Assembly: GCF_025460835.1 (NCBI RefSeq)
Contig: NZ_JAMXAY010000001.1
Coordinates: forward strand, 228,490-292,489
DNA from: Parapedobacter soli
GTDB lineage: Bacteria; Bacteroidota; Bacteroidia; Sphingobacteriales; Sphingobacteriaceae
DNA: 64,000 nucleotides
Direction: 5' to 3'
The first letter of the stretch is position 1, and every line of letters starts with the position of its first letter. Below the pieces are notes generated by a model, which did no database searches, was not told the origin of the DNA, and was given only the letters and a program-made list of their open reading frames with translations. The position numbers and the translations under genes are program-made. Of this stretch, positions 1 to 64,000 are shown in pieces.

Positions 1-43
1 TGTCTAATGTCTAAAAAATGATCAAAAATTATTTCAAAACCGG

Positions 44-916
44 TTAGTTAACTGACTCCCCCACCAATACCTCCAACTCCGCTATCCGTTTATTGCATAG
101 CTCCCCTGCGATCCGTAACAGTGTGGATGTACGGTGGTATAGTGTCCATGCTTCATTTTCATTGACCTCAAAGCCGGCCGCATACCGACTATCCATATAG
201 CTGCTTTTGAGCAAGTTGAAAAGTGTCTTATCCTCTGGGGTATCCCGTGGGAATATCGAAGTAATTTCAGGAGCTATTGTACCACATAACTTAAGCATCC
301 AAGCCAGGTTGTGGGTGCTGGGACGTATATAGAGCATTACTTTGAGCATTGCCTTGCACGCCTGCTCTACGGTTTGATGCAGCATGAATACAGCCATGCT
401 GAATTTATCCTCCATCAGGCAATAGCAAGCGCAGTCCATGAATTGGCAACTATTGTTGAACCAACGCCGCCACCCCTCCCGCGTCTGCTTAAGCAAGGTT
501 TCGTGACATACGAACATCCTGCGTTGGGGTAGGGTATTGGCACGGCTATGGAGCAATGCACCGCATTGAAATACCGTGCCTACGAACGCATCGCCATTGG
601 CTAGTTGCTGCATCGCCTCGGTGTAAGTCATCGCTACTGCCACGTACTGGTGTTCACCCATTTCCACACTATTGGCAATGTGATGAATATCCTGGAGGGG
701 ATACTGCTCATGCTCGTTGTATACCAATAGGATTGCCGCATGAAACCACTGCTTGTTGAGTTTATCGGGAGCAAAACAATTCGCATAGCGGACCTCATAG
801 CGTTGAAGTGCGAAGCAAAAAACAAACGCTATCGGCAAGCGTGTTGTAAGTTGTTTGGCCAACCGGCGTAACGCGGCCTGCTGTGCTGCGGAGAGGTCAT
901 CGAGATTGATATCCAT
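44..916 (-). CDS. HEPN-domain protein with possible degenerate nucleotidyltransferase-like N-terminus
   Basis: Predicted 290-residue cytoplasmic protein, no signal peptide. The C-terminal half (about residues 150-285) is an all-alpha HEPN domain: the helix with HQTVEQACKAML followed by RPSTHNLAWMLKLC is typical of the family. The N-terminal 130 residues look alpha/beta and are placed like the nucleotidyltransferase half of single-chain MNT-HEPN proteins, but the GSxxxG...SDxD signature is missing, so this half would be catalytically dead or something else. The Arg and His of RPSTH are three residues apart, not the four to six of HEPN ribonucleases, so toxin activity is doubtful. It diverges from the S24-type regulator at 1049. 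The ATG at 916 is the only sensible start. HEPN assignment is fairly secure; function is unknown. Confidence 0.7.
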   Translation of the reverse strand: MDINLDDLSAAQQAALRRLAKQLTTRLPIAFVFCFALQRYEVRYANCFAPDKLNKQWFHAAILLVYNEHEQYPLQDIHHIANSVEMGEHQYVAVAMTYTEAMQQLANGDAFVGTVFQCGALLHSRANTLPQRRMFVCHETLLKQTREGWRRWFNNSCQFMDCACYCLMEDKFSMAVFMLHQTVEQACKAMLKVMLYIRPSTHNLAWMLKLCGTIAPEITSIFPRDTPEDKTLFNLLKSSYMDSRYAAGFEVNENEAWTLYHRTSTLLRIAGELCNKRIAELEVLVGESVN

Positions 917-949
917 AACGGTCTATTTAATTATAATATACGTTTTTAA

Positions 950-980
950 TTTGCATACCCTGCCAAGTTCATTAAGTTTG
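950..980 (+). promoter_or_regulatory. Bacteroidota-type promoter of the S24 regulator gene
   Basis: TTTG at 950-953 and TAAGTTTG at 973-980 are separated by exactly 19 bases. This is a full match to the primary-sigma consensus of Bacteroidota (TTTG-N19-TAnnTTTG). Transcription would start near 986, leaving a leader of about 60 bases before the ATG at 1049. Confidence 0.75.
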
Positions 981-1002
981 CATCTAGGCATTCCCATACA
1001 AC

Positions 1003-1017
1003 AAAGATAATATCTTT
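1003..1017. promoter_or_regulatory. candidate operator palindrome
   Basis: AAAGATA-A-TATCTTT is a perfect 7-1-7 inverted repeat, about 17 bases downstream of the predicted transcription start of the S24-type regulator. It could be the operator for autorepression. No second copy was noticed in the window. Confidence 0.45.
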
Positions 1018-1048
1018 AGATAGTTTTTCAATATCAAAGTGGCTCGGC

Positions 1049-1762
1049 ATGAAAAATATTACAGAATCCATTGATTTACAATCTGAAAAAATCGGCCCCC
1101 GTCTCAAGGAAATTAGAAATTCATTGGAAATGACGGTAGAAGAATTCTACAGTCCACTGATGAAAGCCTTCAATAACGGCTCTTCAATTGAAAATAACAA
1201 GCGTAATCTGGGTAAACGGCTTGCAAAAGATATTATCGAATACTACAACATCAACCCCGATTATCTGCACACCGGCAAGGGGGAGAAGATACTGACGGTA
1301 CGGCCGTATCACAAAAGGACTTTCCGGCCCCAACCAGACACAAGTGAGGAGAGCGTACCCTTTTTTGACGTCAAACTTACCCAATTGCAGGCGGCTGTCC
1401 CCAATATTTTCAGTGAGAGCACACCCGATTATTACGTAGACTACCGCCCCTTCAACGACTGCTCGGCTTACCTACCCATATACGGAGACAGCATGTATCC
1501 GCAGTTCGCCAATGGCGAAATCATTGCTGTTAAAGAAGTGACCAACTACGATGTCATTTTATGGGGCGAGGCGTACCTCGTGGTGACCGACGAACGGGCT
1601 AACAGCATAATAACCGTGAAACTCCTTCACCAGCACGACGATACCGGCAAAATCATCCTCCGGTCCAGCAATCCGGCATACGCCGGGGATACGGTTATCG
1701 ACAAATCATCCATCATCCAATTGTATATTATCAAGGGCAAGATTACCCGGAACCAATTGTAA
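1049..1762 (+). CDS. S24-family (LexA/CI-like) transcriptional regulator with self-cleavage dyad
   Basis: Predicted 237-residue repressor. Residues about 15-80 form a helix-turn-helix region of the phage-repressor type (GPRLKEIRNSLEMTVEEF...). The C-terminal part from about residue 103 is the S24 peptidase fold: IYGDSMYP carries the nucleophile Ser148 and ITVKLL carries the general base Lys191. Known members (LexA, lambda CI, UmuD) cleave themselves when RecA filaments form, which relieves repression. Both catalytic residues are present here; an Ala-Gly cleavage site is not obvious. Some Bacteroidota S24 proteins act as regulators without proven cleavage. It has its own promoter (950-980) and a leader palindrome, and diverges from the HEPN gene, which may be a target. 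Confidence 0.8.
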   Translation: MKNITESIDLQSEKIGPRLKEIRNSLEMTVEEFYSPLMKAFNNGSSIENNKRNLGKRLAKDIIEYYNINPDYLHTGKGEKILTVRPYHKRTFRPQPDTSEESVPFFDVKLTQLQAAVPNIFSESTPDYYVDYRPFNDCSAYLPIYGDSMYPQFANGEIIAVKEVTNYDVILWGEAYLVVTDERANSIITVKLLHQHDDTGKIILRSSNPAYAGDTVIDKSSIIQLYIIKGKITRNQL

Positions 1763-1796
1763 TGTAATAGGGTGGTGGCATGGTTTCTTCCTGATA

Positions 1797-1886
1797 ATGA
1801 AAGTAAACCTCAAAAAAATAAAAAAGATTAGGGCAGCCCGCGATTTTGGCATCGTTTTCGCTATTACCAGAGTAGGTTTAGGTTGA
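1797..1886 (+). CDS. possible 29-residue small protein (cationic plus hydrophobic)
   Basis: ATG at 1797 opens a 29-codon frame ending in TGA at 1884-1886. The product starts MKVNLKKIKKIRAARDFG and ends in a hydrophobic stretch, IVFAITRVGLG. A rho-independent terminator begins 25 bases later (1911), so the frame sits just where the 3' end of a short transcript is expected. Many lysines in the first half and a hydrophobic second half suggest a membrane-interacting peptide. No promoter of its own is visible; it could be cotranscribed with the S24 regulator ending 34 bases upstream. It may equally be chance. Confidence 0.25.
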   Translation: MKVNLKKIKKIRAARDFGIVFAITRVGLG

Positions 1887-1910
1887 TAGCCCCTAACCCC
1901 ATTGGGGCGG

Positions 1911-1941
1911 CCGTCCCGACTAACGTCGGGACGGTTTTTTT
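1911..1941 (+). terminator. rho-independent terminator after the S24 regulator
   Basis: CCGTCCCGAC and GTCGGGACGG form a near-perfect GC-rich stem with a TAAC loop, followed by seven T residues (1935-1941). It ends plus-strand transcription between the S24 regulator and the tricorn-like gene. Confidence 0.85.
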
Positions 1942-2036
1942 ATTTTCCGACTACTCCCATTGCCCCTTATTTGAAAATGAATTCCTTAACTTAGTTGCCG
2001 CACACTTATATTAATTCAAAACGTTAATTGCATCCC

Positions 2037-5000
2037 ATGAAGAAAATCAGTTTACTTATCGCTACACTGTGCAGTATATTGGTCACTATGGCGCAGGAAG
2101 AAGCGCGGTTGCTCAGATTCCCGGCCGTACATGGCAATCAGGTAGCATTTACTTATGCAGGTGACCTTTACATTACGTCTGCCAACGGGGGAATGGCCCG
2201 ACGCATAACCAGCCACCCCGGCTACGAGCTATTCGCCCGGTTCAGCCACGACGGCAAGCACATCGCCTTTACCGGGCATTACGACGGCAATACCGAAGTT
2301 TTCGTCATACCAGCAACAGGCGGCGAGCCAAAACGCATCACCTATACCGCCACCCTGGGCCGCGATGATGTGGCCGACCGCATGGGGCCGAATAATATTG
2401 TGATGGGTTGGACCGCCGACGACCAGCACGTGATTTACCGAGGCCGCGGCACCTCGTTCAATGCCTTCAAAGGTAAGCTTTACCTCGCCCCGCTCAGCGG
2501 TGACCTCAGCCGGGAACTGCCGTTTTCTGTGGCTTCATGGGCATCTTACAATGCCGACGGCTCCAAACTGGCGATGAACCGCGTATTCCGTGAGTTCCGT
2601 ACGTGGAAATACTACCGCGGGGGAATGGCCGACGATATCTGGCTCGTCGACCCTGTGACAGGAACATCCGAGAATATCACCAACAATCCGGCGCAGGATG
2701 TATTCCCGATGTACTATAAAGATAAAATATATTTTGTGAGTGACCGCGATCGGATTGCCAACCTGTTCGTATACGATACACAAACCAAACTAACCGAGAA
2801 GGTGACGAGCTTCACTGAGTACGATGTGAAGTTCCCGACTTTGGGTGGCGATGCGATCGTCTTCGAAAACGGCGGTTACATTTACCACCACAATCTGCTG
2901 ACTGGCCAAACCAAACAGCTCCATATCACCATTGCCGAGGATTTCGCCTCAGGCCGATCTAAACAGGTGGATGCGTCCAAATTTGTATACAGTGCCGACC
3001 TCTCCCCCGATGGCAAGCGGGCAGTGTTCGGCGCCAGGGGTGATGTATTTACCGTACCAGCCAAAACAGGGGTGACCCGCAACCTGACCCAAAGCAGCGG
3101 GGCACACGACCGAAACGTGGGGTGGAGCCCCGATGGCAAATGGATAAGCTTCATCTCAGACCGCACGGGAGAAGACGAACTGTACATCCAGCAGCAGGAT
3201 GGGGCCTCTGCGGCAAAACAGCTTACCAAGGACGGGGGCGCGTATAAATTCAACCCCGTATGGAGTCCTGACAGCAGATACCTGCTTTATGGCGACCGTG
3301 GCCAAAACCTATATGCTGTGGATATCCAAACAGGCAGCAGCACATTGGTTGTACACGCAGATGAAGGCACCGTAGGTTCCTACACCTTTGCTCCCGATAG
3401 CAAATGGATCGCTTACACGTTACCAGGCAAAGCACGCGAATTTACCGTAATCAACCTCTTTAACCTAGATAGTAAAAAGACGGTGGCTGTAACCGACGCA
3501 TGGTATAATAGCGGCCAGCCGGAATTCAGTCCCGATGGCAAGTTGCTTTATTTCGTGTCGCAACGCGATTTCAACCCGACCTACGGAAGCACGGAATGGA
3601 ACCATGTATACAATGACATGAGCCGGCCATATTTCGTACGCTTGAGTGCCAATAGCAAGTCGCCATTTGTGGAAAAAAGCGACGAGGTAACGATAAAAGA
3701 AGATAGCGATGGCAACGACAAGGGAAAAGACGACAAGAAAGACCAAGACTCGTCAACGGACGAGGTCGCGGTAACGGTGGACGAGGAAGGGCTGGCCGAC
3801 CGCATCGAGAGCCTCCCGGTTATGCCCGGGTCATATTTCGGCCTTGTAGCCACAGACGAGGGCCTCTACTATTCGAGCCGTGGGCGTGGCCGCGGCGGAC
3901 TCAAGTATTTCAATCTTAAAGACAAAAAAGAAACCGATATCGGGGATTTTGGAAACTACAGCATCACCCTCGACCGTAAAAAGATCCTTATCCGTACCGG
4001 CGATGGCTTTTTTATCGAGGACCTCGGCAAATCGAAATTGACTCCCTCAAACAAAGTGGATTTAGGCGGGCTGAAAATAACGGTCGACTTGAAAGCCGAA
4101 TGGAAGCAAATCTACGACGAAAGCTGGAGGCAAATGCGCGATTACTTCTATGCCCCCAACATGCACGGAGTAAACTGGGCAGCCATGCATGATAAATACG
4201 CACCGCTACTGCCCTATGTAAACCACCGTGACGACCTCACCTACATCATTGGCGAGCTGATTGCCGAACTGAATATTGGACATGCTTACGTGAACAGCGG
4301 GGACCGACCCGACGTGGACCGGATTCCAATGGGATTACTGGGTGCGGTATTGAGCCGTGATGAAAGCGGACATTACCGCATTGACAGCATACTCTCCGGC
4401 CAGAGCTGGAATAAGGACCTAGTGTCGCCGCTCCGTGCACCCGGCGTAGGGGCCAAACCAGGCGAATATATCATTGCCATCAATGGCACTTCGATGAGAG
4501 ACGTAGACAATATCTACGAGACACTCATCGGCAAAGCGGGGCAATTGGTAGAGGTTGAAATAAGCGGTGATGCCTCGGGCCACGGTGCCCGCAAGGTATT
4601 GGTAAAACCTATAAGCGATGAATCGGCCCTATACTATCACGAATGGGTGCAGCAAAACATAGCCAAGGTGACGGCGGCCAGTGGTGGCCGTATCGGGTAT
4701 GTGCACATCCCTGATATGGGTCCGGATGGCCTCAACCAATTCGCCCGGTATTTCTATCCGCAGCTGGACAAAGAAGCGCTTATCATCGATGACAGGGGTA
4801 ACGGCGGTGGCAACGTATCGCCCATGATCATTGAACGGTTGCTCCGCAAGCCAGGCTTAGGCACGATGCGACGAAATAGCAAAACGGCATCCATCAAACC
4901 CGATGCACACGTGGGTCCAAAAGTGTGCCTCATCGACCAGTACTCCGCATCCGATGGTGACCTGTTCCCCTGGCAGTTCAAGTATTATGGTATCGGCCCG

Positions 5001-5297
5001 CTTATCGGCCAACGTACCTGGGGTGGGGTAGTGGGTATCAGCGGATCGTTGCCGTTTATCGATGGCGGCGACATGCGTAAACCCGAGTTTGCACATTTCG
5101 CAGCGGACGGTTCATCCTTCATAATCGAGGGAGAGGGTGTTCACCCAGACATCGAAGTGGTAAACGACCCTTACGACGAGTACCAGGGCAACGACAGCCA
5201 GTTGGCTAAGGGTATCAGTGTATTACTGGATAAACTAGCTGAAGGCGGTACAACAGGAGTCCCCACGATACCTGACTTTCCGGATAAATCAAAATAA
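2037..5297 (+). CDS. secreted tricorn-type S41 serine protease
   Basis: Predicted 1,086-residue periplasmic peptidase. The ATG at 2037 is preferred over an in-frame TTG at 2028 because it opens directly into a signal peptide (MKKISLLIATLCSILVTMAQ). Domains in order: two beta-propellers made of PD40/WD40-like repeats (about residues 25-690, with an acidic Asp/Lys-rich linker near 560), the tricorn C1 domain, a PDZ domain (about 770-870), and the S41 core (about 880-1,050). Catalytic positions known from archaeal tricorn are visible: His749 in IGHAYVN, the nucleophile Ser972 followed by Asp973 in SASDGD, and Glu1031 in IIEGEG. The enzyme probably degrades oligopeptides to di- and tripeptides in the envelope. 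It is monocistronic, with terminators on both sides. Bacterial tricorn homologues are common in this phylum. Confidence 0.93.
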   Translation: MKKISLLIATLCSILVTMAQEEARLLRFPAVHGNQVAFTYAGDLYITSANGGMARRITSHPGYELFARFSHDGKHIAFTGHYDGNTEVFVIPATGGEPKRITYTATLGRDDVADRMGPNNIVMGWTADDQHVIYRGRGTSFNAFKGKLYLAPLSGDLSRELPFSVASWASYNADGSKLAMNRVFREFRTWKYYRGGMADDIWLVDPVTGTSENITNNPAQDVFPMYYKDKIYFVSDRDRIANLFVYDTQTKLTEKVTSFTEYDVKFPTLGGDAIVFENGGYIYHHNLLTGQTKQLHITIAEDFASGRSKQVDASKFVYSADLSPDGKRAVFGARGDVFTVPAKTGVTRNLTQSSGAHDRNVGWSPDGKWISFISDRTGEDELYIQQQDGASAAKQLTKDGGAYKFNPVWSPDSRYLLYGDRGQNLYAVDIQTGSSTLVVHADEGTVGSYTFAPDSKWIAYTLPGKAREFTVINLFNLDSKKTVAVTDAWYNSGQPEFSPDGKLLYFVSQRDFNPTYGSTEWNHVYNDMSRPYFVRLSANSKSPFVEKSDEVTIKEDSDGNDKGKDDKKDQDSSTDEVAVTVDEEGLADRIESLPVMPGSYFGLVATDEGLYYSSRGRGRGGLKYFNLKDKKETDIGDFGNYSITLDRKKILIRTGDGFFIEDLGKSKLTPSNKVDLGGLKITVDLKAEWKQIYDESWRQMRDYFYAPNMHGVNWAAMHDKYAPLLPYVNHRDDLTYIIGELIAELNIGHAYVNSGDRPDVDRIPMGLLGAVLSRDESGHYRIDSILSGQSWNKDLVSPLRAPGVGAKPGEYIIAINGTSMRDVDNIYETLIGKAGQLVEVEISGDASGHGARKVLVKPISDESALYYHEWVQQNIAKVTAASGGRIGYVHIPDMGPDGLNQFARYFYPQLDKEALIIDDRGNGGGNVSPMIIERLLRKPGLGTMRRNSKTASIKPDAHVGPKVCLIDQYSASDGDLFPWQFKYYGIGPLIGQRTWGGVVGISGSLPFIDGGDMRKPEFAHFAADGSSFIIEGEGVHPDIEVVNDPYDEYQGNDSQLAKGISVLLDKLAEGGTTGVPTIPDFPDKSK

Positions 5298-5310
5298 AAC
5301 AGAAAGGTTT

Positions 5311-5354
5311 CCCGATGGCTTTGCTCCCTTATCGCAAAGCCATCGGGATTTTTT
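5311..5354 (+). terminator. rho-independent terminator after the tricorn-like gene
   Basis: A perfect 14-bp stem (CCCGATGGCTTTGC with its complement) encloses a 9-base loop and is followed by ATTTTTT. It lies between the convergent tricorn-like gene and nuoN. The T-run is on the plus strand only. Confidence 0.9.
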
Positions 5355-5360
5355 ATGACT

Positions 5361-6740
5361 TTATATCAAACCCGTGAGCCAGGCAGGATAAACACCGAGC
5401 AATAAGGTGATGAGCGCCGCCAAGAAAAACACCACACGATAAGGCCCACTAACCACTATTGCATCACGGTCCAACGGTTTGAAATACATGGCCACAATAA
5501 CCCGGAAATAATAGAAGATACCCATGGCGGCATTGATAACGGCAAGCACTACCAGTAGCACCTGATAATCTGCCAATACGCCTGAGAACATCATAAACTT
5601 ACCTACGAATCCTGCCGTAAGCGGTATCCCTGCCAACGATAACATGGCGATAGCGATGGCAAGCGACAAGTATGGGTTCTTTTTTGCCAAACCGTTGAAC
5701 GCCTCAAAATGTTCGCTCCCCGTTGCCCTTTTAACAAGAATCAGTGACCCGAAACCGATAATGGTAGACAGTGAATATGCGGTGACATAAAACAACACCG
5801 AATTGGCTGAGGTAGCCCCGATGGCCACAATGGCGAATAATAAATAACCGGCGTGCGAAATACTGGAGTAAGCCAGCATCCGCTTCACACTCTGCTGCAC
5901 AATTGCTGTCAAGTTACCTACAAATAAAGTGATAATGGTCATCACCAGAAGCACCGGTACCCAGAAGTCCTGCAAGGGAATAAAACAAAAATAGAATAGC
6001 CGTAGGAACCCGGCGATAGCCGCTGTCTTAACAACAGTCGCCATGAATATTGTAATCAATATCGGCGAGCCGTCGTAGACATCGGGAGTCCAGAAATGGA
6101 ATGGCGCAGCACCCAATTTAAAGGCTAAACTAACAATCAACAGTAAGATACCGGCGTAAAATAATGGCGATATTCCTTGTGGATTTGATACAACATATTC
6201 CTTGATGGCAGCCAGATCAAACGAACCGCTGGCACCGTACAATAAAGCAATACCAAACAGCAGAAATCCCGTGGAATATGCGCCCATCAAAAAGTACTTT
6301 AATGCTGCTTCATTAGAAGCAAAGTCCTTCTTCCGGATACCTGCCAGAATATACAGTGCCACGGACATGATTTCTATTCCGATAAACAGCATCGCCAGGT
6401 TGTGGAACGACACGACCAGCACCGCACCGGTGAGCGAAAACAGGAGGAGTGCGTAGTACTCAGCGACATGCGGACTTGATTTATCGAAATAATCTTTGGA
6501 TAATAGTAATACCAATATAGTCAGGATCACACATACTACCGAGAATACTACTGCAAAGTGGTCAAACAGCACCATACCGCTATACAGTGGTTCGGCGGTT
6601 TTACCCCATTGTACGCCGTATAGTACCACGGTGGCAACAAGGCCAAGCAGCGATACCGGCAACAGTGCTCTCCGGGCTTTAAATAGTCCTAGGTATAGCA
6701 CTAATATAGCTAACAAAGACAACGTAATGATTGCACTCAT
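5361..6740 (-). CDS. nuoN: NADH-quinone oxidoreductase subunit N
   Basis: 459-residue polytopic inner-membrane protein, one of the three antiporter-like proton-pumping subunits of complex I. It has about 14 predicted transmembrane helices and the family signature around FKLGAAPFHFWTPDVYDGSP, where the discontinuous helix sits; Lys and Glu residues within membrane helices serve proton transfer in this family. The length is typical. It is the last gene of the nuo operon, 59 bases after nuoM. Its stop is only 7 bases from the plus-strand terminator of the convergent tricorn-like gene, and no clear terminator of its own is visible. Confidence 0.96.
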   Translation of the reverse strand: MSAIITLSLLAILVLYLGLFKARRALLPVSLLGLVATVVLYGVQWGKTAEPLYSGMVLFDHFAVVFSVVCVILTILVLLLSKDYFDKSSPHVAEYYALLLFSLTGAVLVVSFHNLAMLFIGIEIMSVALYILAGIRKKDFASNEAALKYFLMGAYSTGFLLFGIALLYGASGSFDLAAIKEYVVSNPQGISPLFYAGILLLIVSLAFKLGAAPFHFWTPDVYDGSPILITIFMATVVKTAAIAGFLRLFYFCFIPLQDFWVPVLLVMTIITLFVGNLTAIVQQSVKRMLAYSSISHAGYLLFAIVAIGATSANSVLFYVTAYSLSTIIGFGSLILVKRATGSEHFEAFNGLAKKNPYLSLAIAIAMLSLAGIPLTAGFVGKFMMFSGVLADYQVLLVVLAVINAAMGIFYYFRVIVAMYFKPLDRDAIVVSGPYRVVFFLAALITLLLGVYPAWLTGLI

Positions 6741-6799
6741 GTTTCGTTTATTATCTTAATCCCTCCGGTAAATCTTCCGTGGGGTATGATTCTTTCGTT

Positions 6800-8251
6800 C
6801 TATTTAACCAGACTCACTTTATTGATTAATTCGGTAACTGCCGCCTCGGAGATACCCAGCAACGGCTTCGGATACACTCCGATACCGATCACCAATACCA
6901 CTACCACTGCCAGTACAATCCATTCCGTCCCGCTGACGTCTGCAAAGCCACTGGTTTGGGCGTTCGGCTCGCCCAGCATCACTTTCTGATACATCCGCAA
7001 CAGATACACGGCGGCCAGGATGATAGTAAGCCCACCGAATACAGCATACCAAATCCCGTATTGGTAAATACCTATCAGCAATAAGAACTCGCCGACGAAC
7101 CCATTAGTAACCGGCAAACCGATTGCCCCCATCACAATGGTCAAAAACATAATCGCCAGTGCCGGTGCCGATTTGGCGATCCCTCCCATGGCTGCCAAAT
7201 CACGTGTGCCCAACCGGCGGATAAGAATATCGGCAACAAAGAAAAGGCCCAATACGCTGATCCCGTGGTTGACCATCTGGATGATGGCTCCCTGCAATCC
7301 CTGTACGTTCCATGCAAAAACCCCGGCCCCTATGAGCCCTACGTGTCCAATGGATGAATAGGCAATCAGTCGCTTCGCATCGTTCTGCTTGAACGCGATG
7401 ATGGATGCATAAACCACACCGATTATACACAGCACCAATGCCAACTGTCCATAGGCAGCTACCCCCAGCGGCGCAATCGGAATCAACCAACGGATAAGGC
7501 CGTAAACACCCATTTTGAGCATGATGGCAGCCAACAGCATGGTACCGGCTGTAGGTGCTTCGGTGTATGTATCCGGCTGCCAGGTATGGAAGGGGAAAAT
7601 CGGCATCTTGATTGCAAAGGCGATGAAGAATGCCCAGAAAATCCACCGCTGCGTACTGGCGTCGAGTGCCAGCTGGTAAAACGAGCTAAGCTCATAATCG
7701 CCCGATGGTACTTGCACATGCAGGTAGATAATTGCAACCAACATCAATAGGCTGCCGAAAAAAGTATAGATGAAAAACTTAATATTTACACGGATACGGT
7801 TCTCGCCACCCCACAGCGCGCAGATAAAGTAAATCGGAATCAATGCCACCTCCCAGCCCACGTAAAATGCAAATGCGTCCAATGCGGTAAACACCAGCAG
7901 CAGCCCGGCCTGCATGAACAGCACCAACGCGTATAATCCACCTTTGTATTCGTAGCTGAACGCCGAAAGGATAATCAACGGAATCAGTCCGTTGGTAAGC
8001 AGCACCAATGGCAAGCTGATACCGTCAATACCGATGTGGAAGTTAATACCCAAGGCAGGTATCCACGCAAACCGCTGTTCGAATTGCATACTGGCATCGG
8101 GCACGAAATTGACCAAAAAAGGGATTGTAGCCGCCACGGAAATCAGCGAAACCAGCAACGCGAGTTGCTTAGCCGCACGCGGCTGCCTTACAAAGGCAAG
8201 TGCTATGGCTCCCAGTACCGGAATTAGTAATAGTATAAATAAGTTGTCCAT
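6800..8251 (-). CDS. nuoM: NADH-quinone oxidoreductase subunit M
   Basis: 483-residue antiporter-like membrane subunit of complex I. The ATG at 8251 is used; the longer frame would start on a GTG two codons earlier. Family marks include the conserved FFGSLLMLVAIIYLHVQ helix, IKMPIFPFHTWQPDTYTEAPTAGTMLLA, and SSIGHVGLIGAGVFAWN. It pumps protons together with NuoL and NuoN when NADH-derived electrons reduce menaquinone. It lies 24 bases after nuoL. Confidence 0.96.
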   Translation of the reverse strand: MDNLFILLLIPVLGAIALAFVRQPRAAKQLALLVSLISVAATIPFLVNFVPDASMQFEQRFAWIPALGINFHIGIDGISLPLVLLTNGLIPLIILSAFSYEYKGGLYALVLFMQAGLLLVFTALDAFAFYVGWEVALIPIYFICALWGGENRIRVNIKFFIYTFFGSLLMLVAIIYLHVQVPSGDYELSSFYQLALDASTQRWIFWAFFIAFAIKMPIFPFHTWQPDTYTEAPTAGTMLLAAIMLKMGVYGLIRWLIPIAPLGVAAYGQLALVLCIIGVVYASIIAFKQNDAKRLIAYSSIGHVGLIGAGVFAWNVQGLQGAIIQMVNHGISVLGLFFVADILIRRLGTRDLAAMGGIAKSAPALAIMFLTIVMGAIGLPVTNGFVGEFLLLIGIYQYGIWYAVFGGLTIILAAVYLLRMYQKVMLGEPNAQTSGFADVSGTEWIVLAVVVVLVIGIGVYPKPLLGISEAAVTELINKVSLVK

Positions 8252-8275
8252 GTACACGATATAACTTCGTCTCGA

Positions 8276-10195
8276 TTAACCGTTAAAAACACCAAAGGCC
8301 AGAATCAGTACGGCCGCGATGACCATCATAAAGATATATGACCCCACATTGCCGTTTTGTAAGAGCCGTATCCCTTGGGCCGACTCGCCTACGCGCTTAC
8401 CCAAGCCATTAACCAGACCATCGATTCCAGCCCTATCCACTATACGGTAGAAGAATACCGATAACGCATTAAGTGGGCGCACAACAAGGGTATCATATAA
8501 TTCATCCACATAAAACTTATGGTAAGAGAGCTTGGCCAGTACCCCACGTGGAGCATCGTCTGCTTTCGGCACGGTACCTTTGACAGCATATTGCCGATAG
8601 GCCACCACGGCCATTACAATTGCCCCAACCGCCGAAACCGCCATAAGAACGTACTCAGTACTATGGTCTAAATGGAATGGCCCCGTAACTGCTGCGGAGT
8701 CGGCAAATACCGGGGACAGGAAATTGGCTAGCGCCTGACCTCCACCCAGTGCCGACGGCACATTCAGCAAGCCTCCCACGGCAGATAATACAGCTAGAAT
8801 AATCAACGGTACCGTCATCGATGCCGGCGATTCGTGCAGATGATCGGCTTGCTCCGTGGTGCCCCTGAATTTGCCGAAGAACGTAAGGGATAACAACCGG
8901 AACATGTAAAATGCGGTAAACAGCGCCCCAACGAAACCAAGTACCCACAGCAGCTTATTCGCGGAAAAAGCATGGGCCAGTATCTCATCTTTGGAGAAAA
9001 AACCAGATAACGGCGGTATGCCAGCTATAGCAATTGTGGCTACTAACATGGTGACATAGGTGATGGGCAAATGCTTTTTCAGGCCGCCCATGTGGCGCAT
9101 ATCCTGTTCATCGCCCATGGCATGGATTACGGATCCCGCTCCTAGAAATAGTAACGCTTTAAAAAATGCATGGGTGATTACGTGGAAAAAAGCTCCCGTA
9201 AATGCGCCCACGCCGAGCCCCAAAAACATATAGCCCAATTGGGATACGGTGGAATATGCCAATACCTTCTTGATATCATTCTGTGTAATGGCAATGGCTG
9301 CTGCCAGCAGGGCCGTACAGATACCAATAGCGGCTACTATTTGAAGCGTGACCGGCGAGAGGGTAAATAGGATATTAGACCGAGCAATCATATAAATACC
9401 TGCGGTAACCATCGTAGCCGCGTGGATCAATGCCGACACCGGCGTTGGGCCGGCCATCGCATCGGGTAACCACGTAAACAATGGGATCTGGGCCGACTTA
9501 CCTGTAGCTGCCACAAACAGCAATAGTGTGACTAACAACAGCGTGGTATCGCCCATAGCCATACCGGCAGCTTGGGGAAAGACACCGGTAAATTCCAGCG
9601 TACCGAAGGTATTGAATATCAAGAACACCGCAATCAGGAAACTGAGGTCGCCGATACGGTTCATCACGAATGCTTTCTTTCCGGCACTGGCAAATTCTTT
9701 ATTCTTAAACCAAAACCCGATCAGAAGGTATGAGCACAGCCCTACGCCTTCCCAGCCAATGAACATCACGGCGTAGTTTGACCCCAGTACGAGCACTAGC
9801 ATGAAAAAAACAAACAGGTTGAGGAATGCGAAAAACTTGGCAAACCCTGCATCATGTTTCATATAGCCTATGGAGTAGACATGGATAAGAAATCCGATAC
9901 CCGTGACAATGAGCAGCATAATCGCACTCAGGGGATCCACCAAGAATGAAAGCGATACTTCCAAGCTTCCTGCAGCAATCCACTCGAAAACAGACTGTAT
10001 AAAGACGGCGGGCTCACCAGCCTGCCGGGCTGTGTACACCTCGGCGAACACACCGCAGCTCAATAGAAAGGACGCCAGTACCACCCCGCTACCCAGCAGC
10101 CCTACCAAGGGCTTCGACAGCACATTCCTCCCCAATCCGTTGAGCAGAAAACCGACCAAGGGTAATAGTGGAATCAACCAAATTAAATCTATCAT
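8276..10195 (-). CDS. nuoL: NADH-quinone oxidoreductase subunit L
   Basis: 639-residue distal proton-pumping subunit of complex I. The frame opens at 10228, but ATG 10195 gives MIDLIWLIPLLPLVGFLLNG, the usual first helix, so this start is chosen. The core antiporter signature is present (MFIGWEGVGLCSYLLIGFW, then SAQIPLFTWLPDAMAGPTPVSALIHAATMV). The C-terminal part contains the region known to form the long lateral helix that runs along NuoM and NuoN, with YHKFYVDELYD before it. It follows nuoK by 56 bases. Confidence 0.96.
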   Translation of the reverse strand: MIDLIWLIPLLPLVGFLLNGLGRNVLSKPLVGLLGSGVVLASFLLSCGVFAEVYTARQAGEPAVFIQSVFEWIAAGSLEVSLSFLVDPLSAIMLLIVTGIGFLIHVYSIGYMKHDAGFAKFFAFLNLFVFFMLVLVLGSNYAVMFIGWEGVGLCSYLLIGFWFKNKEFASAGKKAFVMNRIGDLSFLIAVFLIFNTFGTLEFTGVFPQAAGMAMGDTTLLLVTLLLFVAATGKSAQIPLFTWLPDAMAGPTPVSALIHAATMVTAGIYMIARSNILFTLSPVTLQIVAAIGICTALLAAAIAITQNDIKKVLAYSTVSQLGYMFLGLGVGAFTGAFFHVITHAFFKALLFLGAGSVIHAMGDEQDMRHMGGLKKHLPITYVTMLVATIAIAGIPPLSGFFSKDEILAHAFSANKLLWVLGFVGALFTAFYMFRLLSLTFFGKFRGTTEQADHLHESPASMTVPLIILAVLSAVGGLLNVPSALGGGQALANFLSPVFADSAAVTGPFHLDHSTEYVLMAVSAVGAIVMAVVAYRQYAVKGTVPKADDAPRGVLAKLSYHKFYVDELYDTLVVRPLNALSVFFYRIVDRAGIDGLVNGLGKRVGESAQGIRLLQNGNVGSYIFMMVIAAVLILAFGVFNG

Positions 10196-10251
10196 CTTTG
10201 TTAATCGTTCAAAATCTTCTATTCTCAAATCGCCAAGTCAACATTTCGCAA

Positions 10252-10581
10252 TCACCCCCTTAGCCTGTTCAGCGCGTTGATGTCGACCGACCGTGTATTC
10301 CGATATACCATCACGATGATGGCCAAACCCACGGCAACCTCCGCAGCCGCCAGCGCCATGATGAAAAATACAAATACCTGCCCGGCTGCATCGCCATGGT
10401 GTACGGAGAATGCTGTCAGCAGTAAGTTCACCGAGTTGAGCATCAACTCGACGGACATCATGATGATAATGACGTTGCGTCGTATCAATACGCCCATAAC
10501 GCCGATAGTGAAAATAATACTACAAAACAGGATATAATGATTGAGGGGCACACCCTGTATGTTTTGTACGATGGTTTCCAT
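10252..10581 (-). CDS. nuoK: NADH-quinone oxidoreductase subunit K
   Basis: 109-residue, three-helix membrane subunit (MrpC-like). NHYILFCSIIFTIGVMGVLIRRN and the following MSVELMLNSVNLLL helix hold the membrane-embedded glutamates used for proton transfer; a second Glu lies in AAAEVAVGLAI. Its ATG immediately follows the nuoJ stop, indicating translational coupling. Confidence 0.95.
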   Translation of the reverse strand: METIVQNIQGVPLNHYILFCSIIFTIGVMGVLIRRNVIIIMMSVELMLNSVNLLLTAFSVHHGDAAGQVFVFFIMALAAAEVAVGLAIIVMVYRNTRSVDINALNRLRG

Positions 10582-11079
10582 TTATACTTTCTTTGGATCG
10601 TTCTTGGCCAATAACACCGCTCCTACCATGGCGGTCAACAATAGAATCGAGGATATCTCAAAAGGTAACAGAAAATCGCTAAACAGCACCTTCCCGAGAT
10701 TAGACACGAGCCCGATATCGGGGTTTTTAAGCACTACTGGATCTGAGATCTGCAATAGCCGGAAGGAGGCCGCTAAGGTCACCAGCAAGCACATCCCTGC
10801 AATTACACCCATAAATTTCACCAAGTTGGATTTAAGTGGCTCCGTATCCTTATTGAGGTTGAGCAGCATCAGCACGAAGAGGAACAGCACCATAATCGCA
10901 CCCATGTACACGATGAAATTGACAACGGCCAGAAACTGTGCGTTCAAAAGGATATAATGCACCGTAAAGGTGAAAAAGGTGATAACTAGATAGAGTACGC
11001 TGTGCACCGGATTCTTGGTGAAGATGGTCATCAGCGCAAAAAAGATAGACAAAAAGGCTACAAAATAAAAAACGCTCAT
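10582..11079 (-). CDS. nuoJ: NADH-quinone oxidoreductase subunit J
   Basis: 165-residue membrane subunit with about five helices. The segment with FIVYMGAIMVLFLFVLMLL is the family signature (the pi-bulge helix of the E-channel in known structures). Placed between nuoI and nuoK as usual, 27 bases after nuoI and abutting nuoK. Confidence 0.95.
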   Translation of the reverse strand: MSVFYFVAFLSIFFALMTIFTKNPVHSVLYLVITFFTFTVHYILLNAQFLAVVNFIVYMGAIMVLFLFVLMLLNLNKDTEPLKSNLVKFMGVIAGMCLLVTLAASFRLLQISDPVVLKNPDIGLVSNLGKVLFSDFLLPFEISSILLLTAMVGAVLLAKNDPKKV

Positions 11080-11106
11080 GCTGCTTTACTAGGGGTTATC
11101 CGCGGA

Positions 11107-11628
11107 CTAAGCCGTGGGTTCATGTTTTTCTTTATAATCAAACCGGGGTTCCACCAATTTGTCTTTACCATAAATAAAATCCTTGCGTAAGTAATCGGCT
11201 GTCACATGCGGGCCATCCAAATAAATGGCCTCTTTGGGACATGCCTCCTCGCATAACCCACAGAATATACAGCGGAGCATATTGATTTCATATACCGCAG
11301 CATACTTTTCTTCCCTATACAGGTGTTCCTCCCCCTTTTGACGCTCGGCAGCGATCATGGTGATGGCCTCGGCCGGGCACGATAGCGCACATAATCCACA
11401 CGCCGTGCACCGTTCACGACCCTCTTCGTCGCGCTTCAGCGAATGCTGCCCACGGAAATTCTTAGAATAGGGCCGCTCCACCTCCGGATACCTTACCGTA
11501 GGGATAGGTTTAAAAAAATGCTTGATGGTAATGGATAACCCTTTGAAAATTGCCGGGAGGTAAATGCGCTCCCAAAAACCCATGGGCTTCTGCTCAAAAA
11601 CCTTCTTCCTATTACTTAGAGACTGCAT
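11107..11628 (-). CDS. nuoI: NADH-quinone oxidoreductase subunit I (two 4Fe-4S clusters)
   Basis: 173-residue ferredoxin-type subunit that carries clusters N6a and N6b between NuoG and NuoB. Two motifs are intact: CTACGLCALSCP and CIFCGLCEEACP. The first residues of the longer frame (to 11646) begin on a TTG; ATG 11628 gives MQSLSNRKKVFEQKPMGFWERIY, an amphipathic start that sits on the membrane arm in this family. It starts 24 bases after the nuoH stop. Confidence 0.95.
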   Translation of the reverse strand: MQSLSNRKKVFEQKPMGFWERIYLPAIFKGLSITIKHFFKPIPTVRYPEVERPYSKNFRGQHSLKRDEEGRERCTACGLCALSCPAEAITMIAAERQKGEEHLYREEKYAAVYEINMLRCIFCGLCEEACPKEAIYLDGPHVTADYLRKDFIYGKDKLVEPRFDYKEKHEPTA

Positions 11629-11652
11629 ATCGTTTCCCCCAACCAAATTTCA

Positions 11653-12690
11653 TTAAAAAAACGTATCATTGATAATAGTAATAACTCCTGTCAGCACGAT
11701 ATTGGCTATTGCCAATGGAATCAAGACCTTCCACCCTAGATTCATCAATTGATCGTAGCGGAATCGCGGCAATGTCCACCGAATCCACATAAAGAAAAAA
11801 ATGAAGGCAAAAATCTTCGCGAAAAACACGATGACGCCAATGATCGTAATCCAGTTCTGGGAGAGGCCAAGGTCGTACATGAAGGGGAAGTTATATCCAC
11901 CGAAGTAGAGCGTAGCCATCAGTGCTGAGGAGACAAACATATTGATGTACTCGGAGAACATGTAAAGCCCGAGTTTCATCGATGAATATTCAAGGTTATA
12001 TCCCCCGATCAACTCGGTCTCGCACTCAGGCAGGTCAAATGGTACACGGTTGCATTCCGCAAACGCGCACACCAGGAAAATCAGGAAACCCAGGGGTTGC
12101 ACCCATATATTCCAGTTGACAAATCCCGATTGCTGCTCGACGATTTCCTTTAGCGAAAGGGTTTGGGTAACCATGAGCAACGCAATGAGGGCAAGGCCCA
12201 TAGCCAGCTCGTAGCTGATGCTTTGGGACGCCGCGCGTACCGCACCCATCAGCGAAAACTTATTGTTTGAAGCCCATCCACCCAGCATGATGCCATACAC
12301 ACCCAAGGCAACCACTCCGAACATATACAGAACGCCGATATTCACATCCGTCACCTGCAGTTCTATCACGCGGTCGCCGATGGTAAGTGACTGTCCCCAT
12401 GGAATGACTGCACTACCTATACAGGCGGTGATGATGGCAATGGTGGGGCCGAGGATAAACAGCGATTTATGGGCACCGGCCGGTATGATCTCCTCTTTGA
12501 AGAAGAATTTGCCTCCATCGCACAGTGGCTGTAGAATTCCAAAAGGGCCTGCTCGGTCGGGACCAAATCGGTCTTGCATGAACCCCGCCACCTTACGTTC
12601 GGCCAAAGTCGAATACATCGCAATCACCAAGGTGACCACAAAAATGAGGGTGACCAATACTACTTTTTCAATGACAAACGCCAATTCCAT
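11653..12690 (-). CDS. nuoH: NADH-quinone oxidoreductase subunit H
   Basis: 345-residue membrane subunit that forms most of the quinone chamber at the junction of the two arms. Recognised from ERKVAGFMQDRFGPDRAGPFGILQPLCDGGKFFFKEE split over helices 1 and 2 and from the loop ECNRVPFDLPECETELIGGYNLEYSSMKLG, both strongly conserved. The frame extends to 12705 on a TTG; ATG 12690 (MELAFVIEK) is used. It starts 50 bases after the nuoG stop. Confidence 0.95.
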   Translation of the reverse strand: MELAFVIEKVVLVTLIFVVTLVIAMYSTLAERKVAGFMQDRFGPDRAGPFGILQPLCDGGKFFFKEEIIPAGAHKSLFILGPTIAIITACIGSAVIPWGQSLTIGDRVIELQVTDVNIGVLYMFGVVALGVYGIMLGGWASNNKFSLMGAVRAASQSISYELAMGLALIALLMVTQTLSLKEIVEQQSGFVNWNIWVQPLGFLIFLVCAFAECNRVPFDLPECETELIGGYNLEYSSMKLGLYMFSEYINMFVSSALMATLYFGGYNFPFMYDLGLSQNWITIIGVIVFFAKIFAFIFFFMWIRWTLPRFRYDQLMNLGWKVLIPLAIANIVLTGVITIINDTFF

Positions 12691-12740
12691 ATCTTGTACT
12701 TCCAATTTTCCAAGTCAACACATTTTCTCTTCAACACGCC

Positions 12741-13757
12741 TTACGGTAGCAGCCGCTCTGTCCGTTCAAGCTGTTCCTTATTCGCCTCTTGCAGGGCTAA
12801 ATTCTTTTTGACCACCGGTGGTGGATTGAACTGTTCGTAGTGGTTTGCAGAAATTACCGAAGTCCGCTTCACTTTCCGTGGTCCTTCAATGACCCAGTCG
12901 GCGGTCGCTTTCTTATCAAACCGGCATGTATTGCATATAAATTCTTCTGCCTCGCCGTAGGTATCCTTCCTTGCGGTAACTCGTAGCACCTCTTCTCCTT
13001 TATACCAGAGTGTCACCTTGCCGCTACATGTCGGGCAATCGCGGTGGGCCTCGACCGGTTTAGTAAACCACACCCTGTTTTTGAAACGGAATGTCTTGTC
13101 GGTCAGTGCGCCTACCGGGCATACATCAATCATATTACCCGAAAACTCATTGTCTACCGCTTTTTTGATATAGGTAGAAATCTCGGCGGCATCTCCCCGG
13201 CCCAACACACCGTGCACACGTTGTGGCGTAAGTTGGTCGGCCACCATCACGCAGCGGTAGCAGAGGATGCATCGCGTCATGTGGAGCTGTATTTTATCTC
13301 CGATATCAATCTTATCAAACGTACGCCGCTCGAATTCGTAGCGGGTATCTGCTAGACCGTGTTGATAGCTGAGGTCCTGGAGATGGCATTCTCCGGCTTG
13401 GTCGCATATAGGGCAATCGAGCGGGTGGTTAATCAGCAAGAACTCCACTACTCCTTTCCTGGCTTCGAGCACTTCCGGTGAGGTGATGTTCTGTACTTCC
13501 ATCCCATCCATCACGGTCGTGCGGCACGAGGCTACCAACTTTGGCATCGGACGTGGGTCTTTTTCCGACCCTTTGCTTACCTTTACCAAGCACGTGCGGC
13601 ACTTCCCGCCACTGCCTTCCAGTTTGGAGTAATAGCACATTGCCGGCGGCACCACGTCGCCACCGATCTGGCGGGCGGCATTCATTATCGTCGTTCCGGG
13701 AGCAACCTCAACCGGAATACCATCGATAGTCACCTTCAATTTAACATCTTCGGCCAT
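12741..13757 (-). CDS. nuoG: short NADH-quinone oxidoreductase subunit G (Fe-S modules only)
   Basis: 338-residue electron-transfer subunit. ATG 13757 (MAEDVKLKVTIDG) is chosen over an upstream TTG. The N-terminal ferredoxin fold carries the 2Fe-2S ligands (MCYYSKLEGSGGKCRTC and a later C). The His/Cys motif HPLDCPICDQAGECHLQD binds N5, and CILCYRCVMV with CPVGAL binds N4. A last CPTCSG...CNTC set may be the fourth, N7-like site. The chain then ends, whereas classical NuoG goes on for 350-550 residues with a molybdopterin-oxidoreductase-like domain. The frame is closed by a normal stop and nuoH follows 50 bases later, so this is a genuine short form and not a frameshift. Confidence 0.92.
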   Translation of the reverse strand: MAEDVKLKVTIDGIPVEVAPGTTIMNAARQIGGDVVPPAMCYYSKLEGSGGKCRTCLVKVSKGSEKDPRPMPKLVASCRTTVMDGMEVQNITSPEVLEARKGVVEFLLINHPLDCPICDQAGECHLQDLSYQHGLADTRYEFERRTFDKIDIGDKIQLHMTRCILCYRCVMVADQLTPQRVHGVLGRGDAAEISTYIKKAVDNEFSGNMIDVCPVGALTDKTFRFKNRVWFTKPVEAHRDCPTCSGKVTLWYKGEEVLRVTARKDTYGEAEEFICNTCRFDKKATADWVIEGPRKVKRTSVISANHYEQFNPPPVVKKNLALQEANKEQLERTERLLP

Positions 13758-13824
13758 ATCATTTCCCCTATCAGCCAAGGCTTACGGTTTCCTGCCCGTG
13801 GCTATGTATTCAATCACTTTATAC

Positions 13825-15177
13825 TCAGGCTACCGGTTCCAGTGGATCAGCGTAATGGGCCAGCCCATAATTACGGTGCTGGGCCTCCTGACCATGGCTC
13901 ACGTGCCATTCAAATTCATCCCTAAAATGCCGGATAGCACTAGCTACCGGCCATGCCGCCGCATCGCCCAGTGGGCATATCGTATTGCCTTCGATATTCT
14001 TGGCTACATTCACCAGCAGGTCGATATCGCTTGATGAGCCGTGGCCATATTCGATATTATGCAATACTTTCTCCAGCCATCCGGTCCCCTCGCGGCAAGG
14101 TGAACACTGGCCACAGCTTTCGTGGTGGTAAAACCGCGAAAAGTTCCACGTGTTCCGCACGATGCACTGGTCTTCATCAAATGCAATGAACCCGCCGGAT
14201 CCCAGCATTGTACCACTTTGGAAACCTCCATCGGCCAACGACTCGTAAGTCATCAGGCGCGGCTCGCCATTCAGTGTTTTCAAGATAAGATTGGCTGGCA
14301 ATATCGGCACCGACGATCCGCCGGCCACCACCGCTTTCAGTCTTTTCCCATTGGCAATACCGCCGCAATACTCGTCGGAATAAATAAATTCCTCCACGGG
14401 CACCCCCAGTTCGATCTCATAAACCCCAGGCTTATTCACGTTGCCTCCGGCAGAAATCAACTTGGTTCCGGTGCTCCGTCCCACTCCGATTTTCGCATAT
14501 TCCGCACCACCATCGTTGATAATGGGCACTGTGGCGGCGATAGATTCGACGTTGTTTACCACCGTGGGGCAATTATAAAGTCCGGATACGGCAGGGAACG
14601 GCGGTTTGATCCGTGGATTACCCCGCTTACCTTCCAACGATTCCAGCAGTGCTGTTTCTTCCCCACAGATATAAGCGCCTCCGCCGGGCTGTACATACAA
14701 TTCAAGATTGTAACCGGTGCCTAGGATATCCTTTCCCAGGAAGCCGGCATTTTTCGCTTCGGCGATGGCCCTTTCGAGGATACGTATCTGGGGCATCATC
14801 TCACCGCGCACGTAGATGTATGAAGTATTGGCTCCCAGCGCATAACTCGACACGATCATCCCCTCAATCAACGCATGGGGGATATGTGTCATCAGATACC
14901 GGTCCTTGAACGTACCCGGTTCGGATTCGTCGGCATTACATACCAAATAACGGGGCACCCCTTCCGGCTTTGCCAGAAAACTCCATTTCATCCCCGTTGG
15001 GAAGCCTGCACCACCACGGCCCCGCAAGCCTGATGCCTTAACCTCTTCAACCACCTCGTCGGGGGTAAGCGTCTTCAATGCTTTCTCGACAGCCCGATAT
15101 CCTCCCTTTTGACGATATACGTCGAAAGTCTGGATACCTGGAACATCGATATGTGTCAATAATAACTTACGAGCCAT
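13825..15177 (-). CDS. nuoF: NADH-quinone oxidoreductase subunit F (NADH/FMN site)
   Basis: 450-residue flavoprotein that oxidises NADH and passes electrons to cluster N3. The glycine-rich FMN/NADH loops are clear (GLRGRGGAGFPTGMKW; YICGEETALLESLEG), as is the 4Fe-4S motif SCGQCSPCREG with a distal Cys in ICPLGDAAAW. Length is typical. It starts 5 bases after nuoE. Confidence 0.96.
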   Translation of the reverse strand: MARKLLLTHIDVPGIQTFDVYRQKGGYRAVEKALKTLTPDEVVEEVKASGLRGRGGAGFPTGMKWSFLAKPEGVPRYLVCNADESEPGTFKDRYLMTHIPHALIEGMIVSSYALGANTSYIYVRGEMMPQIRILERAIAEAKNAGFLGKDILGTGYNLELYVQPGGGAYICGEETALLESLEGKRGNPRIKPPFPAVSGLYNCPTVVNNVESIAATVPIINDGGAEYAKIGVGRSTGTKLISAGGNVNKPGVYEIELGVPVEEFIYSDEYCGGIANGKRLKAVVAGGSSVPILPANLILKTLNGEPRLMTYESLADGGFQSGTMLGSGGFIAFDEDQCIVRNTWNFSRFYHHESCGQCSPCREGTGWLEKVLHNIEYGHGSSSDIDLLVNVAKNIEGNTICPLGDAAAWPVASAIRHFRDEFEWHVSHGQEAQHRNYGLAHYADPLEPVA

Positions 15178-15182
15178 AATTA

Positions 15183-15725
15183 TCAGCTTTCTGCTGTCAG
15201 CTCTCGCCCTTCAGCTTTATTCTTAAGTTCGTCAATCAGTTTGTCTATCTTTTCCTCGGTCAGGTTTTCATAAAAGGTGTATTCAGGCCCGATTTGCAGT
15301 ACGGGACCGTAGCCGCATGCGGCCATGCATTCCACACCCCGCCAGCTAAACAACCCGTCGGGAGTAACCTCGCCTTCCTTCACCCCCAGCCGCTGCTCGA
15401 TGTGTGCCATGATGCGTTCCGCACCCACCAGGCAACAGGGTCCCGTGCGGCATACTTCCAAAACGAATTTACCCGGTGGCTGCAGGAAGAACATGGTATA
15501 AAAGGTAGCCACCTCATACACCTCAATGGGTTCGAGATTGAGGTAAGCCGCTACGCTGTCCATCGCGGGTACGCTCAACCAGCCATATACCGCCTGCACT
15601 TCATGCAATATCGGTAACAGTGCCGACTTTTGCCTTCCTTCCGGATAGCGTGCTACGATTTCGGCAAATTTGCCCAGCATCTCTTCCGTGAATTCCACGG
15701 GCTCATTATGTTTTACACTAAGCAT
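15183..15725 (-). CDS. nuoE: NADH-quinone oxidoreductase subunit E (2Fe-2S)
   Basis: 180-residue thioredoxin-fold subunit carrying the off-path 2Fe-2S cluster N1a. Ligands are in CRTGPCCLVGAE and CMAACGYGP. The N-terminal helical region (EIVARYPEGRQKSALLPILHEVQAVYGWL) is typical. Its start overlaps the end of nuoD by 8 bases. The last residues are Lys/Glu-rich and poorly conserved in this family. Confidence 0.95.
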   Translation of the reverse strand: MLSVKHNEPVEFTEEMLGKFAEIVARYPEGRQKSALLPILHEVQAVYGWLSVPAMDSVAAYLNLEPIEVYEVATFYTMFFLQPPGKFVLEVCRTGPCCLVGAERIMAHIEQRLGVKEGEVTPDGLFSWRGVECMAACGYGPVLQIGPEYTFYENLTEEKIDKLIDELKNKAEGRELTAES

Positions 15726-16953
15726 CCAATTCTCCTGCTATAATGTTTAAACTACTCATATTGATTATAGCATCGGACAGCAACATCCCGCTGCTCATCG
15801 GTGCATACATCTGATAGTTGATGAATGATGGCCTGCGGAAGTGCAGCCGGTAGGGCGATCTACCGCCATCACTGATCAGGTAAAAGCCCAATTCGCCGTT
15901 TGCCCCTTCCACGCAATGGTACACCTCATTCTTCGGTGGGTCAACCTCGCCCATCACAATCTTGAAATGGTAAATCAGGGCCTCCATGTTGTTATATACC
16001 TGTTCTTTTGGCGGCAGGTAGAAGTCCGGCACATCGGCATGGAAAACACCTTTCGGCTCCCTGTCAATTTTATCGAGCGCCTGCTCAATGATTTTCAGGC
16101 TCTCCCACATCTCGTTGTTACGAACGATAAAACGGTCGTAAACATCTCCTTTAGTACCCACGGGGATATCGAAATCAAACTCTTCGTATGATGAGTAAGG
16201 TTCGCTTACCCTTACGTCGTAATCGACTCCTGCTGCCCGCAATAGGGGGCCACTCCAACTGTAGCTCAACGCCGTTTTGGCGTCTACTGCTGCCACATCC
16301 GCCGTGCGGTCGATAAAAATCCGGTTACGGTTAAAAAGATCTTCAAATTCGCGCAGCACCGGTGGGAACCGCTTTAGAAACTCGCGGATCTTGGCAAATG
16401 CCGTATCGTTGAAATCGCGTTCAAACCCGCCTATCCGGCCAATATTGGTGGTGAGCCTGGCCCCACAAATCTCTTCGTATATTTCGTAAATGAATTCGCG
16501 TTCCTGCAACACATACAAGAAGCCGGAAAACGCTCCTGTATCCACACCCAGAATACCGTTACAGATGATGTGGTCGGTAATACGCGCCAGCTCCATGATA
16601 ATCACCCGCATATACTGGACCCGCTTGGGTATCTCGATACCGAGAAGCTTCTCGACCGTCATATGCCAGCCCATGTTGTTAATGGGTGAGGAGCAATAGT
16701 TAAGCCGGTCGGTCAATGGCGTGATCTGGTAAAACGGGCGGTGCTCGGCAATCTTTTCAAAAGCACGGTGGATGTATCCAATGGTGGACACCCCACTGAC
16801 GATGCGTTCCCCATCCACTTGAAGGACATTCTGGAATACACCATGTGTCGCAGGGTGTGTGGGCCCAAGATTGAGCGTAAACAGCTCGTCTTGCGGATCG
16901 TTATCGCTAAAAACAGGCTTATTGTGCGTTATTTTAGAAACCGAGTCGCTCAT
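15718..16953 (-). CDS. nuoD: NADH-quinone oxidoreductase subunit D (49 kDa-type)
   Basis: 411-residue subunit that forms the quinone site with NuoB and NuoH. It derives from NiFe-hydrogenase large subunits. The quinone-binding loop LGPTHPATHGVFQ is intact, and the family segments GYIHRAFEKIAEHRPFYQITPLTDRLNYCSS and GRIGGFERDF are present. It is separate from NuoC here, not fused. nuoC ends 6 bases upstream, and the gene overlaps nuoE by 8 bases. Confidence 0.96.
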   Translation of the reverse strand: MSDSVSKITHNKPVFSDNDPQDELFTLNLGPTHPATHGVFQNVLQVDGERIVSGVSTIGYIHRAFEKIAEHRPFYQITPLTDRLNYCSSPINNMGWHMTVEKLLGIEIPKRVQYMRVIIMELARITDHIICNGILGVDTGAFSGFLYVLQEREFIYEIYEEICGARLTTNIGRIGGFERDFNDTAFAKIREFLKRFPPVLREFEDLFNRNRIFIDRTADVAAVDAKTALSYSWSGPLLRAAGVDYDVRVSEPYSSYEEFDFDIPVGTKGDVYDRFIVRNNEMWESLKIIEQALDKIDREPKGVFHADVPDFYLPPKEQVYNNMEALIYHFKIVMGEVDPPKNEVYHCVEGANGELGFYLISDGGRSPYRLHFRRPSFINYQMYAPMSSGMLLSDAIINMSSLNIIAGELDA

Positions 16954-16959
16954 AATATC

Positions 16960-17466
16960 TTACCTTCCGAAGAAATAGTCTTTCTTGTCTACTTTATTGG
17001 AATCCTCCAACGGATACTCTTTCCGCATTGGGAACACCTCCATATCGTCTACATTCAATATGCGGCGGAGATCCGGATGCCCCACAAACTGTATCCCAAA
17101 AAAGTCGTATGTTTCACGTTCCATCCAATTAGCGCCATCCCACAGCGCTGTGGCCGTTGGTATCGCCGGGTACTTGCCATCAACGAAAACCTTGATGCGG
17201 ATTCGCATCCTGTTGATCAGGCTGTGTACATGGTAAACCACAGCCAGTTCCTTATCCTTTTCAGGGTAATGCACTGCCGTAATGTCCGTTAGGTATCCGA
17301 ATTGCAATTCCCCATCGGTTTTTAGGAATTCGAGGACATCCAATAGCTGCGTTGTATCGGTTTCAACGGTGAGCAAACCGAAAGGCTCCGACACATTGCG
17401 GATAGCATCGTCGACAAACCGCTCCTGAAGCCGCTGCAATATACCGTTATTATCGAGTTTAGCCAT
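16960..17466 (-). CDS. nuoC: NADH-quinone oxidoreductase subunit C (30 kDa-type)
   Basis: 168-residue peripheral-arm subunit without cofactors. The C-terminal signature WMERETYDFFGIQFVGHPDLRRIL is clear, followed by the usual FPMRKEYPLED. The first codons overlap the end of nuoB by 8 bases, implying coupled translation. Confidence 0.95.
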   Translation of the reverse strand: MAKLDNNGILQRLQERFVDDAIRNVSEPFGLLTVETDTTQLLDVLEFLKTDGELQFGYLTDITAVHYPEKDKELAVVYHVHSLINRMRIRIKVFVDGKYPAIPTATALWDGANWMERETYDFFGIQFVGHPDLRRILNVDDMEVFPMRKEYPLEDSNKVDKKDYFFGR

Positions 17467-18010
17467 AAGTCTGTATTCCGTACTTTTCCAGCATCGCTTT
17501 GTACTCGGGCGAATTACGTCTGTTCAATGGTTCGTTTTTAACGATTTCCTGCAGGCGCATCACACCATCCAGTATGGCCTCGGGCCGCGGCGGGCATCCG
17601 GGCACATATACGTCTACAGGGATAACCTCGTCAATACCCTGCAACACCGAATAGGTATCGAATATCCCACCGCTCGATGCGCAAGCACCGACCGCGATGA
17701 CCCAACGTGGTTCGGCCATCTGAATATATACCTGTCGAAGTACCGGCGCCATCTTCTTTGCGATGGTACCCATTACCAACAACATATCAGCTTGCCGCGG
17801 TGAAAAACTGGGTCGCTCGGCACCAAAACGGGCCAAATCGTAATGGGCGCCCATCGTTGCCATAAACTCAATACCGCAGCACGATGTTGCAAATGGCAAT
17901 GGCCACAACGAATTGGCCCTAGCCAACCCGATGACCTTATCCAGCTTCGTCGCGAAAAAACCCGACCCTTCCACGCCAGGCGGCGCTGGCGCCAATTTAA
18001 TATCACTCAT
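17459..18010 (-). CDS. nuoB: NADH-quinone oxidoreductase subunit B (cluster N2)
   Basis: 183-residue subunit that binds 4Fe-4S cluster N2, the electron donor to quinone. Ligand motifs are visible: the tandem cysteines in TSCCGIEFMA, then GACASSGG and PGCPPRPEA. Length is usual. It begins 126 bases after nuoA, the widest gap in the operon (see the candidate internal promoter there). Confidence 0.96.
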   Translation of the reverse strand: MSDIKLAPAPPGVEGSGFFATKLDKVIGLARANSLWPLPFATSCCGIEFMATMGAHYDLARFGAERPSFSPRQADMLLVMGTIAKKMAPVLRQVYIQMAEPRWVIAVGACASSGGIFDTYSVLQGIDEVIPVDVYVPGCPPRPEAILDGVMRLQEIVKNEPLNRRNSPEYKAMLEKYGIQTYG

Positions 18011-18067
18011 GCTTACTCCGGTCTTACCTCAAAAAAAACTCACCTATATTTAGATATAGACGAGTCA

Positions 18068-18075
18068 CAAAATTA
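18068..18075 (-). promoter_or_regulatory. possible internal nuo promoter (-7 element) in the nuoA-nuoB gap
   Basis: On the minus strand TAATTTTG matches TAnnTTTG. No good -33 element is seen 19 bases upstream. Just downstream, a short AT stem (CTATAT...ATATAG, about 18034-18049) precedes eight T residues, so the 126-bp gap could either restart or attenuate transcription ahead of nuoB. Confidence 0.3.
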
Positions 18076-18136
18076 CAATATATTGACTGCTTATCGGGCT
18101 AATTGTATTATTTAGAAACGTTCTAACGTGCCCGGT

Positions 18137-18514
18137 TCAATCCCACTCTAACGCTTTACGTTTGATGATATAAATAAATCCAAGCAGCAATAACCCCATA
18201 AACACAAACATCTCAATCAGCCCAGACAACCCAAATTCTCGGAAGTTTACTGCCCATGGGTACATAAAAATCACTTCGATGTCAAAAATCACGAATAAGA
18301 TGGCTACGATAAAGTATTTGATGGAAAACGGTTGACGCGCATTCCCGATTACTTCAACGCCCGACTCAAACGCTCCTAGCTTATTCTCGGTCCTTACCTT
18401 GGGTCCGATAAGGTGTGTGATGATAATTGTTCCTACGCCAAATCCGGCAGCTACAATCAATTGGATCAATATAGGTACAAAGTCTTGGGGGGTACTCAAT
18501 AGTTCCGATTCCAT
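18137..18514 (-). CDS. nuoA: NADH-quinone oxidoreductase subunit A
   Basis: 125-residue, three-helix membrane subunit. The family signature is ENKLGAFESGVEVIGNARQPFSIKYFIVAILFVIFDIEVIFMYPWAV, a run that spans the conserved loop and second helix. As first gene of the operon it follows its own promoter (18540-18570). Length and position are standard. Confidence 0.95.
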   Translation of the reverse strand: MESELLSTPQDFVPILIQLIVAAGFGVGTIIITHLIGPKVRTENKLGAFESGVEVIGNARQPFSIKYFIVAILFVIFDIEVIFMYPWAVNFREFGLSGLIEMFVFMGLLLLGFIYIIKRKALEWD

Positions 18515-18539
18515 CGCGTATACATTAATTAAGGTGGGA

Positions 18540-18570
18540 CAAAGCTAAAAAATAAAGCGCTAATTCAGAA
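18540..18570 (-). promoter_or_regulatory. promoter of the nuo operon
   Basis: Minus strand: TTTC (18567-18570), 19 bases, then TAGCTTTG (18540-18547). The -7 element is a full TAnnTTTG match; the -33 element differs from TTTG at one base. Transcription would start near 18534, about 20 bases before nuoA. The promoter lies inside the terminator of the upstream TPR operon. Confidence 0.65.
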
Positions 18571-18583
18571 ATCAGCGCTTTAT
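18544..18583 (-). terminator. rho-independent terminator of the exbB-TPR operon
   Basis: Minus strand: a 10-bp stem (ATAAAGCGCT with its complement) with a 12-base loop, followed by a T-rich tail (TTTATTTTTTAG). It lies 47 bases after the TPR gene stop and closes the exb/tonB operon. Confidence 0.75.
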
Positions 18584-18629
18584 TAGATTTGTTGTTCACT
18601 TAGCCCCCACGGGGGGACTGCTAATTATG

Positions 18630-20354
18630 CTATTCGCCAGTGGTGTCCGCTGCCGTTGCTTGTTCCAAGAATTGCATTGTTTGTTTAGCGTATGCATTCT
18701 CAGGATCCAGTTTCAATGTTTCCGTTAGGTAATCCCGGGCTTTTTGGTATTCACCGTTTTTCGCACTGATAGCAGCGAGGTTATTGTAAATCTCGATGAA
18801 ATTGTTCTTGGCCTTTTGCACTTCTGCATCCCCTTTTTCCTTCACCACTTCGATATATTTTTCGAAATAAGGAACTGCCAGCCCCTTAGGTTGCTCATTG
18901 TCGTCCAACAGGTTGTTGATCCTGGCTTTGAACAGGTACGCATCTTGCGTGGTTGGTGCCTTTTCAATGACCACACCAAAAGCCGCATCCGCCTTATGCA
19001 ATAATTCGGTTTCTGCCTGGCCCCGCTCAGCTACAGGTTTTGTAGCAACGGCATAATATGCAGCGTATCCAAGGTAGAAGTTATCGTAGATAAAATTACG
19101 CGACGCGGGGGTAGATGCGGCAATCTCAAACACTTTGGACGCATCCACGAATTTCTTGTCGGCGAAAAGTTCTTTACCCACATCGTTCAAGTCATCAGCG
19201 ATGGACGAGTCGGCGGCAACCGCCTTCTTCAGCTGGGCAATCCCTTCGTTGAACAGCGCTTCTTCCGTAGGGTTACTTTGGGTTGCCAATTTAATATCGG
19301 CGAGCCCCAAGTGCAGGTAATCACGTGGAATGATCCGCTCAGCTTCCATACGGGTAAACAGCTTATCCAACGCTTCCTTACTTTCCTGGAATTGTTTGTT
19401 CTCATAGGCAGAATAACCCAGGTAGCGCAATACTTTCGGATTGACATCTTCCAGCTGTGCTAATTCCGCTGCCTGTACCTGCAGCTCTTCGTAGTCTTTT
19501 ACATACACCAGGAAGTCTGCATAACGGATCCGCGAATCTACTGTGTAATCAGTTTTATCCATGTACTGTTTGTAGTACTTCACGGCTTCCTGGTTGCGCG
19601 CGTTATAATCTTCAATCGTTGTTGCCGTATTGGCCCACGCGTGGTAGGTCTCGGCCAGTTCGCGGAATGTAGGTGCGTAATCAGGCACCTCTTGGGCAAT
19701 CTGGTTCAGTCCATCAATCGCTTCTTGCCATGCATGAGACAACCGCGTAATCACTTGCAATTGAACACGTGCGCGCGTCAGTGTGTTATCCAGCAGCGAT
19801 GCATCGCGGTAGTTCACGTATGCCGGGCTAGCGCTCTCCAGCCCGAAATAAGCGTCGCCTAATGCGAGGGGAATCATGGGGTCGGTTGTGTTTTTCGCTT
19901 TCGCCTGGTCCAAGTACTCAACAGCTTTTTGGTAGTTGGGCTTGGGCGCATCAATATAGGCCCGCCCGATATGGTACAGTTCCAAGTAGTCCTTACGTTT
20001 TAGCTTGGTGGTCGCCTCTGCAAATTTGGCAGCGGCAGCCGACTCATTGCCTTCGTAAAGCGCAATGATTCCCTGTCCTACCTTATTCAAATTATTCTTT
20101 GGATCGGCTACCAACCCTTGATCGAAAAGGACTACTGCAGAATCCAAGTGGTCGTTATGTACGTATACGAGCCCCAAATAAAAGTAATTTTCACCATCTT
20201 TAGGCTTATTCTTTACAAGCGTCTCCAACATCTGCTTGGCTTTAGCGAACTGCTCCGCATCAATCGCTTTCTTCGCGTCGTCCAAGCTTTGCGCTTGCAC
20301 TCCCGTAACCACAAAAGCAAGGGATATACCCCATATCATTGCTTTTTTCATCAT
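18630..20354 (-). CDS. periplasmic tetratricopeptide-repeat protein of the TonB operon
   Basis: Predicted 574-residue protein with signal peptide (KKAMIWGISLAFVVTGVQAQ) followed almost wholly by TPR-type helical repeats, such as DGENYFYLGLVYVHNDHLDSAV near residue 55 and GEYQKARDYLTETLKLDPENAY near the C-terminus. TPR arrays are protein-binding scaffolds. It is the last gene of the operon holding ExbB, two ExbDs, TonB and a PstS-like protein. This position suggests a periplasmic partner of the TonB machinery, which is inference. Two ATG codons start the frame in tandem. No enzymatic motif is visible. Confidence 0.8.
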   Translation of the reverse strand: MMKKAMIWGISLAFVVTGVQAQSLDDAKKAIDAEQFAKAKQMLETLVKNKPKDGENYFYLGLVYVHNDHLDSAVVLFDQGLVADPKNNLNKVGQGIIALYEGNESAAAAKFAEATTKLKRKDYLELYHIGRAYIDAPKPNYQKAVEYLDQAKAKNTTDPMIPLALGDAYFGLESASPAYVNYRDASLLDNTLTRARVQLQVITRLSHAWQEAIDGLNQIAQEVPDYAPTFRELAETYHAWANTATTIEDYNARNQEAVKYYKQYMDKTDYTVDSRIRYADFLVYVKDYEELQVQAAELAQLEDVNPKVLRYLGYSAYENKQFQESKEALDKLFTRMEAERIIPRDYLHLGLADIKLATQSNPTEEALFNEGIAQLKKAVAADSSIADDLNDVGKELFADKKFVDASKVFEIAASTPASRNFIYDNFYLGYAAYYAVATKPVAERGQAETELLHKADAAFGVVIEKAPTTQDAYLFKARINNLLDDNEQPKGLAVPYFEKYIEVVKEKGDAEVQKAKNNFIEIYNNLAAISAKNGEYQKARDYLTETLKLDPENAYAKQTMQFLEQATAADTTGE

Positions 20355-20380
20355 TTTTACTCTATTTAGTGTTAAATCTA

Positions 20381-21289
20381 TTACTTCCTAATAATCAATT
20401 CCCTCGGCGGCAGGCTATCCGGCATCAGCCCAGACTTCAAGATAATCCGCTGTCCCGACAATCCTGTGAGGAAAGCTGCAAACCCCATGCCTAAACCCTT
20501 ACGGGGTTCGGCATTGATAATGTAGACCGAACGCGACAATGGGTAAATACCCTCAGCCAAATTCGACTGGGAAGGCTTGTAGAACCCATCCGACCCCGGC
20601 TTACCGGCCTGGTTGCGCACCCCGAGTACCTTTATGCCTTCTGCATACCGCTGCAGCGCACTATCAGGCCTTACTACCCAGTTCAAGCCCAGCACACCGA
20701 TGGTTTGGGGTGTCTCATAGACGTATTTCAATACCTCGCTATTCGACTTCATCGCATATACCCCCTCTGCTGGCAACGAATCCACCTGGGCCAAATCCTT
20801 TAGGTAACGTACCGTACTGGAATTCGGGTTATCAAACACCAGTCTTACATCGCCTAACGAACCTCTTCCCCGCATCACATCGATGATGTCATCGACGGTG
20901 ATTATCGAATCGGCACTGCTTGCATTCACCACCAGCGCGAGCGCATCTTCAGCAAACCGATGCACCCTAGGCCGAAACTGGCGGGCTTCAAAGAACGTCA
21001 TTTCCTCCGCATTCAACAGCCGGGTCAGCACTGCGACCTCCACTTCGTTGTTCACTAGTTTGGTCACAATCTGATTCTCTTGGGCAGACGACAATTCCAC
21101 GTCTGCGGCCCTATACAAGTGCTCGAAAACCGCCACTTGTTCTTCCATAATCGGAAGCAATGTCTCGTCTACCAAGACCTGCAGCTTACCGCCCACGATA
21201 GTTTGGTTTTCTTTCGGTTTCGGGTTGCTGCATGCCCCCAATACCACCAAGAGTCCAAAAATGTGCCGTAATATTACTAATTTTTTCAT
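20381..21289 (-). CDS. PstS-like substrate-binding lipoprotein
   Basis: Predicted 302-residue lipoprotein: signal peptide ends in LVVLGACS with the acylated Cys. The rest resembles periplasmic phosphate-binding proteins of the PstS/SBP type 2 fold, including NPNSSTVRYLKD near residue 155 and the terminal YPLSRSVYIINAEPRKGLGMGFAAFLTG. No pst permease or ATPase genes are near. It lies instead behind TonB and a small membrane protein, an arrangement I recall from other Bacteroidota. It may bind phosphate or another anion in a TonB-linked context; ligand is not determinable here. The TPR gene follows 26 bases later. Confidence 0.8.
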   Translation of the reverse strand: MKKLVILRHIFGLLVVLGACSNPKPKENQTIVGGKLQVLVDETLLPIMEEQVAVFEHLYRAADVELSSAQENQIVTKLVNNEVEVAVLTRLLNAEEMTFFEARQFRPRVHRFAEDALALVVNASSADSIITVDDIIDVMRGRGSLGDVRLVFDNPNSSTVRYLKDLAQVDSLPAEGVYAMKSNSEVLKYVYETPQTIGVLGLNWVVRPDSALQRYAEGIKVLGVRNQAGKPGSDGFYKPSQSNLAEGIYPLSRSVYIINAEPRKGLGMGFAAFLTGLSGQRIILKSGLMPDSLPPRELIIRK

Positions 21290-21329
21290 AGCTATGAAAA
21301 AAATAACCTTTTTTTACTAGCCATTCCTC

Positions 21330-21557
21330 CTATCGGTTTTGCCAGAGCCGCACAAAACGAAAGAACGAGTATACCACCAATAACAGGCCGAATAACACAC
21401 GATACGTACTATCCAACTTAAGCGGAAAATCCTTCCAGAAGATAATCACGAGGCCTAATGCGAGGTAAAAACCAAACATAAACAGCCCTAAAATAGACAG
21501 AAACCGCTTGGTGGGCGATTTCTGTCTGCCATTATTATCTTTATGATAGTGCGGCAC
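21330..21557 (-). CDS. small membrane protein, unknown function
   Basis: Predicted 75-residue protein with two hydrophobic helices (FLSILGLFMFGFYLALGLVIIFW and YRVLFGLLLVVYSFFRFVRLW) and a basic, polar N-terminus. The only start that fits is a GTG at 21557, 6 bases after the tonB stop, so it is probably translated by coupling. It sits in the exb/tonB operon between TonB and the PstS-like lipoprotein. I do not recognise a family. Confidence 0.7.
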   Translation of the reverse strand: MPHYHKDNNGRQKSPTKRFLSILGLFMFGFYLALGLVIIFWKDFPLKLDSTYRVLFGLLLVVYSFFRFVRLWQNR

Positions 21558-21563
21558 CTTTTT

Positions 21564-22400
21564 TTATTGCTGAAGGTTAAGCCGGATTGGCAGGGTATAC
21601 GCTACCCGTACCGGCCTTCCGTTCTGGATACCGGGGCTCCACTTAGCGGCCTTTTGAAGCAGCTTAACCGCCGCTTCGCCCGTACCGTATTTCAAATCCC
21701 TCACGATTTTGATATCCGTTAAGCTACCGTCGCGTTCTACAACGAACGACACTTGAACCTGGCCATTCACACCGGCTTCAATAGCAGCCTGCGGGTAATC
21801 GTAATTCTTACCTACCCATTCCATGAATGCCCTCATCCCTCCTGGGGGATTCGGATCAATTTCCACCGATTGGAAAATATGATCTGATGCCGTTTCGGTC
21901 ACTTCAGCGTCTATTTCGCCCTCACCTACCGGCAAATCAATCCGGATTTCTGCATTCGGGTCACCTTCGATGGTCTTCGACCCAGGGTCGGCCAGCTTCA
22001 ACTGTTCGACCGTAGGCGGCTCTTCATCTTGTACCTGCTCGGCCGGCACCACTTTAGGTTCTGGCATACGCACCTGGTCTACCCGTGGTGGTGGGGGCTC
22101 TACTGGTGGAGGTGGGGGTGGCTCCTCCTCGTTCACCGGCGGCGGTTCCGAAAGCACAACTTCCGTCTCTATCAGCCGTTCGACCGGCGCATCTGACTTC
22201 ATATCCACACCCAACCACCTTGCTATCGCGGGAGCCATGAGCAACAGCACAAAGGCTAGCGAGGCAACCACCAAGCCAATATTGGTGGCCTTGGATGAGA
22301 GTTTTCGAAGTTCATAGGCCCCATACTCCTTATTCCGCCCCTCAAACACCACATCGAGCCATTCCTTCTTAAAAATATCTAATTTATTCGTACCAAACAT
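21564..22400 (-). CDS. tonB: energy transducer TonB
   Basis: 278-residue protein. A cytoplasmic segment (KKEWLDVVFEGRNKEYGAYELRK, the usual Bacteroidota N-terminus) precedes one transmembrane helix near residues 37-60. A proline/glutamate-rich spacer follows (EEPPPPPPVEPPPP), then the C-terminal TonB domain (about 190-278) with QVQVSFVVERDGSLTDIKIVRD. It carries proton-motive energy from ExbB/ExbD to outer-membrane receptors such as the SusC proteins in this window. It begins 25 bases after the second exbD. Confidence 0.95.
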   Translation of the reverse strand: MFGTNKLDIFKKEWLDVVFEGRNKEYGAYELRKLSSKATNIGLVVASLAFVLLLMAPAIARWLGVDMKSDAPVERLIETEVVLSEPPPVNEEEPPPPPPVEPPPPRVDQVRMPEPKVVPAEQVQDEEPPTVEQLKLADPGSKTIEGDPNAEIRIDLPVGEGEIDAEVTETASDHIFQSVEIDPNPPGGMRAFMEWVGKNYDYPQAAIEAGVNGQVQVSFVVERDGSLTDIKIVRDLKYGTGEAAVKLLQKAAKWSPGIQNGRPVRVAYTLPIRLNLQQ

Positions 22401-22425
22401 GATCTATTGTTTTGTGTGGTGATTG

Positions 22426-22974
22426 TTAATCATTGTATAAGCCATCCCGTTCCAACACTTCTATTTCCGGCTCGCTAATGGTTCCGATCATATATTGCTT
22501 AGCCCCCACAATGTTCATCTCGTCCAGTATATCCACGAGATTACGGTGTGTGGATTTATCACTGGGCCGTATCACCACGATGAGTCCCTCTCCGGTGCGT
22601 TGCGGTATCTCTTCCAGCTTCTGAAGCAAAATCGGGCGGATCCCGTCTTTACCATAGCCTACCACTTCCGGCCCCTCAATCGGGTTACTGTACTCACCCA
22701 AGTACCACTCGATTTTATTATTCGAGCCGAGCAACAGGGTCATTGTGCGGGTGTCGGCAATCTCCAACCGGTCTTCTGGATCCTCTTCGTTTTTATCCGG
22801 CATAGCCACATCCATGGCATTCGGCTTGTTCAAAGAGGTGGTCAGCATAAAGAAAGTAATAAGCAGGAAGGCCAAATCCACCATCGCAGTAAGGTCTACC
22901 CTTCCACCTTGCTTTTTGCTCCTTATCTTGCCGCCTTTCTTGTCGCCGCCGCTATCTTGATTTAATTCTGCCAT
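22426..22974 (-). CDS. exbD: ExbD/TolR-type biopolymer transporter (second copy)
   Basis: 182-residue inner-membrane protein: short basic N-terminus, one transmembrane helix (LTAMVDLAFLLITFFMLTT) with the essential in-membrane Asp, and a periplasmic domain. It pairs with ExbB to use the proton gradient. This is the second of two adjacent exbD genes, which differ much in their periplasmic parts; such a pair is usual in this phylum and may form a hetero-dimer. Confidence 0.92.
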   Translation of the reverse strand: MAELNQDSGGDKKGGKIRSKKQGGRVDLTAMVDLAFLLITFFMLTTSLNKPNAMDVAMPDKNEEDPEDRLEIADTRTMTLLLGSNNKIEWYLGEYSNPIEGPEVVGYGKDGIRPILLQKLEEIPQRTGEGLIVVIRPSDKSTHRNLVDILDEMNIVGAKQYMIGTISEPEIEVLERDGLYND

Positions 22975-23009
22975 TGCATTAAAATCTTAATCTATTTAAA
23001 AAAACCACC

Positions 23010-23636
23010 CTAGAAATCCTCATTCCGCAGCGCTGTGATCAGGCTGAACTTATTCACCTTCTGGCTTTGCAGGATATCCATCACCTTCTTTATAGATGGG
23101 TATTTCTCATCGGCATCTCCTTTTATCGAGAGCCGCATTTCCTCATTTTTCAGCTCTTTGGTAGCCACCCGTGCGGAATAAATCCAGTGGAACAGCTGAT
23201 TGGAGAGCTCCTTGGTGGTATCGGCCGGGATACCCGGCTGTAACCCTGGGCGAACACGGTCATTGGCATCCATATTGATGATTTCCTTCAAATTTCCCAT
23301 CGGTACACCAAATGTTTCCATAACGGCAAAGCGTGTCCGTTCTTCAGGGGTAAAGGGGATGGAGTACTTTTCTGACATCAACTCCAGCATCCGCTCCCTG
23401 ATATCGCGTCCTTTTACACCGAAGAAAATCTTTCCGTTATCGCCTACGGTGATCAGCCCGAAGTTTTCATCCGGCACCTTCACTTGCGTTACAGACGCTG
23501 GCGTATCTACCTCCACTGGCTCCGGCTGTCTTGCTGTGGCCGTCAATATAAAAAATGTAAGCAGCAGAAAGGACACATCACACATGGCGGTCATGTCTAT
23601 TGTCGTACTTGCTCTTTTAACTTTTGCCCTTGCCAT
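23010..23636 (-). CDS. exbD: ExbD/TolR-type biopolymer transporter (first copy)
   Basis: 208-residue inner-membrane protein with the same plan as its neighbour: basic start (MARAKVKRAST), transmembrane helix TAMCDVSFLLLTFFILTA with the proton-carrying Asp, and a larger periplasmic domain ending LQSQKVNKFSLIT. It lies 78 bases after exbB and 35 before the second exbD. Confidence 0.92.
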   Translation of the reverse strand: MARAKVKRASTTIDMTAMCDVSFLLLTFFILTATARQPEPVEVDTPASVTQVKVPDENFGLITVGDNGKIFFGVKGRDIRERMLELMSEKYSIPFTPEERTRFAVMETFGVPMGNLKEIINMDANDRVRPGLQPGIPADTTKELSNQLFHWIYSARVATKELKNEEMRLSIKGDADEKYPSIKKVMDILQSQKVNKFSLITALRNEDF

Positions 23637-23714
23637 AACGTTTTCCTTATAATTACTATTTACTGATAAGATGCATAGTTATCCGGCTTTCCATAAAACC
23701 GGATAAAAAATATG

Positions 23715-24545
23715 CTACTTGTGGCTCGCCGCATAGGTTTGTACGATGGAAAAGCCCGCTTCATCTATCGAGTAGGTGAGCGTATCTATCTTAGAAGTAA
23801 AGATATTGTAGAAAACGATTGCAACTGCAGATGTAGCGATACCTGTTGCCGTATTTACCAAGGCTTCAGAGATACCGTTTGCCAGCTGTGCCGAGTCTGG
23901 CGAACCGCCCGTTGCCAACGCTGCAAACGCCCGAATCATCCCGGTTACTGTACCTAATAGACCGGTCAACGTACCGATAGACACCAATGTGGCGATAATT
24001 GTGAGGTTTTTCTCAAGCATCGGCATTTCCAACGCGGTAGCCTCTTCGATTTCCTTCTGGATAGCCACGGTGGCCTGCTCGGTGTCTAGGTTCGGATTGG
24101 CAGATACATCTTTGTATTTCAACAGACCCGCCTTGATCACGTTCGCTACAGAACCTTTTTGTTTATCACATTCTGCAATAGCTGAATCGATGTTACCACC
24201 ACCGATCAACGACTGGATGCGGCGCACGAAGTTGCCCACGTTGCCTTTACCTGAAGCCCGGCCTATCACGATGAAACGCTCGATCGCAAATACCCACACC
24301 ATTAAGAACAGACCCAATAACACAGGAACAATCACACCAGCGTGATAAATCATTCCAAAATAGTTGCCCGGTTTTGGCTGGTTCTCCGGGTCATTATCGA
24401 TAAAGTTGTTCGGATCGCCCATGATATACTTCCAAACCAATGCCCCGATTATAAAACAGATGATAATCGCCAGGCTTGCAAAGACATTCGAGCTTGAATT
24501 GCTTTTCTCCTTTTTTGCTGTACTTGTTTTTGGTGCGTTTGCCAT
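23715..24545 (-). CDS. exbB: ExbB/TolQ/MotA-family proton channel
   Basis: 276-residue inner-membrane protein. A hydrophobic helix near the N-terminus (VFASLAIIICFIIGALVW) and another at VIVPVLLGLFLMVWVFAIERF precede the conserved MotA/TolQ/ExbB region, with LTIIATLVSIGTLTGLLGTVTGMIRAF and NGISEALVNTATGIATSAVAIVFYN. It forms the pentameric stator around ExbD. First gene of the operon exbB-exbD-exbD-tonB-small membrane protein-PstS-like-TPR, with a promoter element about 95 bases upstream. Confidence 0.94.
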   Translation of the reverse strand: MANAPKTSTAKKEKSNSSSNVFASLAIIICFIIGALVWKYIMGDPNNFIDNDPENQPKPGNYFGMIYHAGVIVPVLLGLFLMVWVFAIERFIVIGRASGKGNVGNFVRRIQSLIGGGNIDSAIAECDKQKGSVANVIKAGLLKYKDVSANPNLDTEQATVAIQKEIEEATALEMPMLEKNLTIIATLVSIGTLTGLLGTVTGMIRAFAALATGGSPDSAQLANGISEALVNTATGIATSAVAIVFYNIFTSKIDTLTYSIDEAGFSIVQTYAASHK

Positions 24546-24988
24546 TTTTCTGAATTTTAGACTTTAATGTTGTTAACTATGATTTTTATGTAATTTGTGC
24601 AATTTATTCCACGGTCGGCCGCCATCACGGCCAAAGCAAATATAGTGTTTTAAACCAATTATAAAATCTTCGTCAATAATTGTTTAGTAACCCTCTCAAC
24701 ATGCTAGGGGCACGCAGCAGCAGCATCAGCACACCCTAAACAAACCTTGCTTCCGTAACCCAGAGGCAATTTTTTTACAATGAAAACTATTTTTTTTTGT
24801 AATTGCAAATTAAACATTCAAATAAATTGGTTTTAGTTGGATACAAACGGCATTTATACATTTATTTTAATAGGCCTGATAACCTCCTGTTTCTACAATA
24901 GATTAGGAATCAATAAATTAAACTAACCCTGCCTTAATTACACCCACTCCTTATATATGTTACAATTGTTACGTATGTTGCTTCCTGC
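24546..24988. other. 443-bp intergenic region between exbB and the SUI1 gene
   Basis: AT-rich, no credible coding frame. It holds the exbB promoter element (24637-24644) and two long T-runs on the plus strand near 24770 and 24789. A TACAATTGTTAC element lies near 24961. No terminator hairpin for the SUI1 gene was recognised. Confidence 0.6.
24637..24644 (-). promoter_or_regulatory. -7 element of the exbB operon promoter
   Basis: Minus strand TATATTTG is a full match to TAnnTTTG. The base set 19 positions upstream (ATTT) is only a weak -33. Transcription would start near 24631, giving a leader of about 85 bases before exbB. Confidence 0.5.
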
Positions 24989-25330
24989 TTATCCGCCCAC
25001 TGGTTTCACCCGGTAACCATCATCCGATAGAAGTTGCACAATGCGCTGTTTGAAATCGCCCTGAATGATGATTTCACCATCTTTTGTGCTGCCTCCCACT
25101 CCGCATTTTTGTTTCAGCTTTTTCCCCAGCGCCTCCAAGTCGGCCACAGAACCAACGAATCCTTTCACCAATGTCACCGTTTTTCCGCCGCGCATTTTTC
25201 GGTCCAGCATCACACGTAGCTCTTGCTGCCTATTCGGCCGCGTTTCCTCCGTTTCCGTTTCCAGCTCTTGGTAAGCGAAGTGTTCGTCTGTGGAGTATAC
25301 AATCCCACTGTACCGTTGTCTCTTTTTCAT
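24989..25330 (-). CDS. SUI1/eIF1-family translation factor (YciH-like)
   Basis: 113-residue basic protein. The C-terminal two thirds are the SUI1 fold: KTVTLVKGFVGSVADLEALGKKLKQKCGVGGSTKDGEIIIQGDFKQRIVQLL is split over the beta-strands and helices seen in eIF1 and bacterial YciH. Bacterial members are thought to influence start-codon selection; their role is not settled. The gene lies 66 bases after the lipid kinase on the same strand, so cotranscription is possible. Confidence 0.9.
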   Translation of the reverse strand: MKKRQRYSGIVYSTDEHFAYQELETETEETRPNRQQELRVMLDRKMRGGKTVTLVKGFVGSVADLEALGKKLKQKCGVGGSTKDGEIIIQGDFKQRIVQLLSDDGYRVKPVGG

Positions 25331-25396
25331 ATTTCCTCACGCTCCATGTTTTAGTAAACGATGGTTCTTCGAATAAATTGTCTATTGCTGGCCGAT

Positions 25397-26275
25397 TCAG
25401 CAAAGTATGCGCAATGTAGCGGGTTTTATCACAATATCCAACACTGTTCCCATTTCCTTTGGCTCGCCGTCTATATGTACAGCGTCGGCGGTTTCCCTTT
25501 CTATGCGGATCTGCTTAGCCGGAATGATTTCCACATACTCGGATTGGTCGGCTGTTTTGTTAAACAGGTGGAACACCATCATCGGAATCGTATACAGCGG
25601 GAATTTGTGGATGATACAGACATCCAACATACCATCTGTTACGGATGCCTGTGGTGCCACATAAGCGTTGTTGCCGTACTGGGGTGAGTTAGCCACACTG
25701 ATCATGAACGCTTCCCGCTCGATAACCTGTCCGTCTATATCCAGTCGATACCGCTTTGGTTTATAGGTGCTGATTTCCCTAAGTACAGCCCTCAGGTAGC
25801 CGATAGGCCCACGGATGCTGTCGTTTGCAAACCGATCGCTGACGGAGGCATCAAATCCGATACCGGCCATATTGAAAAACGGGAACTCATTTATCATACC
25901 GCTATCAATGGTCAGGTATTCGATTTTGTTCAGCCGCCGTATAGCGGCCCGCTCATTCAGCGGGATGCCCAGGTACAATGCCAATCCATTTCCCGATCCC
26001 TCGGGGATGATGCCGAGTACTGTTTCCGTGCCGTTAAGCGCTGCGGCGATCTCATTGATGGTGCCGTCGCCGCCTACGGCAACCACTACATCCACCCCGT
26101 CGGCTACCGCCTGAGTGGCCAACTCATTGGCATGGCCTGCATACTCCGTGAAATGGAACGAACTGTCGAACAACGCCGTGTCGAGTTCGGCCATCACCCG
26201 CTTCTCGAAACCGGTCTTCCTCCTTCCTCCCGATATCGGGTTGACCACAAATAGAATCCGTTTTTTCTTACCCAT
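25397..26275 (-). CDS. YegS/BmrU-type diacylglycerol/lipid kinase
   Basis: 292-residue soluble kinase of the DAGK catalytic family. Motifs: the N-terminal VVNPISGGRR, the nucleotide-binding VAVGGDGTINEIAAAL near residue 65, and GIIPEGSGNGLALYLGIP. It phosphorylates a lipid or sphingosine-like substrate with ATP at the membrane; the exact substrate in this organism is unknown. A -7 promoter element lies 20 bases upstream. It diverges from metK. Confidence 0.9.
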   Translation of the reverse strand: MGKKKRILFVVNPISGGRRKTGFEKRVMAELDTALFDSSFHFTEYAGHANELATQAVADGVDVVVAVGGDGTINEIAAALNGTETVLGIIPEGSGNGLALYLGIPLNERAAIRRLNKIEYLTIDSGMINEFPFFNMAGIGFDASVSDRFANDSIRGPIGYLRAVLREISTYKPKRYRLDIDGQVIEREAFMISVANSPQYGNNAYVAPQASVTDGMLDVCIIHKFPLYTIPMMVFHLFNKTADQSEYVEIIPAKQIRIERETADAVHIDGEPKEMGTVLDIVIKPATLRILC

Positions 26276-26294
26276 TCCGTCGGTATATTCCCTA

Positions 26295-26302
26295 CAAATG
26301 TA
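26295..26302 (-). promoter_or_regulatory. -7 element upstream of the lipid kinase gene
   Basis: Minus strand TACATTTG fits TAnnTTTG. The predicted transcript would have a leader of only about 14 bases. No convincing -33 element is present. Confidence 0.4.
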
Positions 26303-26379
26303 TCAGCATTGTCCATATGTTGCATGGATTGCCATCATAATTTATATAAACTTAACACGGACGACCGTTTTATTTCCAT

Positions 26380-26409
26380 TTTGAAAAACACAAAAGTATC
26401 GTAGCTTTG
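26380..26409 (+). promoter_or_regulatory. metK promoter
   Basis: TTTG (26380-26383), 18 bases, TAGCTTTG (26402-26409), close to the full Bacteroidota consensus. Start of transcription near 26415, leader about 16 bases. No SAM riboswitch fits in so short a leader. Confidence 0.65.
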
Positions 26410-26430
26410 CAACTTTAAACAGAACTGTAC

Positions 26431-27684
26431 ATGCCTTATTTATTTACTTCAGAGTCTGTCTCCGAAGGACATCCAGATAAAATAGCCGATCAGATTTCCG
26501 ATGCACTTATCGATAATTTCCTTGCGTGGGATGCCGATTCGCGGGTAGCCATCGAAACGCTGGTCACCACCGGGCAGGTTGTCCTGGCAGGTGAGGTCAA
26601 GTCCAAGATATACCTTGATGTACCCAAAATTACCCGCTCGGTTATCGAACGTATCGGGTACACGAAATCAGAATACATGTTTGAGGCCAATTCGTGCGGT
26701 ATCCTATCCGCTATCCACGAACAGTCGCCCGATATCAACCAAGGGGTAGACCGCAAAGAAAAGCAGGAGCAGGGTGCCGGCGATCAGGGGATCATGTTTG
26801 GCTATGCCAGCAATGAAACCGAGAATTTCATGCCCTTGGCCCTCGACCTCGCACATCGCCTGCTTTTCGAGCTCGCTGCCCTACGCCGTGAAAACAAACA
26901 GATAACTTATTTGCGGCCAGACTCCAAGGCCCAGGTCACGCTAGAGTATGACGACAACCACAAGCCCGTCCGTATCGATGCCATTGTGGTGTCCACGCAG
27001 CACGACGACTTCGATAGCGAAGCGGCTATGCTCGAAAAAATCAAATCAGACATCATCCATATCCTCATACCCCGGGTAAAGGCCCAACTGAAGCCTGAGC
27101 TGCAGCAGCTGTTCACTGATGACATCAAATACCACATCAACCCGACAGGGAAATTTGTCATCGGCGGCCCCCACGGTGATACAGGGCTAACCGGAAGGAA
27201 AATCATTGTGGACACGTACGGCGGCAAAGGTGGCCATGGCGGTGGCGCATTTTCGGGTAAGGATCCTTCCAAAGTAGACCGTTCAGCGGCATACGCCACA
27301 CGGCATATCGCAAAAAATCTCGTAGCGGCAGGCGTGGCAGACGAATTGCTTGTCCAGATATCGTATGCCATCGGTGTAAAAGACCCAATTGGCATTTATG
27401 TCAACTCCTACGGTACGGCTAAGGTCGGCTTCACCGACGGTGAAATTGCCCGGAAAATCCACGAGTTGTTCGATATGACACCTTATGGCATCGAAAAACG
27501 CCTCAAATTACGCAGTCCGATATATTCCGAAACAGCAGCTTATGGCCATATGGGTCGCGAACCGCAAACGGTAACGAAGACTTTCGAAAACAGCAATGGC
27601 AAAACCGTCACAACGGAAGTCGAGCTATTCACTTGGGAGAAGCTCGATTACGTAGATAAGGTAAAAGTAGCGTTCGGTCTGTAA
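26431..27684 (+). CDS. metK: S-adenosylmethionine synthetase
   Basis: 417-residue cytosolic enzyme that makes S-adenosylmethionine from ATP and methionine. Family signatures are intact: [21 protein letters not shown] at the start (His of GHPDK), [12 protein letters not shown], and the P-loop-like [19 protein letters not shown]. Length is at the long end of the family's usual 380-420. It has its own promoter. Its stop is only 11 bases from the stop of the convergent fabD. Confidence 0.98.
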
Positions 27685-27695
27685 CTACACCCTTT

Positions 27696-28580
27696 TTATA
27701 ATACGGCAGCAGCTGTTTCCGCTTGGCGGTTTATCTTTTTGACCAATCCCTGCAACACGTTGCCCGGCCCCACTTCGATAAACGAGGCAGCTCCGTCTTC
27801 GATCATGTGTACGATGGTTTGTGTCCACCGCACGGGACCGGTAAGTTGTTCGATGAGGTTGTGCTTAATCGCTTCAGGGCTGGTGTATGGTTTAGCATCT
27901 ACATTCTGGTATATTGGGCATACCGGTTCACTTATCGTTACCGCCTCAATAGCCGCCTGCAATTCCACTTTCGCTGCTTCCATCAGTGGAGAATGAAAAG
28001 CCCCTCCAACATTGAGTTTTAGTGCCCGTCTCGCCCCCGCTTCTAAAAGCAGCTCACAGGCCCTATCTACCCCCTCAACGGTTCCTGAAATAACCAGTTG
28101 CCCGGGGCAGTTATAATTGGCTGGAACCACCACGTCACTTACGCGTTGGCATACATCCTCAACGGTAAAATCGTCCAATCCCAAGATGGCAGCCATGGCA
28201 GACGGCTGTATCTCGGTAGCTTTCTGCATGGCGTTCGCCCTCGCTGCCACCAAACGCAGGCCATCTTCGTAGCCAAGTGCCCCGGCAGATACCAACGCCG
28301 AGAATTCGCCGAGAGAGTGTCCTGCCACCATGTTGGGAGCAAAACCTTGCCCCAACGCTTTCGCCAGGATGACAGAGTGCAGGAAAATAGCCGGCTGTGT
28401 GACCTTGGTCTGTTTAAGCTCTTCGTCCGTACCATCAAACATCACGTCTGTAATCCGGAAGCCCAAGATCTCATTGGCCTGCTCAAACAGGAATTTGGTT
28501 TCCTCGTTATGGTTGTACAGGTCTTTGCCCATACCTACGAATTGGGCCCCTTGCCCGGGGAAAATATATGCTTTCTTCAT
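27696..28580 (-). CDS. fabD: malonyl-CoA:ACP transacylase
   Basis: 294-residue cytosolic enzyme that loads malonyl groups on acyl carrier protein for fatty-acid synthesis. The active-site Ser89 lies in GHSLGE, Arg114 in VAARANAM, and His196 in GGAFHSPLM. The start KKAYIFPGQGAQFVGMGKDLY is typical. It stands alone, without other fab genes, and has its own -7 element upstream. Confidence 0.97.
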   Translation of the reverse strand: MKKAYIFPGQGAQFVGMGKDLYNHNEETKFLFEQANEILGFRITDVMFDGTDEELKQTKVTQPAIFLHSVILAKALGQGFAPNMVAGHSLGEFSALVSAGALGYEDGLRLVAARANAMQKATEIQPSAMAAILGLDDFTVEDVCQRVSDVVVPANYNCPGQLVISGTVEGVDRACELLLEAGARRALKLNVGGAFHSPLMEAAKVELQAAIEAVTISEPVCPIYQNVDAKPYTSPEAIKHNLIEQLTGPVRWTQTIVHMIEDGAASFIEVGPGNVLQGLVKKINRQAETAAAVL

Positions 28581-28626
28581 GTCGTCGTTCTAGTTTATTT
28601 GCATCGCCAATGCGTACGTGCAGGGG

Positions 28627-28634
28627 CAAAGATA
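28627..28634 (-). promoter_or_regulatory. -7 element of the fabD promoter
   Basis: Minus strand TATCTTTG is a full TAnnTTTG match, placing the start near 28621 and giving a leader of about 40 bases. The -33 region is not recognisable. It separates fabD from the end of the polysaccharide locus. Confidence 0.5.
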
Positions 28635-28680
28635 GGGGAATATGCGGTAATTGTGGAAGAGATTCAAAAGAATAGTCCCA

Positions 28681-31600
28681 TCAGGCTCCAATACGTTCAA
28701 AATCCTTAGGCAACACGCCAAACTGCTTTTGGAAACACTTCGAAAAATATGATGCCGAGTTAAAACCAACCAGATATGCAATCTCACTGATTCGGTAATC
28801 CTTCTCCCGCAGCAATTCAGCCGCCTTTTTTAAACGTACCAACCGAATAAAATCATTGGGCGTCAGCTCGGAGATCTGCTTAACCTTCCTATAGAAAGTT
28901 GCACGGCTCATATTCAGCGCAGCGGCTAGTTTATCCACATCGAGGTCTACCTCGTCCAAGCGGGCGTGAATTGTCTTGATCAGTTGGTTCAAGAAACATT
29001 CGTCGGCTTTGGAGTGGGCAATCGTTTCATAGGCCGTTTCCGGCCGCCGTTGGTAGGCTTCCCGTATCTTGCGGCGTCCCTCTAGGAGGTTTTCAATACG
29101 GGCACGCAAATAATCAATCGAATACGGCTTCTCAATATATTCGTCTGCTCCGGTTTTCAGTCCGGCTATCTTCGATTGGAGACTCGTTTTGGCGGTTAAT
29201 AGGATGACGGGGATATGGCTAAATTTCAGGTCTTCCTTTACGCATTTACAAAATGTGATGCCGTCCATCACGGGCATCATGATGTCACAGATAATAATAT
29301 CCACTTGCGTTTCGGCCAGTATGTTAATCGCTTCTCGGCCATGGTCGGCCGCTAGCACGTGGTAATCGCTCTGAAGCTGGCTAGCAACGAATTGCCTAAA
29401 TTCGACGTTGTCCTCCACGAGAAGGATGGCCCTTTTTACGTCAAGCCGAAGCAATTCGTCCACTTCAGCTATTTGTTGAAGAGGATAATCTGCCGTGGCC
29501 GTTCCTATCGTATCTTCAACCCGTTCGTGGCAGGCCTGGCGGATGGGAAGCTCGAAAACAAAACAGGTTTCCGATGCAGATTGGGGCAAATACAAATCGC
29601 CGTTATGCAATTCGGCAAGTGACTTGGAGAAAGCAAGACCCAATCCCGAACCTTGGGTTTTCTCATCGAGTTTGAAAAACGGAAGGAAAATCTTGTCGGC
29701 AGCTTCCTGGGCGATAGGCTTGCCGTCATTTGCCACGGTCACCTTTACACACCCATCATGCTCGACCAACGAAACGCTGACGCATCTGTAAGCGTGCTTC
29801 AACGCATTGTGCAGCAGGTTGCTAACCACCTTACTGAAAATCTCGACGTCCAAATCGACGTAAACGGCTCCAGGAGGAAGCTCCATATCGATTTCAATCC
29901 GATTGAGTTTGGCCGAAGAAATGAACCGGCTGACCGTTTCGCGGATAACAAACACCAGGTCTGTTTGGACAAAGTGGACGGCTACACCCTTCGCTTCCGC
30001 TTTGCGGAAATCAAGTAGTTCGTTCACCAGTTTAAGCAAACGGTTCGTGTTGCGTTCCATAATCGAGAGGTTCTCCCAGTGAGTGTCGGTCGGGTCGGTA
30101 TGCTTCATTATTTCTTCCAAGGGTGCTTTTATTAAGCTAAGTGGTGTACGTATCTCATGCGTAATGTTGGTAAAGAAATCGATCTTCGTGTCGTAAAGCT
30201 CCTTCTCCTTCCGACGGGCAATTGCCTGCAGCATTCGCTTGTTGCGCGCACGCGTACGATCGGTAAAATACCGCACCACCCCATAGGTTAATAAAACGAA
30301 GAGAACAAGGTAAATAAAATAAGCCCAGCCTGTGCGGTAAAAGGGCGGAAGCACACGAATAGTTACGTGGTCGCCCTCATCGTTCCATACTCCATCACTA
30401 TTTGACGCTTTCACGCGGAAAATATAGTTGCCGGGCGGGAGATTCGAATACGTGACCCGCGGTTGATAATCCGTATATATCCACTCTTCATCCTTGCCTT
30501 CTAACCGATATGCATATTGGTTGCGTTGTGGTGACACATAACTCAATGCAGCAAAACTGATACTGAAAATAGAGGCATTGTGGGGGATCTCCAGCTCCCG
30601 CACACCAACCAGCTCCTGGTTGTGAAGTTGGATACCATTGATCACCACAGGTGGTGGCACTTCGTTCTGCCAAATAGTATACGGGGCGAAAGCGACAAAC
30701 CCTTTGATGCCTCCGAAATAAAGCTTGCCTCCCCTGCTGCGCAAGCCGGATTTGTAATTAAATTGGTCGCCAAGCAGGCCATTCGCATGGGTGTAAACCG
30801 TGATACTACGACTCTTATTATCTAGCTTAAATAAGCCGTTATTTGTGCTGCCCCAAATATGCCCCGATAGATCCACAACCAGCTGGTAGATGACATTATT
30901 GGGCAGCCCGCTATCTTCGGAATAAAAATCGGTAAACACATCACGTTCGCGATCGTAGCGAAACAACCCTGCACCTTCGGTACCCACCCATAAATGGTTG
31001 TGTTTATCGAGCAATAGGCAGGTCACTTTACCACTGGTCGCGTTGGTAGGAATCGGTGTGGCATAATGTTTCCAAGTGTCCGTATTGCGGTGGTAGGCAT
31101 AGAGGCCTCCGCCAATCGTGGCAAACCAAAGTACGCCCCTGTGATCTTCCACGATATCATTAACCTGGGCGGTAATCAATGAATCCTGTACCGGAACGAA
31201 CCCGTCGGTCCGTTCATCATATCGACATAACCCCATCATGGTGCCTACCCAAATGACGTTCATGTAATCCTTGTAGATGGAATAGATGTTATTGTTAATC
31301 AACGAACCTCGGTCGGATGAACTCCTATATTGTTTGTATCGTTCGGTCTTCGAGTCCAACACAAATAACCCTTCGGTAAACGACCCCACCCACAACCTAT
31401 CCCCGTCTTGCATAAGCGCATGCACGTTGGTGGCTGGCAAATAGCCATTCGTAAACCGCTTGGTCTCTGGGTCAAATCGGTGTAGACCAGCATCTTCCGT
31501 ACCAATCCAGATATGGTCGTCATCCGCCTCACAGAATTCACTGATACTTTTGCCTTTAATGGAATTGCTCCCCGTGACGGGGTAATATTTCTCAAAGAGG

Positions 31601-32673
31601 CTATAAGGCTCAATATAATAATTGACGCCTCCAAAAAAAGTACCCAACCACATCCCTCCCTCGCGATCTTGGTAAACGGAGTGTACGGCATTGTCAGTGA
31701 TAGAAAAGGTATCTCCGTTCACATGACGTAAGTTCTCGTACTGACGGGTTTGCGGATGGTAAATATAAAGGCCACTTTCCGACCCTATCCATAGATCGCC
31801 ATTGTCTGCGCGGGAGATGTGTCGTACATACAGCGGTCTGTCGCGACTGTCTCGCTCAAGTAGCGGCGAAAATGACCGCGTACGCAGATTAAAAATCTGG
31901 ACCCCACCGGTGGTCGTTCCTACGAGTAGGTTTTCGGCATCGAGCGGGGAGATGTCATTGACATCGTTGTCTTGCCCGGTAACCGAATTCGGCCGGATAA
32001 GAAACTGGGTGACGCGATCTTGCTCTGTATCTAGGCAATACATACCTTGGTGATACGTACCTATCCATACGTGGCCGGCGGTATCGAAGGCGATGCACCT
32101 GATCCATACCGGAGCTGGGCTACTACCGCTGGTCAAATCAAAATAAGTGAGTTGTCCCGATGGTGTTGCACGGAATACACCCTTATTAAAAACAGCCATC
32201 CAGATATTCCCATCGCGGTCTAGTTTGATGTCACGTACTAGTCCCGATACGTTTTTACCGTCAGCCGTCTCAGCGTTGTACCGCCGGAATCGTTCTGTAC
32301 GCGGATTGTATAGATACGCGCCATCGCTCGTACCTATCCAGAGTATGCCGTCAGTGTCTTGAGCAATGGCCGTAACCGTATTGCTTCCCAAGCTACAGCT
32401 GTCACGGCTATTTTTCTTAAATACCTTGAAAGTCTGCCCGTCATACCTGTTGAGTCCGTCCTGGGTACCAAACCACATATATCCCTGACGGTCCTGAAAT
32501 ATAGTATAAACGGAGCTTTGCGATAACCCATCTTCTACTTGGAGACTTCGGAAATAGTAGTTGCCCTGGCCATCCCGTGGCTTCTGTCCCCAGCAGACCG
32601 CGCAATCCAACAAAATAAGCACCCCGACCAGCCATAGCCGGTATGCCTTCGATTCAATTAACATTTTCCTCAT
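28681..32673 (-). CDS. hybrid two-component sensor/regulator (HTCS) of PUL 1
   Basis: Predicted 1,330-residue one-protein signalling system. ATG 32673 is chosen because it opens a signal sequence (MRKMLIESKAYRLWLVGVLILL) and avoids overlapping the gene upstream. Order: periplasmic two-component regulator propellers (about residues 40-690, many repeats of the GLWIGT type), Y_Y_Y domain (about 700-770), one transmembrane helix (783-803), histidine kinase with His839 in NITHEIRTPLS and an ATPase domain (LLHNALKHA; GSGLGLAFSKSLAE), a receiver domain with Asp1130 in IIICDIMMPVMDG, and a C-terminal AraC-type helix-turn-helix. Known HTCS proteins sense oligosaccharides in the periplasm and activate their PUL. 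As last gene of PUL 1 it most likely controls it. Confidence 0.95.
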   Translation of the reverse strand: MRKMLIESKAYRLWLVGVLILLDCAVCWGQKPRDGQGNYYFRSLQVEDGLSQSSVYTIFQDRQGYMWFGTQDGLNRYDGQTFKVFKKNSRDSCSLGSNTVTAIAQDTDGILWIGTSDGAYLYNPRTERFRRYNAETADGKNVSGLVRDIKLDRDGNIWMAVFNKGVFRATPSGQLTYFDLTSGSSPAPVWIRCIAFDTAGHVWIGTYHQGMYCLDTEQDRVTQFLIRPNSVTGQDNDVNDISPLDAENLLVGTTTGGVQIFNLRTRSFSPLLERDSRDRPLYVRHISRADNGDLWIGSESGLYIYHPQTRQYENLRHVNGDTFSITDNAVHSVYQDREGGMWLGTFFGGVNYYIEPYSLFEKYYPVTGSNSIKGKSISEFCEADDDHIWIGTEDAGLHRFDPETKRFTNGYLPATNVHALMQDGDRLWVGSFTEGLFVLDSKTERYKQYRSSSDRGSLINNNIYSIYKDYMNVIWVGTMMGLCRYDERTDGFVPVQDSLITAQVNDIVEDHRGVLWFATIGGGLYAYHRNTDTWKHYATPIPTNATSGKVTCLLLDKHNHLWVGTEGAGLFRYDRERDVFTDFYSEDSGLPNNVIYQLVVDLSGHIWGSTNNGLFKLDNKSRSITVYTHANGLLGDQFNYKSGLRSRGGKLYFGGIKGFVAFAPYTIWQNEVPPPVVINGIQLHNQELVGVRELEIPHNASIFSISFAALSYVSPQRNQYAYRLEGKDEEWIYTDYQPRVTYSNLPPGNYIFRVKASNSDGVWNDEGDHVTIRVLPPFYRTGWAYFIYLVLFVLLTYGVVRYFTDRTRARNKRMLQAIARRKEKELYDTKIDFFTNITHEIRTPLSLIKAPLEEIMKHTDPTDTHWENLSIMERNTNRLLKLVNELLDFRKAEAKGVAVHFVQTDLVFVIRETVSRFISSAKLNRIEIDMELPPGAVYVDLDVEIFSKVVSNLLHNALKHAYRCVSVSLVEHDGCVKVTVANDGKPIAQEAADKIFLPFFKLDEKTQGSGLGLAFSKSLAELHNGDLYLPQSASETCFVFELPIRQACHERVEDTIGTATADYPLQQIAEVDELLRLDVKRAILLVEDNVEFRQFVASQLQSDYHVLAADHGREAINILAETQVDIIICDIMMPVMDGITFCKCVKEDLKFSHIPVILLTAKTSLQSKIAGLKTGADEYIEKPYSIDYLRARIENLLEGRRKIREAYQRRPETAYETIAHSKADECFLNQLIKTIHARLDEVDLDVDKLAAALNMSRATFYRKVKQISELTPNDFIRLVRLKKAAELLREKDYRISEIAYLVGFNSASYFSKCFQKQFGVLPKDFERIGA

Positions 32674-32695
32674 AATCCATCGCCCACGCTGCTTG

Positions 32696-34264
32696 TCAAT
32701 GACTCGGATGCTGATCGATGCCCTCACTCGGCGTGTCTGAATACACAATATAATTCCGTAGGGTAATTGTATAATCATCATGCGGATTGGTTACCACCAA
32801 ACGGACATCGTGATTACCTTTCGGCAAACCGTAGACCCAACACACTTCATACCGACGTGTATTGAAATCAGTAGGCATTTTAAATGTCGACACCTGATCG
32901 CCATCAATATGCAGTTCAACCTCAAACACATACTCCGGAAGTGTAGATTGTCGCTTAGCCGCTCCGCCTCGAACAACAAGTCCTGTCCCTTCAAATGCGA
33001 GCGAAAACGTATCGTCCAGCACACTGTTTATCGACCTTTTGGCTATCGGATACGTCCCTTCGAAGCTTTTTTCATACCGCACGGGGAGGGGAGCAGTATA
33101 AGGTAACGCAACGGAGTCAGCCGCTACCGTACCTCCATTTTTGTCGATCATACCCAGTGCATGGTTATAGCTAATCTCATACACATCATTCAATGAAAAT
33201 TTGGTATGCATGAATTTCATATCTTCAATATCAGTGAGTCCCATTTTCCAGTAATCAGGAATACGGCTATACCCGAGCATCGTGCCTAATATGCCTGCGG
33301 CACTCGACGGGTTGCAATCGGAATCCTGACCAGCGCGCGTGGCAATTTCCAATGTTTGGGTAAAGTCGCCTCCGCCATACAGTAATCCCAGTACAATGTA
33401 TGCTGCGTTGATTTTCGCATCGATATTATATGCGGCGAAAACGCCGTCCGGGCATCCCACTTCGGCCGACCATTTTTTTTGGATCTCAAACCAATTTTGC
33501 TTCCAATCGTCGGGGTGTGTTTGGTGCCATTGGATAACGTCAGCAATACACTGATAGAAATCACTTGCCTCTGGAATCGTTTTAAGGGCTTCTGAAACAA
33601 TATATTGCACATCGTCCGACACGAATGCTAGCGTATACATCGCCCCCACATAAACCCCTCCGTACCAACCATCCCCGTAATTCATAATGTGTCCCACCCT
33701 ATCGCTGAGTGCAGATGCTGAATTCGGCATACCGGGATTCATCAGCCCAGCAAAGTCTGACTCGATTTGGTAATCAATATCGTCTGCATGCGGGTTATTT
33801 AACCAATGCCCCGATTCGGGTGGGTTTATACCATTTAAAATATTATGCCGGGCCGCCTGATTCGCATGCCACAATGGGTACGCTGCCGTCGCAAAGGCCG
33901 CTGCGAATGAATCCACAGGTGCGTCCAAACCAACCCGTTCCAAAACATCCACAAAGGTAAGGTCCATGTAAATATCGTCATACAATCCCGGATGATTTTC
34001 CATGGTGGTTCGCAAATATCCATCATACCACTCCAACGGATGGTTGTCGTGGATGTAAGACCCTTGGAAATGAAATTCGGTAGGACCACCAAACGTGACA
34101 CCGATGGTTTGGCCAGCCCACCCACCTTTGATTTTGTCTCGAAGCATGTCTTTGCTAAGCGTGGTTTTCAGCTGAGCTCTATCGGGGATATTGCAAGCAG
34201 CGACGCAGCCGAACACAGCGAGCATCATCGCCCTAACATGTACGGAAATCCGTTTAACAAGCAT
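32696..34264 (-). CDS. secreted ADP-ribosylglycohydrolase-family lipoprotein
   Basis: Predicted 522-residue lipoprotein. ATG 34264 is used (the longer frame begins on TTG); the signal peptide ends in CVAAC with Cys24 acylated. The body is the all-helical ADP-ribosylglycohydrolase fold: KIKGGWAGQTIG, the metal-binding YDDIYMDLTF (Asp96, Asp97, Asp101) and GQDSDCNPSSAAGILG (Asp314, Asp316). These match the two di-magnesium motifs of the family. After about residue 370 a beta-sandwich-like C-terminal domain is added. Classical members remove ADP-ribose from proteins in the cytosol; a secreted form in a polysaccharide locus more likely cleaves a glycosidic bond of a sugar substrate. That is inference. 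Confidence 0.85.
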   Translation of the reverse strand: MLVKRISVHVRAMMLAVFGCVAACNIPDRAQLKTTLSKDMLRDKIKGGWAGQTIGVTFGGPTEFHFQGSYIHDNHPLEWYDGYLRTTMENHPGLYDDIYMDLTFVDVLERVGLDAPVDSFAAAFATAAYPLWHANQAARHNILNGINPPESGHWLNNPHADDIDYQIESDFAGLMNPGMPNSASALSDRVGHIMNYGDGWYGGVYVGAMYTLAFVSDDVQYIVSEALKTIPEASDFYQCIADVIQWHQTHPDDWKQNWFEIQKKWSAEVGCPDGVFAAYNIDAKINAAYIVLGLLYGGGDFTQTLEIATRAGQDSDCNPSSAAGILGTMLGYSRIPDYWKMGLTDIEDMKFMHTKFSLNDVYEISYNHALGMIDKNGGTVAADSVALPYTAPLPVRYEKSFEGTYPIAKRSINSVLDDTFSLAFEGTGLVVRGGAAKRQSTLPEYVFEVELHIDGDQVSTFKMPTDFNTRRYEVCWVYGLPKGNHDVRLVVTNPHDDYTITLRNYIVYSDTPSEGIDQHPSH

Positions 34265-34300
34265 AGTCAAATCTAGCGATTTATATTAATGAATCAACCC

Positions 34301-37120
34301 CTATTTATCCTTTACGCATCGGAATCCCACCGTCGCGTTGCGTTCAAAGCCCTGTGATACACGCAATAGGTATTGCCGGTAATGCAATTCCCGTGGCCCA
34401 CCCTGCACGTACCACCAGCTCGACGTGGGGTTGAAGTAGGAACCACCCTTCATCATAATGTAGGTGTATGAGCCGCTTTTGTACACATCATTGGTGAGCT
34501 GCCAAACCGACCCAACCAAATCTTCCAAGCCATAGGGATTGGCACCGCGTTTGTAGTTCCCAACGGGATACGGTTTGCCGCCCAGGTTGGCCAGCTTGGG
34601 GTCCATGCCTTTAATCTTGTAAACCGTCAAGCTATTGGTTACCGGTTCCAGTTCGCGGGTAATATTTTTGATATCTCCTGACCACGGCCACTCGCGGCAA
34701 TCCGGTGTCTGTGCAGCGTACTGCCATTCGGTTTCGGTGGGCAGTCGCTTGCCGGCCCAGCGGGCGTAGGCTTGTGCGTCTTCATAACTCACGTAAACCA
34801 CCGGATACCGTTCTTCACCCTTAACCGGCCGGCCGTCGCGCCAGTGCTTCAGGAAGTTTACTGTATCGCTAGGGTGGTAGCCGCTTGCCCGCATGAACTG
34901 CAGAAAATCGGCATTCGTGACTGGATGTCGGTCCATCCAAAATGCTGGAAACTCGAATCCCTTGCCTTGGTTATGCTTGGGGTAGGCAATAAACTCGTCA
35001 CCATTAGTGGCGTTAAATACGAAAGATCCGGCCGGAATTTCAACCATGCCATCCGTGTTACCCACTTTGGGTGACGGCGACACATGGCTGGCCAGGCGCG
35101 GTGTGCCGGCTTCGATGGTCACTACCCGCTCGTCGAGCAGCCTGCCGTCATCAAACAGCTGAACCACCAACTTGCCCTCGTGTCGACCGAAATGTTCGAA
35201 GATGTCCAGTTCATGGTGGCCTATGGCCAACTCCACCGGTTTCTTTTCGTAGTCGGGTACACCGGCCCATATTTCGATTACGTTCCCCCGGGAAGCACTC
35301 ACGCGCAACACATTATTATGCATGGCCACTTCGAGTTCGATGGGCAACTGAGCTATACAGCCCACTTCGCCTTCGTTATTGGTGCCGAGGTCGAACCGAT
35401 CGAACGCATGGACTTTAGCCACCGTGTAAAACCTACCGTTGCGCTCAACGGGTGTAACCTCTTCATGGTTCCATAGGTCCACAAAGTGGGTACCCTCGGA
35501 GGGATTAACCTCGAATAGCGGCTCATGCAGTCCATCCGGCTTTATACTGTAGATAGTGTAGATGGTCTTTTCCGCTGTGGACCATTGGTTTACATACACA
35601 CTATCCACCAAGGTGGGAATCAAAGGCGTATACCCACGGCTCAGAAAATTATGCGTATTCTGGCGCAATATTCGGCTGGTGCGGCCCAGGTAATGGTACT
35701 GCTCATCTACCCAGTCGGGTTGACCGGGCGCAAAGATATTAAGTTCAGTACCGTATCCATTGAAAAAAGCCGTAGCGAACTCGCGCTTTATGGGTTCCTT
35801 GGCCAACTCAGCCACCCTGTAGATGGTGAACTCTGGCTTGATAAATTTATTGAGGTTGAACATGGGTGGGTAGTATAACGCATTATGCACGCGACCAGAC
35901 ACAATGCCCTGCATATCTTTCGGCACGGCGAACCCTTCGCTGTACATAATAACACCGGGCTTGGCCCGGTCTGCGGCTTCCTGCAGCTCCACACTCGAGC
36001 CTCCCTTGGTATCAAGAACCACCCCATCCGCCCCGGTATGCATAATGAGGTCATATAAGCCATCCATGTGCCCCTCATCGCGGGTGCTTTCATCCCAGGG
36101 GTTGTAGCATAAGAAAAACGCCGTGCCCTGACTACGGCAGTATTCCGCATCCCGGCGTATTCCCTCCATGCCCCCCGGTAAATCGCGAAACATGTCGAAT
36201 TGGTTTCGCTGGTCGATGCCCAATGTGGGCCATGTGGGCCACAGGCCAATGACATCGTCGCCTCCGTAGAGTCGTTTCCCACGCTCGATGAAGGCGGGCA
36301 ATCCCGACTGCCCGGTTTCACTGTCGTAGTAAAACTTGTCCCATGCCATAATCAGATGCATCACGTAGGTGTGCCTTATCCATTTGAGGTCCTCGCGTTC
36401 AAATAAGCTGTTGTCAAATGTATCGACATCGTAGAGGTAGCGTTCCTGAAAGATTTTCTTCAGCCCCGCCTGCCAGTCGCCCTGATAGGTATCGGCGAAA
36501 AAGGTATAATCGATGGATCCTCCCGGTGCAAGCGTGGTTTCAAAACGGCGGAGCGTGGCATTTTGACCACTTGCCCGGTCGCGGCGCACGAGTGCGCACA
36601 CCGACAGGTCGTCGCCGAGCGGGGAACCGCTGTAGCCGAGCTCCCAGGCGTTATCTGGCAGGATGCAGTTTACCGGGGTCCTGTTCGGGAGAAATAGGTG
36701 CGACCGCGAGAGACCATGCTTCCCCTTTCCTGTAATGTATGCAGATTTGCCGGTCCGGCCTAAAGGAACGACGTTGGCTAATACGACGGTATCGGCCGAA
36801 ACATTGGTGAACCGTAGCATCCCCTTAATACCCGGTGTGAAATCAGGGTCAGGCTTAAAGACGACTTCCATTACCTCTTTTGCTGTATTGGCGGTCAGCT
36901 GGCGATCGTCCACTTCGAATACAACCAGCGGCAGCGGTTTCACATTGACCAAGCTGGCGCCACTAGCGTCCACGAACCCCGTTACCTCGCCATGCCCAGG
37001 CGATAACGACAACTGCTTCAGCTCCTGAGCGTTCAGAGCGGAATCTGCGCACAAAGCCACGTATAACAGGAATAAGCAAGAGATGAATTTCCCAGTAGTA
37101 TCAGATAATGTTTTAATCAT
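34301..37120 (-). CDS. TIM-barrel glycosidase-like protein fused to a formylglycine-generating-enzyme fold
   Basis: Predicted 939-residue secreted protein (signal peptide to about residue 31). Residues 35-215 look like a beta-sandwich. Residues 230-500 look like a TIM barrel of the alpha-galactosidase-like kind: FFLCYNPWDES on a strand end, Asp370 in GVVLDT and Glu395 in MYSEGF are candidate catalytic acids. A beta domain follows (about 510-675). Residues 690-937 are the SUMF1/FGE-sulfatase fold (DGMVEIPAGSF, FWMDRHPVTNADF, GKRLPTETEWQYAA, GFRCV). The paired cysteines that make FGE an oxidase are absent, so this part is probably a binding module. It lies 12 bases after the GH127 gene and 36 before the ADP-ribosylglycohydrolase. 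The glycosidase family is not assigned. Confidence 0.75.
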   Translation of the reverse strand: MIKTLSDTTGKFISCLFLLYVALCADSALNAQELKQLSLSPGHGEVTGFVDASGASLVNVKPLPLVVFEVDDRQLTANTAKEVMEVVFKPDPDFTPGIKGMLRFTNVSADTVVLANVVPLGRTGKSAYITGKGKHGLSRSHLFLPNRTPVNCILPDNAWELGYSGSPLGDDLSVCALVRRDRASGQNATLRRFETTLAPGGSIDYTFFADTYQGDWQAGLKKIFQERYLYDVDTFDNSLFEREDLKWIRHTYVMHLIMAWDKFYYDSETGQSGLPAFIERGKRLYGGDDVIGLWPTWPTLGIDQRNQFDMFRDLPGGMEGIRRDAEYCRSQGTAFFLCYNPWDESTRDEGHMDGLYDLIMHTGADGVVLDTKGGSSVELQEAADRAKPGVIMYSEGFAVPKDMQGIVSGRVHNALYYPPMFNLNKFIKPEFTIYRVAELAKEPIKREFATAFFNGYGTELNIFAPGQPDWVDEQYHYLGRTSRILRQNTHNFLSRGYTPLIPTLVDSVYVNQWSTAEKTIYTIYSIKPDGLHEPLFEVNPSEGTHFVDLWNHEEVTPVERNGRFYTVAKVHAFDRFDLGTNNEGEVGCIAQLPIELEVAMHNNVLRVSASRGNVIEIWAGVPDYEKKPVELAIGHHELDIFEHFGRHEGKLVVQLFDDGRLLDERVVTIEAGTPRLASHVSPSPKVGNTDGMVEIPAGSFVFNATNGDEFIAYPKHNQGKGFEFPAFWMDRHPVTNADFLQFMRASGYHPSDTVNFLKHWRDGRPVKGEERYPVVYVSYEDAQAYARWAGKRLPTETEWQYAAQTPDCREWPWSGDIKNITRELEPVTNSLTVYKIKGMDPKLANLGGKPYPVGNYKRGANPYGLEDLVGSVWQLTNDVYKSGSYTYIMMKGGSYFNPTSSWWYVQGGPRELHYRQYLLRVSQGFERNATVGFRCVKDK

Positions 37121-37132
37121 AACGTGTTGAGT

Positions 37133-39193
37133 TTAATAAGGGACAATGAGTGGGAAAGCCGAAATCCGTAACGTGGTAGCACCATAGGGGATAAGGGTAA
37201 TCTCCTCCTCGGGCATTTCGTTAGTCGATTCGATGCCATAGATGATCCCACTATGCGGAAGTGGTCCGGCCATGCCGTTATACAGCTTCCAGGAGGGCAT
37301 CCGCTTGCCAGTGGCTTTGATTTCGATCGGTGCGTTTTCCGGGTTCCACGGATAGGATAAATCAACATTCTTCCGCTTAACCACCCGGAACGCATCACCC
37401 ATGTCTTTGTTCGAGAAGTCCATGATCCCATAGTTCCATGGCGACTCGGGATATACCTCGTAATATTCATTGCCGTAGCGATCTGGGTGATCGGTGATAG
37501 ATTTTCTCTCCCAACGCTCCGCAATCTTCAGGGCATATACAACAGGGCCCCGTTCCACGGCAACCGAATTCTCGTGCCACGTACTTGTGGTGACCTCCAT
37601 GGGCAAAGCGAGCTCCACATGGTCGCCCGACTCCCATCTCCGTTCAATTACGGCAATGTTACCTGCCTCGGTGGCACCATCCCATCGCTCTCCGTTTATC
37701 CGAATTTCTGCACCGTTACACCAAGTAGGTATGCGTAAATGGAAAGGAAATACCACGCTTTCTTCACCATTGGGGAAATGGAAGCTGAATCGAATGGCCT
37801 CATCAAATGGGTAGTGGGTCTCCTCTTCCACGGCTATGGCGACACCGTCAGCTACCTTGGCCGTAACCGCGCTGGGCGAATAGACCAATGCCGCTAGCCC
37901 ACCGTCGTGCGTGGCGTACCAGAGGTTCTGCGTAAACTTCGGCCAACCCTGATGCATGTTTGAAGTGCAACACGGATAACCGGTAAGCAGCCCGAACACG
38001 AGGTCTGTCTCACCGTGGTTGATATTGAAGTTGTAGGCGCGCCGCTGAATCTGCACCTGGTTAGCCTGTTGGAAATATTGTCGGTTCATAAAATCATCCG
38101 TGATCTGCGTAGGCAATGCATTAAAAGCCACCTTTTCCAAGTGCTCTGCAAAATCGACATCACCCGTGATTTCCAGCATCTTCTCCAAGGAGAACATCAA
38201 TTCCACCGCCGAGCAAAGCTCAGAGCCCTGCGTAGGATTGTTACCATGCAAGGCCTCATCGCCTCCATACATGCCCTGCGGTTGCCCATTAAACTTTCGG
38301 ATATCGTGGAAACCCAGCTTCACCGCATCGATATAGCGTTTGTCGGGGTTCTGCTGGTAATAGATAATAGGTTCTTTGAGGCCTTGGGCGAGATTGACAC
38401 AATGGATGCTACCGACGGTAGTCAGCATTCCGCGCTGCTCAAACTTCGTGGTAAAGTCCTTGCCTTGGCTGTGAATCAGTTCCGCCAGATCTAGCAGGAA
38501 TTCGTCTCCGGTAATGTTATACAGCCAATATACAGCCTGCAGGTTGTCGCCCGATCGGAACTCGGCCCAAAAGGTCCAGTGACCGAGGGGCTCCTCTTTC
38601 AATGTTTTCAGCTGATAATCGAAGTATTTGGTCATCAAGCGGACCACCCGCTCATCGCCTGTAGCTGAATAGTATTGCTGAAGGATTTTTAACACCACCA
38701 TTTTGGGCCACCAATCATGTGCGTTGTTACGCTGTAGACCGGGCTCGGGTCCATAATCTGTATCCGGCCCGAAATAGCCATTCGATTTCTGGCTGTTAAT
38801 CGCCCATTCCACCCACGGTTGCACCTTTGCTTTCAGTGCATTGTCATCGAGAATATAAGCAAGGGGCAATAAACCATCTATCCAGTAAGGTCCACGTTCC
38901 CATTGGTCGCCGTCACCACCCAACCAACCATTGCGCGGACCCATCACCTCTGGGTACAACGCATCGAGGTGACCGGTGGCTCCTTTTTTCTGTCGTACCA
39001 GCATCTCGTGCAGCCACCCTCGCGGTTTAATGTCGCCCAGCGGCAGCTCAATATAGGGCCTCTCGATAAGGGGCGCCCGGTTGTTCCGGTAGTTTTGAGC
39101 CGTGGTTTCCATACTATATAAACATGCGATTAAAAAAACGCATATCGGATACATCCTTCGTGCAAAAGTCATATTGTCTGTCTTGTGTGTCAT
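37133..39193 (-). CDS. GH127/DUF1680-type glycoside hydrolase (beta-L-arabinofuranosidase family)
   Basis: Predicted 686-residue periplasmic enzyme with a signal peptide (cleavage near TTAQ, residue 33). The fold is an (alpha/alpha)6 barrel plus beta-sandwiches. GH127 enzymes use a zinc-bound cysteine nucleophile. Matching residues are Glu325 and Cys327 in GSELCSAVELMF and Cys408-Cys409 in GYPCCTSNMHQGWPK; Glu313 in GGDEALHG may be the acid/base. Known substrates include beta-L-arabinofuranosides. The DUF1680 group is broad (GH127, GH146 and others), so the sugar could differ. ATG 39193 is 3 bases after the upstream stop; ATG 39172 is the alternative start. Confidence 0.88.
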   Translation of the reverse strand: MTHKTDNMTFARRMYPICVFLIACLYSMETTAQNYRNNRAPLIERPYIELPLGDIKPRGWLHEMLVRQKKGATGHLDALYPEVMGPRNGWLGGDGDQWERGPYWIDGLLPLAYILDDNALKAKVQPWVEWAINSQKSNGYFGPDTDYGPEPGLQRNNAHDWWPKMVVLKILQQYYSATGDERVVRLMTKYFDYQLKTLKEEPLGHWTFWAEFRSGDNLQAVYWLYNITGDEFLLDLAELIHSQGKDFTTKFEQRGMLTTVGSIHCVNLAQGLKEPIIYYQQNPDKRYIDAVKLGFHDIRKFNGQPQGMYGGDEALHGNNPTQGSELCSAVELMFSLEKMLEITGDVDFAEHLEKVAFNALPTQITDDFMNRQYFQQANQVQIQRRAYNFNINHGETDLVFGLLTGYPCCTSNMHQGWPKFTQNLWYATHDGGLAALVYSPSAVTAKVADGVAIAVEEETHYPFDEAIRFSFHFPNGEESVVFPFHLRIPTWCNGAEIRINGERWDGATEAGNIAVIERRWESGDHVELALPMEVTTSTWHENSVAVERGPVVYALKIAERWERKSITDHPDRYGNEYYEVYPESPWNYGIMDFSNKDMGDAFRVVKRKNVDLSYPWNPENAPIEIKATGKRMPSWKLYNGMAGPLPHSGIIYGIESTNEMPEEEITLIPYGATTLRISAFPLIVPY

Positions 39194-39196
39194 TCA

Positions 39197-41917
39197 TTAC
39201 ATCCGGGTATCCATCATCATCCGATTGATAATCCCTGCCCAGATATACGTTTTATGATAACCGCCCCACGCCACGTCGGGGCTATAAAATTCCCAGAGAT
39301 TGTTGGTGTCCTTCAATACCGAAATCATCCCCTCGGCTACGCGGTCTACCAACTCACGGGCCTCTTCATGGTAGCCGTAATCCTGCAAACCCAGCATAAT
39401 CAGGTAGTTCCACTGCACCCAAACTGGGCCATTCCAATACCCTTTGTCGTTATAGTAGCTATCTTGTGCAGATAAGGTGGGAACGCCGTATTCGCGCCAG
39501 AACTGCGCCGTATCCGTGAGTTTGTTTACCAATCGTGCGGCGCGTTGCTCATCGGCTACGCCCGCCCACAACGGCAGGAAACCGATGATCTCGTCGCGTT
39601 TCAGATCATCGACCTCCTTATAGGTAAATGTATGCGTGTCCTTGTCAACCTGATAATAGAACCCGTTGGTCTCGTCCCAAAAAGTATCGTTGATCAACTG
39701 TGTACGCCGCTCGTGATCGGCCCGCCATACCGCCGCCTCGCCATCGAGACCCAACACCAGCGCCATCTGCTCCAGCGATTTTGCTTCTTTAACGAGCATG
39801 CAATTGAGGTCAAGGCTCTCGAAATTAGTGGGGAAGCCCACTTCATCCCATACGGCCACCAATGCATCCCGTACGGATTCGAGCACAGCATGGCCACCCC
39901 ATTCACAAAGCCCATCTCCGTCGCTGTCGCGATTATCGACGATAAAGTGGAACAGCTTTTTCGACGATCCGTACATTTCGCGGAGAAACGCGGTATCTTG
40001 CGTAATCTGATATACCTCCCAGTTGAGCCAAGCATACCACGGTGCCGATGTCGTGAGTTGCCCGTTGTGCTCGATGATCTCATCGAGGTACCCCCCCGTA
40101 CGGTAGTTGATGTATCCATTCGGGTATTGCCGTTCCAGATACACGCGTTGCGAATTCATCGCCCCTCGGGGGTCGATGTCCGCGTAGGCCAGCATAGCAA
40201 TGCTTTCATGGAATACCTGCCCACCGTGCCCCCAGCCCCAAGTTGGCTCGCGCGAGAAGACATAGTAATTGTAGCTGGATTTACCTTCAGGCGGATAAAA
40301 CACCTGCCGCATCATATTAGCCGCGCTCCAGTACAAGGCTTCCTTATCGGGATCATCGAAGTCCGGACGGGGAGTATTGGCAAAGAACGCCTCGTTCTGC
40401 CGTTGGTAGGGGTCTAATGCCACATCTAACAATGGCCGTGCCGCGGACACCAGGGAGTCGGCGGGTGTCGCGATGGGCGCGACGCCACGGACAAACCGCA
40501 GATGCTTCGTGTCTCCGCCGGCTAATTGAAGGGCATGCTCGAAAGCGACCACCTTAGCATAAGGCACTGCATCTTTAATCAACGTTTCTTCAGTTCCCCG
40601 CTGTACAAATCCCAGGAACGCAGTGTGACTAACAGTAGTTACTTCAGGCTGGTGGATGCCTAGTTGGCCGTCTTCGCTGACGGGAATCACCAGATACCCG
40701 TAGGTATTATCCGGCTTCGCTGTCGTGTCCACGTAGGTATGAGCATCCACCGTTGCTACCCGCTCGTAATGCGGAGCAGGGTAATGGCGGCGGTATACCG
40801 AAAACGAACGCAGCGCGGGGTTGGCGTCCCACGTTAGCCTGACGTGGTTATGGTCATTCCGCTGCAAGTCAACACGATCCACCATCGGCAACGTAGCGGT
40901 ACGTGAAAGGTCCACATCGTACCGCTGACTCGTGGCAGCCAACCCGCCAGCTATGCGGCCCGAAAGGCCACTCGTCTCGTCATATGTCTGGATGGTGAAC
41001 TCCCTTGCCTCCCGGTTTAATAAGGCTGCCTCCAACCTGAAAAATCCGCCTTGATCCACTGCTGCGTGCATCCCTCCCCATACCGGGCTATTCTCGGTGA
41101 TGAGTTTGGCTGGGTTATCGTCCACAAAGAGCTGGAGGCGTAGGGTGTTCCGCGCACCGGCGATGCGCTGCTTTCCGGGCAGATAGGCCCGGCCATTGAC
41201 CTGAAGCATCGGTTTGCGATCGTTCTCAACCGAATTGGGTAGCTGGAAAGGTTCACCGGCCTCGCTGGTGAATGCCCCCGTAGTTGTTGGCTTCTCAGAT
41301 GACAACCAGACATTGCGAATGCTGTCCGTGTAGGGCACGTCGTGACCAAGGGTCCATGCATCCGGGTACTCTTGGTGTTCAAATAGAAGGTGGTCTCCGC
41401 GCGATACTATGTGCTGGAACGCCCGGTTAGCATTCCGCATGTAGGGGTACATGGTTAGCGCAACGGCCGTATCCGTCTTATTCGTAACCCGCAGATCCAG
41501 CAACGCCATCGTGGAACTGTGCACGACGAACCACGCCTCCACTTCAATGCCAGCGAATGGGTGGTAGTTATACCGTACCATGTCGGGATAACTCGCCGTT
41601 ATAGTCGGTGGGCGATGCATATCAGCCACGCGGTACACCCAACGGTCACCCAGTTTGAAGCCTAAGGCAATGTCGCCACCGGTATCGGTGAAAAAGTCGG
41701 CTCCCAGACTATCGACGTTATACCGGAACGCGTAACCTTGGTCGAGCACAAAATTTGACCGCTCCGGCACTGCCGCATAGGTCGTGTACAAGGGGTAGTC
41801 TTCGCCGGCGCTCAAAGACGAAAGATACGGGCGCTGGCGCTCTTGGCAGCAAGCAAAAAAACCTATCAATATCACGACGACAGCCTCTCTCACCGCCCTC
41901 AGCTTACTTCGATTCAT
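39197..41917 (-). CDS. GH63/MGH1-like glycoside hydrolase lipoprotein
   Basis: Predicted 906-residue lipoprotein (signal peptide ends in GFFACC). N-terminal beta-sandwich domains to about residue 335, a fibronectin type III-like domain about 343-428 (VRLTWDANPALRSFSVYRR), then an (alpha/alpha)6 domain about 520-900 of the GH63 / mannosylglycerate-hydrolase type. Supporting segments include WGWGHGGQVFHESIAM, DSDGDGLCEWGG, and the end GYWNGPVWVQWNYLIMLGL with FYSPDVAWGGYHKTYIWAGI. This clan covers inverting alpha-glucosidases, mannosidases and trehalases, so the exact bond is not predictable. Its start overlaps the end of the upstream gene by 14 bases. Confidence 0.82.
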   Translation of the reverse strand: MNRSKLRAVREAVVVILIGFFACCQERQRPYLSSLSAGEDYPLYTTYAAVPERSNFVLDQGYAFRYNVDSLGADFFTDTGGDIALGFKLGDRWVYRVADMHRPPTITASYPDMVRYNYHPFAGIEVEAWFVVHSSTMALLDLRVTNKTDTAVALTMYPYMRNANRAFQHIVSRGDHLLFEHQEYPDAWTLGHDVPYTDSIRNVWLSSEKPTTTGAFTSEAGEPFQLPNSVENDRKPMLQVNGRAYLPGKQRIAGARNTLRLQLFVDDNPAKLITENSPVWGGMHAAVDQGGFFRLEAALLNREAREFTIQTYDETSGLSGRIAGGLAATSQRYDVDLSRTATLPMVDRVDLQRNDHNHVRLTWDANPALRSFSVYRRHYPAPHYERVATVDAHTYVDTTAKPDNTYGYLVIPVSEDGQLGIHQPEVTTVSHTAFLGFVQRGTEETLIKDAVPYAKVVAFEHALQLAGGDTKHLRFVRGVAPIATPADSLVSAARPLLDVALDPYQRQNEAFFANTPRPDFDDPDKEALYWSAANMMRQVFYPPEGKSSYNYYVFSREPTWGWGHGGQVFHESIAMLAYADIDPRGAMNSQRVYLERQYPNGYINYRTGGYLDEIIEHNGQLTTSAPWYAWLNWEVYQITQDTAFLREMYGSSKKLFHFIVDNRDSDGDGLCEWGGHAVLESVRDALVAVWDEVGFPTNFESLDLNCMLVKEAKSLEQMALVLGLDGEAAVWRADHERRTQLINDTFWDETNGFYYQVDKDTHTFTYKEVDDLKRDEIIGFLPLWAGVADEQRAARLVNKLTDTAQFWREYGVPTLSAQDSYYNDKGYWNGPVWVQWNYLIMLGLQDYGYHEEARELVDRVAEGMISVLKDTNNLWEFYSPDVAWGGYHKTYIWAGIINRMMMDTRM

Positions 41918-43061
41918 TTCGCAGCTGCTCCTCCATTCTTAGGGCATCGTTGTAATCGACTACATAATGCCACCAGTTGTTCAGATGGCCATCTGCTTTG
42001 TTTAATCCTTTGAAATGGGGGATATGTCTATACCACCAACACATGTAGCCCAAATGACTGCAATCCCATTCTTCGCAGTTCACCGCGCGGGGATTCTCTG
42101 CCACAAGGTTTGGGTAGAAAGCCCACGAGTCGGCAAAGGTATTGACGGTCGTGGTGTTGCGGTAATCGTAGTCCGCGGTGCCGTTAGGCGGGAAATGGAT
42201 GTTGCCAATATGGGCGCCCCCCGGCGAAATACTATCGAAGGTGGTATACAGTTCCCAGTTATTCTTGTCTTCCGCTTGGCCGTCCCACCGCCCGTATACC
42301 TTTCTCATCACCGATTCGAACCGATGGCCGTAGCTTTCCATCGCCAGAGACATTTCGCGCTCATAATTTAGCCCCATCACAGTCAGTAAGTCGACGCATG
42401 ACGTCCCCTCGACGGGATTGGAGTTGAGCCAAAATGCCCCTTCGCCAGCATAGGTCGACTCCCACATACCAGCATAGGGGAATGTCCAGACCCACACTTC
42501 ATGAATTTCGCCGCGGTCGCGCATACCACAGAAACCGTAATGGTCGATCAGCGCCGCGTAGTCGAAGGTGGTCCCCCTTTCCCGAAAGGTTTCCCAATTC
42601 GGGTCCGCAAGGTAAGTGAACACCTCGTCTTTCGTCATCAAGGTATCAGCCTCCTTGAATCTCGTAAAAAAAAGATCATCGTCTATCACTTCTACGATTT
42701 CGTACTTGACCGCCCCACCGCTCACTGAGATAAGCGTATCCCGGTAATCTTCCATCAGTTTGCGAGGGTCGTGCCATGTAAAGGTATAGCCGGGCGTTTT
42801 GAACACCTCATGTAACCGCTTATTGTCAGCTGAAGGAACCCTGGGATCTTGGATTACCACGGCTACTTTGACCGTGATGGGATCGGCCACCTCAAGCGAC
42901 GTTTTTGACCCATCGGATACGCCGTCTTCTGTTGTGCCAACACCCCCCGAACATGCCATGGCGCCTAGCAAGGAACACGTAATTATAAATCCAAATGTAA
43001 AGAACAGCTTGTTTTTCAAACGCACGCACCATAATAGTAGTTTCTGATGAGCTTGAGCCAT
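41904..43061 (-). CDS. unrecognised lipoprotein with Trp/His/Cys-rich motifs
   Basis: Predicted 385-residue lipoprotein: signal peptide ends in LLGAMAC (Cys37), then a low-complexity Gly/Asp/Ser linker. I do not recognise the family. Motifs that look conserved and functional: EVWVWTFPYAGMWEST (188-202), LNYEREMSLAMESYGHRFES (231-250), GGAHIGNIHFPPNG (281-294) and CEEWDCSHLGYMCWWYRHIP (329-348), then LNNWWHYVVDYN. Several His, Glu and Cys residues could bind metal, and the Glu-rich helix with GHRFES recalls metallopeptidase helices without matching HExxH. It sits between the DUF5007-like lipoprotein and the GH63-like enzyme, overlapping the latter, so an enzymatic or glycan-binding role is likely. 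Confidence 0.75.
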   Translation of the reverse strand: MAQAHQKLLLWCVRLKNKLFFTFGFIITCSLLGAMACSGGVGTTEDGVSDGSKTSLEVADPITVKVAVVIQDPRVPSADNKRLHEVFKTPGYTFTWHDPRKLMEDYRDTLISVSGGAVKYEIVEVIDDDLFFTRFKEADTLMTKDEVFTYLADPNWETFRERGTTFDYAALIDHYGFCGMRDRGEIHEVWVWTFPYAGMWESTYAGEGAFWLNSNPVEGTSCVDLLTVMGLNYEREMSLAMESYGHRFESVMRKVYGRWDGQAEDKNNWELYTTFDSISPGGAHIGNIHFPPNGTADYDYRNTTTVNTFADSWAFYPNLVAENPRAVNCEEWDCSHLGYMCWWYRHIPHFKGLNKADGHLNNWWHYVVDYNDALRMEEQLRNESK

Positions 43062-43083
43062 ATCGCAAGTATGTTAAAAGAAA

Positions 43084-44184
43084 TTAGTCGAATGTTTTGT
43101 CTAAATGAGTATACGGGAACGTGCAGGAAATGACGTACGTCCCGCTCTCCCTAAACAATATCCTTGAACGCAATCGGATATACCACTGCTTCGCTCCCCA
43201 TTCTGGGTCGGGCCAGGGATTCAGGAACGGATACTTCTCCTCTTCGTAAATCTCACGGCGTAGGGTGGCTGTATCCAACACCGTATAATCCATCGTTCCC
43301 CCTTTAAGGTAGGAAAGCAAGTCTTGGCGAGTAGGCCACGGCGTAACCGGAAACTCCAACCAGGCCCCTTCTTCGGTGTTCTGCCGGTTCACAGCATAAT
43401 CTAGATAACTTTCGGTTCCTTCTGAATAAGTTTGATATTCTTCAGAATCAAAAATCCGCCCCTCAGCATCCTTGTACTGGATGAGCACCTTTATGCCCAC
43501 GGAGGGTTCATCGTTCACTTTATAAACCTCCAAAAACTCTTTCCCATTCCGCGCGATAATGTTTTCGCGCCGTTCGAGATCATTTTCCGTAATGTCGTCA
43601 TATAAGGTGAAAATACTTTCGCCGGCTTCGTTTACCAACAAGATGGAAGTGGTAACCCAATAAACTTCGAAAGGTCTGCTTTTTTCGGAAAGTTTCAAGA
43701 CTGCATAATCTGGGTAGATACGTTCACCAGCTGTATTTTTCGCTCTTACATCTACATGGTACACATCACCAGGGCTTTGCAGGTTGTTTGTGATTTCCAA
43801 ATATTGCAACATCCCATTGATTGGGTTGATGAACAACGGTGTCGTCGGGATTTCCGCAATTTTAGCGTTGACCAGTTCTAACGTAGTATCCGTCTTATTG
43901 TTATAAGGCTGAACCCAAGTACGGTAAGGATAGGTCACGAAGAATTGCTCCGAACGCTGGCCGTTAGCGTCGCGTACGTTTTCGATGCTGAATTCCACAG
44001 GCATGGTGGAACCGTCAAGCCATGCCACATCGGTAGAACCTTTGCTACCTAGCGGTAAGTACAGCGTATCCATCCCTTTCAGGTAGAGGTCCGGACTTAG
44101 GAACCCTTTCTCGGAGGGTATTTTCGTGCATGCCGATTGAAAAAACAGCAGTACAGCAGTTATGTGGAATAGTGTCCTTTTCAT
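43084..44184 (-). CDS. DUF5007-like surface lipoprotein
   Basis: Predicted 366-residue lipoprotein (signal peptide ends in FFQSACT). The chain is beta-rich and resembles the DUF5007 proteins found beside SusC/SusD in Bacteroidota: an N-terminal segment with KGFLSPDLYLKGMDTLYLPLGSKG, a Thr/Pro region with LFINPINGMLQYLEITN, and a C-terminus with AKQWYIRLRSRILFRESGTY. Such proteins are probably surface glycan-binding or accessory lipoproteins of the SusCD complex; no catalytic motif is seen. Position between the fasciclin lipoprotein and the unrecognised lipoprotein supports this. The family call is from memory. Confidence 0.6.
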   Translation of the reverse strand: MKRTLFHITAVLLFFQSACTKIPSEKGFLSPDLYLKGMDTLYLPLGSKGSTDVAWLDGSTMPVEFSIENVRDANGQRSEQFFVTYPYRTWVQPYNNKTDTTLELVNAKIAEIPTTPLFINPINGMLQYLEITNNLQSPGDVYHVDVRAKNTAGERIYPDYAVLKLSEKSRPFEVYWVTTSILLVNEAGESIFTLYDDITENDLERRENIIARNGKEFLEVYKVNDEPSVGIKVLIQYKDAEGRIFDSEEYQTYSEGTESYLDYAVNRQNTEEGAWLEFPVTPWPTRQDLLSYLKGGTMDYTVLDTATLRREIYEEEKYPFLNPWPDPEWGAKQWYIRLRSRILFRESGTYVISCTFPYTHLDKTFD

Positions 44185-44204
44185 CTCATTCAGTCTATGT
44201 GGTT

Positions 44205-44978
44205 TTACAATAAGTCGTCTGCCCTGGTGCCAAAGAAAAATAGGGAATGGTAATAATAATGTTCGGTGTATGAATAATTACCAGAGTAAATAATGTGTAC
44301 AGCACCGGTTGTGGTCAACACGTCCGACAGGTACATCTGGTATACTTGGTCGCACTCGGGGTTGTCATATCCCAATGCAAGGCGAGCAGTTAATGTATTC
44401 TCCCACGAGTCGCCCCGCTTGAAGTGAGCTTCGATAAGTTTGGGTGTCGTTTGCATGAAATTGGGATATTGGTAACCGGCTCCGGGTGAACTGCCCCCAT
44501 CCCACGCCGCACCTGGGTCGGCTGTCACTTCCACCAGCCGGATCCGTACCGAATCACCCTCACTAAGCGTAGATATTTCAAGCCCCTCCTCGGGAATAGT
44601 CTCCCGCCAGATTTTGCCCGGGACCAGGTAAATTTTCAACTGCTGCAACTCTTCCTGTGTGATGTCATCGGCGGTCATCAACGGACTATCTGGATTTAAG
44701 CGTAGACGCCTGTTATTCTGGCGCCGCAGATACCTGTTTATCGCATAGATACTTGGGGCCAAAACTGTGACATCGCCGTTCACAACAGATGATAACCCGG
44801 CTCGTTCAAACAACTTAGCAGTTTCTTGGGTAACTTCGTTGGCAGCCAAGTATTCCATCGTCGTCACATCAACCCGATTGGTTGGGTTATTCTCGCCGCC
44901 GATAATGTAGTCGGTCTTTTCGCAAGACAAGAATACAAGTGGAGTGGCCATTAATATTAATATGAATAACTTTTTCAT
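44205..44978 (-). CDS. fasciclin-domain lipoprotein
   Basis: Predicted 257-residue lipoprotein. ATG 44978 (MKKLFILILMATPLVFLSCEK, acylated Cys) is used, since the longer frame starts with GTG inside the SusD gene. The body is a divergent fasciclin (FAS1) domain: TMEYLAAN, TAKLFERAGLSSVVNGDVTVLAPSIYAI, ITQEELQQLKIYLVPGKI and the end VLTTTGAVHIIYSG follow the order of FAS1 motifs. FAS1 domains mediate adhesion or binding. Fasciclin lipoproteins just after SusD are found in many Bacteroidota PULs and probably bind glycan at the surface. Confidence 0.75.
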   Translation of the reverse strand: MKKLFILILMATPLVFLSCEKTDYIIGGENNPTNRVDVTTMEYLAANEVTQETAKLFERAGLSSVVNGDVTVLAPSIYAINRYLRRQNNRRLRLNPDSPLMTADDITQEELQQLKIYLVPGKIWRETIPEEGLEISTLSEGDSVRIRLVEVTADPGAAWDGGSSPGAGYQYPNFMQTTPKLIEAHFKRGDSWENTLTARLALGYDNPECDQVYQMYLSDVLTTTGAVHIIYSGNYSYTEHYYYHSLFFFGTRADDLL

Positions 44979-44995
44979 CTTCTCATAATTTGATT

Positions 44996-46612
44996 TTACC
45001 ACGTGGTTTTTCCATTCCAGTAGGGTGTTTGCTGCACCATTTTGTTATTGGTGAGGATAATTCCGCTTACTGGCCAATAGTATCCCTGCTGCGCATAACG
45101 GTCAGCATTCATAGCCGATGAAGGATCGGGAAAATAATTGTTCCGCACATAATCGAAGAAAATCTTTCCCTCACCGATGAGCTCAGCTGTGCGTTGCCGC
45201 ATAATTTCCTGCATATAGTCACTACCGGTGTAAGGTAATAAGCCGGCCCGTTCCCTAATTTCGTTGATGATGGGAACAGCCAGTGCCGCTTGTCCATTTT
45301 TCACGTAAGCTTCGGCGAGCAACAACTTGACATCGGTGAACCGGAAAATAGGGATGTTCGAATCGGCGAAATAGGCAACATACTCGTTCCACTCGCGCGA
45401 CGGATCGACCATGAACGATGCGAACTTTGTCATCCACGTGACCTTGGTGCGGTCAGTAGCAACCTGACTAACATCCGAAAAGGGCTCATTGTATGGCGAA
45501 TCCCACGCGTCGAAGAACAGGTCGCCCCGTTTATCTTGCGGGTACTCAGGATAAATAAACTGCTTTTTTGATGCCGGTACGAAGTTGATATTGCTAGCTC
45601 GGTCTTTATTCACATCACCATCCAAGGGTATTAACTTCGTGGTTAGCGCTTGAATACCACCATAGTCGGCCCGGTAAGTCTCTCCCTGCTCGTAGGATAT
45701 ATTGAGTTCGAAAACCGCTTCGTTGGATTGCCCTTGGTATATCGCCTTGACAGCCGATTCACTGCTATAGGGTTCCAATGCATACCGGCCGTTTTGCACC
45801 GCATCCGTGAGCTGTTGCAGGGCAGCCGAGCGGTAAGTCTCATTGGGCTGGCCGTCACGTTCCTTGAGGAACGCCATCCACAGATTCGCATATCCACCCA
45901 ACGCGAGTGCGCCTCCCTTATTGGCTCGGATACCCCATGCTGCAGTGCCGGGAGTACCGTAGTCAAGCCGGCTGATTGCTTCGGTGACATCGCTAAGTAC
46001 CGATTCGACTACCTCGATATCGGTAGACCGTCCTTGGTAGATGGGCACACTTTCGCCATCGATAACCTGGTTGGAATTTTCGATTGCGTCAAGCACCAAT
46101 GGGGCGTTACCCCAAATGGTGGCGATATGGTAATAGATAAGCGCCCGTAAAAAATACGCCTCGCCCAGTAACTTGCTTTTGGCTCCCGAAGCGAACACAT
46201 TGTCGGCCATTTTCGGAATGTAGCTGATGCATTGATTCAATTGGGCAATTACCTTGTAATAACCTCCCCAATTAGCAAAAGATTCCAGCGCACCCCATGA
46301 CTTCTGTGTACCACTTACATTGGTGAAATCGGGGATATGGTAAAACGCATTGCTGGAACCACCGTTCCATCCGCGGTTGAAATACCCCGTTGTCACATCC
46401 CCCCGTTCGTAAAGCTGTGCGTTGACCATAAGGCCGCGGTACAGCGCATACGCACCTAGCACCGCTTTTTCCGCATCCTGCTCACTCGACCAGTACACAT
46501 CGTTATAGACCAGATTGACTTGTTCGGGCGACAGAAAATCCTTGCCGCATGATGCCGCCAAGAGGCTAAACACCATCATACCCGTCATCAGTTTCTTCAT
46601 TGTCTTTTTCAT
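44996..46612 (-). CDS. SusD/RagB-family glycan-binding lipoprotein of PUL 1
   Basis: Predicted 538-residue lipoprotein (LLAASCGKDFL, acylated Cys). TPR-like helices and the family features are present: VYWSSEQDAEKAVLGAYALYRGL near the start, SKLLGEAYFLRALIYYHIATIWGNAPLV near residue 140, and the C-terminal RERAGLLPYTGSDYMQEIMRQRTAELIGEGKIFFDYVRNN. SusD proteins sit as lids on their SusC partner and capture oligosaccharide at the cell surface. It starts 11 bases after the SusC stop. An internal ATG at 46600 is an alternative start. Confidence 0.95.
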   Translation of the reverse strand: MKKTMKKLMTGMMVFSLLAASCGKDFLSPEQVNLVYNDVYWSSEQDAEKAVLGAYALYRGLMVNAQLYERGDVTTGYFNRGWNGGSSNAFYHIPDFTNVSGTQKSWGALESFANWGGYYKVIAQLNQCISYIPKMADNVFASGAKSKLLGEAYFLRALIYYHIATIWGNAPLVLDAIENSNQVIDGESVPIYQGRSTDIEVVESVLSDVTEAISRLDYGTPGTAAWGIRANKGGALALGGYANLWMAFLKERDGQPNETYRSAALQQLTDAVQNGRYALEPYSSESAVKAIYQGQSNEAVFELNISYEQGETYRADYGGIQALTTKLIPLDGDVNKDRASNINFVPASKKQFIYPEYPQDKRGDLFFDAWDSPYNEPFSDVSQVATDRTKVTWMTKFASFMVDPSREWNEYVAYFADSNIPIFRFTDVKLLLAEAYVKNGQAALAVPIINEIRERAGLLPYTGSDYMQEIMRQRTAELIGEGKIFFDYVRNNYFPDPSSAMNADRYAQQGYYWPVSGIILTNNKMVQQTPYWNGKTTW

Positions 46613-46623
46613 ATTATTTCGAC

Positions 46624-49600
46624 TTAAATATTGATGTTCAGACCAATGACCATATTGCGAGAGATGGGATAACCCTGCCCATTATAATAGCCCATTTTGG
46701 TGATAACACGTGGGTCTGGCACCGACGATTGTTTCCACATGTAGACGTTACGCATGGTCCCGTATACATTAATGCCGCGCACCCGCAGCCGCTGGATAAA
46801 TCTCTGCGGAAGATTGTAGGAGAGAGTGACGTTGTCAATACTCCAATAATCGCCTCTTTCGATGAACATGGATGACTCCCGGAACGAACGGGCACTCCCA
46901 CCATCGCTATACGTAATATAGCGCATGGGATAGTAAGCGTCATCTCCCGGCTGCTCCCAGAATTTGACATTGTCCGACAGATCATACAATGCACGGGTAA
47001 AAAAGAGCGTTTGATCATCGTAGCTCCAGAGCATCTGCTGGAGGTTTGAATTGAAAATGTAGTGACCAAATGCAAAAGACGACTGGATACGTAACGAGAA
47101 GTTGTTGTACCTGAAGTTGGTCTGAAACCCACCCATGATTTTTGGTTCAGGCGATTTCCCCTGAATAATCTTACGATCGTTACCGTAATTGTGTCCATCA
47201 ATCTGATAATCTCCATTGACATCGGTAAACAGCGGCATCCCAGGGAAAATTTTTCCTTGTTGGTTGAGTGCCAAGCCGGCATCAGCACCATAATACTTCA
47301 TCGGCTCGCCCGTCATCGGATTCACTGGCAGATCATTGACGTCCTGCAGGGGGCCGAGGTATTCATACGTATAATATTGGAACGCTGGCTGGCCCACCAC
47401 AAAAGCATAATTTGAACCGAAGTAATCCCTGCCGCCATTGCCAAGTCTGGAAATCACAGTTTGGTTTCGTGCCAAATTCAAGGTGAAGTCCCATTGCGTA
47501 GACGAAGTGCGGGGGAAAAGGTAGGTCGTAAATGAAGCCTCCCAACCGTTACTGATCATATCCACCAAATTAGACCGGATGGAATTGTAACCGACAAACT
47601 GTGGTAATACAGAGGTGTATACCGCTCCGGAAGTATGTCTTGAGTAGACATCTGCGATTATATAGAGCCGACGATTAAACAGCTCAAGGTCAACCCCGAG
47701 GTCGGACTCGGTAGATTGGCTCCACGACAGTGATCGGTTGGCGATTTTGTCAAAGTCGGACACCAATGTACCGACTCCCCCATATGTCTTGATGTCGAAT
47801 CGGTTTGCATAGATATTGTTGATACCCGCACCGATATTGGAAGTAGAGATGAACGAATTGTACTGTAACAAAGGGTCTGGATCGATACTTCCTGAAGACC
47901 CATAGGACAACCGAATCTTCCCGAAATTCAACACCGATTTGGCCGACTCCAACCAAGGTTCGTCCGAGAAAATCCAATAGGTTTTGACAGAAGGAAAGGT
48001 AGCCCATTTATTGTTGGCCCCGAACCTTGAAGACCCATCCCTACGTAGCACACCTTCTATTTTGTAACGGTTTTTGTACCCGTACGAAACGTTGGCGAAG
48101 TACGAAAGCAGATTGCTTTTTACAATGTCGCTGATTCCCGAGGTTTCCTCCACCTTATAGTTCTGGATTACCTTTACATAGTCGCTCGGCCCATCTTGGC
48201 CATACAGATTGGTCGCATACTGCCGCTCCATATTAACTTCTGTTCCCAACAACGCTGTAAACTCATGATCTTCGAACGTTTTATAGTAACTCAATAGAGA
48301 GAGGCCGTTTAAAACAAAATTCTGGCTGTTGAGTGATTGCCCTTGTGAAAGGCCATTATTAGACGCCGTACTCGGCACAAAATAATCCCGACGACCGAAA
48401 TTCGCGGATAAGCCACCACGATTATCCCACGTCAAGCCGTCCACCAACTTAATACGGAGACTCTCGTTCAGATTCAACATGTAACTGTTATTGGATTGAT
48501 ACGTATCTCCCAATTTACCTGAAAGCAAATTGAGCTCATCTGGTGTCCGGTAGAAAAGCGATGACGGCAACTGCGTAGGATCAGTGGGGAAAGAACGCAG
48601 CTTGTCAGTTTGACCACCTTGTCTGCCCGAGCTAGTGAGCATAATCGACAAATCGTTATGGAGAAACTTATTGATATCGTTGGTGAGGCTAGCGTTCATC
48701 GTGATGCGCTTGAAATCGAAACCAACCAGCACACCTTGTTCATCGTAATACCCCAAACCTACCCGGAAGGCGCTTTTCTCAGTGCCGCCGTCCATACTCA
48801 AATTAAATTGTTGGTTAAACCCAGTTTGGTAGAACAGGTCTTGGTAATCATACGCCCCGTTGAACGCAGGGTTGTACTTATCCGTGAATACCGCCGGGTA
48901 CATGTAACCCTCGATTTCCAGGCCGTTCCGTACGTCAACAGCTGCCTTGTCCCCAAATAACGCTTGGATTGTTTGGTTATAAAGCCGCATTTTTTCTTGG
49001 CGCTCTGCCTCCCCGATGAAGACCGGTAGCCTGCTCGGCTCGAAATTCCATCCAGAAGCACTGCTGAAATTGAAGCGCGTAGCGCCCTTGGTACCCCGCT
49101 TCGTCTTAATAACGATTACACCGTTTGCCCCTCGCGAGCCGTAGATTGCGGTAGCAGCCGCATCCTTCAGCACGGTGATGGATTCGAAATCATTCGGGTT
49201 CATCGTAGCGAAAAAATCATTTTGCGTAACGTCAAATCCAGCAAGATCCGAGAGTGACATCGGCACCCCATCAACAATATATAATGGATTGCTCAACCCC
49301 ATCACATCACTTGATTCGGAGAGGTTAGTATTGCCACGGATTACCAAGCCGCCGCTGGCGCCACCGGGCATACCCGTCCGCAGGACCGACTGCATACCGG
49401 GCACCTGGCCGGCCAGTACTTCTAGCATCGATGCCGCGGGAATATCCTGCAGATTATCCATCTTTACCGTAGCTACAGAACCCGTAAGGTCACGGCGGGT
49501 AACGGTTTGGTATCCCAGTACAGCCACTTCGTCGAGCACGTTCTCGTCCGTTTCAAGGACGATGTTTAGCGTAGCCCCCCCGGCAACCACTTCCTTGGTG

Positions 49601-49917
49601 GAATAGCCTACCCGGGATACAATCAGCACTGTACCCATAGGCACTTCGATTGTGAAATCACCAACTGCATTCGTTACGACGGCCCTGTCAAGGCCCCTGG
49701 CTTTTATAGAGGTCCCTTCAAGAGCCTCGCCCGTTACTGCATCCGTCACTTTTCCGTGCACCAACGTTTGCTGGTGTACCGGCGTGGGCAACAGAGACCC
49801 TACGACGGGTTCGATGACCATGGCGGACAGAATAGCAGTTAGCCATACCAAATGGAGTTGGCCAACCACCACGTGGAAATACAAACGGACTTTACATGTG
49901 CGTTTAGTTGTCTTCAT
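46624..49917 (-). CDS. SusC/RagA-family TonB-dependent glycan transporter of PUL 1
   Basis: Predicted 1,097-residue outer-membrane protein. Order: signal sequence, carboxypeptidase-D regulatory-like domain (VHGKVTDAVTGEALEGTSIKARG, about residues 52-130), plug domain with the SusC signature ATAIYGSRGANGVIVIKTKRG near residue 255, and a 22-strand barrel to the C-terminus, which ends in the usual hydrophobic-aromatic pattern (GLNINI). It imports oligosaccharides with energy from TonB. No STN domain is present, which fits control by the HTCS and not by an ECF/FecR pair. First gene of PUL 1. Confidence 0.96.
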   Translation of the reverse strand: MKTTKRTCKVRLYFHVVVGQLHLVWLTAILSAMVIEPVVGSLLPTPVHQQTLVHGKVTDAVTGEALEGTSIKARGLDRAVVTNAVGDFTIEVPMGTVLIVSRVGYSTKEVVAGGATLNIVLETDENVLDEVAVLGYQTVTRRDLTGSVATVKMDNLQDIPAASMLEVLAGQVPGMQSVLRTGMPGGASGGLVIRGNTNLSESSDVMGLSNPLYIVDGVPMSLSDLAGFDVTQNDFFATMNPNDFESITVLKDAAATAIYGSRGANGVIVIKTKRGTKGATRFNFSSASGWNFEPSRLPVFIGEAERQEKMRLYNQTIQALFGDKAAVDVRNGLEIEGYMYPAVFTDKYNPAFNGAYDYQDLFYQTGFNQQFNLSMDGGTEKSAFRVGLGYYDEQGVLVGFDFKRITMNASLTNDINKFLHNDLSIMLTSSGRQGGQTDKLRSFPTDPTQLPSSLFYRTPDELNLLSGKLGDTYQSNNSYMLNLNESLRIKLVDGLTWDNRGGLSANFGRRDYFVPSTASNNGLSQGQSLNSQNFVLNGLSLLSYYKTFEDHEFTALLGTEVNMERQYATNLYGQDGPSDYVKVIQNYKVEETSGISDIVKSNLLSYFANVSYGYKNRYKIEGVLRRDGSSRFGANNKWATFPSVKTYWIFSDEPWLESAKSVLNFGKIRLSYGSSGSIDPDPLLQYNSFISTSNIGAGINNIYANRFDIKTYGGVGTLVSDFDKIANRSLSWSQSTESDLGVDLELFNRRLYIIADVYSRHTSGAVYTSVLPQFVGYNSIRSNLVDMISNGWEASFTTYLFPRTSSTQWDFTLNLARNQTVISRLGNGGRDYFGSNYAFVVGQPAFQYYTYEYLGPLQDVNDLPVNPMTGEPMKYYGADAGLALNQQGKIFPGMPLFTDVNGDYQIDGHNYGNDRKIIQGKSPEPKIMGGFQTNFRYNNFSLRIQSSFAFGHYIFNSNLQQMLWSYDDQTLFFTRALYDLSDNVKFWEQPGDDAYYPMRYITYSDGGSARSFRESSMFIERGDYWSIDNVTLSYNLPQRFIQRLRVRGINVYGTMRNVYMWKQSSVPDPRVITKMGYYNGQGYPISRNMVIGLNINI

Positions 49918-50270
49918 AATTTTTCATACGTTTAATTAGTTAAGTAGGATTTCCTCATCGCTGGCCATGGTAAACTGAGCGACCATCGTTGCGGATTAAT
50001 AGTTTGGCGCTTCACAAAACGTCCATTCGTGATACATTTCCTTTCCATAATTGAAAATTTTAATGACGATGAACCATGGTTAGTACACGGCACCCATATC
50101 GTATCACAAAGAACCGTATTAATGGCCCATTTAACTACTAGAATCGTCTCAAAAAAAGAAAATATCATATCATCACCGGCCGTGAAGACTAAAAAAGGGT
50201 AGCCCGGATGTATCCGAACTACCCTTTACGGCAAACCGACAAAACTGCTTTTAAGCGCCGCCTAGCTTAA
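49918..50270. other. 353-bp regulatory region upstream of PUL 1
   Basis: No convincing gene. It holds the terminator of PUL 2 (50191-50229) and the presumed promoter and HTCS-binding region of PUL 1. A perfect 10-bp palindrome AACCATGGTT lies at 50072-50081, about 155 bases before the SusC start. No TAnnTTTG element was found on the minus strand, so the PUL 1 promoter probably departs from consensus and needs the activator. Confidence 0.5.
50191..50229 (-). terminator. rho-independent terminator of PUL 2
   Basis: Minus strand: AAGGGTAG...CTACCCTT forms an 8-bp stem, extended by an inner CGGAT/ATCCG pairing, and runs into TTTTTT. It lies 42 bases after the DUF4886 gene stop and separates the two polysaccharide loci. 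Confidence 0.88.
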
Positions 50271-52550
50271 CTACATGCCTGGAACCGAATATCCGTCGGG
50301 CGTAATCATCATCGAATTGATGTAATAAAAGCGGTCACCATTATCATTGTTGGGCCCGGCGGATACCACGATATCAATCGTGCCATCAGCAGCCGGTTTT
50401 ATGCCTCCCACAATCGCCAGTTCCGAATCGTTGTCGGAAGCATTTAGCAATGCGGAGCCTTCGGTGGCACCTTTCACTACATACTGCGTTTCGCGATTGT
50501 CGCCCACCCCCCAACGTGATGCATAGAACACAAACTGATAGGTGGCATCGGTATTGAGGTTATAAACTGTAAATCCACTTGTGGGATTGCCTCGATCACC
50601 CCAGAAGGCGTCCCGACTTACCTCACCAGGCAGCCCGAGTGTGTTGGTGGGTGCACCGGAATGGTTCTGGTCGTTAAACCGGTCGGTAACGGTCATCGAA
50701 AAACCGGTATTGGTGCCTTGCTCATCCTTCAGATCAAAAACGGGGGCACCCCACGGCGAATCGAAAAAGTTAAAGGGTGCACTAGCCTGCAAGGTTCCGA
50801 AGTCGACATAAACGGGGTGTTGAAGCTCAAAGGCGTTCTTGGCGAAAGGTACATCCATCCCTTCAGGCAATATCAACATCGCGTTTACGCCAAAGAAGCG
50901 GGCCCATTGGCTATTATTAGGGCCTGCAGACATCTTTATGGAAATCGTGGCGTCATCGGCGGGCTCAATATCCCTGATGACAACCAGTTTTGCCAAGTTA
51001 TTATCGTTGTCCAACAGTCCCGTGCCCTCATTTTTACCGGTTACCGTATACCGGGTTTCCGTGTCGTTATCACCTATTGCCCCATAGAATACGAACGTGT
51101 ACTTTTTGCTCGTATTCAAATTTGAAACGATAAATCCGCTCTGAGGAATATGTATGCCATCACTGAAGAACATATCTTGCGATGCCGTGGTAGGCATTCC
51201 CAACGCATTCTGAAGCCCACGGTCCAGCATGCCAGAAAATGGTTCAGATACCTCAATGGCAAAGCCCGAGTTAGCCCCCTCGGCATCTTTCAACTCACTT
51301 AACTTCAAATCATCCGGATGCCTGAAGTTGTTGAACGGTGCGCCGGTCTCGACGGTGCCAAAGTCGATGTATATCGGTGAATTCAGTTCAAAATAATTAG
51401 GTTCCGGATACAGGAACTCGGTCAGCTCCGTCACCGCTGTTGGCGTGGCTACTGCTGTAGCTGCCGCATTCTTCACCAGCATGACATCGTACTCCGAAAG
51501 GTTGTCTGGCACGAACGAATTGCCCAGCACATTACCAAAGATCGCTTCAAACCAGGTTGCCGCTGCGGTAAGCCTACCCGCGCCCAAGCTTAAGTGATAC
51601 CCATCCCGGGTAAATTTATCACCCAAGTAACTGGTTCGTGCATTTTGGATAGCCGTCCCCGATGGGATGACCATATCCATGCCAGCAAGGTCTTTGGCCT
51701 GCCACGCCGCATCCACTATTGCCTCGTACATCTTCGTTTGGTCGCGATCGTAGTTACTGAACCCTTCGTGATTCGAATCTTGGGCATACGCCCATGTTTG
51801 GTGCAAGATAAATTTGACCTCCGGATTGGTGGTCAGCGCCCGTGCATAATCAACAAGTTGAGGAAGATACTCTTGATAACCATCGATGATTCCTGAACGT
51901 TGGCTAACTTCCTGAAAACTGATATAATCCCAGTTTTCACTAGCGATGGCTTCTTGGAGTGTTTGGTTGTTTATGCTACCGCGGCTCCCATCCACCGCTA
52001 TTCGCCTCAACTGATAAGCGTCCCTGTTTTCCGAGGCGTTCAGCCAATGCCCTTCCAACGACTGCCCACCGATATACATGTTTCCGATAAGTACTTTTTG
52101 CCCCGTGGCAACGACAAAATCATGCAGGTAATTCTCAATGGCATCTTCAGAGAAGCTATTGCCGATAGCCAATATCTTGAAGACGCGGTCCTTACCTACG
52201 GTAAGGTCAGAGAAATACTTCACGCTCCCGTCTGTCGACTCCACCTGTATCACGGTGCTCCCCTCGCTTAAACCGGTGATGACGGCTGTTTGGTCTTCGC
52301 CCGCTGCTACACTGGCGACCTCCGGGTTAAGGATGCTCCACGTCAAGGTCTTGGATGCGCTTCCCAGGGTGTCGGGGATGGCCTTGATGGTGTATTTTTC
52401 ACCCACGGTGATTGAGACGGCTTGTTTATTTAACCGAATAAACTGCCTATCTGACAAGTCTACCGAGAAGTTTTCCTCGCAGGCTGTGCAGCACAGCAAG
52501 ATTGCCAGTATACCGAATAATTTTTTTATTGATCTCATAAGAAAGTTCAT
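50271..52550 (-). CDS. Big_2/DUF4886 (SGNH-hydrolase-like) lipoprotein with duplicated C-terminal module
   Basis: Predicted 759-residue lipoprotein (signal peptide ends in LLCCTACEEN). Residues 43-118 are a bacterial Ig-like (Big_2) domain. Residues 124-345 are DUF4886, an SGNH-hydrolase fold: nucleophile Ser132 in AIGNSFSED, and Asp316/His319 in RDGYHLS, the usual Asp-x-x-His pair. This suggests an esterase, for example on acetylated glycan. Residues 387-565 and 574-753 are two copies of one beta-sandwich-like module; each begins FEL..P.Y.DFGT and ends in AGPNN followed by a DG or EG turn. These may bind carbohydrate. Last gene of PUL 2. ATG 52538 is an alternative start. Confidence 0.8.
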   Translation of the reverse strand: MNFLMRSIKKLFGILAILLCCTACEENFSVDLSDRQFIRLNKQAVSITVGEKYTIKAIPDTLGSASKTLTWSILNPEVASVAAGEDQTAVITGLSEGSTVIQVESTDGSVKYFSDLTVGKDRVFKILAIGNSFSEDAIENYLHDFVVATGQKVLIGNMYIGGQSLEGHWLNASENRDAYQLRRIAVDGSRGSINNQTLQEAIASENWDYISFQEVSQRSGIIDGYQEYLPQLVDYARALTTNPEVKFILHQTWAYAQDSNHEGFSNYDRDQTKMYEAIVDAAWQAKDLAGMDMVIPSGTAIQNARTSYLGDKFTRDGYHLSLGAGRLTAAATWFEAIFGNVLGNSFVPDNLSEYDVMLVKNAAATAVATPTAVTELTEFLYPEPNYFELNSPIYIDFGTVETGAPFNNFRHPDDLKLSELKDAEGANSGFAIEVSEPFSGMLDRGLQNALGMPTTASQDMFFSDGIHIPQSGFIVSNLNTSKKYTFVFYGAIGDNDTETRYTVTGKNEGTGLLDNDNNLAKLVVIRDIEPADDATISIKMSAGPNNSQWARFFGVNAMLILPEGMDVPFAKNAFELQHPVYVDFGTLQASAPFNFFDSPWGAPVFDLKDEQGTNTGFSMTVTDRFNDQNHSGAPTNTLGLPGEVSRDAFWGDRGNPTSGFTVYNLNTDATYQFVFYASRWGVGDNRETQYVVKGATEGSALLNASDNDSELAIVGGIKPAADGTIDIVVSAGPNNDNGDRFYYINSMMITPDGYSVPGM

Positions 52551-52572
52551 TAATAAAAGACAGATACAGCCA

Positions 52573-54489
52573 TTAATCCCCGTAGCCCGGCGCTTGCCTC
52601 AAGTTGGGGTTTATATCCATTTGCCCTTGCGGGATGGGCCATATATACATCCTTTTTGAGAAATACCGGTTCTTGTAAAAAGTCCGCTTGTAGAATGCTT
52701 GCGCATCGTCCTTATCGTCGCTTTTGCGCGTACCGTTGAAATTCATCCCATAGAGAGTAGTATTGAAGAACTTCTCGCCCAGCTTCCACCTCCGCACATC
52801 GTTGAAACGTATGCCTTCGCAGTTGAACTCGATTCGCCGCTCATGCTGGATGGCGGCTCGCAGCTTCGTCTGGTCCAGGCCCGGCTCCAAATTGGGGATA
52901 CCGGCGCGCTCCCGCACCAAATTGACGTAATGGTAGGCTTCGTCCGATGGCCCCTCCGCCTCATTGAGGGCCTCGGCATAACTTAGATATGCTTCTGCCA
53001 ACCGATATAAGATACCAGGCTGGTAGGTAAATCTTCCCTCGCGCGGGAACACATCCAAGCTAATCCGTTTCCGTACGTTGTATCCATTTTGGGGTGCGTC
53101 AAATGTCGGCCCCGTATCTCTCCCGCCCCCCTGTAGAAATTCGGTCCGCCTATTGGCAGCGCCCAACCAGGCCTCATTGAATATCACCGACACATAGAAT
53201 CGAGGTTCACGGTTACAATACATATTATACGTACCGTCCATCGTAACCGGTCTCAAACCGTTTTCTGCCAAGCTTTCAGGCCCTCCACCGGCCCACGCAG
53301 TTTCCCGCCTATCCACTTCCGTAGAGAACCCGTTCTCTATATAACCCGAAGCCGGGTTGATAATGGGAGATCCATCGTCATTGTAGCCGGTAATCGGTGC
53401 CACACCATTCTCCATATAAAATGCATCCACCAATTCCTGGGTAACACCCATGCCCGCGTTCCCGCCGATACCTTTCGGCAAATGGTGCGCCTGGAAGCCA
53501 TTCAAATCCCAGTTTTCCGGCCGGCCGAAAATGATTTCGCGGTTACCGGCACTGAACGACTTGAGGGACATGTTATAATAAGACATAAACGGATCGATGG
53601 AACCATCGGGATTGTATTCCTTATACAGCGCATACCCCGCACCGTGTGCGGCATCGATCAGCTCCTTATGTGCCGTTGCGGCCCGTGCCCACTTCTGGAC
53701 ATCGTGGTTAGGATCAAAGAGGTTTACACCTTCGGCATTCTGCCACTCGCTCAAGTCGGGGTTACCGTTATATAGCGGGCTCGCGGCAAAGAGCAACGTC
53801 CGTGCCCGGACAGCTAGGGCCATTATCGACGTTACCCGCCCCCAGTCGTTGCGATCGGTATAAACTGCCGGAAGCTTAGTTGATACGTCTTTCAGTTCCT
53901 GGTCAATCCAATCTACGATTTCATCATAAGGCGTTTGCGTTGTCAGCAGTTCAGAAGCTGGCGCATCGATGGCATACACCACCCCCGGCGCAAACGGAAT
54001 CGCACCATACAATTCGATCATAAGCGAATAATAATAGGCAATCAGAAAACGCACCTCGTTTTTCATCTGGTCTACATACTGTTGCGTAAGTCCAGCTTCG
54101 GGGATAACCCGTACTTCTTCTAGGAAAATCAATCCCGTACGTATCCGCTTGGGCAATTCCACCCAATAGTTGGGGTTCCAACCCGAGTTGGGGTTCCAGT
54201 TTGCCATGGTATAGGCGTACACATTGGCCCACCCAAATTGCTGCCATTCTTGCGGAATCGTAATGTCATCGGCCATGATATTAAACCCTTGATCTTTAAA
54301 GTAGCCCCACATTGGGCTGGGTACCGAAGAGTAAACGCTGGCGAGCCAGTCTTCCGTTCTGATCTTATCGGTAAATATCATTTCCATAGTCAGCTGATCA
54401 TCCGGCATTTTATCCAAAAAATCAGAACAACTTGTATTCAGGAACAGAAACAAGGTTGTTAAAATCGTGATAATGTGAAACTTTTTCAT
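52573..54489 (-). CDS. SusD/RagB-family lipoprotein of PUL 2
   Basis: Predicted 638-residue lipoprotein (FLFLNTSCSDFLDK; acylated Cys followed by the common SDFLD start of the mature protein). Family regions: NEVRFLIAYYYSLMIELYGAIPFAP, ARTLLFAASPLYNG, and the C-terminal AEAYLSYAEALNEAEGPSD...VRERAGIPNLEP and RRIEFNCEGIRFNDVRRW. It captures ligand for the SusC encoded 7 bases upstream. It is about 100 residues longer than the PUL 1 SusD, within the family's range. Confidence 0.95.
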   Translation of the reverse strand: MKKFHIITILTTLFLFLNTSCSDFLDKMPDDQLTMEMIFTDKIRTEDWLASVYSSVPSPMWGYFKDQGFNIMADDITIPQEWQQFGWANVYAYTMANWNPNSGWNPNYWVELPKRIRTGLIFLEEVRVIPEAGLTQQYVDQMKNEVRFLIAYYYSLMIELYGAIPFAPGVVYAIDAPASELLTTQTPYDEIVDWIDQELKDVSTKLPAVYTDRNDWGRVTSIMALAVRARTLLFAASPLYNGNPDLSEWQNAEGVNLFDPNHDVQKWARAATAHKELIDAAHGAGYALYKEYNPDGSIDPFMSYYNMSLKSFSAGNREIIFGRPENWDLNGFQAHHLPKGIGGNAGMGVTQELVDAFYMENGVAPITGYNDDGSPIINPASGYIENGFSTEVDRRETAWAGGGPESLAENGLRPVTMDGTYNMYCNREPRFYVSVIFNEAWLGAANRRTEFLQGGGRDTGPTFDAPQNGYNVRKRISLDVFPREGRFTYQPGILYRLAEAYLSYAEALNEAEGPSDEAYHYVNLVRERAGIPNLEPGLDQTKLRAAIQHERRIEFNCEGIRFNDVRRWKLGEKFFNTTLYGMNFNGTRKSDDKDDAQAFYKRTFYKNRYFSKRMYIWPIPQGQMDINPNLRQAPGYGD

Positions 54490-54496
54490 CTTACAC

Positions 54497-57400
54497 CTAG
54501 TCGTTAAAATTAATAGTCAACCCAAACGAAACCGATTGCATCTGCGGGTATCTCAATCCGTCAGTGGTTTCCAGCTCGGGGTCCCAAAGTTTGAAGTCGG
54601 AGAACGTAAGCAGGTTGGATCCCCTCGCAAACAACCGGCAATTGCGTATGCCAATTTTTTCGGTGGCCTTACTGGCAAAGGTGTATCCTAATTCAATGTT
54701 TTTGAGGCGTATGAAACTCATGTCGCGCAACCACCACGTCGACCTCCGGTCGTTGTTCGCTGTCGCCCTGTTCCCCAACCGTGGCCAGAACACATCTTGG
54801 CTTGGGTTTTCGGGCGTCCACCGATCGTCGATATTCGAAAAGATATTCCCAGCACCCAGCACGGACCCAGGCAACCAGTTTTCACCGCCCAGCAGTTGGT
54901 AGGTTTTGCCGGTGCCCTGGAAGAAAAACCCGAAATCAACTGCTTTATACCGTACATTCGCACCGAAACCGTAGACAACCTCCGGCACCCTGGTTCCGCC
55001 AATCGCGGTCTCATCCAAGGTATTAATGACACCATCGTTGTTCATATCCCGGTATCTGATATCCCCTGGACGCAGGTTATTGACATCACTGAAATTTTGT
55101 ACGGGAATTCCCTCCTTCAACCTGCCGTCCGCATCAAAATCATCTTCGGTAAACAGCCCTTCAGCTATCAGTCCGAACATTTGTCCAACCGGTTTTCCCG
55201 TTGCAGAGCGATAGGTCCCGATAATCGACAGTGGCTCGTCAATTTCGATAATCTTATTATGTGCGTACGTGTAGTTGGCTATCCCTGAAACAAACCAATT
55301 CCTGTTGAGTTGTTTACTGATGTTCAGCGACATGTCAACACCCTGGTTATCTACCTTGCCGAAGTTAGCCCAAATCGCCCTGTTGAAACCGGCACTGCCG
55401 GGCACATTGCGGCGCTCCATGAAAATATCCTCGCGGCTTTCCTTAAATATATCTACCACGTAGTTCACTGAGTTATCCCAAAAACCCAGCTCCAAGCCAA
55501 GGTTTCGCTTGGTCACCGTTTCCCAAGTCAGGTTGGGAACACCCACGTCGCCTTCTGCCCGGCCCAGGCGATACACAAACGGCGGCTCGGTACCCCAATT
55601 GTAATAACCGGTATTGACGATAGTCGAGATGTAAGCAAAACGATGGGTCCCGATATCAGCACCTAGGATACTATTACCTGCCTTGCCAATCGACCCACGA
55701 AGTTTCAGGTTGGAAACAACACCACGGAGCGGATTCATAAATGCTTCCTCCGATACAATCCAGCCTAATGCTACGGCGGGGAAGAAACCGAAACGCTTCC
55801 CCTTGGCAAAGTTTTCCGAACCGTTATAGCCGAAATTAAACTCCCCCACGTACCGCCGATCGTACGTATAGGAGAATCGGCCAGCTATCCCTTGGTTGCG
55901 ATAAGGGAGTGCATCACCACGGTCAAAATCTTTCTGGTTATACAACAACATGGTGTTGATATCGTGGGTGTCGTCGAAGAGGCGGCTATAGGAGAGCATC
56001 CCTTCCAAGTAGACGCTCTGATCGCCCCACTGAGATCCAATGCTATGCCCTAAAAACTGTTGTCCGTGATGCGATATCGTGGTAATGAGATTTCCGTTGG
56101 CGTCCCGTGCCGATGCGGGGTTGTAGTAATCGGGAGTCTTAGCACGGGTTACCGAGTTGCCCGAAAACTTATCGAAAGCAAAAGTCAATTTAGCCTTCAA
56201 ACCCGGTGTTACAAACCGCAGATCCTGCTCAATGGCTGTCAACGCTTCGACCTTAGAATGGTTCATCTTCTCGAAGCCTCGCTGGGTAGCCCACGCCCAC
56301 GGGTTCTCCTTGGCAAAAACCCTGGGGATACGCCCATCAGCATAGATCGGGGGATGAATATATGGAGGTATCCGCATCGCTTGGTAGAAAATCCCGAAAT
56401 TAGACTCATCATTGCCCGGAGGGGCATTCTTCGTTTGCAAGAATCCCCCAAGATTAACCCGCAACAATGTCGTGGGCGTCACATTGACATCAACGTTGGA
56501 TCGCACGGTAAACCGCTCCACCTCCAACGAAGAATCCCACGCTTGATTCGGATCACGCCGGATGATTCCGTCTTCATCGTAATACCCTAATACCAATGCA
56601 TACCGTAAAATACTCGACCCTCCATTCACGCTTAAGTTGGCTTTCATGGCTTCCGCATTGTCTTTAGCCACTACATCCCACCAGTTAATGTCTGGATACA
56701 ATTCAGGGTCGGTTTGGTGTTTATAGTTTAATAACGTGGCGTCACTGACGAACGGCGCCTGCCCGTTATCCAAGTTCATCTCGTTCATCAGTTCCAGGTA
56801 TTTGACACTCCCCACGTAGTCTAGTAATTTGATGGGCGATGTGTACACCTTCTCATAACGTGCGTTGATCTGCGGTTTGCCCACCTTTCCACGCTTTGTA
56901 TTGATCATAATCACGCCGTTAGCACCGCGTACGCCGTACACGGCACTGGCAGCTGCGTCTTTCAACACCGAGAACGATTCAATTTCTTCGGGATCGATGT
57001 CGTGGAGCGACCGCTCAACACCGTCAACAAGCACCAACGGGTTGGCATTGCCCGTAAAAGTACTGATGCCCCGGATCCAGAAATCAGAATTATTGAACCA
57101 TGGGTTACCACTGCGTTGAACAGCGATCACGCCGGAGACCATACCGGCCAAATTATTACTGAGCGACCTGCTTGGTGTCATCTGCAGCTTAGCCGGGTCT
57201 ACATTACTGATGGCGCCAACCACAGAGGCCTTCTTTTGGGTACCGAACCCGACTACGACGACTTCGTCCATAGTACCTTGGTCGGTTTTCATCTCTACGT
57301 CTACCGTGGTTGATTGCCCGATACCGATTTCCTGAGCAACGAAGCCAACCGAGCTGAAAACCAACGTGGCCTCTGGCGGAACGTTATCGATGATAAACCG

Positions 57401-57925
57401 GCCATTCGCATCAGAAGACGTACTCTGGTTCGGGTCGTTTTTTACCCGGATGGTCACCCCTTCTAAAGGATTCCCCTGTTCGTCGGAAACGCTGCCTGTA
57501 ACCGTTCGTTGTTGCACTTCCATCGCTGCGCCAGTCGTCACGGCTTGCGGAATTTCGGGCAGCTCCGTAATCACGATAGTATTCTCGGTAATTTCATAGG
57601 TCAATGACATGGGCTCCAACAGCGATTTCAGTGCACGGCTAAGCGGTGCGTTTCTCACCTTGATGGATACCGGATCTGCCGGATCAAGAAAACGGTCATT
57701 GAAGACTACCATCAGGTTGGTTTGCTGCTCGATGGACTCAAACACCTCACTGATGGGTTGGTTCCGCATGTTAATAGAGACCGTCTGCGATCGCGTTTCA
57801 GCACTCAGGTGAATACAAACGACAAGAAGCAATACGGAAGTTAATCTCATAATTCGAAAGAATTGCTCACTACCTCGAATAGGTATATTTTTTCCCCATA
57901 ATGGGAGAAAATCATAATTTATCAT
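54497..57925 (-). CDS. SusC-family TonB-dependent transporter with STN signalling domain (PUL 2)
   Basis: Predicted 1,142-residue outer-membrane protein. After a signal region (MRLTSVLLLVVCIHLSAETRSQ) comes an STN domain (about residues 50-115, VSINMRNQPISEVFESIEQQTN), then a carboxypeptidase-D regulatory-like domain (EQGNPLEGVTIRVKND), the plug (AASAVYGVRGANGVIMINTKRG) and the barrel. The STN domain contacts FecR in the inner membrane and reports transport to the ECF sigma factor, matching the two genes just upstream. ATG 57925 is kept because N-terminal extensions of this kind are common in Sphingobacteriaceae; ATG 57850 gives a shorter signal peptide. Confidence 0.95.
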   Translation of the reverse strand: MINYDFLPLWGKNIPIRGSEQFFRIMRLTSVLLLVVCIHLSAETRSQTVSINMRNQPISEVFESIEQQTNLMVVFNDRFLDPADPVSIKVRNAPLSRALKSLLEPMSLTYEITENTIVITELPEIPQAVTTGAAMEVQQRTVTGSVSDEQGNPLEGVTIRVKNDPNQSTSSDANGRFIIDNVPPEATLVFSSVGFVAQEIGIGQSTTVDVEMKTDQGTMDEVVVVGFGTQKKASVVGAISNVDPAKLQMTPSRSLSNNLAGMVSGVIAVQRSGNPWFNNSDFWIRGISTFTGNANPLVLVDGVERSLHDIDPEEIESFSVLKDAAASAVYGVRGANGVIMINTKRGKVGKPQINARYEKVYTSPIKLLDYVGSVKYLELMNEMNLDNGQAPFVSDATLLNYKHQTDPELYPDINWWDVVAKDNAEAMKANLSVNGGSSILRYALVLGYYDEDGIIRRDPNQAWDSSLEVERFTVRSNVDVNVTPTTLLRVNLGGFLQTKNAPPGNDESNFGIFYQAMRIPPYIHPPIYADGRIPRVFAKENPWAWATQRGFEKMNHSKVEALTAIEQDLRFVTPGLKAKLTFAFDKFSGNSVTRAKTPDYYNPASARDANGNLITTISHHGQQFLGHSIGSQWGDQSVYLEGMLSYSRLFDDTHDINTMLLYNQKDFDRGDALPYRNQGIAGRFSYTYDRRYVGEFNFGYNGSENFAKGKRFGFFPAVALGWIVSEEAFMNPLRGVVSNLKLRGSIGKAGNSILGADIGTHRFAYISTIVNTGYYNWGTEPPFVYRLGRAEGDVGVPNLTWETVTKRNLGLELGFWDNSVNYVVDIFKESREDIFMERRNVPGSAGFNRAIWANFGKVDNQGVDMSLNISKQLNRNWFVSGIANYTYAHNKIIEIDEPLSIIGTYRSATGKPVGQMFGLIAEGLFTEDDFDADGRLKEGIPVQNFSDVNNLRPGDIRYRDMNNDGVINTLDETAIGGTRVPEVVYGFGANVRYKAVDFGFFFQGTGKTYQLLGGENWLPGSVLGAGNIFSNIDDRWTPENPSQDVFWPRLGNRATANNDRRSTWWLRDMSFIRLKNIELGYTFASKATEKIGIRNCRLFARGSNLLTFSDFKLWDPELETTDGLRYPQMQSVSFGLTINFND

Positions 57926-57969
57926 TACGTTTGGGGGTTTAGACAGTTAACTGACTAGTTTAAATACTC

Positions 57970-57998
57970 CAAATTTACTACTGGTTGTGTCTGAACAA
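57970..57998 (-). promoter_or_regulatory. promoter upstream of the PUL 2 SusC
   Basis: Minus strand: TTG (57996-57998), 18 bases, TAAATTTG (57970-57977, a full TAnnTTTG match). The start would be near 57964, about 40 bases before ATG 57925. A CAGTTAACTG palindrome (57944-57953) lies in the leader. This would let susC be expressed apart from the sigma/FecR genes. Confidence 0.5.
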
Positions 57999-58097
57999 CA
58001 AGGGGGGTGTTCGCAGCACTTCCCTTTGTTCGTGATTGGGTTATGTATCTCTCTTCATACTGATAAGCTTTTTGTTTTCAAATTGGTTATTGAGTTC

Positions 58098-59264
58098 TTA
58101 TTGATTTATAATTAGTATTCGGTCTTTTAATTCTACATTTATCGCAGACAACCGCAGAATATCCAAAACGCCCATCAGCGATACATCCCGCCTGATTTTG
58201 CCGCTGAATGTTTCTTCGGGGATTTCACCGTTATACGCCACCTCCACGTCATACCACCTCGACACCTGCTTCAACACGTCCGCCAGTGGGGTTTTCCGAA
58301 AATGGAACTTTCCGCTTTTCCACGCGACAAATAGCTCGGTATCAACAGGGTCGACACGTAGCCCTAATCCGCCAATGCTGACTTGAGCTTGCTCACCCGG
58401 TTGGAGGAGGATTGCTCCTTCGTTCGACCCCACCCTGACGCGCCCCGTAACCAGCGTGGTCTTGGTCTCAGCATCGTCTGGATAAGCTGATACATTGAAC
58501 TCCGTGCCCAACACTTCGATCTGTTGGCCATCCGATAAGACGACAAACGGCCATAACGCACCGGTTGACGAACTCACTTGTTCACGGACATCAAAATAAG
58601 CCTCGCCGGTTAATTCCACGATTCGCCGTTCACCCTCGAAACGACTGGGGTAGGTCAGTAATGAGCCCGCATTGAGCCATACCCTGGTCCCATCTGGCAA
58701 GGTGATCTGATAGGTGCCCCCCCTGGGGGTTGATAACTGATAGGTGGTCGCTGATTGTGACCTTTCCGGGATACTTCCCTCAACCATCAACCCTGCTTGG
58801 TCGACCACGTTGCTTCCGTCAGCATATGTAGTAATCCCTTTACCCACGATAATCCCTTCCTGCTCCTCACTCAAATCTATCACTCGACCATCTGTTAATG
58901 TCAATGTGGCACGGTTTCGCCCCGGGGGTATGTCTTGTACCGCCTGCGGGTCGACAGGGGCTGCCTTCTCTGGCCAGCCGGTCCAAAAATAGCCGACCCC
59001 CAATACAACCACGAGTATGGCGGCCGCATAAGGCATCATTCTTATCAATACGGAGCGCTTTGGCTTGGTCCGTACCTTAGCCATCAACTGTCTGTACATT
59101 CGTGCTTTCAATTGGGCCTCCGTATTCTGATGGGCTGCCGGTAAAACAGTTTGGGTATCATCCAGGCTATTGTACCAATCGATCAAGATAGCTAACTCCT
59201 CGTTGGTAAGTGTGCCAGCTGCCAACTTGGCAAGTAAATTGTCGATGGTGTTTTCTTGGTACAT
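58098..59264 (-). CDS. FecR-family anti-sigma factor
   Basis: Predicted 388-residue inner-membrane protein. A cytoplasmic N-terminal part (about 1-80) would hold the sigma factor. One transmembrane helix follows (AAAILVVVLGVGYFW, about 85-100), then the periplasmic FecR domain (about 180-280: YQLSTPRGGTYQITLPDGTRVWLNAGS, RRIVELTGEAYFDV, EVLGTEFNVSAYPDD) and a C-terminal DUF4974/STN-like domain (FRKTPLADVLKQVSRWYDVEVAY). It relays the signal from the STN domain of the SusC to the sigma factor. It lies 60 bases after the sigma gene. Confidence 0.93.
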   Translation of the reverse strand: MYQENTIDNLLAKLAAGTLTNEELAILIDWYNSLDDTQTVLPAAHQNTEAQLKARMYRQLMAKVRTKPKRSVLIRMMPYAAAILVVVLGVGYFWTGWPEKAAPVDPQAVQDIPPGRNRATLTLTDGRVIDLSEEQEGIIVGKGITTYADGSNVVDQAGLMVEGSIPERSQSATTYQLSTPRGGTYQITLPDGTRVWLNAGSLLTYPSRFEGERRIVELTGEAYFDVREQVSSSTGALWPFVVLSDGQQIEVLGTEFNVSAYPDDAETKTTLVTGRVRVGSNEGAILLQPGEQAQVSIGGLGLRVDPVDTELFVAWKSGKFHFRKTPLADVLKQVSRWYDVEVAYNGEIPEETFSGKIRRDVSLMGVLDILRLSAINVELKDRILIINQ

Positions 59265-59324
59265 TACAAGCGGGTTCTTTCACAGTAATAGACACCAAAA
59301 AGAAACAGGGGGGTAGGTGTATGT

Positions 59325-59909
59325 TCAAAAAAAACAAAAAACAGCCACCAACCATACGGTTGTGCCGAGTTTTCCGCGGATATCTCGATTGGCTTTCTTC
59401 AGATGGTATTTCACGGTGTCTTTAGAGATTGCCAATTCGTCGGCAATTTCAGCCGTAGTCTTACCCTCTTTCCGACTCATTTGGAAAACGATCCGACATT
59501 GGGTGGGAAGGGCTTGTATCGCTCGGTCTATACGCTCTTGCAACTCACGTGCAATCATTTCGAGTTCAGGCGATGGATGGGCCGTATAATCTACTACATA
59601 ACCTTGTGCACGCAGCCGCTCCCGGTGCCGTTTCAACCGCCGGTTAAACACCTGGTTGCGCACAGCAACAGCGAGGTACGCGGATAAATCTGCATTCACA
59701 ATCGTCAGCCGCTCCTTCTGTAACCAGAGTTTGTACAAAACATCCTGAACGCACTCTTCGGCTTCTTGTTGATCGCCGATACGATTCATGGATACAACAA
59801 ACAGTTTGTCCCAGTAGCGATGGTAAATTTCGGAAAGCGCGGCTTCATCGCCGTGCCGTAGCCGAGCCACCAGTTCCTGGTCTGTATATTGTCGGTAAAT
59901 CGAAGCCAT
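59325..59909 (-). CDS. ECF-type RNA polymerase sigma factor
   Basis: Predicted 194-residue sigma factor of the FecI-like Bacteroidota group. Region 2 (LVARLRHGDEAALSEIYHRYWDKLFVVSMNRIGDQQEAEECVQDVLYKLW, split over its helices) binds core polymerase and the -10 element. Region 4 (QALPTQCRIVFQMSRKEGKTTAEIADELAISKDTVKYHLKKANRDI) is the helix-turn-helix for -35. It is followed by its anti-sigma factor and the STN-type SusC, so it most likely drives PUL 2. The chain ends in a hydrophobic tail (TTVWLVAVFCFF). Only an imperfect -7 element (TAAACTTG at 59938-59945) is seen upstream. Confidence 0.93.
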   Translation of the reverse strand: MASIYRQYTDQELVARLRHGDEAALSEIYHRYWDKLFVVSMNRIGDQQEAEECVQDVLYKLWLQKERLTIVNADLSAYLAVAVRNQVFNRRLKRHRERLRAQGYVVDYTAHPSPELEMIARELQERIDRAIQALPTQCRIVFQMSRKEGKTTAEIADELAISKDTVKYHLKKANRDIRGKLGTTVWLVAVFCFF

Positions 59910-60033
59910 GGTTAGTCTTCCGTTTTTACAGGAACCTCAAGTTTAGTGAATTTTTCCCACTTTAATGACATTTTTACGAATACGCCGCAAAAAATCGATT
60001 TGGCAATCCTGTCACCTGTGGCGAAACTCTCGC

Positions 60034-61260
60034 CTAATGCGGTGCAAAACTCAATTCCCAGAAAGACTTCTCTTCCAGCACTTCGTTGGAAATGTTCAGT
60101 AATTGGCTGGCACCAACTGCATTTATCTCGATAAATAATTCGGCCAACGTGTGCACACGGCCATAGTCCAGCAAGCTTTTACTCAACGAAATAATGAGGC
60201 TTAGTCGATTTTCTTCCGCGAGTGCGATTTGCCCTTTAAACTTCTGCTTAGCCTGGTGCAGCTGCATCACGCCGAGCTTACGCGTTCGTAGTTTTTTAAG
60301 TTCGTTGACAGCGAGGCTGCGGGCTCGTTCAACCTTCTCCTCATCGGTGCCAAAATAGATGTAAAACAGGCCGGTATCGGAATATGCAGTGTAATTTGAG
60401 TCAATAGTATAAGCGATACCATGCTTCTCGCGCACCACCAAGTTCAGTCGGGAGCTCATTCCCATCCCGCCAAGTAGGTTGTTTAACAACAACAACCCCA
60501 CTCGGTGATTATCGTGGATGCTATAGGCCCTGGTGCCCATTACGTAATGTACTTGGTTGATTGGCTTGTGCGAAGCTACTTGCCGAGGAGCGGCCGTCGG
60601 TGGTTTACCACGGAGCTTTCGTTGGTTGTTTTCGGGCAGGGTTCCCAGTATACGTTCGGCCAGTGCCTTTACCTTCTTCAGTTTATAGTTGCCGCTTATA
60701 CCGATGATGATTTCGTGGGTATTGTAGTTTTGTTGAATGAAGTACCTGATATCTGCCTTGGAAAGCGTCTGTAAATCGGTAGCCGTTCCTAAGATGTTAT
60801 GCCCCAGCCCGTGCCCTTCGAACACCAGGTCTTCGAAATCGTCCATGATGGCATCTTCGGGGCTATCCAAATAAGAAGCCATCTCGTCGAGGATAACCCC
60901 CTTTTCCTTTTCCATTTCGTCTTCCGGGAAAACCGAATGAAAAAACAGGTCTTCAAACAAATCCAACGTCCTGCTGAGGTAAGGGGTCAGGAAAGACGCA
61001 TGGATACAGGTATACTCCTTAGTGGTGTACGCATTGAGGTCGCCGCCCACTACCTCCAGCCGGTTAAGTATCTGATTAGTGCTGCGTTTGTCCGTCCGTT
61101 TAAACAACAGATGTTCGATAAAGTGGGCCAGCCCATACTTCCCCGCCGGCTCATCCCGCGCCCCCGCATTAACCAGCATGCAGGCGTGCGATACCGGCGA
61201 TGCAACTTGCTGCAGCACAATCCGGATACCATTAGCCAAATGAATAACCTCACATCCCAT
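60034..61260 (-). CDS. M16-family zinc peptidase
   Basis: Predicted 408-residue single-domain-pair metallopeptidase of the PqqL/processing-peptidase group. The inverted zinc motif HFIEH gives His46, Glu49 and His50, with the distal Glu in KEKGVILDEMASYLD. The C-terminal half is the usual non-catalytic M16 partner domain. There is no clear signal peptide, so a cytosolic or associated location is likely; M16 proteins of this size often act in pairs, but no partner gene is seen. It starts 27 bases after the TonB-receptor-like gene, so the two are probably cotranscribed. Confidence 0.9.
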   Translation of the reverse strand: MGCEVIHLANGIRIVLQQVASPVSHACMLVNAGARDEPAGKYGLAHFIEHLLFKRTDKRSTNQILNRLEVVGGDLNAYTTKEYTCIHASFLTPYLSRTLDLFEDLFFHSVFPEDEMEKEKGVILDEMASYLDSPEDAIMDDFEDLVFEGHGLGHNILGTATDLQTLSKADIRYFIQQNYNTHEIIIGISGNYKLKKVKALAERILGTLPENNQRKLRGKPPTAAPRQVASHKPINQVHYVMGTRAYSIHDNHRVGLLLLNNLLGGMGMSSRLNLVVREKHGIAYTIDSNYTAYSDTGLFYIYFGTDEEKVERARSLAVNELKKLRTRKLGVMQLHQAKQKFKGQIALAEENRLSLIISLSKSLLDYGRVHTLAELFIEINAVGASQLLNISNEVLEEKSFWELSFAPH

Positions 61261-61287
61261 TGCGGCGCAAGATAGTGAAAATCGGCC

Positions 61288-64000
61288 TTATTCGCCGCCA
61301 CCCGGGAAGCCGCCGGGCCCACCCGGGCCTCTGGGACCCCCAGGGCCACCCGGACCATCAAACCCCATCCGCCCACCGGCGAAATTGGAGAACCTGTAAG
61401 ACAATGTGAGGAGGAAATAACGGGCCAACCGATTGGTCCGGCTATCGATAATCATGTCTTCGGTGACACTCCGTGATACGTTGGTCTGTTCGTTGAGCAA
61501 ATCATACGCCTGGAAGCGGATGGCACCATTGCGTCCCTTCAAAAACTGCTTCTCGATATAGGCATTGATGATCATCGGGTTGGCATCCACCGTACTGCTG
61601 TACCCGCTGTTGGTTGTTTTTGCCAAGTCGGCACCAAATATCCAAGTGGGTGTTATATTTACCGACCCGTCAAGTGTCAGTGCCCACGTGGAAACATTTC
61701 TGTTGCTTCCTGATGAGACCGTATTATGTGTAGTATTGTAGGTATACCGCACGCCCGGCGTGATATCTACATATTCGGTTGGGTTATAGCGGAGTCCCAG
61801 CCGCTGGGAAAGCACCCAGTTCTTGGCAACGTTACGCGCCGTATTGAGTACCGGCGAGCCCGCGAGCTCCTCTTCCGTCGTGATAAACGAAATGTTATTG
61901 TTATACGAAAGCATTCCGCCAAACGAGAACGTGTACTTCTTATTGGCAAATGGTTTTGAGAAATTGTAGAAACCCCGCGTATTATAGAAGCCGTCGGTAT
62001 TAAGGTATTCGGTAGCCTGAACCAATCCGATCGAATCATCCACTGATGTGGTACGGTTGGTTACAATTTTATCTTCAGACAACGATCCGGAGATGCCGAC
62101 AAAGAAAGATGTACCCTCACCGATATTGAAATTTCGGTAATTGATACGTACCTCGTGCGAAAATTCTGCTGACAGGTCCGGATTACCCGTTACCGGTGCA
62201 TTCACGTTGGAATAATCGGTAAATGGCTGCAGCTGCGTAAAGCTCGGCTCATTGGCGCGCCCCGAATAATTGATATTAAAACGTTTCGTCCGCGATAGCT
62301 GATACTCCAGTCGCGCCACCGGCATCCAGTTGAAGCCGTTGCGGTTGATCTCGATGGATTGCCCGTCTATATCGGCACCGCCACGCAATAAGTTGGGCTG
62401 TGCGGCTACCCCCAATGAATAGTTCCACTTATCGTTGCGGTACCTATAGGTAAGCGAGCCCCGATGGGTATAGAAGGTATAGTCATAATTCCGGCTATTA
62501 TTGTACTCCGGATTATCGATGATCATACCGTCCAAATCATAGGCATTGGCCCTACGGCTGTTGTCATACGACGCAAAGTTGAAATCATAGTTCAGCTCCA
62601 ACGTGCTGTGCTGCCCCAGCGGTTCAATATACGATACCGTAGCACCCCCATTCAGATTTTTATTCTGCAAATCAACCAAGTGTTGCTGATATACGCTGTC
62701 GAGTTCCTCGATCGACGTTTCATACACCAACGTGTTGAGTATCCGTTCCTGATCCTGTTCGGTGCTTGCAGTATTCAACGAAAAGTTAAAAAAGACATTA
62801 CGCCCATTGTCACTCAGCCGCCTATTATACAGCCCGCTTGCCCCATAATTCGGGGCAAATGATTTATTGAGCTGGCGATTGGTCAACTCGTTTATCAATT
62901 GCTGGCCAATTGTATTGCTACTCAGCGATAGGTTATTGGCGCGGCTCTGGCGAACACTAAAGTTGGGCGACAGTTTGATATAGTTCTTGCTGTCCGGCTT
63001 ATATTCCATATTCCAGCTGAATCGATGGTCGTTACCCAGACTGCCGTTGTCCATGTTGCTGGTTACATAAGTGGTCGATTCCTGTAGGAACACCTCGCGG
63101 AATTCATCACTCAACGTGGTATTATCGGTATGGCCAAAGCTGTACTCGCCATACATAGTCAGTTTATCGTTGAAATCTTGCCGGTAATTTATGCCGATGG
63201 ACTGTGTATTGGTAAGCCCATTCGAACCGCCCCAGCCACCTCCGCCGAAACCACGGCCGAAGCTACCACCACCCCGGCCCCGCCGGGCTCCGCCACTCCG
63301 GATATTGAAATCGAACAGACTGGCATTGACGTTATTCAGGTTGCCCAGGACGGAAAGCTGCATTCCCTCCTTAAACTTACCGTACGACCCGGTTACCTGG
63401 TACCGGTCGGATGTACCACCCCCCACGCGGAAATTACCGAAGTCGCCGTTGTTGCGGTCGGGGGCTATTTCCAGGTTCAGCACCCGTTCCGGGTCGCCCG
63501 ACCGGTTACCCGTGACATTGGCCATGTCGCCGTAATCATCGACAATCTGGATTTTTTCTACAATCTCTGCCGGTAGGTTTTGGATGGCTGCCTTGATATC
63601 TCCACCAAAAAAGTCCTTGCCATTGATCCGTGCACGTGTCACAGACTCACCTTGGGCTGTTACATTCCCGTCTTTATCCACCTCTACGCCATCCAGCTTC
63701 TTGAGTGCGTCTTCCACTAATGCCCCCTCGCGCAGTTTGAGATCCTTGGTTGCATACTCGAGTGTGTCCTCCTTCACGGTGATCGCGGCCATACCGGTAA
63801 CAGAGACCTCGGCAAGCATCTGGCTGGACTCGCGGAGGGTAAGCGATACTTTTAACTCGTCTTTTCCGGCTTCAAACGCATGCCGCTGCCTCAGGGTATC
63901 GAAGCCTAAGCTGGTGACAGTGAGCACAAAGCTACTGCCTCTGATATTGTTAAATGAAAAGATTCCTCCTGTTCCGGAGCTCGTTTGAACCGAATCAACA
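61288..64000 (-). CDS. TonB-receptor-like outer-membrane beta-barrel protein (5' end beyond window)
   Basis: The frame runs open to the window edge, so the protein is partial; at least 904 residues are present. The first visible part is a carboxypeptidase-D regulatory-like domain (SGTGGIFSFNNIRGSSFVLTV). A plug-like region follows (KLDGVEVDKDGNVTAQGESVTRARINGKDFFGGDIKAAI), then a long barrel rich in aromatic/Asn/Tyr strands. This plan fits the outer-membrane beta-barrel family related to TonB-dependent receptors, without SusC signatures or a SusD partner. A Gly/Arg-rich insert (coding 63221-63298) and a collagen-like C-terminal tail of Gly-Pro repeats (coding about 61291-61365) are unusual. 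An internal GTG at 63927 is not the real start. Confidence 0.85.
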   Translation of the reverse strand, partial: VDSVQTSSGTGGIFSFNNIRGSSFVLTVTSLGFDTLRQRHAFEAGKDELKVSLTLRESSQMLAEVSVTGMAAITVKEDTLEYATKDLKLREGALVEDALKKLDGVEVDKDGNVTAQGESVTRARINGKDFFGGDIKAAIQNLPAEIVEKIQIVDDYGDMANVTGNRSGDPERVLNLEIAPDRNNGDFGNFRVGGGTSDRYQVTGSYGKFKEGMQLSVLGNLNNVNASLFDFNIRSGGARRGRGGGSFGRGFGGGGWGGSNGLTNTQSIGINYRQDFNDKLTMYGEYSFGHTDNTTLSDEFREVFLQESTTYVTSNMDNGSLGNDHRFSWNMEYKPDSKNYIKLSPNFSVRQSRANNLSLSSNTIGQQLINELTNRQLNKSFAPNYGASGLYNRRLSDNGRNVFFNFSLNTASTEQDQERILNTLVYETSIEELDSVYQQHLVDLQNKNLNGGATVSYIEPLGQHSTLELNYDFNFASYDNSRRANAYDLDGMIIDNPEYNNSRNYDYTFYTHRGSLTYRYRNDKWNYSLGVAAQPNLLRGGADIDGQSIEINRNGFNWMPVARLEYQLSRTKRFNINYSGRANEPSFTQLQPFTDYSNVNAPVTGNPDLSAEFSHEVRINYRNFNIGEGTSFFVGISGSLSEDKIVTNRTTSVDDSIGLVQATEYLNTDGFYNTRGFYNFSKPFANKKYTFSFGGMLSYNNNISFITTEEELAGSPVLNTARNVAKNWVLSQRLGLRYNPTEYVDITPGVRYTYNTTHNTVSSGSNRNVSTWALTLDGSVNITPTWIFGADLAKTTNSGYSSTVDANPMIINAYIEKQFLKGRNGAIRFQAYDLLNEQTNVSRSVTEDMIIDSRTNRLARYFLLTLSYRFSNFAGGRMGFDGPGGPGGPRGPGGPGGFPGGGE

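Follow-up and report, generated by a model that had tools for sequence, protein, structure and literature searches.

The PUL examined here, a ten-gene unit within a 64,000-nucleotide stretch of Parapedobacter soli DNA (the window), belongs to a kind of locus that is a usual route to new enzyme families, and it shares features with several described systems. Like the rus PUL of Bacteroides thetaiotaomicron (BT2803-2809; see PMC12596196), it is a SusCD system. The likeness extends to P0002, an ADP-ribosylglycohydrolase-family protein whose close relatives were found, across eight loci, to adjoin a ribokinase (5/8), a RusT-like transporter (4/8) and, once, a nucleoside hydrolase. The rus PUL includes these three; the window's operon carries none of them and thus falls outside that class, while adding GH127, GH63-like, barrel-FGE and LIPO5 proteins. 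The D-arabinan PUL42 of Dysgonomonas gadei (GH172, GH183 and fucose isomerase) is likewise furanosidase-rich, and in other genomes GH172 and fucose-isomerase-like genes turn up alongside the protein families of the window; the window's PUL differs in having no GH172, DUF4185 or isomerase gene and so is not a D-arabinan PUL of this type. The carrageenan PUL of Zobellia galactanivorans pairs three GH127 enzymes with a GH129-like enzyme, much as the window pairs GH127 with an alpha-barrel enzyme whose fold lies in the region of GH36 and GH129; however, the window's unit lacks the sulfatases of the carrageenan type, and its barrel was not linked to the Zobellia enzyme by sequence search and is fused to an FGE domain. 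We tentatively read the locus, at somewhat under even odds (about 0.45), as a PUL that targets a furanose-rich glycan or glycoprotein with galactose in it, and to which a ribofuranosidase-like enzyme has been added.

Layout and boundaries of the ten-gene unit

The preliminary description of this DNA had placed ten same-strand genes, from SusC to an HTCS regulator, in one run with overlaps or gaps of at most about 40 bases, and this layout was borne out. All ten ORFs were present on the minus strand over the same span (Table 1), with six intergenic gaps of 3-30 bases and with overlaps of 7 bases (SusD and fasciclin-like) and 14 bases (LIPO5 and GH63-like). In its longest form the HTCS ORF shares 86 bases with the ADP-ribosylglycohydrolase ORF; a start at its internal ATG (codon 37) would instead leave a gap of about 22 bases. 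The gene identities given earlier (SusC, GH127, MGH1/GH63-like, FGE, ADP_ribosyl_GH and HTCS) agreed with Pfam and NCBIfam matches, and the lipoprotein it had left unrecognised, the 385-residue LIPO5, gave no match in either of them at E 0.001. The unit counts among PULs of the SusCD type, with SusC next to SusD, degradative enzymes encoded in the same direction and a regulator (domains Reg_prop, Y_Y_Y, HisKA, HATPase_c, Response_reg and HTH_18); the lipoprotein status of several of its proteins was judged by eye from their N-termini. Two small genes that had gone unnamed were found to encode the fasciclin-like and DUF5007-like proteins. Both occupy a position typical of surface glycan-binding proteins, and P0007 is probably a surface binding protein and P0006 probably a surface glycan-binding protein; the fasciclin-like gene co-occurs with SusD, DUF5007-like and LIPO5 genes in four loci.

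Table 1. Positions in the window of the ten genes, the parts of P0001 and the upstream hairpin.
Feature	Coordinates	Strand	Basis or remark
SusC-like TonB-dependent transporter (P0009)	46624..49917	-	TIGR04056 671.2 bits, cut-off 368.25
SusD-like protein (P0008)	44996..46612	-	SusD_RagB 81 bits, cut-off 23.1
Fasciclin-like small protein (P0007)	44205..45002	-	Fasciclin 20.6 bits, under cut-off 22
DUF5007-like protein (P0006)	43084..44184	-	DUF5007 23.9 bits, under cut-off 25
LIPO5 lipoprotein (P0005)	41904..43061	-	no library match
GH63/MGH1-like (alpha/alpha)6 enzyme (P0004)	39197..41917	-	MGH1-like_GH 150.9 bits, cut-off 27
GH127-like enzyme (P0003)	37133..39193	-	GH127_cat (Pfam catalytic domain) 106.7 bits, cut-off 24.9
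Barrel-FGE fusion (P0001)	34301..37120	-	FGE C-terminal domain 145.8 bits, cut-off 23.3
P0001, N-terminal beta-rich region	N-terminal to barrel	-	AlphaFold2 model
P0001, (beta/alpha)8 barrel	residues ~239-594, 35339-36406	-	AlphaFold2 model, fold matches
P0001, FGE-fold domain	residues 687-939, 34304-35062	-	Pfam and model
ADP-ribosylglycohydrolase-family protein (P0002)	32696..34270, start likely ATG 34264	-	ADP_ribosyl_GH 127.4 bits, cut-off 26.2
HTCS regulator (P0010)	28681..32781, start likely near 32673	-	complete domain set
Terminator-like hairpin, 15 pairs	50227-50194	-	upstream of SusC; terminator scan

The terminator-like hairpin separates the ten genes from an upstream SusC/SusD/DUF4886 unit and is likely the boundary of the ten-gene unit; the scan observed 2 sites vs 0.5 expected and found no terminator downstream of the HTCS gene. 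No sigma-70-like promoter was detected on the minus strand between the two units by a scan whose model does not cover Bacteroidota promoters. The G+C content of the window ranged from 47.5 to 52.2% in 4-kb steps and peaked within the PUL (36001-44000, 52.1-52.2%). Recent foreign origin was considered on this basis and set aside, as the peak is nearly matched at 12001-16000 outside the PUL (51.8%) and composition thus decides nothing on the matter.

Enzymes of the locus and their conserved residues

The GH127 family takes beta-L-arabinofuranosides as substrates. P0003 is distant in sequence from the GH127 beta-L-arabinofuranosidases of PDB entries 4qjy and 3wkw (best phmmer score 92 bits), yet its E325 and C327 align with 3wkw positions 338 and 340, and its C408 and C409 with the 3wkw CC; these correspond to what we take to be the catalytic Glu and Cys/zinc residues of HypBA1 (E338, C340, C417 and C418). 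All four were invariant in 21/21 aligned GH127-type sequences (the window's plus 12 of 18 and 8 of 20 others, hand-picked), and the GH127 catalytic and zinc residues are, judged by alignment, intact in P0003. The C-terminal GH127 domain PF20737 was not detected in P0003 by Pfam. Aceric acid hydrolase (rhamnogalacturonan-II) was rejected as an assignment, the NF049879 score being 107.8 bits against an NCBIfam cut-off of 950. For P0004, a profile match to YgjK was obtained (105.6 bits) in which E876 aligns, as counted on the alignment, with YgjK position 727, presumably the base Glu; the alignments do not span the stretch of the catalytic acid Asp, so the acid residue was not placed.

The P0001 model (AlphaFold2, pLDDT 89) contains a (beta/alpha)8 barrel of the alpha-glycosidase type. 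Foldseek matched it to GH36 (E 1e-14) and to GH129 and GH101 (both 1e-12), in alignments with low TM-scores (~0.2-0.4) and large rmsd, and VIA matched it to a GH13 (Z 20.9, 329 aligned, rmsd 3.2) and a GH27 (Z 19.1, 310 aligned, rmsd 3.9), with no GH36, GH129 or GH101 among the 50 VIA matches listed. In GH13 and GH101 enzymes an Asp follows strand 4 and a Glu follows strand 5. By model, P0001 shares its fold with the GH36, GH129, GH101 and GH13 barrels and has an Asp and a Glu at these two places, and D370 and E395 were invariant in 41/41 sequences (the window's plus 40 of 75 long barrel ORFs, hand-picked); it differs from them in the lack of a sequence match and in its fusion to the FGE-fold domain. 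Searches of the PDB with P0001 and with its alignment profile matched FGE-fold chains only, and the barrel had no sequence match in the PDB or Pfam, which makes the earlier suggestion of new glycosidase families a reasonable one for the barrel. The active-site cysteine pair of FGE, which we take to lie upstream of the C-terminal GFRC stretch, had no counterpart here: in any alignment column between residues 872 and 934, at most 8 of the 41 sequences had Cys, which was frequent only at 844 (29/41), 871 (19/41) and 935 (41/41). Activation of sulfatases is thus an improbable role for the FGE part, given that it has no conserved cysteine pair and that the operon encodes no sulfatase.

The pairing of P0003 with the barrel raises the alternative of a carrageenan-like galactan system, in which both would act on 3,6-anhydro-galactose. 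Other GH127s attack 3,6-anhydro-D-galactose, the GH127 and GH129-like enzymes of Zobellia are both exo-alpha-3,6-anhydro-D-galactosidases (PMC5698469), and the Foldseek match to GH129 brings the barrel model near ZgGH129. We consider this alternative very improbable, as the ten genes hold no sulfatase domain or further catabolic enzyme and many host names in the barrel-FGE scan suggest soil or lake origin (habitats being taken from names), though two are Maribacter.

LIPO5 was found in 8 of 395 phylum genomes, its own counted, and among the 60 genomes examined as relatives in its own only. H246, E249 and H289 were invariant in 12/12 and 9/9 aligned sequences. Its model, of moderate confidence (pLDDT 71), suggests a weakly metzincin-like fold (best Foldseek E 1.5e-3), and the best VIA match was 6o38 chain C (Z 9.1, rmsd 4.1, 165 aligned). 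The remaining VIA rows lie near 7, where Argonaute MID domains score about as well as most metzincins, so the comparison does not settle the fold. The metzincin zinc motif HExxHxxGxxH is replaced by the stretch E242-SYG-H246; its first-His position holds E in 6/12 sequences and H in 6/12, and the next residue is S, D or N, not E. A PDB search with the LIPO5 profile returned cytochrome c3 rows only (E 0.035 or worse), judged to be chance. LIPO5 bears on the possibility that the substrate is a plant or algal hydroxyproline-rich glycoprotein (extensin or a green-algal wall protein), from which GH127 would take beta-L-arabinofuranose and barrel-FGE serine-linked or terminal alpha-galactose, while a metzincin-derived LIPO5 would bind or cut the glycosylated peptide. 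The GH127 family is reported to act on beta-L-arabinofuranosides of such glycoproteins, the best LIPO5 model match is metzincin-like, and an M24 peptidase-like gene recurs in three of the distant clusters described below. With no HExxH in LIPO5, a model of such confidence with Argonaute MID rows near Z 7, and no GH43 or GH51 domain in the ten genes, we regard this substrate as possible but unlikely.

ADP-ribosylglycohydrolases cleave ribofuranosyl bonds. In P0002, D97, D98, D315 and D317, which we take to be the metal-binding Asp pairs of the N- and C-terminal motifs, were invariant in 6/6 sequences (the window's plus 3 of 3 and 2 of 8 relatives from two sets, hand-picked); a sequence search of the PDB gave a single row (E 0.81). 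The branch to which P0002 belongs is found repeatedly beside ribokinase and a ribose-type transporter, which would fit a modified form of the ribose-utilization system of Bacteroides, aimed mainly at nucleosides, ADP-ribose or ribofuranosyl polymers. That reading is improbable: besides the missing ribose genes of the operon, the nearest relative, Parapedobacter pyrenivorans, has no P0002 in the 22.8 kb that surround its core, and none of the eight loci of P0002's relatives carried GH127, GH63-like or LIPO5 labels, though a barrel-FGE variant lies next to one of these loci (G305). Given its absence from those 22.8 kb, P0002 is an accessory in the PUL. One Maribacter locus holds barrel-FGE, an ADP-ribosylglycohydrolase and two GH127s in a single run.

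Recurrence of the core in other Bacteroidota

A scan of named genomes anchored on barrel-FGE confirmed at least 545 loci, of which the best 80 were taken (33 of them not over 22 kb); gene calling in relatives was mechanical, and each ORF took the label of the reference protein that it matched best in BLAST, above 70 bits. Among these best 80, GH127-type genes were found in 30 (25 in the same run), GH172 (DUF2961) in 14, LIPO5 in 8, all eight also with GH127 and/or GH172, GH63-like genes in 7 and aldose epimerase in 5; GalK or GalT labels occurred in none, and 45 had no listed partner in the same run. The eight P0002-relative loci, including G305, served as the control anchor, with GH127 in 0/8. 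A check for loci holding the same set had been proposed in advance, and the locus proved not to be a one-off: the core recurs across many Bacteroidota genera, whose names point to soils, lakes and animal hosts (habitats taken from names). Searches of a partial library of CC-licensed PMC papers turned up no prior description of the gene set. This core holds a widespread barrel fusion with no relative by sequence among known structures, and it joins three furanosidase-type families, namely GH127, GH172 and ADP-ribosylglycohydrolase, GH172 being the third such family to recur beside it.

P. pyrenivorans retains the GH63-like, GH127-like, barrel-FGE and HTCS genes with a different SusCD pair, and its 22.8 kb carry no LIPO5, ADP-ribosylglycohydrolase or GH172 label; from this shared core with differing SusCD, LIPO5 and P0002, the PUL is a core with exchangeable modules. 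The unit is patchy, with the barrel gene in 2 of 9 Parapedobacter genomes, its own counted. One further alignment (A6) comprised the window's sequence and six of seven others, hand-picked, the cut L143 left out. Unlabelled operon neighbours (73 of 106, hand-chosen, plus one other, 74 scanned) gave low counts only (for example GFO/IDH/MocA 4, FecR 4, beta-helix 3) and showed no common theme.

In more distant clusters, GalT (G319, G147, G200 and G071) and galactokinase (G319, G200, G071 and G345b) genes adjoin relatives of barrel-FGE, LIPO5, GH127 or GH63-like proteins; members other than the scanned representative were labelled by clustering. These clusters also carry GH172, fucose-isomerase-like genes and ribose-type ABC transport genes, the last below every curated cut-off. 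Such company recalls the D. gadei D-arabinan PUL, which includes a fucose isomerase and GH172 enzymes (PMC10115798), and would suit actinobacterial arabinogalactan or another microbial glycan of D-arabinofuranose and D-galactofuranose. We hold this to be distinctly unlikely, since the window's PUL has no GH172, DUF4185 (GH183) or GH43 domain and the P. pyrenivorans region has no GH172 label; mycobacterial arabinogalactan, named earlier as an assay substrate, gains no support from the window itself, where GH172 and DUF4185 are both missing.

Proposed substrate and order of action

The preliminary description had proposed a glycan with pentofuranose side groups. Its furanose theme gained support from the intact GH127 residues, the P0002 branch with its ribose genes and the GH172 recurring beside the core, while neither the pentose nor a named substrate was established: galactokinase and GalT in the distant clusters and the recurring aldose epimerase indicate galactose at least as much as pentose. 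The substrate probably contains both furanose sugars and galactose. None of the ten genes serves the metabolism of galactose or of a pentose. An attempt to deduce the sugar from metabolic genes elsewhere in the genome was dropped, as AraA, galactokinase and a RusT-like permease are encoded there alike and neither sugar is favored.

Under the preferred reading, a galactose-containing, furanose-rich glycan or glycoprotein, we infer that the recurrent core (GH63-like, GH127-like and barrel-FGE alpha-glycosidase) trims a heteroglycan or glycoprotein. SusD, the fasciclin-like and DUF5007-like proteins and LIPO5 would capture oligosaccharides at the surface, SusC would import them, and exo-enzymes would then cut. 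The GH127-like enzyme may cleave a beta-L-arabinofuranoside or a stereochemically related alpha-D-galacto-furanoid or anhydro unit; barrel-FGE would hydrolyse an alpha-galactoside-type bond by a retaining mechanism, its FGE fold acting as a sugar-binding module; the ADP-ribosylglycohydrolase, with relatives encoded in ribose-utilization operons, may free a ribofuranosyl unit; and the HTCS would detect a product. The question of what these hosts eat thereby comes down to a handful of substrates that can be tested. A more far-reaching possibility, which we consider unlikely, is an undescribed class of PUL degrading glycoproteins or microbial glycans, in which barrel-FGE would be a new retaining alpha-glycosidase family with a degenerate FGE module binding sugar or peptide, LIPO5 a new metal-site family of metzincin ancestry acting on a glycosylated backbone, and P0002 an extracellular ribofuranosidase.

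Layout of the locus and its recombining parts

The preliminary description of ten closely spaced same-strand genes running from SusC to an HTCS was borne out by ORF positions and domain scans. The ten ORFs are separated by 3-30 bases or overlap slightly, the HTCS start excepted, and the scans recognised the SusC, SusD, GH127-like, MGH1/GH63-like, FGE, ADP_ribosyl_GH and HTCS proteins. A 265-aa and a 366-aa protein were fasciclin-like and DUF5007-like, respectively, both below threshold, while the 385-aa lipoprotein LIPO5 had zero matches in these scans. A second SusC/SusD unit lies directly upstream.

Coordinates of features in the window and in loci (L) of other genomes (G)
Feature	Position	Strand	Remark
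SusC	46624-49917	minus	first gene of ten-ORF unit
HTCS	28681-32781	minus	last gene of unit; ORF start over-long
Terminator-like hairpin	50227-50194	minus	between the PUL and the adjoining upstream unit
Second SusC/SusD unit	50271-59264	minus	DUF4886 + Big_2 protein; FecR regulator
Split ORFs, G321	L030/L031, contig C1 3290665-3307488		
Extended LIPO5 relatives	L036:17651-19723; L049:204-2279; L050:15571-17634; L052:14918-16990		
ADP-ribosylglycohydrolase with barrel-FGE variant	L061:9252-12922		G305
FGE-domain neighbor of an ADP-ribosylglycohydrolase relative	L084:8930-10723		G202
Uroporphyrinogen-decarboxylase-family genes	L039:9720-10739; L097:4654-5739		
Oxidoreductase and hydrolase genes after barrel-FGE	L118:12780-16998		
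733-738-aa family	L093:3857-6058; L120:305-2521; L132:3446-5659		

In P. pyrenivorans (L089, 22.8 kb), GH63-like (71%), GH127-like (79%), barrel-FGE (78%) and HTCS (70%) genes stand in the window's order behind a SusCD pair unlike the window's, and no LIPO5, fasciclin-like, DUF5007-like or ADP-ribosylglycohydrolase labels were found there. An uncultured Bacteroidia locus (L096) holds SusC, SusD, fasciclin-like, DUF5007-like, LIPO5, two GH172, barrel-FGE, GH127 and GH63-like genes in one run, and the same-class genome G321 keeps SusC through barrel-FGE with an inserted LacI-type gene. Judging from these arrangements, core enzymes and surface module recombine with one another. The barrel gene occurs in two of nine genomes of the genus. 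In G321, SusC, GH63-like and barrel-FGE are each split into two ORFs, the last with one in-frame TAG, which could be either decay or sequencing error.

Predicted enzymes of the unit

In the GH127-like protein, E325, C327, C408 and C409 were invariant across a hand-picked alignment (21/21), and the first two line up with positions 338 and 340 of HypBA1, the last two with the CC of that enzyme. The GH63-like protein matched YgjK by profile; E876 aligns with the YgjK base Glu in an alignment that does not span the acid residue.

The AlphaFold2 model of the barrel-FGE fusion (pLDDT 89.0, pTM 0.85) places the barrel at about residues 239-594. In Foldseek, GH36 alpha-galactosidases came first (E 1e-14); GH129 and GH101 followed, interspersed with FGE and other matches, and the long alignments reached TM-scores of just ~0.2-0.4. 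VIA matched the barrel to GH13 (Z 20.9) and GH27 (Z 19.1) and residues 687-939 to an FGE-fold protein (Z 22.5), with GH36, GH129 and GH101 absent among the 50 matches listed. D370 and E395, at the ends of strands 4 and 5 as counted by hand on the model, were invariant in all 41 sequences (the window's plus 40 hand-picked ORFs), the placement of Asp and Glu in retaining enzymes of GH13 and GH101; no conserved cysteine pair was seen in the FGE part of this alignment. New glycosidase families had been proposed among these proteins, and the fusion is one good candidate.

The LIPO5 model (pLDDT 71.2; 88 of 385 residues below 50) gave 6o38 chain C, which we take to be the CpaA metalloprotease, as its best second-look structural match (Z 9.1, rmsd 4.1, 165 aligned). 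LIPO5 is without an HExxH motif, and Argonaute MID domains scored about equal to metzincins other than that chain. Relatives in other classes have an N-terminal extension; the one scanned (L036) carries a Por secretion tail and the C-termini of the other three look similar, so the family may also be exported via the type IX system.

Relatives of the ADP-ribosylglycohydrolase P0002 occurred in 14/395 genomes (E 1e-20), nine of which, its own included, form a close group (other eight 53-60% identical); no other protein of P0002's Pfam family turned up in its own genome. Adjoining these eight were a PfkB ribokinase (5/8), a ureide-permease/sugar-transport protein (4/8) and a nucleoside hydrolase (1/8), a combination like that of the Bacteroides ribose-utilization system. 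PMC12596196 treats that system (BT2803-2809). One Maribacter run (L092) has an ADP-ribosylglycohydrolase (50%) between barrel-FGE and c3 (GDE/GH116-like)/GH127/GH127; the window's pairing of barrel-FGE/GH127 with this family therefore recurs at least once elsewhere. In G305, SusCD and an ADP-ribosylglycohydrolase are directly followed by a 704-aa shorter barrel-FGE variant (31% identical). In G202, a gene next to a relative matches the FGE domain weakly (26.9 bits against a cut-off of 23.3), which again hints at an association of these two families.

Recurrence of the core and candidate substrates

LIPO5 was rare, being detected in 8/395 phylum genomes and in 1/60 relatives (its own genome in both), and barrel-FGE was found in 15/395, its own included (E 1e-40). 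A named-genome scan with the barrel-FGE profile gave at least 545 confirmed loci, of which the best 80 were kept. Counted first as loci in total and then as loci with the gene in one co-directional run with barrel-FGE, partners among these 80 were GH127 (30, 25), GH172 (14, 11), LIPO5 (8, 7), GH63-like (7, 7), c3 (7, 7), aldose epimerase (5, 5) and ADP-ribosylglycohydrolase (3, 1), with GalK and GalT in none. GH127 was present in 22 of the 47 loci above 22 kb, and GH127 and/or GH172 in all eight LIPO5 loci; control loci around the eight close P0002 relatives had GH127 in 0/8 and GH172 in 2/8. Counting against this recurrence, 45 of the best 80 loci lacked every one of these partners within the run.

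In same-phylum distant clusters, the PUL's protein families stand beside GalT (G319, G147, G200, G071), galactokinase (G319, G200, G071, G345b), GH172 (G319, G147, G169, G129), ribose-type ABC genes (G319, G147, G169; best-scoring NCBIfam models AraG/RbsA, RbsC and RbsB, every score below cut-off) and fucose-isomerase-like genes (G147, G169). One representative per cluster was scanned and the others labeled via clustering, with both isomerase-like genes scanned individually. The D-arabinan PUL of Dysgonomonas gadei includes a fucose isomerase and GH172 enzymes (PMC10115798).

A glycan with pentofuranose side groups had been suggested as the target. Its furanose part is supported, at the level of sequence and gene neighborhood, because the GH127 site is intact, GH172 recurs as a neighbor and P0002's relatives have ribose-operon company. 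The pentofuranose part is just one candidate reading: the beta-L-arabinofuranose ring resembles alpha-D-galactofuranose, and galactose genes occur in the distant clusters. Zobellia has GH127s that are anhydrogalactosidases (PMC5698469). For these three reasons galactose is left as likely as pentofuranose.

Uroporphyrinogen-decarboxylase-family genes were recurrent with barrel-FGE (G147, G151 by clustering, L097). In L118, barrel-FGE is followed by GFO/IDH/MocA oxidoreductase and 3-keto-disaccharide hydrolase genes, the oxidoreductase cluster having members in 5 of the best 80 loci. A 733-738-aa family accompanies LIPO5 or barrel-FGE in three loci; its L093 member is a right-handed beta-helix, and the family is possibly another glycan-cleaving enzyme.
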